From positions 62,001 to 126,000 of the forward strand of contig JBAIAA010000878.1 of NCBI GenBank assembly GCA_037893245.1: DNA of 64,000 bases. The letters run 5' to 3'. A program made the position numbers and the translations under genes. Below, piece by piece: positions 1-64,000 of this stretch (the first letter of the stretch is position 1; each line of letters opens with the position of its first letter). The DNA is from Crossaster papposus (taxonomy: Eukaryota > Echinodermata > Asteroidea > Velatida > Solasteridae). The notes beneath the pieces are model-generated. The model was not told where the DNA came from. It did no database searches and saw nothing but the letters and a program-made list of their open reading frames with translations.

Positions 1-1071
1 TAGTAGTAGGGATATGCCGATTGTAGACCAAATCTTAAATATGTAGTAGTAGGGATATGCCGATTGTAGACCAAATCTTAAATATGTAATAGTAGGGATA
101 TGCCGATTGTAGACCAAATCTTAAATATGTAGTAGTAGGGATATGCCGATTGTAGACCAAATCTTAAATATGTAGTAGTAGGGATATGCCGATTGTAGAC
201 CAAATCTTAAATATGTAGTAGTAGGGATATGCCGATGGTAGACCAAATCTTAAATATGTAGTAGTAGGGATATGCCGATTGTATACCAAATCTTAAATAT
301 GTAGTAGTAGGGATATGCCGATTGTAGACCAAATCTTAAATATGTAGTAGAAGGGATATGCCGATTGTAGACCAAATCTTAAATATGTAGTAGTAGGGAT
401 ATGCCGATTGTAGACCAAATCTTAAATATGTAGTAGTAGGGATATGCCGATTGTAGACCAAATCTTAAATATGTAGTAGTAGGGATATGCCGATTGTAGA
501 CCAAATCTTAAATATGTAGTAGTAGGGATATGCCGATTGTAGACCAAATCTTAAATATGTAGTAGTAGGGATATGCCGATTGTAGACCAAATCTTAAATA
601 TGTAGTAGTAGGGATATGCCGATTGTAGACCAAATCTTAAATATGTAGTAGTAGGGATATGCCGATTGTAGACCAAATCTTAAATATGTAGTAGTAGGGA
701 TATGCCGATTGTAGACCAAATCTTAAATATGTTGTAGTAGGGATATGCCGATTATAGACCAAATCTTAAATATGTAGTAGTAGGGATATGCCGATTGTAG
801 ACCAAATCTTAAATATGTAGAAGTAGGGATATGCCGATTGTAGACCAAATCTTAAATATGTAGTAGTAGGGATATGCCGATTGTAGACCAAATCTTAAAT
901 ATGTAGTAGTAGGGATATGCCGATTGTAGACCAAATCTTAAATATGTAGTAGTAGGGATATGCCGATTGTAGACCAAATCTTAAATATGTAGTAGTAGGG
1001 ATATGCCGATTGTAGACCAAATCTTAAATATGTAGTAGTAGGGATATGCCGATTGTAGACCAAATCTTAAA
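1..1071 (+). repeat. Monomer-only run at the left edge
   Basis: A 39-base partial monomer is followed by 24 complete 43-bp monomers with no module. Variants include ATGGTAG near 235, TATACC near 273, TGTTGTAG with ATTATAG at about 730-755, and GTAGAAGTAG near 819. The same series recurs near 6440-7025, so this run is a remnant of the 1,256-bp repeat described at 6063. Confidence 0.93.
40..82 (+). repeat. Reference copy of the 43-bp monomer
   Basis: The monomer opens with TATG, then three TAG triplets running into GGG, then ATATGCCGATTG, TAGACC, and closes with CTTAAA. It is about 35% GC, with ten G and five C on this strand. Most copies in the window are identical to it or differ by one base. 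Common variant positions are the TAG run (TAGTTG, TAGAAGG), the TAGACC block (TATACC), the ATTG block (ATTATAG, ATGGTAG) and the 3' end (ATATTAAA). Phase was chosen so that both monomer and 67-bp unit start at TATGTA. Confidence 0.97.
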
Positions 1072-2472
1072 AAACTCAATTTGATCTGATAACAAAACAA
1101 ACTCACATTTATTATTATGTAAACGGAAAGAAGTGTGCAGTAGAAATAAACACCTGATGTGGGAACAAGCCCTCGAGTTAAATATGTAAAGGGAAAGAAG
1201 TGTGCAGTAGAAATAAACACCTGATGTGGGAACAAGCCCTCGAGTTAAATATGTAGTAGTAGGGATATGCCGATTGTAGACCAAATCTTAAATATGTAGT
1301 AGTAGGGATATGCCGATTGTAGACCAAATCTTAAAAAACTCAATTTGATCTGATAACAAAACAATCTCACATTTATTATTATGTAAACGGAAAAAAGTGT
1401 GCAGTAGAAATAAACACCTGATGTGGGAACAAGCCCTCGAGTTAAATATGTAAAGGGAAAGAAGTGTGCAGTAGAAATAAACACCTGATGTGGGAACAAG
1501 CCCTCGAGTTAAATATGTAGTAGTAGGGATATGCCGATTGTAGACCAAATCTTAAATATGTAGTAGTAGGGATATGTCGATGGTAGACCAAATCTTAAAT
1601 ATGTAGTAGTAGGGATATGCCGATTGTAGACCAAATCTTAAATATGTAGTAGTAGGGATATGCCGATTGTAGACCAAATCTTAAATATGTAGTAGTAGGG
1701 ATATGCCGATTGTAGACCAAATCTTAAATATGTGGTAGTAGGGATATGCCGATTGTAGACCAAATCTTAAATATGTAGTAGTAGGGATATGCCGATTGTA
1801 GACCAAATCTTAAATATGTAGTAGTAGGGATATGCCGATTGTAGACCAAATCTTAAAAATGTAGTAGTAGGGATATGCCGATTGTAGACCAAATCTTAAA
1901 TATGTAGTAGTAGGGATATGCCGATTGTAGACCAAATCTTAAATATGTAGTAGTAGGGATATGCCGATTGTAGACCAAATCTTAAAAAAATCAATTTGAT
2001 CTGATAACAAAACAAACTCACATTTATTATTATGTAAAGGCAAAGAAGTGTGCAGTATAAATAAACACCTGATGTGGGAACAAGCCCTCGAGTTAAATAT
2101 GTAAAGGGAAAGAAGTGTGCAGTATAAATACACACCTGATGTGGGAACAAGCCCTCGAGTTAAATATGTAGTAGTAGGGATATGCCGATTGTAGACCAAA
2201 TCTTAAATGTGTAGTAGTAGGGATATGCCGATTGTAGACCAAATCTTAAATATGTAGTAGTAGGGATATGCCGATTGTAGACCAAATCTGAAACAAACTC
2301 AATTTGATCTGATAACAAAACAAACTCACATGTATTATTATGTAAAGGGAAAGAAGTGTGCAGTAGAAATAAACACCTGATGTGGGAACAAGCCCTCGAG
2401 TTAAATATGTAAAGGGAAATAAGTGTGCAGTAGAAATAAACACCTGATGTGGGAACAAGCCCTCGAGTTAAA
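1072..2472 (+). repeat. Four closely spaced double modules
   Basis: Modules lie at 1072-1249, 1336-1513, 1987-2164 and 2294-2472, separated by 2, 11 and 3 monomers. The first two carry AAACGG instead of AAAGGG at the start of the first 67-bp unit. The third has TATAAATA changes in its 67-bp units and a C-to-A change in the linker. The fourth has a 45-bp linker starting CAAACTC, follows a monomer ending CTGAAA, and has GAAATAAG in its second 67-bp unit. The next monomer begins TAGGTAG. Confidence 0.92.
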
Positions 2473-3163
2473 TAGGTAGTAGTAGGGATATGCCGATTGT
2501 AGACCAAATCTTAAATATGTAGTAGTAGGGATATGCCGATTGTAGACCAAATCTTAAATATGTAGTAGTAGGGATATGCCGATTGTAGACCAAATCTTAA
2601 ATATGTAGTAGTAGAGATATGCCGATTGTAGACAAAATCTTAAATATGTAGTAGTAGGGATATGCCGATTGTAGACCAAATCTTAAATATGTAGTAGTAG
2701 GGATATGCCGATTGTAGACCAAATCTTAAATATGTAGTAGTAGGGATATGCCGATTGTAGACCAAATCTTAAATATTTCGTAGTAGGGATATGCCGATTG
2801 TAGACCAAATCTTAAATATGTAGTAGTAGGGATATGGCGATTGTAGACCAAATCTTAAATATGTAGTAGTAGGGATATGCCGATTGTAGACCAAATCTTA
2901 AATATGTAGTAGTAGGGATATGCCGATTGTAGACCAAATCTTAAATATGTAGTAGTAGGGATATGCCGATTGTAGACCAAATCTTAAATATGTAGTAGTA
3001 GTAGGGATATGCCGATTGTAGACCAAATCTTAAATATGTAGTAGTAGGGATATGCCGATTGTAGACCAAATCTTAAATATGTAGTAGTAGGGATATGCCG
3101 ATTGTAGACCAAATCTTAAATATGTAGTAGTAGGGATATGCCGATTGTAGACCAAATCTTAAA

Positions 3164-3207
3164 AAACTCAATTTGATCTGATAACAAAACAAACTCACAT
3201 TTATTAT
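3164..3207 (+). repeat. Reference 44-bp linker
   Basis: The linker is AT-rich (10 of 44 bases are G or C) and carries C rather than G on this strand (8 C, 2 G), opposite to the monomer. It begins AAACTCAATTTGATC and ends CACATTTATTAT. AAACTCA occurs at bases 1-7 and again at bases 28-34. Copies at 2294, 8919, 10775, 12921, 16848, 61677 and 62544 are one base longer at the 5' end. Confidence 0.93.
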
Positions 3208-3274
3208 TATGTAAAGGGAAAGAAGTGTGCAGTAGAAATAAACACCTGATGTGGGAACAAGCCCTCGAGTTAAA
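3208..3274 (+). repeat. Reference 67-bp unit
   Basis: It opens TATGTAAAGGGAAAG, continues through TGCAGTAG and GATGTGGG, and ends CCCTCGAGTTAAA. It contains an XhoI site (CTCGAG). Its ends (TATGTA and TTAAA) match the ends of the 43-bp monomer, which is why the two units can alternate seamlessly. It is about 40% GC. Confidence 0.93.
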
Positions 3275-3470
3275 TATGTAAAGGGAAAGAAGTGTGCAGT
3301 AGAAATAAACACCTGATGTGGGAACAAGCCCTCGAGTTAAATATGTAGTAGTAGGGATATGCCGATTGTAGACCAAATCTTAAATATGTAGTAGTAGGGA
3401 TATGCCGATTGTAGACCAAATCTTAAATATGTAGTAGTAGGGATATGCCGATTATAGACCAAATCTTAAA

Positions 3471-3504
3471 TATGTGGTATGCCGATTGTAGACCAAATCT
3501 TAAA
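3471..3504 (+). repeat. Shortened 34-bp monomer
   Basis: This monomer reads TATGTGGTATGCC at its start and lacks 9 bases of the TAG/GGG segment. Both neighbours are normal. It is the only monomer I found with a deletion this large, and the corresponding monomer in the sister 946-bp copy (near 4417) is full length, so the deletion followed the duplication or was repaired in one copy. Confidence 0.9.
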
Positions 3505-4287
3505 TATGTAGTAGTAGGGATATGCCGATTGTAGACCAAATCTTAAATATGTAATAGTAGGGATATGCCGATTGTAGACCAAATCTTAAATATGTAGTAG
3601 TAGGGATATGCCGATTGTAGACCAAATCTTAAATATGTAGTAGTAGGGATATGCCGATTGTAGACCAAATCTTAAATATGTAGTAGTAGGGATATGCCGA
3701 TTGTAGACCAAATCTTAAATATTTTGTAGTAGGGATATGCCGATTGTAGACCAAATCTTAAATATGTAGTAGTAGGGATATGGCGATTGTAGACCAAATC
3801 TTAAATATGTAGTAGTAGGGATATGCCGATTGTAGACCAAATCTTAAATATGTAGTAGTAGGGATATGCCGATTGTAGACCAAATCTTAAATATGTAGTA
3901 GTAGGGATATGCCGATTGTAGACCAAATCTTAAATATGTAGTAGTAGTAGGGATATGCCGATTGTAGACCAAATCTTAAATATGTAGTAGTAGGGATATG
4001 CCGATTGTAGACCAAATCTTAAATATGTAGTAGTAGGGATATGCCGATTGTAGACCAAATCTTAAATATGTAGTAGTAGGGATATGCCGATTGTAGACCA
4101 AATCTTAAAAAACTCAATTTGATCTGATAACAAAACAAACTCACATTTATTATTATGTAAAGGGAAAGAAGTGTGCAGTAGAAATAAACACCTGATGTGG
4201 GAACAAGCCCTCGAGTTAAATATGTAAAGGGAAAGAAGTGTGCAGTAGAAATAAACACCTGATGTGGGAACAAGCCCTCGAGTTAAA

Positions 4288-6062
4288 TATGTAGTAGTAG
4301 GGATATGCCGATTGTAGACCAAATCTTAAATATGTAGTAGTAGGGATATGCCGATTGTAGACCAAATCTTAAATATGTAGTAGTAGGGATATGCCGATTA
4401 TAGACCAAATCTTAAATATGTAGTAGTAGGGATATGCCGATTGTAGACCAAATCTTAAATATGTAGTAGTAGGGATATGCCGATTGTAGACCAAATCTTA
4501 AATATGTAATAGTAGAGATATGCCGATTGTAGACCAAATCTTAAATATGTAGTAGTAGGGATATGCCGATTGTAGACCAAATCTTAAATATGTAGTAGTA
4601 GGGATATGCCGATTGTAGACCAAATCTTAAATATGTAGTAGTAGGGATATGCCGATTGTAGACCAAATCTTAAATATGTAGTAGTAGGGATATGCCGATT
4701 GTAGACCAAATCTTAAATATGTAGTAGTAGGGATATGCCGATTGTAGACCAAATCTTAAATATGTAGTAGTAGGGATATGCCGATTGTAGACCAAATCTT
4801 AAAAAACTCAATTTGATCTGATAACAAAACAAACTCACATTTATTATTATGTAAACGGAAAGAAGTGTGCAGTAGAAATAAACACCTGATGTGGGAACAA
4901 GCCCTCGAGTTAAATATGTAAAGGGAAAGAAGTGTGCAGTAGAAATAAACACCTGATGTGGGAACAAGCCCTCGAGTTAAATATGTAGTAGTAGGGATAT
5001 GCCGATTGTAGACCAAATCTTAAATATGTAGTAGTAGGGATATGCCGATTGTAGACCAAATCTTAAATATGTAGTAGTAGGGATATGCCGATTGTAGACC
5101 AAATCTTAAATATGTAGTAGTAGGGATATGCCGATTGTAGACCAAATCTTAAATATGTAGTAGTAGGGATATGCCGATTGTAGACCAAATCTTAAATATG
5201 TAGTAGTAGGGATATGCCGATTGTAGACCAAATCTTAAATATGTAGTAGTAGGGATATGCCGATTGTAGACCAAATCTTAAATATGTAGTAGTAGGGATA
5301 TGCCGATTGTAGACCAAATCTTAAATATGTAGTAGTAGGGATATGCCGATTGTAGACCAAATCTTAAATATGTAGTAGTAGGGATATGCCGATTGTAGAC
5401 CAAATCTTAAATATGTAGTAGTAGGGATATGCCGATTGTAGACCAAATCTTAAATATGTAGTAGTAGGGATATGCCGATTGTAGACCAAATCTTAAATAT
5501 GTAGTAGTAGGGATATGCCGATTGTAGACCAAATCTTAAATATGTAGTAGTAGGGATATGCCGATTGTAGACCAAATCTTAAAAAACTCAATTTGATCTG
5601 ATAACAAAACAAACTCACATTTATTATTATGTAAAGGGAAAGAAGTGTGCAGTAGAAATAAACACCTGATGTGGGAACAAGCCCTCGAGTTAAATATGTA
5701 AAGGGAAAGAAGTGTGCAGTAGAAATAAACACCCGATGTGGGAACAAGCCCTCGAGTTAAATATGTAGTAGTAGGGATATGCCGATTGTAGACCAAATCT
5801 TAAATATGTAGTAGTAGGGATATGCCGATTGTAGACCAAATCTTAAATATGTAGTAGTAGGGATATGCCGATTGTAGACCAAATCTTAAATATGTAGTAG
5901 TAGGGATATGCCGATTGTAGACCAAATCTTAAATATGTAGTAGTAGGGATATGCCGATTGTAGACCAAATCTTAAATATGTAATAGTAGGGATATGCCGA
6001 TTGTAGACCAAATCTTAAATATGTAGTAGTAGGGATATGCCGATTGTAGACCAAATCTTAAA
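4288..6062 (+). repeat. Monomers with two double modules
   Basis: Modules at 4804-4981 (AAACGG type) and 5584-5761 (AAAGGG type) are separated by 14 monomers. The second 67-bp unit of the latter has ACCCGATG in place of ACCTGATG. Nothing other than array sequence is present. Confidence 0.92.
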
Positions 6063-7318
6063 AAACTCAATTTGATCTGATAACAAAACAAACTCACATT
6101 TATTATTATGTAAACGGAAAGAAGTGTGCAGTAGAAATAAACACCTGATGTGGGAACAAGCCCTCGAGTTAAATATGTAAAGGGAAAGAAGTGTGCAGTA
6201 GAAATAAACACCTGATGTGGGAACAAGCCCTCGAGTTAAATATGTAGTAGTAGGGATATGCCGATTGTAGACCAAATCTTAAATATGTAGTAGTAGGGAT
6301 ATGCCGATGGTAGACCAAATCTTAAATATGTAGTAGTAGGGATATGCCGATTGTAGACCAAATCTTAAATATGTAGTAGTAGGGATATGCCGATTGTAGA
6401 CCAAATCTTAAATATGTAGTAGTAGTAGGGATATGCCGATGGTAGACCAAATCTTAAATATGTAGTAGTAGGGATATGCCGATTGTAGACCAAATCTTAA
6501 ATATGTAGTAGTAGGGATATGCCGATTGTAGACCAAATCTTAAATATGTAGTAGTAGGGATATGCCGATTGTAGACCAAATCTTAAATATGTAGTAGTAG
6601 GGATATGCCGATTGTAGACCAAATCTTAAATATGTAGTAGTAGGGATATGCCGATTGTAGACCAAATCTTAAATATGTAGTAGTAGGGATATGCCGATTG
6701 TAGACCAAATCTTAAATATGTAGTAGTAGGGATATGCCGATTGTAGACCAAATCTTAAATATGTAGTAGTAGGGATATGCCGATTGTAGACCAAATCTTA
6801 AATATGTAGTAGTAGGGATATGCCGATTGTAGACCAAATCTTAAATATGTAGTAGTAGGGATATGCCGATTGTAGACCAAATCTTAAATATGTAGTAGTA
6901 GGGATATGCCGATTGTAGACCAAATCTTAAATATGTTGTAGTAGGGATATGCCGATTATAGACCAAATCTTAAATATGTAGTAGTAGGGATATGCCGATT
7001 GTAGACCAAATCTTAAATATGTAGAAGTAGGGATATGCCGATTGTAGACCAAATCTTAAATATGTAGTAGTAGGGATATGCCGATTGTAGACCAAATCTT
7101 AAATATGTAGTAGTAGGGATATGCCGATTGTAGACCAAATCTTAAATATGTAGTAGTAGGGATATGCCGATTGTAGACCAAATCTTAAATATGTAGTAGT
7201 AGGGATATGCCGATTGTAGACCAAATCTTAAATATGTAGTAGTAGGGATATGCCGATTGTAGACCAAATCTTAAATATGTAGTAGTAGGGATATGCCGAT
7301 TGTAGACCAAATCTTAAA
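6063..7318 (+). repeat. 1,256-bp higher-order repeat, copy 1
   Basis: Begins with an AAACGG-type double module at 6063-6240. Then come an ATGGTAG monomer near 6307, a 46-bp monomer (6413-6458) that also carries ATGGTAG, and a TGTTGTAG/ATTATAG monomer near 6935-6960. The same markers appear 1,256 bp downstream. Confidence 0.86.
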
Positions 7319-8574
7319 AAACTCAATTTGATCTGATAACAAAACAAACTCACATTTATTATTATGTAAACGGAAAGAAGTGTGCAGTAGAAATAAACAC
7401 CTGATGTGGGAACAAGCCCTCGAGTTAAATATGTAAAGGGAAAGAAGTGTGCAGTAGAAATAAACACCTGATGTGGGAACAAGCCCTCGAGTTAAATATG
7501 TAGTAGTAGGGATATGCCGATTGTAGACCAAATCTTAAATATGTAGTAGTAGGGATATGCCGATGGTAGACCAAATCTTAAATATGTAGTAGTAGGGATA
7601 TGCCGATTGTAGACCAAATCTTAAATATTTAGTAGTAGGGATATGCCGATTGTAGACCAAATCTTAAATATGTAGTAGTAGTAGGGATATGCCGATGGTA
7701 GACCAAATCTTAAATATGTAGTAGTAGGGATATGCCGATTGTACACCAAATCTTAAATATGTAGTAGTAGGGATATGCCGATTGTAGACCAAATCTTAAA
7801 TATGTAGTAGTAGGGATATGCCGATTGTAGACCAAATCTTAAATATGTAGTAGTAGGGATATGCCCATTGTAGACCAAATCTTAAATATGTAGTAGTAGG
7901 GATATGCCGATTGTAGACCAAATCTTAAATATGTAGTAGTAGGGATATGCCGATTGTAGACCAAATCTTAAATATGTAGTAGTAGGGATATGCCGATTGT
8001 AGACCAAATCTTAAATATGTAGTAGTAGGGATATGCCGATTGTAGACCAAATCTTAAATATGTAGTAGTAGGGATATGCCGATTGTAGACCAAATCTTAA
8101 ATATGTAGTAGTAGGGATATGCCGATTGTAGACCAAATCTTAAATATGTAGTAGTAGGGATATGCCGATTGTAGACCAAATCTTAAATATGTTGTAGTAG
8201 GGATATGCCGATTATAGACCAAATCTTAAATATGTAGTAGTAGGGATATGCCGATTGTAGACCAAATCTTAAATATGTAGTAGTAGGGATATGCCGATTG
8301 TAGACCAAATCTTAAATATGTAGTAGTAGGGATATGCCGATTGTAGACCAAATCTTAAATATGTAGTAGTAGGGATATGCCGATTGTAGACCAAATCTTA
8401 AATATGTAGTAGTAGGGATATGCCGATTGTAGACCAAATCTTAAATATGTAGTAGTAGGGATATGCCGATTGTAGACCAAATCTTAAATATGTAGTAGTA
8501 GGGATATCCCGATTGTAGACCAGATCTTAAATATGTAGTAGTAGGGATATACCGATTGTAGACCAAATCTTAAA
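7319..8574 (+). repeat. 1,256-bp higher-order repeat, copy 2
   Basis: The AAACGG-type module at 7319-7496, ATGGTAG near 7563 and the 46-bp ATGGTAG monomer at 7669-7714 match copy 1 at an exact 1,256-bp offset, as does the ATTATAG monomer near 8213. Copy-specific changes include TACACC near 7743 and TGCCCATTG near 7864. Confidence 0.85.
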
Positions 8575-8918
8575 TATGTAGTAGTAGGGATATGCCGATT
8601 GTAGACCAAATCTTAAATATGTAGTAGTAGGGATATGCCGATTGTAGACCACATCTTAAATATGTAGTAGTAGGGATATGCCGATTGTAGACCAAATCTT
8701 AAATATGTAGTAGAAGGGATATGCCGATTGTAGACCAAATCTTAAATATGTAGTAGTAGGGATATGCCGATTGTAGACCAAATCTTAAATATGTAGTAGT
8801 AGGGATATGCCGATTGTAGACCAAATCTTAAATATGTAGTAGTAGGGATATGCCAATTGTAGACCAAATCTTAAATATGTAGTAGTAGGGATATGCCGAT
8901 TGTAGACCAAATCTTAAA
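7497..8918 (+). repeat. Long monomer-only run
   Basis: About 33 monomers without a module. It carries scattered private changes (for example ATATCCCG and CAGATC near 8507-8523, and CACATC near 8651), more than in the central array. No gene-like or regulatory sequence is visible. Confidence 0.92.
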
Positions 8919-9097
8919 AAAACTCAATTTGATCTGATAACAAAACAAACTCACATGTATTATTATGTAAAGGGAAAGAAGTGTGCAGTAGAAATAAACA
9001 CCTGATGTGGGAACAAGCCCTCGAGTTAAATATGTAATTGGAAAGAAGTGTGCAGTATAAATACACACCTGATGTGGGAACAAGCCCTCGAGTTAAA
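8919..9097 (+). repeat. Double module with a diverged second 67-bp unit
   Basis: The linker is 45 bp (8919-8963) and contains ACATGTATT in place of ACATTTATT. The second unit (9031-9097) reads TATGTAATTGG and AGTATAAATACAC, unlike most copies. The ACATGTATT and TATAAATACAC changes are shared with the modules at 2294 and 1987 respectively, so this is part of the left-zone lineage. Confidence 0.9.
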
Positions 9098-10774
9098 TAT
9101 GTAGTAGTAGGGATATGCCGATTGTAGACCAAATCTTAAATATGTAGTAGTAGGGATATGCCGATTGTAGACCAAATCTTAAATATGTAGTAGTAGGGAT
9201 ATGCCGATTGTAGACCAAATCTTAAATATGTAGTAGTAGGGATATGCCGATTGTAGACCAAATCTTAAATATGTAGTAGTAGGGATATGCCGATTGTAGA
9301 CCAAATCTTAAATATGTAGTAGTAGGGATATGCCGATTGTAGACCAAATCTTAAATATGTAGTTGTAGGGATATGCCGATTGTAGACCAAATCTTAAATA
9401 TGTAGTAGTAGGGATATGCCGATTGTAGACCAAATCTTAAATATGTAGTAGTAGGGATATGCCGATTGTAGACCAAATATTAAATATGTAGTAGTAGGGA
9501 TATGCCGATTGTAGACCAAATCTTAAATATGTAGTAGTAGGGATATGCCGATTGTAGACCAAATCTTAAATATGTAGTATTAGGGATATGCCGATTGTAG
9601 ACCAAATCTTAAATATGTAGTAGTAGGGATATGCCGATTGTAGACCAAATCTTAAATATGTAGTAGTAGGGATATGCCGATTGTAGACCAAATCTTAAAT
9701 ATGTAGTAGTAGGGATATGCCGATTGTAGACCAAATCTTAAATATGTAGTAGTAGGGATATGCCGATTGTAGACCAAATCTTAAATATGTAGTTGTAGGG
9801 ATATGCCGATTGTAGACCAAATCTTAAATATGTAGTAGTAGGGATATGCCGATAGTAGACCAAATTTGTAATATGTAGTAGTTGGGTTATGCCGATTGTA
9901 GACCAAATCTTAAATATGTAGTAGTAGGGATATGCCGATTGTAGACCAAATCTTAAATATGTAGTAGTATGGATATGCCGATTGTAGACCAAATCTTAAA
10001 TATGTAGTAGTAGGGATATGCCGATTGTAGACCAAATCTTAAATATGTAGTAGTAGGGATATGCCTATTGTAGACCAAATCTTAAATATGTAGTAGTAGG
10101 GATATGCCGATTGTAGACCAAATCTTAAATATGTAGTAGTAGGGATATGCCGATTGTAGACCAAATCTTAAATATGTAGTAGTAGGGATATGCCGATTGT
10201 AGACCAAATCTTAAATATGTAGTAGTAGGGATATGCCGATTGTAGACCAAATCTTAAATATGTAGTAGTAGGGATATGCCGATTGTAGACCAAATCTTAA
10301 ATATGTAGTAGTAGGGATATGCCGATTGTAGACCAAATCTTAAATATGTAGTTGTAGGGATATGCCGATTGTAGACCAAATCTTAAATATGTAGTAGTAG
10401 GGATATGCCGATTGTAGACCAAATCTTAAATATGTAGTAGTAGGAATATGCCGATTGTAGACCAAATCTTAAATATGTAGTAGTAGGGATATGCCGATTG
10501 TAGACCAAATCTTAAATATGTAGTTGTAGGGATATGCCGATTGTAGACCAAATCTTAAATATGTAGTAGTAGGGATATGCCGATTGTAGACCAAATCTTA
10601 AATATGTAGTAGTAGGGATATGCCGATTGTAGACCAAATATTAAATATGTAGTAGTAGGGATATGCCGATTGTAGACCAAATCTTAAATATGTAGTAGTA
10701 GGGATATGCCGATTGTAGACCAAATCTTAAATATGTAGTAGTAGGGATATGCCGATTGTAGACCAAATCTTAAA
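9098..10774 (+). repeat. 39-monomer run without a module
   Basis: 1,677 bp, exactly 39 x 43. It holds several TAGTTG monomers (for example near 9361, 9793, 10351 and 10523), ATATTAAA near 9478 and 10638, and the GGGTTATG dimer at 9829-9914. Confidence 0.93.
9829..9914 (+). repeat. Diverged GGGTTATG monomer dimer 1
   Basis: The first monomer has GATAGTAG and ends AATTTGTAA instead of AATCTTAAA. The second has TAGTTGGGTTATG instead of TAGTAGGGATATG. Length stays 2 x 43. This is the most altered member of a set of eight such dimers. Confidence 0.9.
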
Positions 10775-10850
10775 AAAACTCAATTTGATCTGATAACAAA
10801 ACAAACTCACATTTATTATTATGTAAAGGGAAAGAAGTGTGCAGTAGAAA
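10775..10850 (+). repeat. Truncated module 1
   Basis: A 45-bp linker and only the first 31 bases of a 67-bp unit. The unit breaks at GTAGAAA and continues directly into a monomer (TATGTAG). The break lies in AAATA, which is shared by the 67-bp unit and the monomer junction. The monomer that follows carries TATACC. Confidence 0.93.
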
Positions 10851-12060
10851 TATGTAGTAGTAGGGATATGCCGATTGTATACCAAATCTTAAATATGTAG
10901 TAGTAGGGATATGCCGATTGTAGACCAAATCTTAAATATGTAGTAGTAGGGATATGCCGATTGTAGACCAAATCTTAAATATGTAGTTGTAGGGATATGC
11001 CGATTGTAGACCAAATCTTAAATATGTAGTAGTAGGGATATGCCGATTGTAGACCAAATCTTAAATATGTAGTAGTAGGGATATGCCGATTGTAGACCAA
11101 ATATTAAATATGTAGTAGTAGGGATATGCCGATTGTAGACCAAATCTTAAATATGTAGTAGAAGGGATATGCCGATTGTAGACCAAATCTTAAATATGTA
11201 GTAGTAGGGATATGCCGATTGTAGACCAAATCTTAAATATGTAGTAGTAGGGATATGCCGATTGTAGACCAAATCTTAAATATGTAGTAGTAGGGATATG
11301 CCGATTGTAGACCAAATCTTAAATATGTAGTAGTAGGGATATGCCGATTGTAGACCAAATCTTAAATATGTAGTTGTAGGGATATGCCGATTGTAGACCA
11401 AATATTAAATATGTAGTAGTAGGGATATGCCGATTGCAGACCAAATCTTAAATATGTAGTAGTAGGGATATGCCGATTGTAGACCAAATATTAAATATGT
11501 AGTAGTAGGGATATGCCGATTGTAGACCAAATCTTAAATATGTAGTAGTAGGGATATGCCGATTGTAGACCAAATCTTAAAAAACTCAATTTGATCTGAT
11601 AACAAAACAAACTCACATTTATTATTATGTAAAGGGAAAGAAGTGTGCAGTAGAAATAAACACCTGATGTGGGAACAAGCCCTCGAGTTAAATATGTAAA
11701 GGGAAAGAAGTGTGCAGTAGAAATAAACACCTGATGTGGGAACAAGCCCTCGAGTTAAATATGTAGTAGTAGGGATATGCCGATTGTAGACCAAATCTTA
11801 AATATGTAGTAGTAGGGATATGCCGATTGTAGACCAAATCTTAAATATGTAGTAGAAGGGATATGCCGATTGTAGACCAAATCTTAAATATGTAGTAGTA
11901 GGGATATGCCGATTGTAGACCAAATCTTAAATATGTAGTAGTAGGGATATGCCGATTGTAGACCAAATCTTAAATATGTAGTAGTAGGGATATGCCGATT
12001 GTAGACCAAATCTTAAATATGTAGTTGTAGGGATATGCCGATTGTAGACCAAATCTTAAA

Positions 12061-12146
12061 TATGTAGTAGTAGGGATATGCCGATTGTAGACCAAATTTT
12101 TAATATGTAGTAGTTGGGTTATGCCGATTGTAGACCAAATCTTAAA
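12061..12146 (+). repeat. GGGTTATG monomer dimer 2
   Basis: First monomer ends ATTTTTAA, second contains TAGTTGGGTTATG. It sits 2,232 bp downstream of dimer 1 in matching surroundings (a TAGTTG monomer just upstream, TAGTATGG downstream), consistent with a segmental duplication. Confidence 0.9.
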
Positions 12147-12920
12147 TATGTAGTAGTAGGGATATGCCGATTGTAGACCAAATCTTAAATATGTAGTAGT
12201 ATGGATATGCCGATTGTAGACCAAATCTTAAATATGTAGTAGTAGGGATATGCCGATTGTAGACCAAATCTTAAATATGTAGTAGTAGGGATATGCCGAT
12301 TGTAGACCAAATCTTAAATATGTAGTAGTAGGGATATGCCGATTGTAGACCAAATCTTAAATATGTAGTAGTAGGGATATGCCGATTGTAGACCAAATCT
12401 TAAATATGTAGTAGTAGGGATATGCCGATTGTAGACCAAATCTTAAATATGTAGTAGTAGGGATATGCCGATTGTAGACCAAATCTTAAATATGTAGTAG
12501 TAGGGATATGCCGATTGTAGACCAAATCTTAAATATGTAGTAGTAGGGATATGCCGATTGTAGACCAAATCTTAAATATGTAGTTGTAGGGATATGCCGA
12601 TTGTAGACCAAATCTTAAATATGTAGTAGTAGGGATATGCCGATTGTAGACCAAATCTTAAATATGTAGTAGTAGGAATATGCCGATTGTAGACCAAATC
12701 TTAAATATGTAGTAGTAGGGATATGCCGATTGTAGACCAAATCTTAAATATGTAGTTGTAGGGATATGCCGATTGTAGACCAAATCTTAAATATGTAGTA
12801 GTAGGGATGTGCCGATTGTAGACCAAATCTTAAATATGTAGTAGTAGGGATATGCCGATTGTAGACCAAATATTAAATATGTAGTAGTAGGGATATGCCG
12901 ATTGTAGACCAAATCTTAAA

Positions 12921-12996
12921 AAAACTCAATTTGATCTGATAACAAAACAAACTCACATTTATTATTATGTAAAGGGAAAGAAGTGTGCAGTAGAAA
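12921..12996 (+). repeat. Truncated module 2
   Basis: Same break point as the copy at 10775, same 45-bp linker, and again followed by a TATACC monomer. It is a copy of the same event, not an independent deletion. Confidence 0.93.
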
Positions 12997-15029
12997 TATG
13001 TAGTAGTAGGGATATGCCGATTGTATACCAAATCTTAAATATGTAGTAGTAGGGATATGCCGATTGTAGACCAAATCTTAAATATGTAGTAGTAGGGATA
13101 TGCCGATTGTAGACCAAATCTTAAATATGTAGTTGTAGGGATATGCCGATTGTAGACCAAATCTTAAATATGTAGTAGTAGGGATATGCCGATTGTAGAC
13201 CAAATCTTAAATATGTAGTAGTAGGGATATGCCGATTGTAGACCAAATATTAAATATGTAGTAGTAGGGATATGCCGATTGTAGACCAAATCTTAAATAT
13301 GTAGTAGAAGGGATATGCCGATTGTAGACCAAATCTTAAATTTGTAGTAGTAGGGATATGCCGATTGTAGACCAAATCTTAAATATGTAGTAGTAGGGAT
13401 ATGCCGATTGTAGACCAAATCTTAAATATGTAGTAGTAGGGATATGCCGATTGTAGACCAAATCTTAAATATGTAGTAGTAGGGATATGCCGATTGTAGA
13501 CCAAATCTTAAATATGTAGTAGTAGGGATATGCCGATTGTAGACCAAATCTTAAATATGTAGTAGTAGGGATATGCCGATTGTAGACCAAATCTTAAATA
13601 TGTAGTAGTAGGGATATGCCGATTGTAGACCAAATCTTAAATATGTAGTTGTAGGGATATGCCGATTGTAGACCAAATATTAAATATGTAGTAGTAGGGA
13701 TATGCCGATTGTAGACCAAATCTTAAATATGTAGTAGTAGGGATATGCCGATTGTAGACCAAATATTAAATATGTAGTAGTAGGGATATGCCGATTGTAG
13801 ACCAAATCTTAAATATGTAGTAGTAGGGATATGCCGATTGTAGACCAAATCTTAAAAAACTCAATTTGATCTGATAACAAAACAAACTCACATTTATTAT
13901 TATGTAAAGGGAAAGAAGTGTGCAGTAGAAATAAACACCTGATGTGGGAACAAGCCCTCGAGTTAAATATGTAAAGGGAAAGAAGTGTGCAGTAGAAATA
14001 AACACCTGATGTGGGAACAAGCCCTCGAGTTAAATATGTAGTAGTAGGGATATGCCGATTGTAGACCAAATCTTAAATATGTAGTAGTAGGGATATGCCG
14101 ATTGTAGACCAAATCTTAAATATGTAGTAGAAGGGATATGCCGATTGAAGACCAAATCTTAAATATGTAGTAGTAGGGATATGCCGATTGTAGACCAAAT
14201 CTTAAATATGTAGTAGTAGGGATATGCCGATTGTAGACCAAATCTTAAATATGTAGTAGTAGGGATATGCCGATTGTAGACCAAATCTTAAATATGTAGT
14301 AGTAGGGATATGCCGATTGTAGACCAAATCTTAAATATGTAGTAGTAGGGATATGCCGATTGTAGACCAAATCTTAAATATGTAGTAGTAGGGATATGCC
14401 GATTGTAGACCAAATCTTAAATATGTAGTAGTAGGGATATGCCGATTGTAGACCAAATCTTAAATATGTAGTAGTAGGGATATGCCGATTGTAGACCAAA
14501 TCTTAAATATGTAGTTGTAGGGATATGCCGATTGTAGACCAAATCTTAAATATGTAGTAGTAGGGATATGCCGATTGTAGACCAAATCTTAAATATGTAG
14601 TAGTAGGAATATGCCGATTGTAGACCAAATCTTAAATATGTAGTAGTAGGGATATGCCGATTGTAGACCAAATCTTAAATATGTAGTTGTAGGGATATGC
14701 CGATTGTAGACCAAATCTTAAATATGTAGTAGTAGGGATGTGCCGATTGTAGACCAAATCTTAAATATGTAGTAGTAGGGATATGCCGATTGTAGACCAA
14801 ATCTTAAATATGTAGTAGTAGGGATATGCCGATTGTAGACCAAATCTTAAAAAACTCAATTTGATCTGATAACAAAACAAACTCACATTTATTATTATGT
14901 AAAGGGAAAGAAGTGTGCAGTAGAAATAAACACCTGATGTGGGAACAAGCCCTCGAGTTAAATATGTAAAGGGAAAGAAGTGTGCAGTAGAAATAAACAC
15001 CTGATGTGGGAACAAGCCCTCGAGTTAAA

Positions 15030-18000
15030 TATGTAGTAGTAGGGATATGCCGATTGTAGACCAAATCTTAAATATGTAGTAGTAGGGATATGCCGATTGT
15101 AGACCAAATCTTAAATATGTAGTAGAAGGGATATGCCGATTGTAGACCAAATCTTAAATATGTAGTAGTAGGGATATGCCGATTGTAGACCAAATCTTAA
15201 ATATGTAGTAGTAGGGATATGCCGATTGTAGACCAAATCTTAAATATGTAGTAGTAGGGATATGCCGATTGTAGACCAAATCTTAAATATGTAGTAGTAG
15301 GGATATGCCGATTGTAGACCAAATCTTAAATATGTAGTAGTAGGGATATGCCGATTGTAGACCAAATCTTAAATATGTAGTAGTAGGGATAAGCCGATTG
15401 TATACCAAATCTTAAATATGTAGTAGTAGGGATATGCCGATTGTAGACCAAATCTTAAATATGTAGTAGTAGGGATATGCCGATTGTAGACCAAATCTTA
15501 AATATGTAGTAGTAGGGATATGCCGATTGTAGACCAAATCTTAAATATGTAGTAGTAGGGATATGCCGATTGTAGACCAAATCTTAAATATGTAGTAGTA
15601 GGGATATGCCGATTGTAGACCAAATCTTAAATATGTAGTAGTAGGGATATGCCGATTGTAGACCAAATCTTAAATATGTAGTTGTAGGGATATGCCGATT
15701 GTAGACCAAATCTTAAATATGTAGTAGTAGGGATATGCCGATTGTAGACCAAATCTTAAATATGTAGCAGTAGGGATATGCCGATTGTAGACCAAATATT
15801 AAATATGTAGTAGTAGTGATATGCCGATTGTAGACCAAATCTTAAATATGTAGTAGTAGGGATATGCCGATTGTAGACCAAATCTTAAATATGTAGTAGT
15901 AGGGATATGCCGATTGTAGACCAAATCTTAAATATGTAGTAGTAGGGATATGCCGATTGTAGACCAAATCTTAAAAAACTCAATTTGATCTGATAACAAA
16001 ACAAACTCACATTTATTATTATGTAAAGGGAAAGAAGTGTGCAGTAGAAATAAACACCTGATGTGGGAACAAGCCCTCGAGTTAAATATGTAAAGGGAAA
16101 GAAGTGTGCAGTAGAAATAAACACCTGATGTGGGAACAAGCCATCGAGTTAAATATGTAGTAGTAGGGATATGCCGATTGTAGACCAAATCTTAAATATG
16201 TAGTAGTAGGGATATGCCGATTGTAGACCAAATCTTAAATATGTAGTAGAAGGGATATGCCGATTGTAGACCAAATCTTAAATATGTAGTAGTAGGGATA
16301 TGCCGATTGTAGACCAAATCTTAAATATGTAGTAGTAGGGATATGCCGATTGTAGACCAAATCTTAAAAAACTCAATTTGATCTGATAACAAAACAAACT
16401 CACATTTATTATTATGTAAAGGGAAAGAAGTGTGCAGTAGAAATAAACACCTGATGTGGGAACAAGCCCTCGAGTTAAATATGTAAAGGGAAAGAAGTGT
16501 GCAGTAGAAATAAACACCTGATGTGGGAACAAGCCCTCGAGTTAAATATGTAGTAGTAGGGATATGCCGATTGTAGACCAAATCTTAAATATGTAGTAGT
16601 AGGGATATGCCGATTGTAGACCAAATCTTAAATATGTAGTAGTAGGGATATGCCGATTGTAGACCAAATCTTAAATATGTAGTAGTAGGGATATGCCGAT
16701 TGTAGACCAAATCTTAAATATGTAGTAGTAGGGATATGCCGATTGTAGACCAAATCTTAAATATGTAGTAGTAGGGATATGCCGATTGTAGACCAAATCT
16801 TAAATATGTAGTAGTAGGGATATGCCGATTGTAGACCAAATCTTAAAAAAACTCAATTTGATCTGATAACAAAACAAACTCACATTTATTATTATGTAAA
16901 GGGAAAGAAGTGTGCAGTAGAAATATGTAGTAGTAGGGATATGCCGATTGTATACCAAATCTTAAATATGTAGTAGTAGGGATATGCCGATTGTAGACCA
17001 AATCTTAAATATGTAGTAGTAGGGATATGCCGATTGTAGACCAAATCTTAAATATGTAGTTGTAGGGATATGCCGATTGTAGACCAAATCTTAAATATGT
17101 AGTAGTAGGGATATGCCGATTGTAGACCAAATCTTAAATATGTAGTAGTAGGGATATGCCGATTGTAGACCAAATATTAAATATGTAGTAGTAGGGATAT
17201 GCCGATTGTAGACCAAATCTTAAATATGTAGTAGAAGGGATATGCCGATTGTAGACCAAATCTTAAATATGTAGTAGTAGGGATATGCCGATTGTAGACC
17301 AAATCTTAAATATGTAGTAGTAGGGATATGCCGATTGTAGACCAAATCTTAAATATGTAGTAGTAGGGATATGCCGATTGTAGACCAAATCTTAAATATG
17401 TAGTAGTAGGGATATGCCGATTGTAGACCAAATCTTAAATATGTAGTAGTAGGGATATGCCGATTGTAGACCAAATCTTAAATATGTAGTAGTAGGGATA
17501 TGCCGATTGTAGACCAAATCTTAAATATGTAGTAGTAGGGATATGCCGATTGTAGACCAAATCTTAAATATGTAGTTGTAGGGATATGCCGATTGTAGAC
17601 CAAATATTAAATATGTAGTAGTAGGGATATGCCGATTGTAGACCAAATCTTAAATATGTAGTAGTAGGGATATGCCGATTGTAGACCAAATATTAAATAT
17701 GTAGTAGTAGGGATATGCCGATTGTAGACCAAATCTTAAATATGTAGTAGTAGGGATATGCCGATTGTAGACCAAATCTTAAAAAACTCAATTTGATCTG
17801 ATAACAAAACAAACTCACATTTATTATTATGTAAAGGGAAAGAAGTGTGCAGTAGAAATAAACACCTGATGTGGGAACAAGCCCTCGAGTTAAATATGTA
17901 AAGGGAAAGAAGTGTGCAGTAGAAATAAACACCTGATGTGGGAACAAGCCCTCGAGTTAAATATGTAGTAGTAGGGATATGCCGATTGTAGACCAAATCT

Positions 18001-18956
18001 TAAATATGTAGTAGTAGGGATATGCCGATTGTAGACCAAATCTTAAATATGTAGTAGAAGGGATATGCCGATTGTAGACCAAATCTTAAATATGTAGTAG
18101 TAGGGATATGCCGATTGTAGACCAAATCTTAAATATGTAGTAGTAGGGATATGCCGATTGTAGACCAAATCTTAAATATGTAGTAGTAGGGATATGCCGA
18201 TTGTAGACCAAATCTTAAATATGTAGTAGTAGGGATATGCCGATTGTATACCAAATCTTAAATATGTAGTAGTAGGGATATGCCGATTGTAGACCAAATC
18301 TTAAATATGTAGTAGTAGGGATATGCCGATTGTAGACCAAATCTTAAATATGTAGCAGTAGGGATATGCCGATTGTAGACCAAATATTAAATATGTAGTA
18401 GTAGTGATATGCCGATTGTAGACCAAATCTTAAATATGTAGTAGTAGGGATATGCCGATTGTAGACCAAATCTTAAATATGTAGTAGTAGGGATATGCCG
18501 ATTGTAGACCAAATCTTAAATATGTAGTAGTAGGGATATGCCGATTGTAGACCAAATCTTAAAAAACTCAATTTGATCTGATAACAAAACAAACTCACAT
18601 TTATTATTATGTAAAGGGAAAGAAGTGTGCAGTAGAAATAAACACCTGATGTGGGAACAAGCCCTCGAGTTAAATATGTAAAGGGAAAGAAGTGTGCAGT
18701 AGAAATAAACACCTGATGTCGGAACAAGCCATCGAGTTAAATATGTAGTAGTAGGGATATGCCGATTGTAGACCAAATCTTAAATATGTAGTAGTAGGGA
18801 TATGCCGATTGTAGACCAAATCTTAAATATGTAGTAGAAGGGATATGCCGATTGTAGACCAAATCTTAAATATGTAGTAGTAGGGATATGCCGATTGTAG
18901 ACCAAATCTTAAATATGTAGTAGTAGGGATATGCCGATTGTAGACCAAATCTTAAA
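15030..18956 (+). repeat. Monomer array with modules, 15-19 kb
   Basis: Double modules at 15976-16153, 16369-16546, 17784-17961 and 18564-18741, plus the truncated module at 16848. The modules at 15976 and 18564 carry ATCGAG in place of CTCGAG in the second 67-bp unit, and each is followed five monomers later by a normal module. The second unit at 18675-18741 also has GATGTCGG. Confidence 0.9.
16848..16923 (+). repeat. Truncated module 3
   Basis: Identical break (GTAGAAA to TATGTAG), 45-bp linker, followed by a TATACC monomer. It lies seven monomers after the double module at 16369-16546. Confidence 0.93.
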
Positions 18957-20935
18957 AAACTCAATTTGATCTGATAACAAAACAAACTCACATTTATTAT
19001 TATGTAAAGGGAAAGAAGTGTGCAGTAGAAATAAACACCTGATGTGGGAACAAGCCCTCGAGTTAAATATGTAAAGGGAAAGAAGTGTGCAGTAGAAATA
19101 AACACCTGATGTGGGAACAAGCCCTCGAGTTAAATATGTAGTAGTAGGGATATGCCGATTGTAGACCAAATCTTAAATATGTAGTAGTAGGGATATGCCG
19201 ATTGTAGACCAAATCTTAAATATGTAGTAGTAGGGATATGCCGATTGTAGACCAAATCTTAAATATGTAGTAGTAGGGATATGCCGATTGTAGACCAAAT
19301 CTTAAATATGTAGTAGTAGGGATATGCCGATTGTAGACCAAATCTTAAATATGTAGTAGTAGGGATATGCCGATTGTAGACCAAATCTTAAATATGTAGT
19401 TGTAGGGATATGCCGATTGTAGACCAAATCTTAAATATGTAGTAGTAGGGATATGCCGATTGTAGACCAAATCTTAAATATGTAGTAGTAGGGATATGCC
19501 GATTGTAGACCAAATATTAAATATGTAGTAGTAGGGATATGCCGATTGTAGACCAAATCTTAAATATGTAGTAGTAGGGATATGCCGATTGTAGACCAAA
19601 TCTTAAAAAACTCAATTTGATCTGATAACAAAACAAACTCACATTTATTATTATGTAAAGGGAAAGAAGTGTGCAGTAGAAATAAACACCTGATGTGGGA
19701 ACAAGCCCTCGAGTTAAATATGTAAAGGGAAAGAAGTGTGCAGTAGAAATAAACACCTGATGTGGGAACAAGCCCTCGAGTTAAATATGTAGTAGTAGGG
19801 ATATGCCGATTGTAGACCAAATCTTAAATATGTAGTAGTAGGGATATGCCGATTGTAGACCAAATCTTAAATATGTAGTAGAAGGGATATGCCGATTGTA
19901 GACCAAATCTTAAATATGTAGTAGTAGGGATATGCCGATTGTAGACCAAATCTTAAATATGTAGTAGTAGGGATATGCCGATTGTAGACCAAATCTTAAA
20001 AAACTCAATTTGATCTGATAACAAAACAAACTCACATTTATTATTATGTAAAGGGAAAGAAGTGTGCAGTAGAAATATGTAGTAGTAGGGATATGCCGAT
20101 TGTATACCAAATCTTAAATATGTAGTAGTAGGGATATGCCGATTGTAGACCAAATCTTAAATATGTAGTAGTAGGGATATGCCGATTGTAGACCAAATCT
20201 TAAATATGTAGTTGTAGGGATATGCCGATTGTAGACCAAATCTTAAATATGTAGTAGTAGGGATATGCCGATTGTAGACCAAATCTTAAATATGTAGTAG
20301 TAGGGATATGCCGATTGTAGACCAAATATTAAATATGTAGTAGTAGGGATATGCCGATTGTAGACCAAATCTTAAATATGTAGTAGAGGGGATATGCCGA
20401 TTGTAGACCAAATCTTAAATATGTAGTAGTAGGGATATGCCGATTGTAGACCAAATCTTAAATATGTAGTAGTAGGGATATGCCGATTGTAGACCAAATC
20501 TTAAATATGTAGTAGTAGGGATATGCCGATTGTAGACCAAATCTTAAATATGTAGTAGTAGGGATATGCCGATTGTAGACCAAATCTTAAATATGTAGTA
20601 GTAGGGATATGCCGATTGTAGACCAAATCTTAAATATGTAGTAGTAGGGATATGCCGATTGTAGACCAAATCTTAAATATGTAGTAGTAGGGATATGCCG
20701 ATTGTAGACCAAATCTTAAATATGTAGTTGTAGGGATATGCCGATTGTAGACCAAATATTAAATATGTAGTAGTAGGGATATGCCGATTGTAGACCAAAT
20801 CTTAAATATGTAGTAGTAGGGATATGCCGATTGTAGACCAAATATTAAATATGTAGTAGTAGGGATATGCCGATTGTAGACCAAATCTTAAATATGTAGT
20901 AGTAGGGATATGCCGATTGTAGACCAAATCTTAAA
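18957..20935 (+). repeat. 1,979-bp higher-order repeat, copy 1
   Basis: Contains double modules at 18957-19134 and 19608-19785 and the truncated module at 20001-20075, with spacers of 11, 5 and 20 monomers. A private change (TAGAGGGG for TAGAAGGG near 20390) separates it from copy 2. Confidence 0.92.
20001..20075 (+). repeat. Truncated module 4
   Basis: Same break and TATACC neighbour, but the linker is the 44-bp form, distinguishing copies 4-6 from copies 1-3. It lies five monomers after the double module at 19608-19785. Confidence 0.93.
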
Positions 20936-22914
20936 AAACTCAATTTGATCTGATAACAAAACAAACTCACATTTATTATTATGTAAAGGGAAAGAAGTGT
21001 GCAGTAGAAATAAACACCTGATGTGGGAACAAGCCCTCGAGTTAAATATGTAAAGGGAAAGAAGTGTGCAGTAGAAATAAACACCTGATGTGGGAACAAG
21101 CCCTCGAGTTAAATATGTAGTAGTAGGGATATGCCGATTGTAGACCAAATCTTAAATATGTAGTAGTAGGGATATGCCGATTGTAGACCAAATCTTAAAT
21201 ATGTAGTAGAAGGGATATGCCGATTGTAGACCAAATCTTAAATATGTAGTAGTAGGGATATGCCGATTGTAGACCAAATCTTAAATATGTAGTAGTAGGG
21301 ATATGCCGATTGTAGACCAAATCTTAAATATGTAGTAGTAGGGATATGCCGATTGTAGACCAAATCTTAAATATGTAGTAGTAGGGATATGCCGATTGTA
21401 GACCAAATCTTAAATATGTAGTAGTAGGGATATGCCGATTGTAGACCAAATCTTAAATATGTAGTAGTAGGGATATGCCGATTGTAGACCAAATATTAAA
21501 TATGTAGTAGTAGGGATATGCCGATTGTAGACCAAATCTTAAATATGTAGTAGTAGGGATATGCCGATTGTAGACCAAATCTTAAAAAACTCAATTTGAT
21601 CTGATAACAAAACAAACTCACATTTATTATTATGTAAAGGGAAAGAAGTGTGCAGTAGAAATAAACACCTGATGTGGGAACAAGCCCTCGAGTTAAATAT
21701 GTAAAGGGAAAGAAGTGTGCAGTAGAAATAAACACCTGATGTGGGAACAAGCCCTCGAGTTAAATATGTAGTAGTAGGGATATGCCGATTGTAGACCAAA
21801 TCTTAAATATGTAGTAGTAGGGATATGCCGATTGTAGACCAAATCTTAAATATGTAGTAGAAGGGATATGCCGATTGTAGACCAAATCTTAAATATGTAG
21901 TAGTAGGGATATGCCGATTGTAGACCAAATCTTAAATATGTAGTAGTAGGGATATGCCGATTGTAGACCAAATCTTAAAAAACTCAATTTGATCTGATAA
22001 CAAAACAAACTCACATTTATTATTATGTAAAGGGAAAGAAGTGTGCAGTAGAAATATGTAGTAGTAGGGATATGCCGATTGTATACCAAATCTTAAATAT
22101 GTAGTAGTAGGGATATGCCGATTGTAGACCAAATCTTAAATATGTAGTAGTAGGGATATGCCGATTGTAGACCAAATCTTAAATATGTAGTTGTAGGGAT
22201 ATGCCGATTGTAGACCAAATCTTAAATATGTAGTAGTAGGGATATGCCGATTGTAGACCAAATCTTAAATATGTAGTAGTAGGGATATGCCGATTGTAGA
22301 CCAAATATTAAATATGTAGTAGTAGGGATATGCCGATTGTAGACCAAATCTTAAATATGTAGTAGAAGGGATATGCCGATTGTAGACCAAATCTTAAATA
22401 TGTAGTAGTAGGGATATGCCGATTGTAGACCAAATCTTAAATATGTAGTAGTAGGGATATGCCGATTGTAGACCAAATCTTAAATATGTAGTAGTAGGGA
22501 TATGCCGATTGTAGACCAAATCTTAAATATGTAGTAGTAGGGATATGCCGATTGTAGACCAAATCTTAAATATGTAGTAGTAGGGATATGCCGATTGTAG
22601 ACCAAATCTTAAATATGTAGTAGTAGGGATATGCCGATTGTAGACCAAATCTTAAATATGTAGTAGTAGGGATATGCCGATTGTAGACCAAATCTTAAAT
22701 ATGTAGTTGTAGGGATATGCCGATTGTAGACCAAATATTAAATATGTAGTAGTAGGGATATGCCGATTGTAGACCAAATCTTAAATATGTAGTAGTAGGG
22801 ATATGCCGATTGTAGACCAAATATTAAATATGTAGTAGTAGGGATATGCCGATTGTAGACCAAATCTTAAATATGTAGTAGTAGGGATATGCCGATTGTA
22901 GACCAAATCTTAAA
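20936..22914 (+). repeat. 1,979-bp higher-order repeat, copy 2
   Basis: Modules at 20936-21113, 21587-21764 and 21980-22054 reproduce copy 1 at a constant 1,979-bp offset, including the truncated module and its TATACC neighbour. Tandem arrangement indicates unequal exchange between sister arrays. Confidence 0.92.
21980..22054 (+). repeat. Truncated module 5
   Basis: Copy of the element at 20001, exactly 1,979 bp downstream, as part of the 1,979-bp higher-order repeat. Confidence 0.93.
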
Positions 22915-24431
22915 AAACTCAATTTGATCTGATAACAAAACAAACTCACATTTATTATTATGTAAAGGGAAAGAAGTGTGCAGTAGAAATAAACACCTGA
23001 TGTGGGAACAAGCCCTCGAGTTAAATATGTAAAGGGAAAGAAGTGTGCAGTAGAAATAAACACCTGATGTGGGAACAAGCCCTCGAGTTAAATATGTAGT
23101 AGTAGGGATATGCCGATTGTAGACCAAATCTTAAATATGTAGTAGTAGGGATATGCCGATTGTAGACCAAATCTTAAATATGTAGTAGAAGGGATATGCC
23201 GATTGTAGACCAAATCTTAAATATGTAGTAGTAGGGATATGCCGATTGTAGACCAAATCTTAAATATGTAGTAGTAGGGATATGCCGATTGTAGACCAAA
23301 TCTTAAATATGTAGTAGTAGGGATATGCCGATTGTAGACCAAATCTTAAATATGTAGTAGTAGGGATATGCCGATTGTAGACCAAATCTTAAATATGTAG
23401 TAGTAGGGATATGCCGATTGTAGACCAAATCTTAAATATGTAGTAGTAGGGATATGCCGATTGTATACCAAATCTTAAATATGTAGTAGTAGGGATATGC
23501 CGATTGTAGACCAAATCTTAAATATGTAGTAGTAGGGATATGCCGATTGTAGACCAAATCTTAAATATGTAGTAGTAGGGATATGCCGATTGTAGACCAA
23601 ATCTTAAATATGTAGTAGTAGGGATATGCCGATTGTAGACCAAATCTTAAATATGTAGTAGTAGGGATATGCCGATTGTAGACCAAATCTTAAATATGTA
23701 GTAGTAGGGATATGCCGATTGTAGACCAAATCTTAAATATGTAGTTGTAGGGATATGCCGATTGTAGACCAAATCTTAAATATGTAGTAGTAGGGATATG
23801 CCGATTGTAGACCAAATCTTAAATATGTAGCAGTAGGGATATGCCGATTGTAGACCAAATATTAAATATGTAGTAGTAGTGATATGCCGATTGTAGACCA
23901 AATCTTAAATATGTAGTAGTAGGGATATGCCGATTGTAGACCAAATCTTAAATATGTAGTAGTAGGGATATGCCGATTGTAGACCAAATCTTAAATATGT
24001 AGTAGTAGGGATATGCCGATTGTAGACCAAATCTTAAAAAACTCAATTTGATCTGATAACAAAACAAACTCACATTTATTATTATGTAAAGGGAAAGAAG
24101 TGTGCAGTAGAAATAAACACCTGATGTGGGAACAAGCCCTCGAGTTAAATATGTAAAGGGAAAGAAGTGTGCAGTAGAAATAAACACCTGATGTGGGAAC
24201 AAGCCATCGAGTTAAATATGTAGTAGTAGGGATATGCCGATTGTAGACCAAATCTTAAATATGTAGTAGTAGGGATATGCCGATTGTAGACCAAATCTTA
24301 AATATGTAGTAGAAGGGATATGCCGATTGTAGACCAAATCTTAAATATGTAGTAGTAGGGATATGCCGATTGTAGACCAAATCTTAAATATGTAGTAGTA
24401 GGGATATGCCGATTGTAGACCAAATCTTAAA
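22915..24431 (+). repeat. Spacer block between 1,979-bp repeat copies
   Basis: Double modules at 22915-23092 and 24039-24216, 22 monomers apart. The second is an ATCGAG module. The long spacer has TATACC near 23465, TAGCAGTAG near 23830 and TAGTAGTGAT near 23877. The last two recur near 15769, 18356 and 27284 upstream of other ATCGAG modules, so they mark this cassette. Confidence 0.88.
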
Positions 24432-26410
24432 AAACTCAATTTGATCTGATAACAAAACAAACTCACATTTATTATTATGTAAAGGGAAAGAAGTGTGCAG
24501 TAGAAATAAACACCTGATGTGGGAACAAGCCCTCGAGTTAAATATGTAAAGGGAAAGAAGTGTGCAGTAGAAATAAACACCTGATGTGGGAACAAGCCCT
24601 CGAGTTAAATATGTAGTAGTAGGGATATGCCGATTGTAGACCAAATCTTAAATATGTAGTAGTAGGGATATGCCGATTGTAGACCAAATCTTAAATATGT
24701 AGTAGAAGGGATATGCCGATTGTAGACCAAATCTTAAATATGTAGTAGTAGGGATATGCCGATTGTAGACCAAATCTTAAATATGTAGTAGTAGGGATAT
24801 GCCGATTGTAGACCAAATCTTAAATATGTAGTAGTAGGGATATGCCGATTGTAGACCAAATCTTAAATATGTAGTTGTAGGGATATGCCGATTGTAGACC
24901 AAATCTTAAATATGTAGTAGTAGGGATATGCCGATTGTAGACCAAATCTTAAATATGTAGTAGTAGGGATATGCCGATTGTAGACCAAATATTAAATATG
25001 TAGTAGTAGGGATATGCCGATTGTAGACCAAATCTTAAATATGTAGTAGTAGGGATATGCCGATTGTAGACCAAATCTTAAAAAACTCAATTTGATCTGA
25101 TAACAAAACAAACTCACATTTATTATTATGTAAAGGGAAAGAAGTGTGCAGTAGAAATAAACACCTGATGTGGGAACAAGCCCTCGAGTTAAATATGTAA
25201 AGGGAAAGAAGTGTGCAGTAGAAATAAACACCTGATGTGGGAACAAGCCCTCGAGTTAAATATGTAGTAGTAGGGATATGCCGATTGTAGACCAAATCTT
25301 AAATATGTAGTAGTAGGGATATGCCGATTGTAGACCAAATCTTAAATATGTAGTAGAAGGGATATGCCGATTGTAGACCAAATCTTAAATATGTAGTAGT
25401 AGGGATATGCCGATTGTAGACCAAATCTTAAATATGTAGTAGTAGGGATATGCCGATTGTAGACCAAATCTTAAAAAACTCAATTTGATCTGATAACAAA
25501 ACAAACTCACATTTATTATTATGTAAAGGGAAAGAAGTGTGCAGTAGAAATATGTAGTAGTAGGGATATGCCGATTGTATACCAAATCTTAAATATGTAG
25601 TAGTAGGGATATGCCGATTGTAGACCAAATCTTAAATATGTAGTAGTAGGGATATGCCGATTGTAGACCAAATCTTAAATATGTAGTTGTAGGGATATGC
25701 CGATTGTAGACCAAATCTTAAATATGTAGTAGTAGGGATATGCCGATTGTAGACCAAATCTTAAATATGTAGTAGTAGGGATATGCCGATTGTAGACCAA
25801 ATATTAAATATGTAGTAGTAGGGATATGCCGATTGTAGACCAAATCTTAAATATGTAGTAGAAGGGATATGCCGATTGTAGACCAAATCTTAAATATGTA
25901 GTAGTAGGGATATGCCGATTGTAGACCAAATCTTAAATATGTAGTAGTAGGGATATGCCGATTGTAGACCAAATCTTAAATATGTAGTAGTAGGGATATG
26001 CCGATTGTAGACCAAATCTTAAATATGTAGTAGTAGGGATATGCCGATTGTAGACCAAATCTTAAATATGTAGTAGTAGGGATATGCCGATTGTAGACCA
26101 AATCTTAAATATGTAGTAGTAGGGATATGCCGATTGTAGACCAAATCTTAAATATGTAGTAGTAGGGATATGCCGATTGTAGACCAAATCTTAAATATGT
26201 AGTTGTAGGGATATGCCGATTGTAGACCAAATATTAAATATGTAGTAGTAGGGATATGCCGATTGTAGACCAAATCTTAAATATGTAGTAGTAGGGATAT
26301 GCCGATTGTAGACCAAATATTAAATATGTAGTAGTAGGGATATGCCGATTGTAGACCAAATCTTAAATATGTAGTAGTAGGGATATGCCGATTGTAGACC
26401 AAATCTTAAA
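24432..26410 (+). repeat. 1,979-bp higher-order repeat, copy 3 (not adjacent)
   Basis: Modules at 24432-24609, 25083-25260 and 25476-25550 have the same spacing as copies 1 and 2. It is separated from copy 2 by 1,517 bp, so the larger period here is 3,496 bp (22915 to 26411). Confidence 0.9.
25476..25550 (+). repeat. Truncated module 6
   Basis: Third 44-bp-linker truncated copy, 3,496 bp downstream of the one at 21980, in the third 1,979-bp repeat copy. Confidence 0.93.
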
Positions 26411-28535
26411 AAACTCAATTTGATCTGATAACAAAACAAACTCACATTTATTATTATGTAAAGGGAAAGAAGTGTGCAGTAGAAATAAACACCTGATGTG
26501 GGAACAAGCCCTCGAGTTAAATATGTAAAGGGAAAGAAGTGTGCAGTAGAAATAAACACCTGATGTGGGAACAAGCCCTCGAGTTAAATATGTAGTAGTA
26601 GGGGTATGCCGATTGTAGACCAAATCTTAAATATGTAGTAGTAGGGATATGCCGATTGTAGACCAAATCTTAAATATGTAGTAGAAGGGATATGCCGATT
26701 GTAGACCAAATCTTAAATATGTAGTAGTAGGGATATGCCGATTGTAGACCAAATCTTAAATATGTAGTAGTAGGGATATGCCGATTGTAGACCAAATCTT
26801 AAATATGTAGTAGTAGGGATATGCCGATTGTAGACCAAATCTTAAATATGTAGTAGTAGGGATATGCCGATTGTAGACCAAATCTTAAATATGTAGTAGT
26901 AGGGATATGCCGATTGTAGACCAAATCTTAAATATGTAGTAGTAGGGATATGCCGATTGTAGACCAAATCTTAAATATGTAGTAGTAGGGATATGCCGAT
27001 TGTAGACCAAATCTTAAATATGTAGTAGTAGGGATATGCCGATTGTAGACCAAATCTTAAATATGTAGTAGTAGGGATATGCCGATTGTAGACCAAATCT
27101 TAAATATGTAGTAGTAGGGATATGCCGATTGTAGACCAAATCTTAAATATGTAGTAGTAGGGATATGCCGATTGTAGACCAAATCTTAAATATGTAGTTG
27201 TAGGGATATGCCGATTGTAGACCAAATCTTAAATATGTAGTAGTAGGGATATGCCGATTGTAGACCAAATCTTAAATATGTAGCAGTAGGGATATGCCGA
27301 TTGTAGACCAAATATTAAATATGTAGTAGTAGTGATATGCCGATTGTAGACCAAATCTTAAATATGTAGTAGTAGGGATATGCCGATTGTAGACCAAATC
27401 TTAAATATGTAGTAGTAGGGATATGCCGATTGTAGACCAAATCTTAAATATGTAGTAGTAGGGATATGCCGATTGTAGACCAAATCTTAAAAAACTCAAT
27501 TTGATCTGATAACAAAACAAACTCACATTTATTATTATGTAAAGGGAAAGAAGTGTGCAGTAGAAATAAACACCTGATGTGGGAACAAGCCCTCGAGTTA
27601 AATATGTAAAGGGAAAGAAGTGTGCAGTAGAAATAAACACCTGATGTGGGAACAAGCCATCGAGTTAAATATGTAGTAGTAGGGATATGCCGATTGTAGA
27701 CCAAATCTTAAATATGTAGTAGTAGGGATATGCCGATTGTAGACCAAATCTTAAATATGTAGTAGAAGGGATATGCCGATTGTAGACCAAATCTTAAATA
27801 TGTAGTAGTAGGGATATGCCGATTGTAGACCAAATCTTAAATATGTAGTAGTAGGGATATGCCGATTGTAGACCAAATCTTAAAAAACTCAATTTGATCT
27901 GATAACAAAACAAACTCACATTTATTATTATGTAAAGGGAAAGAAGTGTGCAGTAGAAATAAACACCTGATGTGGGAACAAGCCCTCGAGTTAAATATGT
28001 AAAGGGAAAGAAGTGTGCAGTAGAAATAAACACCTGATGTGGGAACAAGCCCTCGAGTTAAATATGTAGTAGTAGGGATATGCCGATTGTAGACCAAATC
28101 TTAAATATGTAGTAGTAGGGATATGCCGATTGTAGACCAAATCTTAAATATGTAGTAGTAGGGATATGCCGATTGTAGACCAAATCTTAAATATGTAGTA
28201 GTAGGGATATGCCGATTGTAGACCAAATCTTAAATATGTAGTAGTAGGGATATGCCGATTGTAGACCAAATCTTAAATATGTAGTAGTAGGGATATGCCG
28301 ATTGTAGACCAAATCTTAAATATGTAGTTGTAGGGATATGCCGATTGTAGACCAAATCTTAAATATGTAGTAGTAGGGATATGCCGATTGTAGACCAAAT
28401 CTTAAATATGTAGTAGTAGGGATATGCCGATTGTAGACCAAATATTAAATATGTAGTAGTAGGGATATGCCGATTGTAGACCAAATCTTAAATATGTAGT
28501 AGTAGGGATATGCCGATTGTAGACCAAATCTTAAA
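26411..28535 (+). repeat. Partial repeat of the 3.5-kb arrangement
   Basis: Double modules at 26411-26588, 27492-27669 (ATCGAG type) and 27885-28062. The order matches 22915, 24039 and 24432, but the first spacer is one monomer shorter (21 instead of 22). A private change, GGGGTATGCC, lies near 26604. Confidence 0.88.
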
Positions 28536-31500
28536 AAACTCAATTTGATCTGATAACAAAACAAACTCACATTTATTATTATGTAAAGGGAAAGAAGTGT
28601 GCAGTAGAAATAAACACCTGATGTGGGAACAAGCCCTCGAGTTAAATATGTAAAGGGAAAGAAGTGTGCAGTAGAAATAAACACCTGATGTGGGAACAAG
28701 CCCTCGAGTTAAATATGTAGTAGTAGGGATATGCCGATTGTAGACCAAATCTTAAATATGTAGTAGTAGGGATATGCCGATTGTAGACCAAATCTTAAAT
28801 ATGTAGTAGTAGGGATATGCCGATTGTAGACCAAATCTTAAATATGTAGTAGTAGGGATATGCCGATTGTAGACCAAATCTTAAATATGTAGTAGTAGGG
28901 ATATGCCGATTGTAGACCAAATCTTAAATATGTAGTTGTAGGGATATGCCGATTGTAGACCAAATCTTAAATATGTAGTAGTAGGGATATGCCGATTGTA
29001 GACCAAATCTTAAATATGTAGTAGTAGGGATATGCCGATTGTAGACCAAATATTAAATATGTAGTAGTAGGGATATGCCGATTGTAGACCAAATCTTAAA
29101 TATGTAGTAGTAGGGATATGCCGATTGTAGACCAAATCTTAAAAAACTCAACTTGATCTGATAACAAACCAAGCTCACATTTATTATTATGTAAAGGGAA
29201 AGAAGTGTGCAGTAGAAATAAACACCTGATGTGGGAACAAGCCCTCGAGTTAAATATGTAAAGGGAAAGAAGTGTGCAGTAGAAATAAACACCTGATGTG
29301 GGAACAAGCCATCGAGTTAAATATGTAGTAGTAGGGATATGCCGATTGTAGACCAAATCTTAAATATGTAGTAGTAGGGATATGCCGATTGTAGACCAAA
29401 TCTTAAATATGTAGTAGAAGGGATATGCCGATTGTAGACCAAATCTTAAATATGTAGTAGTAGGGATATGCCGATTGTAGACCAAATCTTAAATATGTAG
29501 TAGTAGGGATATGCCGATTGTAGACCAAATCTTAAAAAACTCAATTTGATCTGATAACAAAACAAACTCACATTTATTATTATGTAAAGGGAAAGAAGTG
29601 TGCAGTAGAAATAAACACCTGATGTGGGAACAAGCCCTCGAGTTAAATATGTAAAGGGAAAGAAGTGTGCAGTAGAAATAAACACCTGATGTGGGAACAA
29701 GCCCTCGAGTTAAATATGTAGTAGTAGGGATATGCCGATTGTAGACCAAATCTTAAATATGTAGTAGTAGGGATATGCCGATTGTAGACCAAATCTTAAA
29801 TATGTAGTAGTAGGGATATGCCGATTGTAGACCAAATCTTAAATATGTAGTAGTAGGGATATGCCGATTGTAGACCAAATCTTAAATATGTAGTAGTAGG
29901 GATATGCCGATTGTAGACCAAATCTTAAATATGTAGTAGTAGGGTTATGCCGATTGTAGACCAAATCTTAAATATGTAGTTGTAGGGATATGCCGATTGT
30001 AGACCAAATCTTAAATATGTAGTAGTAGGGATATGCCGATTGTAGACCAAATCTTAAATATGTAGTAGTAGGGATATGCCGATTGTAGACCAAATATTAA
30101 ATATGTAGTAGTAGGGATATGCCGATTGTAGACCAAATCTTAAATATGTAGTAGTAGGGATATGCCGATTGTATACCAAATCTTAAAAAACTCAATTTGA
30201 TCTGAAAACAAAACAAACTCACATTTATTATTATGTAAAGGGAAAGAAGTGTGCAGTAGAAATAAACACCTGATGTGGGAACAAGCCCTCGAGTTAAATA
30301 TGTAAAGGGAAAGAAGTGTGCAGTAGAAATAAACACCTGATGTGGGAACAAGCCCTCGAGTTAAATATGTAGTAGTAGGGATATGCCGATTGTAGACCAA
30401 ATCTTAAATATGTAGTAGTAGGGATATGCCGATTGTAGACCAAATCTTAAATATGTAGTAGTAGGGATATGCCGATTGTAGACCAAATCTTAAATATGTA
30501 GTAGTAGGGATATGCCGATTGTAGACCAAATCTTAAATATGTAGTAGTAGGGATATGCCGATTGTAGACCAAATCTTAAATATGTAGTTGTAGGGATATG
30601 CCGATTGTAGACCAAATCTTAAATATGTAGTAGTAGGGATATGCCGATTGTAGACCAAATCTTAAATATGTAGTAGTAGGGATATGCCGATTGTAGACCA
30701 AATATTAAATATGTAGTAGTAGGGATATGCCGATTGTAGACCAAATCTTAAATATGTAGTAGTAGGGATATGCCGATTGTAGACTAAATCTTAAATATGT
30801 AGTAGTAGGGATATGCCGATTGTAGACCAAATCTTAAATATGTAGTAGTAGGGATATGCCGATTGTAGACCAAATATTAAATATGTAGTAGTAGGGATAT
30901 GCCGATTGTAGACCAAATCTTAAATATGTAGTAGTAGGGATATGCCGATTGTAGACCAAATCTTAAAAAACTCAACTTGATCTGATAACAAAACAAACTC
31001 ACATTTATTATTATGTAAAGGGAAAGAAGTGTGCAGTAGAAATAAACACCTGATGTGGGAACAAGCCCTCGAGTTAAATATGTAAAGGGAAAGAAGTGTG
31101 CAGTAGAAATAAACACCTGATGTGGGAACAAGCCCTCGAGTTAAATATGTAGTAGTAGGGATATGCCGATTGTAGACCAAATCTTAAATATGTAGTAGTA
31201 GGGATATGCCGATTGTAGACCAAATCTTAAATATGTAGTAGTAGGGATATGCCGATTGTAGACCAAATCTTAAATATGTAGTAGTAGGGATATGCCGATT
31301 GTAGACCAAATCTTAAATATGTAGTAGTAGGGATATGCCGATTGTAGACCAAATCTTAAATATGTAGTTGTAGGGATATGCCGATTGTAGACCAAATCTT
31401 AAATATGTAGTAGTAGGGATATGCCGATTGTAGACCAAATCTTAAATATGTAGTAGTAGGGATATGCCGATTGTAGACCAAATATTAAATATGTAGTAGT

Positions 31501-31575
31501 AGGGATATGCCGATTGTAGACCAAATCTTAAATATGTAGTAGTAGGGATATGCCGATTGTAGACCAAATCTTAAA
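28536..31575 (+). repeat. 3,040-bp higher-order repeat, copy 1
   Basis: Double modules at 28536-28713, 29144-29321, 29537-29714, 30188-30365 and 30968-31145. Diagnostic shared changes are AACTTGATC and ACCAAGCTC in the linker at 29144, TCTGAAAAC in the linker at 30188 with TATACC just before it, GACTAAATC near 30783 and AACTTGATC in the linker at 30968. GGGTTATGC near 29943 is private to this copy. Confidence 0.93.
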
Positions 31576-34280
31576 AAACTCAATTTGATCTGATAACAAA
31601 ACAAACTCACATTTATTATTATGTAAAGGGAAAGAAGTGTGCAGTAGAAATAAACACCTGATGTGGGAACAAGCCCTCGAGTTAAATATGTAAAGGGAAA
31701 GAAGTGTGCAGTAGAAATAAACACCTGATGTGGGAACAAGCCCTCGAGTTAAATATGTAGTAGTAGGGATATGCCGATTGTAGACCAAATCTTAAATATG
31801 TAGTAGTAGGGATATGCCGATTGTAGACCAAATCTTAAATATGTAGTAGTAGGGATATGCCGATTGTAGACCAAATCTTAAATATGTAGTAGTAGGGATA
31901 TGCCGATTGTAGACCAAATCTTAAATATGTAGTAGTAGGGATATGCCGATTGTAGACCAAATCTTAAATATGTAGTTGTAGGGATATGCCGATTGTAGAC
32001 CAAATCTTAAATATGTAGTAGTAGGGATATGCCGATTGTAGACCAAATCTTAAATATGTAGTAGTAGGGATATGCCGATTGTAGACCAAATATTAAATAT
32101 GTAGTAGTAGGGATATGCCGATTGTAGACCAAATCTTAAATATGTAGTAGTAGGGATATGCCGATTGTAGACCAAATCTTAAAAAACTCAACTTGATCTG
32201 ATAACAAACCAAGCTCACATTTATTATTATGTAAAGGGAAAGAAGTGTGCAGTAGAAATAAACACCTGATGTGGGAACAAGCCCTCGAGTTAAATATGTA
32301 AAGGGAAAGAAGTGTGCAGTAGAAATAAACACCTGATGTGGGAACAAGCCATCGAGTTAAATATGTAGTAGTAGGGATATGCCGATTGTAGACCAAATCT
32401 TAAATATGTAGTAGTAGGGATATGCCGATTGTAGACCAAATCTTAAATATGTAGTAGAAGGGATATGCCGATTGTAGACCAAATCTTAAATATGTAGTAG
32501 TAGGGATATGCCGATTGTAGACCAAATCTTAAATATGTAGTAGTAGGGATATGCCGATTGTAGACCAAATCTTAAAAAACTCAATTTGATCTGATAACAA
32601 AACAAACTCACATTTATTATTATGTAAAGGGAAAGAAGTGTGCAGTAGAAATAAACACCTGATGTGGGAACAAGCCCTCGAGTTAAATATGTAAAGGGAA
32701 AGAAGTGTGCAGTAGAAATAAACACCTGATGTGGGAACAAGCCCTCGAGTTAAATATGTAGTAGTAGGGATATGCCGATTGTAGACCAAATCTTAAATAT
32801 GTAGTAGTAGGGATATGCCGATTGTAGACCAAATCTTAAATATGTAGTAGTAGGGATATGCCGATTGTAGACCAAATCTTAAATATGTAGTAGTAGGGAT
32901 ATGCCGATTGTAGACCAAATCTTAAATATGTAGTAGTAGGGATATGCCGATTGTAGACCAAATCTTAAATATGTAGTAGTAGGGATATGCCGATTGTAGA
33001 CCAAATCTTAAATATGTAGTTGTAGGGATATGCCGATTGTAGACCAAATCTTAAATATGTAGTAGTAGGGATATGCCGATTGTAGACCAAATCTTAAATA
33101 TGTAGTAGTAGGGATATGCCGATTGTAGACCAAATATTAAATATGTAGTAGTAGGGATATGCCGATTGTAGACCAAATCTTAAATATGTAGTAGTAGGGA
33201 TATGCCGATTGTATACCAAATCTTAAAAAACTCAATTTGATCTGAAAACAAAACAAACTCACATTTATTATTATGTAAAGGGAAAGAAGTGTGCAGTAGA
33301 AATAAACACCTGATGTGGGAACAAGCCCTCGAGTTAAATATGTAAAGGGAAAGAAGTGTGCAGTAGAAATAAACACCTGATGTGGGAACAAGCCCTCGAG
33401 TTAAATATGTAGTAGTAGGGATATGCCGATTGTAGACCAAATCTTAAATATGTAGTAGTAGGGATATGCCGATTGTAGACCAAATCTTAAATATGTAGTA
33501 GTAGGGATATGCCGATTGTAGACCAAATCTTAAATATGTAGTAGTAGGGATATGCCGATTGTAGACCAAATCTTAAATATGTAGTAGTAGGGATATGCCG
33601 ATTGTAGACCAAATCTTAAATATGTAGTTGTAGGGATATGCCGATTGTAGACCAAATCTTAAATATGTAGTAGTAGGGATATGCCGATTGTAGACCAAAT
33701 CTTAAATATGTAGTAGTAGGGATATGCCGATTGTAGACCAAATATTAAATATGTAGTAGTAGGGATATGCCGATTGTAGACCAAATCTTAAATATGTAGT
33801 AGTAGGGATATGCCGATTGTAGACTAAATCTTAAATATGTAGTAGTAGGGATATGCCGATTGTAGACCAAATCTTAAATATGTAGTAGTAGGGATATGCC
33901 GATTGTAGACCAAATATTAAATATGTAGTAGTAGGGATATGCCGATTGTAGACCAAATCTTAAATATGTAGTAGTAGGGATATGCCGATTGTAGACCAAA
34001 TCTTAAAAAACTCAACTTGATCTGATAACAAAACAAACTCACATTTATTATTATGTAAAGGGAAAGAAGTGTGCAGTAGAAATAAACACCTGATGTGGGA
34101 ACAAGCCCTCGAGTTAAATATGTAAAGGGAAAGAAGTGTGCAGTAGAAATAAACACCTGATGTGGGAACAAGCCCTCGAGTTAAATATGTAGTAGTAGGG
34201 ATATGCCGATTGTAGACCAAATCTTAAATATGTAGTAGTAGGGATATGCCGATTGTAGACCAAATCTTAAATATGTAGTA
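31576..34280 (+). repeat. 3,040-bp higher-order repeat, copy 2
   Basis: Modules at 31576-31753, 32184-32361, 32577-32754, 33228-33405 and 34008-34185 match copy 1 at a constant 3,040-bp offset, and all diagnostic linker and monomer changes are repeated. The match stops near 34280, where this copy has TAGAAGG and the equivalent place in copy 1 (31240) does not. Confidence 0.92.
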
Positions 34281-37200
34281 GAAGGGATATGCCGATTGTA
34301 GACCATATCTTAAATATGTAGTAGTAGGGATATGCCGATTGTAGACCAAATCTTAAATATGTAGTAGTAGGGATATGCCGATTGTAGACCAAATCTTAAA
34401 AAACTCAATTTGATCTGATAACAAAACAAACTCACATTTATTATTATGTAAAGGGAAAGAAGTGTGCAGTAGAAATAAACACCTGATGTGGGAACAAGCC
34501 CTCGAGTTAAATATGTAAAGGGAAAGAAGTGTGCAGTAGAAATAAACACCTGATGTGGGAACAAGCCCTCGAGTTAAATATGTAGTAGTAGGGATATGCC
34601 GATTGTAGACCAAATCTTAAATATGTAGTAGTAGGGATATGCCGATTGTAGACCAAATCTTAAATATGTAGTAGTAGGGATATGCCGATTGTAGACCAAA
34701 TCTTAAAAAACTCAATTTGATCTGATAACAAAACAAACTCACATTTATTATTATGTAAAGGGAAAGAAGTGTGCAGTAGAAATAAACACCTGATGTGGGA
34801 ACAAGCCCTCGAGTTAAATATGTAAAGGGAAAGAAGTGTGCAGTAGAAATAAACACCTGATGTGGGAACAAGCCATCGAGTTAAATATGTAGTAGTAGGG
34901 ATATGCCGATTGTAGACCAAATCTTAAATATGTAGTAGTAGGGATATGCCGATTGTAGACCAAATCTTAAATATGTAGTAGAAGGGATATGCCGATTGTA
35001 GACCAAATCTTAAATATGTAGTAGTAGGGATATGCCGATTGTAGACCAAATCTTAAATATGTAGTAGTAGGGATATGCCGATTGTAGACCAAATCTTAAA
35101 AAACTCAATTTGATCTGATAACAAAACAAACTCACATTTATTATTATGTAAAGGGAAAGAAGTGTGCAGTAGAAATAAACACCTGATGTGGGAACAAGCC
35201 CTCGAGTTAAATATGTAAAGGGAAAGAAGTGTGCAGTAGAAATAAACACCTGATGTGGGAACAAGCCCTCGAGTTAAATATGTAGTAGTAGGGATATGCC
35301 GATTGTAGACCAAATCTTAAATATGTAGTAGTAGGGATATGCCGATTGTAGACCAAATCTTAAATATGTAGTAGAAGGGATATGCCGATTGTAGACCAAA
35401 TCTTAAATATGTAGTAGTAGGGATATGCCGATTGTAGACCAAATCTTAAATATGTAGTAGTAGGGATATGCCGATTGTAGACCAAATCTTAAATATGTAG
35501 TAGTAGGGATATGCCGATTGTAGACCAAATCTTAAATATGTAGTAGTAGGGATATGCCGATTGTAGACCAAATCTTAAATATGTAGTAGTAGGGATATGC
35601 CGATTGTATACCAAATCTTAAATATGTAGTAGTAGGGATATGCCGATTGTAGACCAAATCTTAAATATGTAGTAGTAGGGATATGCCGATTGTAGACCAA
35701 ATCTTAAATATGTAGTAGTAGGGATATGCCGATTGTAGACCAAATCTTAAATATGTAGTAGTAGGGATATGCCGATTGTAGACCAAATCTTAAATATGTA
35801 GTTGTAGGGATATGCCGATTGTAGACCAAATCTTAAATATGTAGTAGTAGGGATATGCCGATTGTAGACCAAATCTTAAATATGTAGTAGTAGGGATATG
35901 CCGATTGTAGACCAAATATTAAATATGTAGTAGTAGGGATATGCCGATTGTAGACCAAATCTTAAATATGTAGTAGTAGGGATATGCCGATTGTAGACCA
36001 AATCTTAAAAAACTCAATTTGATCTGATAACAAAACAAACTCACATTTATTATTATGTAAAGGGAAAGAAGTGTGCAGTAGAAATAAACACCTGATGTGG
36101 GAACAAGCCCTCGAGTTAAATATGTAAAGGGAAAGAAGTGTGCAGTAGAAATAAACACCTGATGTGGGAACAAGCCCTCGAGTTAAATATGTAGTAGTAG
36201 GGATATGCCGATTGTAGACCAAATCTTAAATATGTAGTAGTAGGGATATGCCGATTGTAGACCAAATCTTAAATATGTAGTAGTAGGGATATGCCGATTG
36301 TAGACCAAATCTTAAATATGTAGTAGAAGGGATATGCCGATTGTAGACCAAATCTTAAATATGTAGTAGTAGGGATATGCCGATTGTAGACCAAATCTTA
36401 AATATGTAGTAGTAGGGATATGCCGATTGTAGACCAAATATTAAATATGTAGTAGTAGGGATATGCCGATTGTAGACCAAATCTTAAATATGTAGTAGTA
36501 GGGATATGCCGATTGTAGACCAAATCTTAAATATGTAGTAGTAGGGATATGCCGATTGTAGACCAAATCTTAAATATGTAGTAGTAGGGATATGCCGATT
36601 GAAGACCAAATCTTAAATATGTAGTAGTAGGGATATGCCGATTGTAGACCAAATCTTAAATATGTAGTAGTAGGGATATGCCGATTGTAGACCAAATCTT
36701 AAATATGTAGTAGTAGGGATATGCCGATTGTAGACCAAATATTAAATATGTAGTAGTAGGGATATGCCGATTGTAGACCAAATCTTAAATATGTAGTAGT
36801 AGGGATATGCCGATTGTAGACCAAATCTTAAAAAACTCAACTTGATCTGATAACAAAACAAACTCACATTTATTATTATGTAAAGGGAAAGAAGTGTGCA
36901 GTAGAAATAAACACCTGATGTGGGAACAAGCCCTCGAGTTAAATATGTAAAGGGAAAGAAGTGTGCAGTAGAAATAAACACCTGATGTGGGAACAAGCCC
37001 TCGAGTTAAATATGTAGTAGTAGGGATATGCCGATTGTAGACCAAATCTTAAATATGTAGTAGTAGGGATATGCCGATTGTAGACCAAATCTTAAATATG
37101 TAGTAGAAGGGATATGCCGATTGTAGACCAAATCTTAAATATGTAGTAGTAGGGATATGCCGATTGTAGACCAAATCTTAAATATGTAGTAGTAGTAGGG

Positions 37201-39636
37201 ATATGCCGATTGTAGACCAAATCTTAAAAAACTCAATTTGATCTGATAACAAAACAAACTCACATTTATTATTATGTAAAGGGAAAGAAGTGTGCAGTAG
37301 AAATAAACACCTGATGTGGGAACAAGCCCTCGAGTTAAATATGTAAAGGGAAAGAAGTGTGCAGTAGAAATAAACACCTGATGTGGGAACAAGCCCTCGA
37401 GTTAAATATGTAGTAGTAGGGATATGCCGATTGTAGACCAAATCTTAAATATGTAGTAGTAGGGATATGCCGATTGTAGACCAAATCTTAAATATGTAGT
37501 AGAAGGGATATGCCGATTGTAGACCAAATCTTAAATATGTAGTAGTAGGGATATGCCGATTGTAGACCAAATCTTAAATATGTAGTAGTAGGGATATGCC
37601 GATTGTAGACCAAATCTTAAATATGTAGTAGTAGGGATATGCCGATTGTAGACCAAATCTTAAATATGTAGTAGTAGGGATATGCCGATTGTAGACCAAA
37701 TCTTAAATATGTAGTAGTAGGGATATGCCGATTGTATATCAAATCTTAAATATGTAGTAGTAGGGATATGCCGATTGTAGACCAAATCTTAAATATGTAG
37801 TAGTAGGGATATGCCGATTGTAGACCAAATCTTAAATATGTAGTAGTAGGGATATGCCGATTGTAGACCAAATCTTAAATATGTAGTAGTAGGGATATGC
37901 CGATTGTAGACCAAATCTTAAATATGTAGTAGTAGGGATATGCCGATTGTAGACCAAATCTTAAATATGTAGTAGTAGGGATATGCCGATTGTAGACCAA
38001 ATCTTAAATATGTAGTTGTAGGGATATGCCGATTGTAGACCAAATCTTAAATATGTAGTAGTAGGGATATGCCGATTGTAGACCAAATCTTAAATATGTA
38101 GTAGTAGGGATATGCCGATTGTAGACCAAATATTAAATATGTAGTAGTAGGGATATGCCGATTGTAGACCAAATCTTAAATATGTAGTAGTAGGGATATG
38201 CCGATTGTAGACCAAATCTTAAAAAACTCAATTTGATCTGATAACAAAACAAACTCACATTTATTATTATGTAAAGGGAAAGAAGTGTGCAGTAGAAATA
38301 AACACCTGATGTGGGAACAAGCCCTCGAGTTAAATATGTAGTAGTAGGGATATGCCGATTGTAGACCAAATCTTAAATATGTAGTAGTAGGGATATGCCG
38401 ATTGTAGACCAAATCTTAAATATGTAGTAGAAGGGATATGCCGATTGTAGACCAAATCTTAAATATGTAGTAGTAGGGATATGCCGATTGTAGACCAAAT
38501 CTTAAATATGTAGTAGTAGAGATATGCCGATTGTAGACCAAATCTTAAATATGTAGTAGTAGGGATATGCCGATTGTAGACCAAATCTTAAATATGTTGT
38601 AGTAGGGATATGCCGATTGTAGACTAAATCTTAAATATGTAGTAGTAGGGATATGCCGATTGTAGACCAAATCTTAAATATGTAGTAGTAGGGATATGCC
38701 GATTGTATACCAAATCTTAAATATGTAGTAGTAGGGATATGCCGATTGTAGACCAAATCTTAAATATGTAGTAGTAGGGATATGCCGATTGTAGACCAAA
38801 TATTAAATATGTAGTAGTAGGGATATGCCGATTGTAGACCAAATCTTAAATATGTAGTAGTAGGGATATGCCGATTGTAGACTAAATCTTAAATATGTAG
38901 TAGTAGGGATATGCCGATTGTAGACCAAATCTTAAATATGTAGTAGTAGGGATATGCCGATTGTAGACCAAATATTAAATATGTAGTAGTAGGGATATGC
39001 CGATTGTAGACCAAATCTTAAATATGTAGTAGTAGGGATATGCCGATTGTAGACCAAATCTTAAAAAACTCAACTTGATCTGATAACAAAACAAACTCAC
39101 ATTTATTATTATGTAAAGGGAAAGAAGTGTGCAGTAGAAATAAACACCTGATGTGGGAACAAGCCCTCGAGTTAAATATGTAAAGGGAAAGAAGTGTGCA
39201 GTAGAAATAAACACCTGATGTGGGAACAAGCCCTCGAGTTAAATATGTAGTAGTAGGGATATGCCGATTGTAGACCAAATCTTAAATATGTAGTAGTAGG
39301 GATATGCCGATTGTAGACCAAATCTTAAATATGTAGTAGAAGGGATATGCCGATTGTAGACCAAATCTTAAATATGTAGTAGTAGGGATATGCCGATTGT
39401 AGACCAAATCTTAAATATGTAGTAGTAGGGATATGCCGATTGTAGACCAAATCTTAAAAAACTCAATTTGATCTGATAACAAAACAAACTCACATTTATT
39501 ATTATGTAAAGGGAAAGAAGTGTGCAGTAGAAATAAACACCTGATGTGGGAACAAGCCCTCGAGTTAAATATGTAAAGGGAAAGAAGTGTGCAGTAGAAA
39601 TAAACACCTGATGTGGGAACAAGCCCTCGAGTTAAA
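34281..39636 (+). repeat. Monomer array with modules, 34-39.6 kb
   Basis: Double modules at 34401-34578, 34708-34885 (ATCGAG type), 35101-35278, 36010-36187, 36833-37010, 37229-37406, 39066-39243 and 39459-39636, and a single module at 38224-38334. Most flanks follow the positional code of the central array. The series 36833, 37229, 38224 resembles 39066, 39459, 40454 at offsets of about 2,233 bp, apart from one extra TAG and one lost 67-bp unit. Confidence 0.88.
38224..38334 (+). repeat. Single-unit module
   Basis: Linker and one 67-bp unit. The neighbouring spacers match those around the double module at 40454, so this copy appears to have lost one 67-bp unit. Confidence 0.93.
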
Positions 39637-42600
39637 TATGTAGTAGTAGGGATATGCCGATTGTAGACCAAATCTTAAATATGTAGTAGTAGGGATATGC
39701 CGATTGTAGACCAAATCTTAAATATGTAGTAGAAGGGATATGCCGATTGTAGACCAAATCTTAAATATGTAGTAGTAGGGATATGCCGATTGTAGACCAC
39801 ATCTTAAATATGTAGTAGTAGGGATATGCCGATTGTAGACCAAATCTTAAATATGTAGTAGTAGGGATATGCCGATTGTAGACCAAATCTTAAATATGTA
39901 GTAGTAGGGATATGCCGATTGTAGACCAAATCTTAAATATGTAGTAGTAGGGATATGCCGATTGTATACCAAATCTTAAATATGTAGTAGTAGGGATATG
40001 CCGATTGTAGACCAAATCTTAAATATGTAGTAGTAGGGATATGCCGATTGTAGACCAAATCTTAAATATGTAGTAGTAGGGATATGCCGATTGTAGACCA
40101 AATCTTAAATATGTAGTAGTAGGGATATGCCGATTGTAGACCAAATCTTAAATATGTAGTAGTAGGGATATGCCGATTGTAGACCAAATCTTAAATATGT
40201 AGTAGTAGGGATATGCCGATTGTAGACCAAATCTTAAATATGTAGTTGTAGGGATATGCCGATTGTAGACCAAATCTTAAATATGTAGTAGTAGGGATAT
40301 GCCGATTGTAGACCAACTCTTAAATATGTAGTAGTAGGGATATGCCGATTGTAGACCAAATATTAAATATGTAGTAGTAGGGATATGCCGATTGTAGACC
40401 AAATCTTAAATATGTAGTAGTAGGGATATGCCGATTGTAGACCAAATCTTAAAAAACTCAATTTGATCTGATAACAAAACAAACTCACATTTATTATTAT
40501 GTAAAGGGAAAGAAGTGTGCAGTAGAAATAAACACCTGATGTGGGAACAAGCCCTCGAGTTAAATATGTAAAGGGAAAGAAGTGTGCAGTAGAAATAAAC
40601 ACCTGATGTGGGAACAAGCCCTCGAGTTAAATATGTAGTAGTAGGGATATGCCGATTGTAGACCAAATCTTAAATATGTATTAGTAGGGATATGCCGATT
40701 GTAGACCAAATCTTAAATATGTAGTAGAAGGGATATGCCGATTGTAGACCAAATCTTAAATATGTAGTAGTAGGGATATGCCGATTGTAGACCAAATCTT
40801 AAATATGTAGTAGTAGGGATATGCCGATTGTAGACCAAATCTTAAAAAACTCAATTTGATCTGATAACAAAACAAACTCACATTTATTATTATGTAAAGG
40901 GAAAGAAGTGTGCAGTAGAAATAAACACCTGATGTGGGAACAAGCCCTCGAGTTAAATATGTAAAGGGAAAGAAGTGTGCAGTAGAAATAAACACCTGAT
41001 GTGGGAACAAGCCCTCCAGTTAAATATGTAGTAGTAGGGATATGCCGATTGTAGACCAAATCTTAAATATGTAGTAGTAGGGATATGCCGATTGTAGACC
41101 AAATCTTAAATATGTAGTAGAAGGGATATGCCGATTGTAGACCAAATCTTAAATATGTAGTAGTAGGGATATGCCGATTGTAGACCAAATCTTAAATATG
41201 TAGTAGTAGGGATATGCCGATTGTAGACCAAATCTTAAATATGTAGTAGTAGGGATATGCCGATTGTAGACCAAATCTTAAATATGTAGTAGTAGGGATA
41301 TGCCGATTGTAGACCAAATCTTAAATATGTAGTAGTAGGGATATGCCGATTGTATACCAAATCTTAAATATGTAGTAGTAGGGATATGCCGATTGTAGAC
41401 CAAATCTTAAATATGTAGTAGTAGGGATATGCCGATTGTAGACCAAATCTTAAATATGTAGTAGTAGGGATATGCCGATTGTAGACCAAATCTTAAATAT
41501 GTAGTAGTAGGGATATGCCGATTGTAGACCAAATCTTAAATATGTAGTTGTAGGGATATGCCGATTGTAGACCAAATCTTAAATATGTAGTAGTAGGGAT
41601 ATGCCGATTGTAGACCAAATCTTAAATATGTAGTAGTAGGGATATGCCGATTGTAGACCAAATCTTAAAAAACTCAATTTGATCTGATAACAAAACAAAC
41701 TCACATTTATTATTATGTAAAGGGAAAGAAGTGTGCAGTAGAAATAAACACCTGATGTGGGAACAAGCCCTCGAGTTAAATATGTAAAGGGAAAGAAGTG
41801 TGCAGTAGAAATAAACACCTGATGTGGGAACAAGCCCTCGAGTTAAATATGTAGTAGTAGGGATATGCCGATTGTAGACCAAATCTTAAATATGTATTAG
41901 TAGGGATATGCCGATTGTAGACCAAATCTTAAATATGTAGTAGAAGGGATATGCCGATTGTAGACCAAATCTTAAATATGTAGTAGTAGGGATATGCCGA
42001 TTGTAGACCAAATCTTAAATATGTAGTAGTAGGGATATGCCGATTGTAGACCAAATCTTAAAAAACTCAATTTGATCTGATAACAAAACAAACTCACATT
42101 TATTATTATGTAAAGGGAAAGAAGTGTGCAGTAGAAATAAACACCTGATGTGGGAACAAGCCCTCGAGTTAAATATGTAAAGGGAAAGAAGTGTGCAGTA
42201 GAAATAAACACCTGATGTGGGAACAAGCCCTCGAGTTAAATATGTAGTAGTAGGGATATGCCGATTGTAGACCAAATCTTAAATATGTAGTAGTAGGGAT
42301 ATGCCGATTGTAGACCAAATCTTAAATATGTAGTAGAAGGGATATGCCGATTGTAGACCAAATCTTAAATATGTAGTAGTAGGGATATGCCGATTGTAGA
42401 CCAAATCTTAAATATGTAGTAGTAGGGATATGCCGATTGTAGACCAAATCTTAAATATGTAGTAGTAGGGATATGCCGATTGTAGACCAAATCTTAAATA
42501 TGTAGTAGTAGGGATATGCCGATTGTAGACCAAATCTTAAATATGTAGTAGTAGGGATATGCCGATTGTATACCAAATCTTAAATATGTAGTAGTAGGGA

Positions 42601-43407
42601 TATGCCGATTGTAGACCAAATCTTAAATATGTAGTAGTAGGGATATGCCGATTGTAGACCAAATCTTAAATATGTAGTAGTAGGGATATGCCGATTGTAG
42701 ACCAAATCTTAAATATGTAGTAGTAGGGATATGCCGATTGTAGACCAAATCTTAAATATGTAGTTGTAGGGATATGCCGATTGTAGACCAAATCTTAAAT
42801 ATGTAGTAGTAGGGATATGCCGATTGTAGACCAAATCTTAAATATGTAGTAGTAGGGATATGCCGATTGTAGACCAAATATTAAATATGTAGTAGTAGGG
42901 ATATGCCGATTGTAGACCAAATCTTAAATATGTAGTAGTAGGGATATGCCGATTGTAGACCAAATCTTAAAAAACTCAATTTGATCTGATAACAAAACAA
43001 ACTCACATTTATTATTATGTAAAGGGAAAGAAGTGTGCAGTAGAAATAAACACCTGATGTGGGAACAAGCCCTCGAGTTAAATATGTAAAGGGAAAGAAG
43101 TGTGCAGTAGAAATAAACACCTGATGTGGGAACAAGCCCTCGAGTTAAATATGTAGTAGTAGGGATATGCCGATTGTAGACCAAATCTTAAATATGTAGT
43201 AGTAGGGATATGCCGATTGTAGACCAAATCTTAAATATGTAGTAGAAGGGATATGCCGATTGTAGACCAAATCTTAAATATGTAGTAGTAGGGATATGCC
43301 GATTGTAGACCAAATCTTAAATATGTAGTAGTAGGGATATGCCGATTGTAGACCAAATCTTAAATATGTAGTAGTAGTGATATGCCGATTGTAGACCAAA
43401 TCTTAAA

Positions 43408-43447
43408 TATGTAGTAGGGATATGCCGATTGTAGACCAAATCTTAAA
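43408..43447 (+). repeat. 40-bp monomer lacking one TAG (copy 1)
   Basis: Two TAG triplets instead of three, a slip of one triplet. An identical short monomer at 48387-48426, exactly 4,979 bp away, shows that the slip preceded the duplication. Confidence 0.92.
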
Positions 43448-43662
43448 TATGTAGTTGTAGGGATATGCCGATTGTAGACCAAATCTTAAATATGTAGTAG
43501 TAGGGATATGCCGATTGTAGACCAAATCTTAAATATGTAGTAGTAGGGATATGCCGATTGTAGACCAAATATTAAATATGTAGTAGTAGGGATATGCCGA
43601 TTGTAGACCAAATCTTAAATATGTAGTAGTAGGGATATGCCGATTGTAGACCAAATCTTAAA

Positions 43663-43773
43663 AAACTCAATTTGATCTGATAACAAAACAAACTCACATT
43701 TATTATTATGTAAAGGGAAAGAAGTGTGCAGTAGAAATAAACACCTGATGTGGGAACAAGCCCTCGAGTTAAA
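43663..43773 (+). repeat. Single-unit module in 4,979-bp copy 1
   Basis: Linker plus one 67-bp unit, preceded by a spacer with the 40-bp monomer at 43408-43447. Its partner is at 48642. Confidence 0.93.
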
Positions 43774-44504
43774 TATGTAGTAGTAGGGATATGCCGATTG
43801 TAGACCAAATCTTAAATATGTAGTAGTAGGGATATGCCGATTGTAGACCAAATCTTAAATATGTAGTAGAAGGGATATGCCGATTGTAGACCAAATCTTA
43901 AATATGTAGTAGTAGGGATATGCCGATTGTAGACCAAATCTTAAATATGTAGTAGTAGGGATATGCCGATTGTAGACCAAATCTTAAATATGTAGTAGTA
44001 GGGATATGCCGATTGTATACCAAATCTTAAATATGTAGTAGTAGGGATATGCCGATTGTAGACCAAATCTTAAATATGTAGTAGTAGGGATATGCCGATT
44101 GTAGACCAAATCTTAAATATGTAGTAGTAGGGATATGCCGATTGTAGACCAAATCTTAAATATGTAGTAGTAGGGATATGCCGATTGTAGACCAAATCTT
44201 AAATATGTAGTAGTAGGGATATGCCGATTGTAGACCAAATCTTAAATATGTAGTAGTAGGGATATGCCGATTGTAGACCAAATCTTAAATATGTAATAGT
44301 AGGGATATGCCGATTGTAGACCAAATCTTAAATATGTAGTAGTAGGGATATGCCGATTGTAGACCAAATCTTAAATATGTAGTAGTAGGGATATGCCGAT
44401 TGTAGACCAAATATTAAATATGTAGTAGTAGGGATATGCCGATTGTAGACCAAATCTTAAATATGTAGTAGTAGGGATATGCCGATTGTAGACCAAATCT
44501 TAAA

Positions 44505-44615
44505 AAACTCAATTTGATCTGATAACAAAACAAACTCACATTTATTATTATGTAAAGGGAAAGAAGTGTGCAGTAGAAATAAACACCTGATGTGGGAACA
44601 AGCCCTCGAGTTAAA
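44505..44615 (+). repeat. Single-unit module at the end of 4,979-bp copy 1
   Basis: The equivalent module one period upstream, at 39459-39636, is double. The surroundings match at 4,979 bp only when measured from the module's right end, so exactly one 67-bp unit differs. Confidence 0.93.
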
Positions 44616-47600
44616 TATGTAGTAGTAGGGATATGCCGATTGTAGACCAAATCTTAAATATGTAGTAGTAGGGATATGCCGATTGTAGACCAAATCTTAA
44701 ATATGTAGTAGAAGGGATATGCCGATTGTAGACCAAATCTTAAATATGTAGTAGTAGGGATATGCCGATTGTAGACCACATCTTAAATATGTAGTAGTAG
44801 GGATATGCCGATTGTAGACCAAATCTTAAATATGTAGTAGTAGGGATATGCCGATTGTAGACCAAATCTTAAATATGTAGTAGTAGGGATATGCCGATTG
44901 TAGACCAAATCTTAAATATGTAGTAGTAGGGATATGCCGATTGTATACCAAATCTTAAATATGTAGTAGTAGGGATATGCCGATTGTAGACCAAATCTTA
45001 AATATGTAGTAGTAGGGATATGCCGATTGTAGACCAAATCTTAAATATGTAGTAGTAGGGATATGCCGATTGTAGACCAAATCTTAAATATGTAGTAGTA
45101 GGGATATGCCGATTGTAGACCAAATCTTAAATATGTAGTAGTAGGGATATGCCGATTGTAGACCAAATCTTAAATATGTAGTAGTAGGGATATGCCGATT
45201 GTAGACCAAATCTTAAATATGTAGTTGTAGGGATATGCCGATTGTAGACCAAATCTTAAATATGTAGTAGTAGGGATATGCCGATTGTAGACCAACTCTT
45301 AAATATGTAGTAGTAGGGATATGCCGATTGTAGACCAAATATTAAATATGTAGTAGTAGGGATATGCCGATTGTAGACCAAATCTTAAATATGTAGTAGT
45401 AGGGATATGCCGATTGTAGACCAAATCTTAAAAAACTCAATTTGATCTGATAACAAAACAAACTCACATTTATTATTATGTAAAGGGAAAGAAGTGTGCA
45501 GTAGAAATAAACACCTGATGTGGGAACAAGCCCTCGAGTTAAATATTTAAAGGGAAAGAAGTGTGCAGTAGAAATAAACACCTGATGTGGGAACAAGCCC
45601 TCGAGTTAAATATGTAGTAGTAGGGATATGCCGATTGTAGACCAAATCTTAAATATGTATTAGTAGGGATATGCCGATTGTAGACCAAATCTTAAATATG
45701 TAGTAGAAGGGATATGCCGATTGTAGACCAAATCTTAAATATGTAGTAGTAGGGATATGCCGATTGTAGACCAAATCTTAAATATGTAGTAGTAGGGATA
45801 TGCCGATTGTAGACCAAATCTTAAAAAACTCAATTTGATCTGATAACAAAACAAACTCACATTTATTATTATGTAAAGGGAAAGAAGTGTGCAGTAGAAA
45901 TAAACACCTGATGTGGGAACAAGCCCTCGAGTTAAATATGTAAAGGGAAAGAAGTGTGCAGTAGAAATAAACACCTGATGTGGGAACAAGCCCTCGAGTT
46001 AAATATGTAGTAGTAGGGATATGCCGATTGTAGACCAAATCTTAAATATGTAGTAGTAGGGATATGCCGATTGTAGACCAAATCTTAAATATGTAGTAGA
46101 AGGGATATGCCGATTGTAGACCAAATCTTAAATATGTAGTAGTAGGGATATGCCGATTGTAGACCAAATCTTAAATATGTAGTAGTAGGGATATGCCGAT
46201 TGTAGACCAAATCTTAAATATGTAGTAGTAGGGATATGCCGATTGTAGACCAAATCTTAAATATGTAGTAGTAGGGATATGCCGATTGTAGACCAAATCT
46301 TAAATATGTAGTAGTAGGGATATGCCGATTGTATACCAAATCTTAAATATGTAGTAGTAGGGATATGCCGATTGTAGACCAAATCTTAAATATGTAGTAG
46401 TAGGGATATGCCGATTGTAGACCAAATCTTAAATATGTAGTAGTAGGGATATGCCGATTGTAGACCAAATCTTAAATATGTAGTAGTAGGGATATGCCGA
46501 TTGTAGACCAAATCTTAAATATGTAGTTGTAGGGATATGCCGATTGTAGACCAAATCTTAAATATGTAGTAGTAGGGATATGCCGATTGTAGACCAAATC
46601 TTAAATATGTAGTAGTAGGGATATGCCGATTGTAGACCAAATCTTAAAAAACTCAATTTGATCTGATAACAAAACAAACTCACATTTATTATTATGTAAA
46701 GGGAAAGAAGTGTGCAGTAGAAATAAACACCTGATGTGGGAACAAGCCCTCGAGTTAAATATGTAAAGGGAAAGAAGTGTGCAGTAGAAATAAACACCTG
46801 ATGTGGGAACAAGCCCTCGAGTTAAATATGTAGTAGTAGGGATATGCCGATTGTAGACCAAATCTTAAATATGTATTAGTAGGGATATGCCGATTGTAGA
46901 CCAAATCTTAAATATGTAGTAGAAGGGATATGCCGATTGTAGACCAAATCTTAAATATGTAGTAGTAGGGATATGCCGATTGTAGACCAAATCTTAAATA
47001 TGTAGTAGTAGGGATATGCCGATTGTAGACCAAATCTTAAAAAACTCAATTTGATCTGATAACAAAACAAACTCACATTTATTATTATGTAAAGGGAAAG
47101 AAGTGTGCAGTAGAAATAAACACCTGATGTGGGAACAAGCCCTCGAGTTAAATATGTAAAGGGAAAGAAGTGTGCAGTAGAAATAAACACCTGATGTGGG
47201 AACAAGCCCTCGAGTTAAATATGTAGTAGTAGGGATATGCCGATTGTAGACCAAATCTTAAATATGTAGTAGTAGGGATATGCCGATTGTAGACCAAATC
47301 TTAAATATGTAGTAGAAGGGATATGCCGATTGTAGACCAAATCTTAAATATGTAGTAGTAGGGATATGCCGATTGTAGACCAAATCTTAAATATGTAGTA
47401 GTAGGGATATGCCGATTGTAGACCAAATCTTAAATATGTAGTAGTAGGGATATGCCGATTGTAGACCAAATCTTAAATATGTAGTAGTAGGGATATGCCG
47501 ATTGTAGACCAAATCTTAAATATGTAGTAGTAGGGATATGCCGATTGTATACCAAATCTTAAATATGTAGTAGTAGGGATATGCCGATTGTAGACCAAAT

Positions 47601-48386
47601 CTTAAATATGTAGTAGTAGGGATATGCCGATTGTAGACCAAATCTTAAATATGTAGTAGTAGGGATATGCCGATTGTAGACCAAATCTTAAATATGTAGT
47701 AGTAGGGATATGCCGATTGTAGACCAAATCTTAAATATGTAGTTGTAGGGATATGCCGATTGTAGACCAAATCTTAAATATGTAGTAGTAGGGATATGCC
47801 GATTGTAGACCAAATCTTAAATATGTAGTAGTAGGGATATGCCGATTGTAGACCAAATATTAAATATGTAGTAGTAGGGATATGCCGATTGTAGACCAAA
47901 TCTTAAATATGTAGTAGTAGGGATATGACGATTGTAGACCAAATCTTAAAAAACTCAATTTGATCTGATAACAAAACAAACTCACATTTATTATTATGTA
48001 AAGGGAAAGAAGTGTGCAGTAGAAATAAACACCTGATGTGGGAACAAGCCCTCGAGTTAAATATGTAAAGGGAAAGAAGTGTGCAGTAGAAATAAACACC
48101 TGATGTGGGAACAAGCCCTCGAGTTAAATATGTAGTAGTAGGGATATGCCGATTGTAGACCAAATCTTAAATATGTAGTAGTAGGGATATGCCGATTGTA
48201 GACCAAATCTTAAATATGTAGTAGAAGGGATATGCCGATTGTAGACCAAATCTTAAATATGTAGTAGTAGGGATATGCCGATTGTAGACCAAATCTTAAA
48301 TATGTAGTAGTAGGGATATGCCGATTGTAGACCAAATCTTAAATATGTAGTAGTAGGGATATGCCGATTGTAGACCAAATCTTAAA

Positions 48387-48426
48387 TATGTAGTAGGGAT
48401 ATGCCGATTGTAGACCAAATCTTAAA
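48387..48426 (+). repeat. 40-bp monomer lacking one TAG (copy 2)
   Basis: Sister of the short monomer at 43408 in the duplicated 4,979-bp block. Confidence 0.92.
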
Positions 48427-48641
48427 TATGTAGTTGTAGGGATATGCCGATTGTAGACCAAATCTTAAATATGTAGTAGTAGGGATATGCCGATTGTAGA
48501 CCAAATCTTAAATATGTAGTAGTAGGGATATGCCGATTGTAGACCAAATATTAAATATGTAGTAGTAGGGATATGCCGATTGTAGACCAAATCTTAAATA
48601 TGTAGTAGTAGGGATATGCCGATTGTAGACCAAATCTTAAA

Positions 48642-48752
48642 AAACTCAATTTGATCTGATAACAAAACAAACTCACATTTATTATTATGTAAAGGGAAAG
48701 AAGTGTGCAGTAGAAATAAACACCTGATGTGGGAACAAGCCCTCGAGTTAAA
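48642..48752 (+). repeat. Single-unit module in 4,979-bp copy 2
   Basis: Partner of the module at 43663, preserved with the 40-bp monomer at 48387-48426. Confidence 0.93.
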
Positions 48753-49483
48753 TATGTAGTAGTAGGGATATGCCGATTGTAGACCAAATCTTAAATATGT
48801 AGTAGTAGGGATATGCCGATTGTAGACCAAATCTTAAATATGTAGTAGAAGGGATATGCCGATTGTAGACCAAATCTTAAATATGTAGTAGTAGGGATAT
48901 GCCGATTGTAGACCAAATCTTAAATATGTAGTAGTAGGGATATGCCGATTGTAGACCAAATCTTAAATATGTAGTAGTAGGGATATGCCGATTGTATACC
49001 AAATCTTAAATATGTAGTAGTAGGGATATGCCGATTGTAGACCAAATCTTAAATATGTAGTAGTAGGGATATGCCGATTGTAGACCAAATCTTAAATATG
49101 TAGTAGTAGGGATATGCCGATTGTAGACCAAATCTTAAATATGTAGTAGTAGGGATATGCCGATTGTAGACCAAATCTTAAATATGTAGTAGTAGGGATA
49201 TGCCGATTGTAGACCAAATCTTAAATATGTAGTAGTAGGGATATGCCGATTGTAGACCAAATCTTAAATATGTAGTAGTAGGGATATGCCGATTGTAGAC
49301 CAAATCTTAAATATGTAGTAGTAGGGATATGCCGATTGTAGACCAAATCTTAAATATGTAGTAGTAGGGATATGCCGATTGTAGACCAAATATTAAATAT
49401 GTATTAGTAGGGATATGCCGATTGTAGACCAAATCTTAAATATGTAGTAGTAGGGATATGCCGATTGTAGACCAAATCTTAAA

Positions 49484-49594
49484 AAACTCAATTTGATCTG
49501 ATAACAAAACAAACTCACATTTATTATTATGTAAAGGGAAAGAAGTGTGCAGTAGAAATAAACACCTGATGTGGGAACAAGCCCTCGAGTTAAA
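49484..49594 (+). repeat. Single-unit module at the end of 4,979-bp copy 2
   Basis: Partner of the module at 44505. The first downstream monomer has GACGAAATC (near 49626), a private change. Confidence 0.93.
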
Positions 49595-50239
49595 TATGTA
49601 GTAGTAGGGATATGCCGATTGTAGACGAAATCTTAAATATGTAGTAGTAGGGATATGCCGATTGTAGACCAAATCTTAAATATGTAGTAGAAGGGATATG
49701 CCGATTGTAGACCAAATCTTAAATATGTAGTAGTAGGGATATGCCGATTGTAGACCAAATCTTAAATATGTAGTAGTAGGGATATGCCGATTGTAGACCA
49801 AATCTTAAATATGTAGTAGTAGGGATATGCCGATTGTAGACCAAATCTTAAATATGTAGTAGTAGGGATATGCCGATTGTAGACCAAATCTTAAATATGT
49901 AGTAGTAGGGATATGCCGATTGTATACCAAATCTTAAATATGTAGTAGTAGGGATATGCCGATTGTAGACCAAATCTTAAATATGTAGTAGTAGGGATAT
50001 GCCGATTGTAGACCAAATCTTAAATATGTAGTTGTAGGGATATGCCGATTGTAGACCAAATCTTAAATATGTAGTAGTAGGGATATGCCGATTGTAGACC
50101 AAATCTTAAATATGTAGTAGTAGGGATATGCCGATTGTAGACCAAATATTAAATATGTAGTAGTAGGGATATGCCGATTGTAGACCAAATCTTAAATATG
50201 TAGTAGTAGGGATATGCCGATTGTAGACCAAATCTTAAA

Positions 50240-50390
50240 AAACTCACATTTATTATTATGTAAAGGGAAAGAAGTGTGCAGTAGAAATAAACACCTGATG
50301 TGGGAACAAGCCCTCGAGTTAAATATGTAAAGGGAAAGAAGTGTGCAGTAGAAATAAACACCTGATGTGGGAACAAGCCCTCGAGTTAAA
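50240..50390 (+). repeat. Double module with a 27-bp linker deletion
   Basis: The linker is 17 bp (50240-50256) instead of 44. The missing 27 bases run from one AAACTCA to the next within the normal linker, leaving one copy of AAACTCA. The two 67-bp units (50257-50323, 50324-50390) are intact. This is the only such linker in the window. Confidence 0.94.
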
Positions 50391-50952
50391 TATGTAGTAG
50401 TAGTAGGGATATGCCGATTGTAGACCAAATCTTAAATATGTAGTAGTAGGGATATGGCGATTGTAGACCAAATCTTAAATATGTAGTAGAAGGGATATGC
50501 CGATTGTAGACCAAATCTTAAATATGTAGTAGTAGGGATATGCCGATTGTAGACCAAATCTGAAATATGTAGTAGTAGGGATATGCCGATTGTAGACCAA
50601 ATCTTAAATATGTAGTAGTAGGGATATGCCGATTGTAGACCAAATCTTAAATATGTAGTAGTAGGGATATGCCGATTGTAGACCAAATCTTAAATATGTA
50701 GTAGTAGGGATATGCCGATTGTAGACCAAATCTTAAATATGTAGTAGTAGGGATATGCCGATTGTAGACCAAATCTTAAATATGTAGTTGTAGGGATATG
50801 CCGATTGTAGACCAAATCTTAAATATGTAGTAGTAGGGATATGCCGATTGTAGACCAAATCTTAAATATGTAGTAGTAGGGATATGCCGATTGTAGACCA
50901 AATCTTAAATATATAGTAGTAGGGATATGCCGATTGTAGACCAAATCTTAAA

Positions 50953-51038
50953 TATGTAGTAGTAGGGATATGCCGATTGTAGACAAAATTTTTAATATGT
51001 AGTAGTTGGGTTATGCCGATTGTAGACCAAATCTTAAA
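50953..51038 (+). repeat. GGGTTATG monomer dimer 3
   Basis: First monomer has AGACAAAATTTTTAA at its end, second has TAGTTGGGTTATG. It combines the dimer change with an extra CC-to-CA change not seen at 12061. Confidence 0.9.
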
Positions 51039-51597
51039 TATGTAGTAGTAGGGATATGCCGATTGTAGACCAAATCTTAAATATGTAGTAGTAGGGATAT
51101 GCCGATTGTAGACCAAATCTTAAATATGTAGTAGTAGGGATATGCCGATTGTAGACCAAATCTTAAATATGTAGTAGTAGGGATATGCCGATTGTAGACC
51201 AAATCTTAAATATGTAGTAGTAGGGATATGCCGATTGTAGACCAAATCTTAAATATGTAGTAGTATGGATATGCCGATTGTAGACCAAATCTTAAATATG
51301 TAGTAGTAGGGATATGCCGATTGTAGACCAAATCTTAAATATGTAGTAGTAGGGATATGCCGATTGTATACCAAATCTTAAATATGTAGTAGTAGGGATA
51401 TGCCGATTGTAGACCAAATCTTAAATATGTAGTAGTAGGGATATGCCGATTGTAGACCAAATCTTAAATATGTAGTAGTAGGGATATGCCGATTGTAGAC
51501 CAAATCTTAAATATGTAGTAGTAGGGATATGCCGATTGTAGACCAAATCTTAAATATGTAGTAGTAGGGATATGCCGATTGTAGACCAAATCTTAAA

Positions 51598-51708
51598 AAA
51601 CTCAATTTGATCTGATAACAAAACAAACTCACATTTATTATTATGTAAAGGGAAAGAAGTGTGCAGTAGAAATAAACACCTGATGTGGGAACAAGCCCTC
51701 GAGTTAAA
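51598..51708 (+). repeat. Single-unit module followed by a 46-bp monomer
   Basis: Linker plus one 67-bp unit. The next monomer (51709-51754) has four TAG triplets. Confidence 0.93.
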
Positions 51709-52313
51709 TATGTAGTAGTAGTAGGGATATGCCGATTGTAGACCAAATCTTAAATATGTAGTAGTAGGGATATGGCGATTGTAGACCAAATCTTAAATAT
51801 GTAGTAGAAGGGATATGCCGATTGTAGACCAAATCTTAAATATGTAGTAGTAGGGATATGCCGATTGTAGACCAAATCTTAAATATGTAGTAGTAGGGAT
51901 ATGCCGATTGTAGACCAAATCTTAAATATGTAGTAGTAGGGATATGCCGATTGTAGACCAAATCTTAAATATGTAGTAGTATGGATATGCCGATTGTAGA
52001 CCAAATCTTAAATATGTAGTAGTAGGGATATGCCGAGTGTATACCAAATCTTAAATATGTAGTAGTAGGGATATGCCGATTGTAGACCAAATCTTAAATA
52101 TGTAGTAGTAGGGATATGCCGATTGTAGACCAAATCTTAAATATGTAGTAGTAGGGATATGCCGATTGTAGACCAAATCTTAAATATGTAGTAGTAGGGA
52201 TATGCCGATTGTAGACCAAATGTTAAATATGTAGTAGTAGGGATATGCCGATTGTAGACAAAATCTTAAATATATAGTAGTAGGGATATGCCGATTGTAG
52301 ACCAAATCTTAAA

Positions 52314-52399
52314 TATGTAGTAGTAGGGATATGCCGATTGTAGACAAAATTTTTAATATGTAGTAGTTGGGTTATGCCGATTGTAGACCAAATCTTAAA
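52314..52399 (+). repeat. GGGTTATG monomer dimer 4
   Basis: Same changes as the dimer at 50953, preceded two monomers earlier by TATATAGTAG (near 52271), which also occurs two monomers before the 50953 dimer (near 50911). Confidence 0.9.
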
Positions 52400-53268
52400 T
52401 ATGTAGTAGTAGGGATATGCCGATTGTAGACCAAATCTTAAATATGTAGTAGTAGGGATATGCCGATTGTAGACCAAATCTTAAAAAACTCAATTTGATC
52501 TGATAACAAAACAAACTCACATTTATTATTATGTAAAGGGAAAGAAGTGTGCAGTAGAAATAAACACCTGATGTGGGAACAAGCCCTCGAGTTAAATATG
52601 TAAAGGGAAAGAAGTGTGCAGTAGAAATAAACACCTGATGTGGGAACAAGCCCTCGAGTTAAATATGTAGTAGTAGTAGGGATATGCCGATTGTAGACCA
52701 AATCTTAAATATGTAGTAGTAGGGATATGCCGATTGTAGACCAAATCTTAAATATGTAGTAGAAGGGATATGCCGATTGTAGACCAAATCTTAAATATGT
52801 AGTAGTAGGGATATGCCGATTGTAGACCAAATCTTAAATATGTAGTAGTAGGGATATGCCGATTGTAGACCAAATCTTAAATATGTAGTAGTAGGTATAT
52901 GCCGATTGTAGACCAAATCTTAAATATGTAGTAGTAGGGATATGCCGATTGTAGACCAAATCTTAAATATGTAGTAGTGGGGATATGCCGATTGTAGACC
53001 AAATCTTAAATATGTAGTAGTAGGGATATGCCGATTGTAGACCAAATCTTAAATATGTAGTAGTATGGATATGCCGATTGTAGACCAAATCTTAAATATG
53101 TAGTAGTAGGGATATGCCGATTGTAGACCAAATCTTAAATATGTAGTAGTAGGGATATGCCGATTGTAGACCAAATCTTAAATATGTAGTAGTAGGGATA
53201 TGCCGATTGTAGACCAAATCTTAAATATGTAGTAGTAGGGATATGCCGATTGTAGACCAAATCTTAAA

Positions 53269-53354
53269 TATGTAGTAGTAGGGATATGCCGATTGTAGAC
53301 AAATTTTTTAATATGTAGTAGTTGGGTTATGCCGATTGTAGACCAAATCTTAAA
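53269..53354 (+). repeat. GGGTTATG monomer dimer 5
   Basis: First monomer ends AGACAAATTTTTTAA, second has TAGTTGGGTTATG. The next monomer starts GATGTAG, a private change. Confidence 0.9.
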
Positions 53355-53655
53355 GATGTAGTAGTAGGGATATGCCGATTGTAGACCAAATCTTAAATAT
53401 GTAGTAGTAGGGATATGCCGATTGTAGACCAAATCTTAAATATGTAGTAGTAGGGATATGCCGATTGTAGACCAAATCTTAAATATGTAGTAGTAGGGAT
53501 ATGCCGATTGTAGACCAAATCTTAAATATGTAGTAGTAGGGATATGCCGATTGTAGACCAAATCTTAAATATGTAGTAGTAGGGATATGCCGATTGTAGA
53601 CCAAATCTTAAATATGTAGTAGTAGGGATATGCCGATTGTAGACCAAATCTTAAA

Positions 53656-53741
53656 TAGGTAGTAGTAGGGATATGCCGATTGTAGACAAAATTGTTAATA
53701 TGTAGTAGTTGGGTTATGCCGATTGTAGACCAAATCTTAAA
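53656..53741 (+). repeat. GGGTTATG monomer dimer 6
   Basis: First monomer starts TAGGTAG and ends AAATTGTTAA; the second is the usual GGGTTATG form. It lies only nine monomers from dimer 5. Confidence 0.9.
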
Positions 53742-54429
53742 TATGTAGTAGTAGGGATATGCCGATTGTAGACCAAATCTTAAATATGTAGTAGTAGGGA
53801 TATGCCGATTGTAGACCAAATCTTAAATATGTAGTAGTAGGGATATGCCGATTGTAGACCAAATCTTAAATATGTAGTAGTAGGGATATGCCGATTGTAG
53901 ACCAAATCTTAAATATGTAGTAGTAGGGATATGCCGATTGTAGACCAAATCTTAAATATGTAGTAGTGGGGATATGCCGATTGTAGACCAAATCTTAAAT
54001 ATGTAGTAGTAGGGATATGCCGATTGTAGACCAAATCTTAAATATGTAGTAGTAGGGATATGCCGATTGTAGACCAAATCTTAAATATGTAGTAGTAGGG
54101 ATATGCCGATTGTAGACCAAATCTTAAATATGTAGTAGTAGGGATATGCCGATTGTAGACCAACTCTTAAATATGTAGTAGTAGGGATATGCCGATTGTA
54201 GACCAAATCTTAAATATGTAGTAGTAGGGATATGCCGATTGTAGACCAAATCTTAAATATGTAGTAGTAGGGATATGCCGATTGTATACCAAATCTTAAA
54301 TATGTAGTAGTAGGGATATGCCGATTGTAGACCAAATCTTAAATATGTAGTAGTAGGGATATGCCGATTGTAGACCAAATCTTAAATATGTAGTAGTAGG
54401 GATATGCCGATTGTAGACCAAATCTTAAA

Positions 54430-54515
54430 TATGTAGTAGTAGGGATATGCCGATTGTAGACAAATTTTTTAATATGTAGTAGTTGGGTTATGCCGATTGT
54501 AGACCAAATCTTAAA
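54430..54515 (+). repeat. GGGTTATG monomer dimer 7
   Basis: Same AAATTTTTTAA ending as dimer 5, exactly 1,161 bp (27 monomers) downstream, showing a 1,161-bp duplication. Confidence 0.9.
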
Positions 54516-54858
54516 TATGTAGTAGTAGGGATATGCCGATTGTAGACCAAATCTTAAATATGTAGTAGTAGGGATATGCCGATTGTAGACCAAATCTTAA
54601 ATATGTAGTAGTAGGGATATGCCGATTGTAGACCAAATCTTAAATATGTAGTAGTAGGGATATGCCGATTGTAGACCAAATCTTAAATATGTAGTAGTAG
54701 GGATATGCCGATTGTAGACCAAATCTTAAATATGTAGTAGTAGGGATATGCCGATTGTAGACCAAGTCTTAAATATGTAGTAGTAGGGATATGCCGATTG
54801 TAGACCACATCTTAAATATGTAGTAGTAGGGATATGCCGATTGTAGACAGATCTTAAA

Positions 54859-54969
54859 AAACTCAATTTGATCTGATAACAAAACAAACGCACATTTATT
54901 ATTATGTAAAGGGAAAGAAGTGTGCAGTAGAAATAAACACCTGATGTGGGAACAAGCGCTCGAGTTAAA
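54859..54969 (+). repeat. Single-unit module, GCGCTCGAG type
   Basis: The linker has AAACGCACATTT where others have AAACTCACATTT, and the 67-bp unit ends AAGCGCTCGAG. The preceding monomer reads AGACAGATC and is one base short. Confidence 0.92.
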
Positions 54970-55571
54970 TATGTAGTAGTAGGGATATGCCGATTGTAGA
55001 CCAAATCTTAAATATGTAGTAGTAGGGATATGCCGATTGTAGACTAAATCTTAAATATGTAGTAGTAGGGATATGCCGATTGTAGACCAAATCTTAAACA
55101 TGTAGTAGTGGGGATATGCCGATTGTAGACCAAATCTTAAATATGTAGTAGTAGGGATATGCCGATTGTAGACCAAATCTTAAATATGTAGTAGTAGGGA
55201 TATGCCGATTGTAGACCAAATCTTAAATATGTAGTAGTAGGGATATGCCGATTGTAGACCAAATCTTAAATATGTAGTAGTAGGGATATGCCGATTGTAG
55301 ACCAAATCTTAAATATGTAGTAGTAGGGATATGCCGATTGTAGACCAAATCTTAAATATGTAGTAGTAGGGATATGCCGATTGTAGACCAAATCTTAAAT
55401 ATGTAGTAGTAGGGATATGCCGATTGTATACCAAATCTTAAATATGTAGTAGTAGGGATATGCCGATTGTAGACCAAATCTTAAATATGTAGTAGTAGGG
55501 ATATGCCGATTGTAGACCAAATCTTAAATATGTAGTAGTAGGGATATGCCGATTGTAGACCAAATCTTAAA

Positions 55572-55657
55572 TATGTAGTAGTAGGGATATGCCGATTGTA
55601 GACAAAATTTTTAATATGTAGTAGTTGGGTTATGCCGATTGTAGACCAAATCTTAAA
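55572..55657 (+). repeat. GGGTTATG monomer dimer 8
   Basis: First monomer ends AAAATTTTTAA like dimers 3 and 4. It is the last dimer of this kind in the window. Confidence 0.9.
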
Positions 55658-55958
55658 TATGTAGTAGTAGGGATATGCCGATTGTAGACCAAATCTTAAA
55701 TATGTAGTAGTAGGGATATGCCGATTGTAGACCAAATCTTAAATATGTAGTAGTAGGGATATGCCGATTGTAGACCAAATCTTAAATATGTAGTAGTAGG
55801 GATATGCCGATTGTAGACCAAATCTTAAATATGTAGTAGTAGGGATATGCCGATTGTAGACCAAATCTTAAATATGTAGTAGTAGGGATATGCCGATTGT
55901 AGACCAAATCTTAAATATGTAGTAGTAGGGATATGCCGATTGTAGACCAAATCTTAAC

Positions 55959-56069
55959 AAACTCAATTTGATCTGATAACAAAACAAACGCACATTTATT
56001 ATTATGTAAAGGGAAAGAAGTGTGCAGTAGAAATAAACACCTGATGTGGGAACAAGCGCTCGAGTTAAA
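55959..56069 (+). repeat. Single-unit module, GCGCTCGAG type (1,216-bp repeat, copy 1)
   Basis: Same two diagnostic changes as the module at 54859, with the preceding monomer ending CTTAAC. It lies five monomers before a triple module; the pair is repeated at 57175 and 57502. Confidence 0.92.
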
Positions 56070-56285
56070 TATGTAGTAGTAGGGATATGCCGATTGTAGA
56101 CCAAATCTTAAATATGTAGTAGTAGGGATATGCCGATTGTAGACTAAATCTTAAATATGTAGTAGTAGGGATATGCCGATTGTAGACCAAATCTTAAATA
56201 TGTAGTAGTAGGGATATGCCGATTGTAGACTAAATCTTAAATATGTAGTAGTAGGGATATGCCGATTGTAGACCAAATCTAAAAA

Positions 56286-56530
56286 AAACTCAATTTGATC
56301 TGATAACATAACAAACTCACATTTATTATTATGTAAAGGGAAAGAAGTGTGCAGTATAATTAAACACCTGATGTGGTAACAAGCCCTCGAGTTAAATATG
56401 TAAAGGGAAAGAAGTGTGCAGTAGAAATAAACACCTGACGTGGGAACAATCTCTCGAGTTAAATATGTAAAGGGAAAGAAGTGTGCAGTAGAAATAAACA
56501 CCTGATGTGGGAACAAGCCCTCGAGTTAAA
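56286..56530 (+). repeat. Triple module (three 67-bp units), copy 1
   Basis: Linker 56286-56329 (with AACATAAC), then units at 56330-56396, 56397-56463 and 56464-56530. The first has AGTATAATTAAAC and GTGGTAAC; the second has ACAATCTCTCGAG. The preceding monomer ends with an A run in place of CTTAAA. Confidence 0.93.
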
Positions 56531-57174
56531 TATGTAGTAGTAGGGATATGCCGATTGTAGACCAAATCTTAAATATGTAGTAGTAGGGATATGCCGATTG
56601 TAGACCAAATCTTAAATATGTAGTAGTAGGGATATGCCGATTGTAGACCAAATCTTAAATATGTAGTAGTAGGAATATGCCGATTGTAGACCAAATCTTA
56701 AATATGTAGTAGTAGGGATATGCCGATTGTAGACCAAATCTTAAATATGTAGTAGTAGGGATATGCCGATTGTATACCAAATCTTAAATATGTAGTAGTA
56801 GGGATATGCCGATTGTAGACCAAATCTTAAATATGTAGTAGTAGGGATATGCCGATTGTAGACCAAATCTTAAATATGTAGTAGTAGGGATATGCCGATT
56901 GTAGACCAAATCTTAAATATGTAGTAGTAGGGATATGCCGATTGTAGACCAAATCTTAAATATGTAGTAGTAGGGATATGCCGATTGTAGACCAAATCTT
57001 AAATATGTAGTAGTAGGGATATGCCGATTGTAGACCAAATCTTAAATATGTAGTAGTAGGGATATGCCGATTGTAGACCAAATCTTAAATATGTAGTAGT
57101 AGGGATATGCCGATTGTAGACCAAATCTTAAATATGTAGTAGTAGGGATATGCCGATTGTAGACAAATCTTAAA

Positions 57175-57285
57175 AAACTCAATTTGATCTGATAACAAAA
57201 CAAACTCACATTTATTATTATGTAAAGGGAAAGAAGTGTGCAGTAGAAATAAACACCTGATGTGGGAACAAGCGCTCGAGTTAAA
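57175..57285 (+). repeat. Single-unit module, GCGCTCGAG type (1,216-bp repeat, copy 2)
   Basis: Sister of the module at 55959, 1,216 bp away. The linker has the usual AAACTCAC here, and the preceding monomer has lost one C (AGACAAATC). Confidence 0.92.
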
Positions 57286-57501
57286 TATGTAGTAGTAGGG
57301 ATATGCCGATTGTAGACCAAATCTTAAATATGTAGTAGTAGGGATATGCCGATTGTAGACTAAATCTTAAATATGTACTAGTAGGGATATGCCGATTGTA
57401 GACCAAATCTTAAATATGTAGTAGTAGGGATATGCCGATTGTAGACTAAATCTTAAATATGTAGTAGTAGGGATATGCCGATTGTAGACCAAATCTAAAA
57501 A

Positions 57502-57746
57502 AAACTCAATTTGATCTGATAACATAACAAACTCACATTTATTATTATGTAAAGGGAAAGAAGTGTGCAGTATAAATAAACACCTGATGTGGGAACAAGC
57601 CCTCGAGTTAAATATGTAAAGGGAAAGAAGTGTGCAGTAGAAATAAACACCTGATGTGGGAACAATCTCTCGAGTTAAATATGTAAAGGGAAAGAAGTGT
57701 GCAGTAGAAATAAACACCTGATGTGGGAACAAGGCCTCGAGTTAAA
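57502..57746 (+). repeat. Triple module (three 67-bp units), copy 2
   Basis: Sister of the triple module at 56286 at 1,216 bp, sharing AACATAAC in the linker and ACAATCTCTCGAG in the middle unit. Units are 57546-57612, 57613-57679 and 57680-57746; the last ends AAGGCCTCGAG. Confidence 0.93.
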
Positions 57747-58477
57747 TATGTAGTAGTAGGGATATGCCGATTGTAGACCAAATCTTAAATATGTAGTAGT
57801 AGGGATATTCCGATTGTAGACCAAATCTTAAATATGTAGTAGTAGGGATATGCCGATTGTAGACCAAATCTTAAATATGTAGTAGTAGGGATATGCCGAT
57901 TGTAGACCAAATCTTAAATATGTAGTAGTAAGGATATGCCGATTGTAGACCAAATCTTAAATATGTAGTAGTAGGGATATGCCGATTGTAGACCAAATCT
58001 TAAATATGTAGTAGTAGGGATATGCCGATTGTAGACCAAATCTTAAATATGTAGTAGTAGGGATATGCCGATTGTAGACCAAATCTTAAATATGTAGTTG
58101 TAGGGATATGCCGATTGTAGACCAAATCTTAAATATGTAGTAGTAGGGATATGCCGATTGTAGACCAAATCTTAAATATGTAGTAGTAGGGATATGCCGA
58201 TTGTATACCAAATCTTAAATATGTAGTAGTAAGGATATGCCGATTGTAGACCAAATCTTAAATATGTAGTAGTAGGGATATGCCGATTGTAGACCAAATC
58301 TTAAATATGTAGTAGTAGGGATATGCCGATTGTAGACCAAATCTTAAATATGTAGTAGTAGGGATATGCCGATTGTAGACCAAATCTTAAATATGTAGTT
58401 GTAGGGATATGCCGATTGTAGACCAAATCTTAAATATGTAGTAGTAGGGATATGCCGATTGTAGACCAAATCTTAAA

Positions 58478-58519
58478 TATGTAGTAGTAGGGATATGCCG
58501 ATTGTAGACGAAATCTTAA
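58478..58519 (+). repeat. 42-bp monomer (GACGAAATC, one A lost)
   Basis: Ends CTTAA instead of CTTAAA. An equal short monomer lies at 62981-63022, 4,503 bp away, in both cases five monomers before a TGTATAGGG module. Confidence 0.9.
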
Positions 58520-61500
58520 TATGTAGTAGTAGGGATATGCCGATTGTAGACCAAATCTTAAATATGTAGTAGTAGGGATATGCCGATTGTAGACCAAATC
58601 TTAAATATGTAGTAGTAGGGATATGCCGATTGTAGACCAAATCTTAAATATGTAGTAGTAGGGATATGCCGATTGTAGACCAAATCTTAAAAAACTCAAT
58701 TTGATCTGATAACAAAACAAACTCACATTTATTATTATGTAAAGGGAAAGAAGTGTGCAGTAGAAATAAACACCTGATGTGGGAACAAGCCCTCGAGTTA
58801 AATATGTATAGGGAAATAAGTGTGCAGTAGAAATAAACACCTGATGTGGGAACAAGCCCTCGAGTTAAATATGTAGTAGTAGGGATATGCCGATTGTAGA
58901 CCAAATCTTAATTATGTAGTAGTAGGGATATGCCGATTGTAGACCAAATCTTAAATATGTAGTAGTAGGGATATGACGATTGTAGACCAAAGCTTAAATA
59001 TGTAGTAGTAGGGATATGTCGATTGTAGACCAAATCTTAAATATGTAGTAGTAGGGATATGCCGATTGTAGACCAAATCTTAAATATGTAGTAGTAGGGA
59101 TATGCCGATTGTAGACCAAATCTTAAATATGTAGTAGTAGGGATATGCCGATTGTAGACCAAATCTTAAATATGTAGTAGTAGGGATATGCCGATTGTAG
59201 ACCAAATCTTAAATATGTAGTAGTAGGGATATGCCGATTGTAGACCAAATCTTAAATATGTAGTAGTAGGGATATGCCGATTGTAGACCAAATCTTAAAT
59301 ATGTAGTAGTAGGGATATGCCGATTGTAGACCAAATCTTAAATATGTAGTAGTAGGGATATGCCGATTGTAGACCAAATCTTAAATATGTAGTAGTAGGG
59401 ATATGCCGATTGTAGACCAAATCTTAAATATGTAGTAGTAGGGATATGCCGATTGTAGACCAAATCTTAAATATGTAGTAGTAGGGATATGCCGATTGTA
59501 GACCAAATCTTAAATATGTAGTAGTAGGGATATGCCGATTGTAGACCAAATCTTAAAAAACTCAATTTGATCTGATAACAAAACAAACTCACATTTATTA
59601 TTATGTAAAGGGAAAGAAGTGTGCAGTAGAAATAAACACCTGATGTGGGAACAAGCCCTCGAGTTAAATATGTATAGGGAAATAAGTGTGCAGTAGAAAT
59701 AAACACCTGATGTGGGAACAAGCCCTCGAGTTAAATATGTAGTAGTAGGGATATGCCGATTGTAGACCAAATCTTAATTATGTAGTAGTAGGGATATGCC
59801 GATTGTAGACCAAATCTTAAATATGTAGTAGTAGGGATATGACGATTGTAGACCAAATCTTAAATATGTAGTAGTAGGGATATGTCGATTGTAGACCAAA
59901 TCTTAAATATGTAGTAGTAGGGATATGCCGATTGTAGACCAAATCTTAAATATGTAGTAGTAGGGATATGCCGATTGTAGACCAAATCTTAAATATGTAG
60001 TAGTAGGGATATGCCGATTGTAGACCAAATCTTAAATATGTAGTAGTAGGGATATGCCGATTGTAGACCAAATCTTAAATATGTAGTAGTAGGGATATGC
60101 CGATTGTAGACCAAATCTTAAATATGTAGTAGTAGGGATATGCCGATTGTAGACCAAATCTTAAATATGTAGTAGTAGGGATATGCCGATTGTAGACCAA
60201 ATCTTAAATATGTAGTAGTAGGGATATGCCGATTGTAGACCAAATCTTAAATATGTAGTAGTAGGGATATGCCGATTGTAGACCAAATCTTAAATATGTA
60301 GTAGTAGGGATATGCCGATTGTAGACCAAATCTTAAATATGTAGTAGTAGGGATATGCCGATTGTAGACCAAATCTTAAATATGTAGTAGTAGGGATATG
60401 CCGATTGTAGACCAAATCTTAAATATGTAGTAGTAGGGATATGCCGATTGTAGACCAAATCTTAAAAAACTCAATTTGATCTGATAACAAAACAAACTCA
60501 CATTTATTATTATGTAAAGGGAAAGAAGTGTGCAGTAGAAATAAACACCTGATGTGGGAACAAGCCCTCGAGTTAAATATGCAAAGGGAAATAAGTGTGC
60601 AGTAGAAATAAACACCTGATGTGGGAACAAGCCCTCGAGTTAAATATGTAGTAGTAGGGATATGCCGATTGTAGACCAAATCGTAATTATGTAGTAGTAG
60701 GGATATGCCGATTGTAGACCAAATCTTAAATATGTAGTATTAGGGATATGACGATTGTAGACCAAATCTTAAATATGTAGTAGTAGGGATATGCCGATTG
60801 TAGACCAAATCTTAAATGTGTAGTAGTAGGGATATGCCGATTGTAGACCAAATCTTAAATATGTAGTAGTAGGGATATGCCGATTGTAGACCAAATCTTA
60901 AATATGTAGTAGTAGGGATATGCCGATTGTAGACCAAATCTTAAATATGTAGTAGTAGGGATATGCCGATTGTAGACCAAATCTTAAATATGTAGTAGTA
61001 GGGATATGCCGATTGTAGACCAAATCTTAAATATGTAGTAGTAGGGATATGCCGATTGTAGACCAAATCTTAAATATGTAGTAGTAGGGATATGCCGATT
61101 GTAGACCAAATCTTAAATATGTAGTAGTAGGGATATGACGATTGTAGACCAAATCTTAAATATGTAGTAGTAGGGATATGACGATTGTAGACCCAATCTT
61201 AAATATGTAGTAGTAGGGATATGCCGATTGTAGACCAAATCTTAAATATGTAGTAGTAGGGATATGCCGATTGTAGACCAAATCTTAAATATGTAGTAGT
61301 AGGGATATGCCGATTGTAGACCAAATCTTAAATATGTAGTAGTAGGGATATGCCGATTGTAGACCAAATCTTAAATATGTAGTAGTAGGGATATGCCGAT
61401 TGTAGACCAAATCTTAAATATGTAGTATTAGGGATATGCCGATTGTAGACCAAATCTTAAATATGTAGTAGTAGGGATATGCCGATTGTAGACCAAATCT

Positions 61501-62980
61501 TAAATATGTAGTAGTAGGGATATGCCGATTGTAGACCAAATCTTAAATATGTAGTAGTAGGGATATGCCGATTGTAGACCAAATCTTAAATATGTAGTAG
61601 TAGGGATATGCCGATTGTAGACCAAATCTTAAATATGTAGTAGTAGGGATATGCCGATTGTAGACCAAATCTTAAAAAAACTCAATTTGATCTGATAACA
61701 AAACAAACTCACATTTATTATTATGTAAAGGGAAAGAAGTGTGCAGTAGAAATAAACACCTGATGTGGGAACAAGCCCTCGAGTTAAATATGCAAAGGGA
61801 AATAAGTGTGCAGTAGAAATAAACACCTGATGTGGGAACAAGCCCTCGAGTTAAATATGTAGTAGTAGGGATATGCCGATTGTAGACCAAATCGTAATTA
61901 TGTAGTAGTAGGGATATGCCGATTGTAGACCAAATCTTAAATATGTAGTATTAGGGATATGACGATTGTAGACCAAATCTTAAATATGTAGTAGTAGGGA
62001 TATGCCGATTGTAGACCAAATCTTAAATGTGTAGTAGTAGGGATATGCCGATTGTAGACCAAATCTTAAATATGTAGTAGTAGGGATATGCCGATTGTAG
62101 ACCAAATCTTAAATATGTAGTAGTAGGGATATGCCGATTGTAGACCAAATCTTAAATATGTAGTAGTAGGGATATGCCGATTGTAGACCAAATCTTAAAT
62201 ATGTAGTAGTAGGGATATGCCGATTGTAGACCAAATCTTAAATATGTAGTAGTAGGGATATGCCGATTGTAGACCAAATCTTAAATATGTAGTAGTAGGG
62301 ATATGCCGATTGTAGACCAAATCGTAAATATGTAGTAGTAGGGATATGACGATTGTAGACCAAATCTTAAATATGTAGTAGTAGGGATATGACGATTGTA
62401 GACCCAATCTTAAATATGTAGTAGTAGGGATATGCCGATTGTAGACCAAATCTTAAATATGTAGTAGTAGGGATATGCCGATTGTAGACCAAATCTTAAA
62501 TATGTAGTAGTAGGGATATGCCGATTGTAGACCAAATCTTAAAAAAACTCAATTTGATCTGATAACAAAGCAAACTCACATTTATTATTATGTAAAGGGA
62601 AAGAAGTGTGCAGTAGAAATAAACACCTGATGTGGGAACAAGCCCTCGAGTTAAATATGTAAAGGGAAATAAGTGTGCAGTAGAAATAAACACCTGATGT
62701 GGGAACAAGCCCTCGAGTTAAATATGTAGTAGTAGGGATATGCCGATTGTAGACCAAATCTTAAATATGTAGTAGTAGGGATATGCCGATTGTAGACCAA
62801 ATCTTAAATATGTAGTAGTAGGGATATGACGATTGTAGACCAAATCTTAAATATGTAGTAGTAGGGATATGCCGATTGTAGACCAAATCTTAAATATGTA
62901 GTAGTAGGGATATGCCGATTGTAGACCAAATCTTAAAAATGTAGTAGTAGGGATATGCCGATTGTAAACCAAATCTTAAA

Positions 62981-63022
62981 TATGTAGTAGTAGGGATATG
63001 CCGATTGTAGACGAAATCTTAA
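62981..63022 (+). repeat. 42-bp monomer, second copy
   Basis: Carries the same GACGAAATC and lost A as 58478-58519, which ties the two ends of the right zone together as copies. Confidence 0.9.
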
Positions 63023-63372
63023 TATGTAGTAGTAGGGATATGCCGATTGTAGACCAAATCTTAAATATGTAGTAGTAGGGATATGCCGATTGTAGACCAA
63101 ATCTTAAATATGTAGTAGTAGGGATATGCCGATTGTAGACCAAATCTTAAATATGTAGTAGTAGGGATATGCCGATTGTAGACCAAATCTTAAAAAACTC
63201 AATTTGATCTGATAACAAAACAAACTCACATTTATTATTATGTAAAGGGAAAGAAGTGTGCAGTAGAAATAAACACCTGATGTGGGAACAAGCCCTCGAG
63301 TTAAATATGTATAGGGAAATAAGTGTGCAGTAGAAATAAACACCTGATGTGGGAACAAGCCCTCGAGTTAAA

Positions 63373-64000
63373 TATGTAGTAGTAGGGATATGCCGATTGT
63401 AGACCAAATCTTAATTATGTAGTAGTAGGGATATGCCGATTGTAGACCAAATCTTAAATATGTAGTAGTAGGGATATGACGATTGTAGACCAAATCTTAA
63501 ATATGTAGTAGTAGGGATATGTCGATTGTAGACCAAATCTTAAATATGTAGTAGTAGGGATATGCCGATTGTAGACCAAATCTTAAATATGTAGTAGTAG
63601 GGATATGCCGATTGTAGACCAAATCTTAAATATGTAGTAGTAGGGATATGCCGCTTGTAGACCAAATCTTAAATATGTAGTAGTAGGGATATGCCGATTG
63701 TAGACCAAATCTTAAATATGTAGTAGTAGGGATATGCCGATTGTAGACCAAATCTTAAATATGTAGTAGTAGGGATATGCCGATTGTAGACCAAATCTTA
63801 AATATGTAGTAGTAGGGATATGCCGATTGTAGACCAAATCTTAAATATGTAGTAGTAGGGATATGCCGATTGTAGACCAAATCTTAAATATGTAGTAGTA
63901 GGGATATGCCGATTGTAGACCAAATCTTAAATATGTAGAAGTAGGGATATGCCGATTGTAGACCAAATCTTAAATATGTAGTAGTAGGGATATGCCGATT
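63373..64000 (+). repeat. Monomer run at the right edge
   Basis: Fourteen complete monomers and 26 bases of a fifteenth, cut by the window end. Early monomers carry CTTAATTATG, ATGACGATT and ATGTCGATT as after the modules at 58692 and 59558. A private ATGCCGCTTG lies near 63653. Confidence 0.93.

What the first reader, a model, noticed from the sequence alone, without database searches (positions are those of the whole stretch)
11582..52663. Position-locked monomer variants flank the modules
In the central array specific variants occur at fixed monomer distances from modules: TAGTTG at -5 (19393 and 42757), ATATTAAA at -3 (19479-19521, 26282-26324, 42843-42885), TAGAAGG at +3 (16238 region, 44702) and TATACC at +8 (35580, 39938, 41326, 42542, 44917). 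Most other monomers are canonical. This means module plus flanks have been copied as a block and not that modules jump into random monomers. It also gives a coordinate system for reading rearrangements.
Basis: seen in the sequence. Interest (0 to 1): 0.7.

Follow-up and report, generated by a model that had tools for sequence, protein, structure and literature searches.

The report
Block-copied satellite array with landmarks
A long stretch of simple repeated DNA in an echinoderm-like genome carries small spelling differences at fixed distances from larger inserted pieces, a sign that the array grew by copying whole multi-repeat blocks side by side; this is a clear case of a known process, not a new kind of system.

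Summary
The window, and the 200,075-bp contig it lies in, is one head-to-tail 43-bp satellite broken by a composite module (H 44 bp plus mostly 1-3 copies of U 67 bp, usually 178 bp). In the central 41 kb (58 intervals, 733 monomers) T11A sits at +3 in 41 intervals, C38A at -3 in 29, A9T at -5 in 22 and G30T at +8 in 10; 1000 shuffles within intervals never exceeded 13, 9, 8 and 6. The locks survive collapsing identical intervals. One correction: nothing shows the module to be the organiser. Variants are locked to each other at least as tightly (A9T, then C38A two monomers on, 33 of 40), 11 of these 33 pairs lack a module at the expected place, and a module-blind duplication simulation gives such locks. 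Other parts of the contig carry other local codes. This is irregular, nested higher-order-repeat structure, a known kind, in a satellite whose description I did not find.

The parts
1..64000 (+). 43-bp satellite array with composite modules; part of a 200,075-bp contig that is satellite end to end, in one orientation
   Evidence: 1175 monomer tokens (836 canonical), 81 H, 145 U, 7 truncated pieces; the monomer core word occurs 3063 times forward and 0 times reversed in the contig
11582..52663 (+). central domain in which T11A@+3, G30T@+8, A9T@-5 and C38A@-3 are locked to modules
   Evidence: table and shuffles
19608..19785 (+). example of the standard 178-bp module H(44)+U(67)+U(67)
19393..19435 (+). 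A9T monomer at -5 of the module at 19608
19479..19521 (+). C38A monomer at -3 of the module at 19608
19872..19914 (+). T11A monomer at +3 of the module at 19608
   Evidence: interval 19786-20000
35580..35622 (+). G30T monomer at +8 of its upstream module
39570..50239 (+). two tandem copies of a 4,979-bp block (tract 39570-45260 against 44549-50239, 11 mismatches in 5,691 bp, 7 modules in the tract)
28101..34400 (+). two tandem copies of a 3,040-bp block (3 mismatches in 3,260 bp, 5 modules)
18751..23565 (+). tandem block of 1,979 bp (8 mismatches in 2,836 bp, 4 modules)
39804..42879 (+). tandem block of 1,216 bp (8 mismatches in 1,860 bp), nested in the 4,979-bp block; the same nested pair recurs 4,979 bp downstream at 44783-47858
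20001..20075 (+). truncated module HT (75 bp): the rest of the U part is missing, with the 5-bp direct repeat AAATA at the join; six copies in the window (also 10776, 12922, 16849, 21980, 25476), all followed by G30T at +1, A9T at +4, C38A at +6, T11A at +8
   Evidence: the repeat at the join is my reading of the printed joins
50240..50390 (+). module with a shortened H (27 bp missing between two AAACTCA words) followed by two U
   Evidence: the repeat is my reading

Best explanation
The region is an irregular, nested higher-order-repeat (HOR) satellite. Point variants arose in single monomers, and later exchanges (unequal crossing over between misaligned sister or homologous arrays, or an equivalent homology-driven tandem duplication) copied segments of about 0.6-5 kb side by side, with modules, variant monomers and canonical monomers together. 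Fixed distances between variants and modules are the trace of these shared blocks. Where long runs of identical canonical monomers lie between two markers, later small exchanges change the run length, so the lock loosens with distance (tight at +3, partial at +8). The module behaves as one more marker in the copied string. Shown: the locks, the tandem near-identical blocks, the nesting of the 1,216-bp pair in both 4,979-bp copies, the local domains. Inferred: that the nested pair is the older event, unequal exchange as the physical mechanism, and an early origin of the module.
For: Locks far beyond shuffles and after de-duplication. Tandem tracts longer than their lag: 4,979 bp (0.19% mismatch), 3,040 (0.09%), 1,979 (0.28%), 1,216 twice (0.43%); 26 of 30, 12 of 13, 8 of 12 and 5 of 9 variant monomers are identical in the second copy. 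Random central 43-bp monomers differ by 1.37% and adjacent ones by 1.44% (726 of the 733), so neighbours are less alike than the same position one block away. The 1,216-bp pair is present in both 4,979-bp copies at the same offset, with the same tract length and number of mismatches. Variants lock to each other: A9T to C38A at +2 33 of 40, 11 of the 33 without a module at +5. Module-flank likeness (Jaccard) is 0.11-0.12 within 6 kb and 0.01-0.02 beyond 25 kb. In 15 of 16 bins of the contig at least one variant or length form is locked to modules (13 of 16 without the join length forms L44 and L42). Module-blind simulation: 128 of 139 common variants locked; random insertion: 25 of 181. Module joins keep one phase: the commonest form makes 129 of 287 M|H joins and 227 of 284 U|M joins.
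Against: The simulation was conditioned on module survival (30 of 4,116 seeds kept) and shows sufficiency only. Eight of the twelve lags examined give tracts shorter than the lag (tract/lag 0.15-0.93), so further deletions, gene conversion or non-adjacent copying must be added. Tract ends depend on the mismatch tolerance (lag 1,216: 1,860 bp with 8 mismatches,301 bp with 1). Junctions cannot be placed within runs of identical monomers. The assembly was not checked against reads.
Confidence: 0.9

Rival explanations
1. The module is a mobile unit that inserts repeatedly into the array, each time at the same point of the 43-bp monomer.
For: Modules sit in one phase; both M and U end in TTAAA and begin with TATGTA, so the module is bounded by a short repeated word.
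Against: Flanking monomer variants are shared at fixed distances up to 8 monomers away; random insertion into a simulated HOR array locks 25 of 181 common variants, mean best lock fraction 0.09 against 0.68 for block copying and 0.89 in the central domain. I did not search the module for transposon proteins or terminal repeats beyond reading its ends.
Confidence: 0.03
2. The module is itself the engine: exchange or replication restart starts preferentially in the module, and module plus flanks are amplified because of it.
For: Module length itself varies: 171 HUU, 92 HU, 18 HUUU, 6 HT, 2 UUU and 1 TUU among 290 modules of the contig.
Against: The stretch that must hold the junction of a tandem duplication touches a module in 5 of 22 tracts against 10.5 (sd 2.2) for random placement. 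The measure is biased against modules, because a module only counts if both partners carry one at the same offset, and the 22 tracts are not all independent (some nest or are copies of one another). Variant pairs are locked without a module at the expected place (11 of 33).
Confidence: 0.06
3. Assembly artefact: repeats collapsed or duplicated by the assembler give false block copies.
For: The contig is satellite to both ends, so the assembler broke off inside the array.
Against: Block copies carry private differences (11, 3, 8 and 8 mismatches); locally repeated flank codes appear along 200 kb and in 10 kb of another contig (C10).
Confidence: 0.04

Closest known systems
Alpha-satellite higher-order repeats of primate centromeres
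   Same: Blocks of several monomers are amplified together, so that block copies are more alike than the monomers within a block (statement read in passages of PMC8122249); local domains of recently copied sequence resemble the evolutionary layers described in PMC11062924 (passages).
   Different: Here monomers are 43 bp and nearly identical, the block has no fixed length, blocks are nested, and unrelated H and U pieces are part of the blocks.
PIVE-40, 43-bp satellite of pistachio (PMC4669136, passages)
   Same: 43-bp monomer, proposed HOR organisation.
   Different: A plant; dimeric HOR inferred from 454 reads; AT content 60.5% against 65.1% here. The consensus was not available to me; the two printed primers match M, H and U at no more than 10 of 18-19 bases.
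Duplicated ATHILA insertions inside Arabidopsis CEN180 arrays (recalled; my search gave one paper, seen as a listing only)
   Same: A foreign sequence in a satellite array is multiplied together with its flanking monomers after arrival.
   Different: The module here is 178 bp, contains a 67-bp repeat sharing its ends with the monomer, and its origin is unknown.

Membership tests
Higher-order-repeat (HOR) satellite array | Head-to-tail tandem monomers | tested here: met
   3580 monomer tokens in the 200,075-bp contig, one orientation
Higher-order-repeat (HOR) satellite array | Multi-monomer blocks repeated with higher identity between block copies than between monomers within a block | tested here: met
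   0.09-0.43% between tandem block copies against 1.37-1.44% between monomers
Higher-order-repeat (HOR) satellite array | Block copies adjacent in tandem | tested here: met
   tract/lag 1.07-1.53 for lags 1216, 1979, 3040, 4979 (4 of 12 lags examined); 22 tracts with tract/lag between 1 and 2 along the contig
Higher-order-repeat (HOR) satellite array | A regular block of fixed length repeated many times | tested here: not met
   block lengths differ (608-4,979 bp) and are nested; so it is described as irregular HOR structure, not filed as a classical fixed-length HOR
Centromeric satellite | Bound by CENH3/CENP-A chromatin | not testable with these tools
   needs ChIP or CUT&RUN
Transposable element (module) | Independent insertion sites with unrelated flanks | tested here: not met
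   flanks are shared at fixed distances
Transposable element (module) | Coding sequence or terminal repeats of a known class | not tested
   only an ORF listing of the window (3 ORFs of at least 100 aa) and reading of the ends

The most novel reading that the evidence does not exclude
The H-U module is a functional landmark (for example a protein-binding or replication-stalling element) whose presence makes its surroundings prone to block amplification, so that the array expands as module-carrying blocks and the flank codes are a log of module-driven events.
Probability: 0.06. Interest if true: 0.6.

Novelty: new member of a known kind. Interest (0 to 1): 0.3.

Why it matters
Because monomers are nearly identical but carry sparse markers and unmistakable modules, nested duplications can be read from one sequence. 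That makes the array a clean test bed for models of satellite growth (size of blocks, homology at junctions, reach of homogenisation of about 10-25 kb). In the open-access library the searches for echinoderm satellites listed no paper on such an array.

Tried and rejected
Rfam on the window gave 0 matches. A DNA similarity search of the own genome found nothing because common words are skipped; exact patterns worked instead. An 18S search gave no usable answer; 5S and COX1 were searched instead. A first regular-expression parse caught almost only exact monomers (842 of its 843 hits) and a first Viterbi parse crashed on an integer overflow; both were replaced. Shuffling whole units still leaves module-holding exact repeats of 616-734 bp in 5 shuffles, so single exact matches of about that length were not used as evidence. 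Random canonical monomers as landmarks reach a best lock of 15 at most (58 landmarks, 500 draws). The Jaccard control with random canonical monomers (0.02-0.03 within 12 kb) is not a matched control, since such landmarks are not homologous; the A9T/C38A landmark test was used for that.

Papers: PMC4669136, PMC8122249, PMC11062924 and PMC10153287 were seen as found passages only; all others only as search listings. That I found no description of this satellite rests in an open-access library; none of these searches by sequence.
Full report
What is there. The window is positions 62001-126000 of contig C878 (200,075 bp) of a 1.02-Gb assembly with 1841 contigs. Both contig ends lie inside the satellite. 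A dynamic-programming parse against the 43-bp monomer M and the pieces H (44 bp) and U (67 bp) assigns the whole window to 1175 M, 81 H, 145 U and 7 truncated pieces. 836 of 1175 monomers are identical to TATGTAGTAGTAGGGATATGCCGATTGTAGACCAAATCTTAAA. The usual module is H-U-U, 178 bp. In their common forms M and U share the first six bases TATGTA and the last five TTAAA, so the joins M|M, U|U and U|M carry the same 11-base word TTAAATATGTA, found 3606 times in the contig; H begins differently. The monomer core word occurs 3063 times forward and never reversed in the contig.

The observation. The requested table was made for 58 intervals and 733 monomers between 11582 and 52663: T11A at +3 in 41 intervals, C38A at -3 in 29, A9T at -5 in 22, G30T at +8 in 10. 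Shuffling monomers within each interval 1000 times gave maxima of 13, 9, 8 and 6. Identical intervals could inflate this, so they were collapsed to 38 distinct ones: 27, 22, 16 and 8. T11A also counts 17 times at -3; many intervals are five monomers long, where +3 is also -3. G30T is locked least: 10 of 24 at +8, the rest at +1 (five, after the truncated module HT), +6, +7, +9, +11 or farther.

Block copies. Self-comparison finds 40 exact matches of at least 700 bp that hold a module. Twelve of their lags were extended with mismatches allowed. Four give tracts longer than the lag, as expected of true tandem duplications: lag 4,979 bp, 5,691 bp long, 11 mismatches; lag 3,040, 3,260 bp, 3 mismatches; lag 1,979, 2,836 bp, 8; lag 1,216, 1,860 bp, 8, found twice exactly 4,979 bp apart. 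Since the 1,216-bp pair is present in both 4,979-bp copies, it reads as the older event. Variant monomers agree between copies in 26 of 30, 12 of 13, 8 of 12 and 5 of 9 cases (lags 4,979, 3,040, 1,979, 1,216). Random monomers of this domain differ by 1.37%, adjacent ones by 1.44%. The other eight lags (3,453 to 11,516) give tracts shorter than the lag (tract/lag 0.15-0.93), which requires later deletions, conversion or non-adjacent copying.

Is the module special? The same lock test with other landmarks gives no sign of it: from A9T, C38A stands two monomers on in 33 of 40 cases, tighter than A9T to module (22 of 40). In 11 of these 33 the module is not at the expected +5. A scan of 2,669 lags given by pairs of modules kept 22 tracts in the contig with tract/lag between 1 and 2, at least one whole module and under 0.8% mismatch. 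In these the stretch of homology in which the junction must lie is 11-642 bp and touches a module in 5; random placement gives 10.5, sd 2.2. This measure is biased against modules, because a module counts only if both partners have one at the same offset, and the tracts are not all independent (the 1,216-bp pair counts twice), so I take it only as no support for a module-centred process. A simulation of about 1500 units with random tandem duplications and deletions blind to the module, at a similar share of variant monomers (0.28), locked 128 of 139 common variants to modules in 30 runs kept of 4,116 seeds (kept if 40-160 modules survived; 29 of the 30 runs had a lock); 80 modules put at random into such arrays locked 25 of 181 in 30 runs (15 of which had at least one). 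The real central domain has 4 of 4, the contig 14 of 18.

How far it reaches. In 12.5-kb bins along the contig, 15 of 16 have at least one variant or length form locked to modules beyond 300 shuffles and with at least 4 cases. Some of these are only L44 or L42 at -1, length forms at the M|H join; without L44 and L42, 13 of 16 bins remain. With many variant-position pairs tried, some weak ones will be chance: even random insertion passes for 25 of 181 common variants in the simulation. The codes differ from place to place, for example C21A@+3 with T1A/G30A@+6 right of the window and T3G@+1 left of it; in 10 kb of contig C10 five intervals carry A36C at +3 followed by A43C at +4 (read by eye, no shuffle made). 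Likeness of module flanks is 0.11-0.12 within 6 kb, 0.085 at 6-12 kb, 0.04 at 12-25 kb and about 0.01-0.02 beyond (286 of 290 modules with an informative flank). So the coordinate system is local, with a reach of roughly 10-25 kb.

Small deletions. Six modules are cut to HT (75 bp); the join is explained by a deletion across the direct repeat AAATA (my reading of the joins). All six are followed by G30T at +1, A9T at +4, C38A at +6 and T11A at +8, so it looks like one event copied. One module (50240) lacks 27 bp of H between two AAACTCA words.

Mechanism. In-register blocks, junction homology of tens to hundreds of bases and tandem placement fit unequal homologous exchange; rolling-circle reinsertion or replication-based tandem duplication would leave similar traces and are not excluded. 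[quoted passage not shown] The present array fits that picture, without a fixed block length.

Source. The mitochondrion-like contig C1841 (16,330 bp) carries COX1 with 13 TGA inside; its translation under the echinoderm/flatworm code, with AAA as Asn and ATA as Ile, looks to me more like ordinary COX1 than under the invertebrate code (by eye, no alignment). Pfam names the other frames nad2 and nad1 on the minus strand upstream of cox1, and cox2, atp6, cox3, nad4, nad5 and cob on the plus strand. Inverted nad1/nad2 is what I recall for sea stars and brittle stars; no call tests it. Genome-wide there are 378,407 exact copies of a 40-base monomer word and 51,260 of a 36-base U word, so at least 16 Mb (1.6%) of the assembly is this satellite.

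Verdict. Observation confirmed, inference supported with the correction that modules act as markers and are not shown to be the cause. It is an ordinary process shown in an unusually readable array.

Noticed in passing
G000:C8, 5208663-5210009 and 2872001-2873343: Contig C8 (longer than 5.2 Mb) holds COX1 matches in frames without inner stops, unlike the mitochondrial copy; it may belong to a bacterial associate or contaminant (not tested).
   Followed up: no
L018 (G000:C10:25001-35000): Another contig of the same satellite is much richer in modules (24 H in 10 kb, several intervals of a single monomer) and seems to have its own repeated flank codes.
   Followed up: partly
L001, contig C878 positions 2664-4484: A U-U-U run without H follows a 33-base cut monomer (2 cases), a second way in which U joins M.
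   Followed up: no
G000, whole assembly: 47 scored 5S rRNA matches, all over the cut-off, many of them spaced about 217-219 bp in clusters on several contigs.
   Followed up: no
window 9829-9914, 12061-12146, 50953-51038, 52314-52399, 53269-53354, 53656-53741, 54430-54515, 55572-55657: All 8 monomers with A12T/A16T directly follow a monomer with C38T and A41T: a locked neighbour pair at varying distances from modules.
   Followed up: partly
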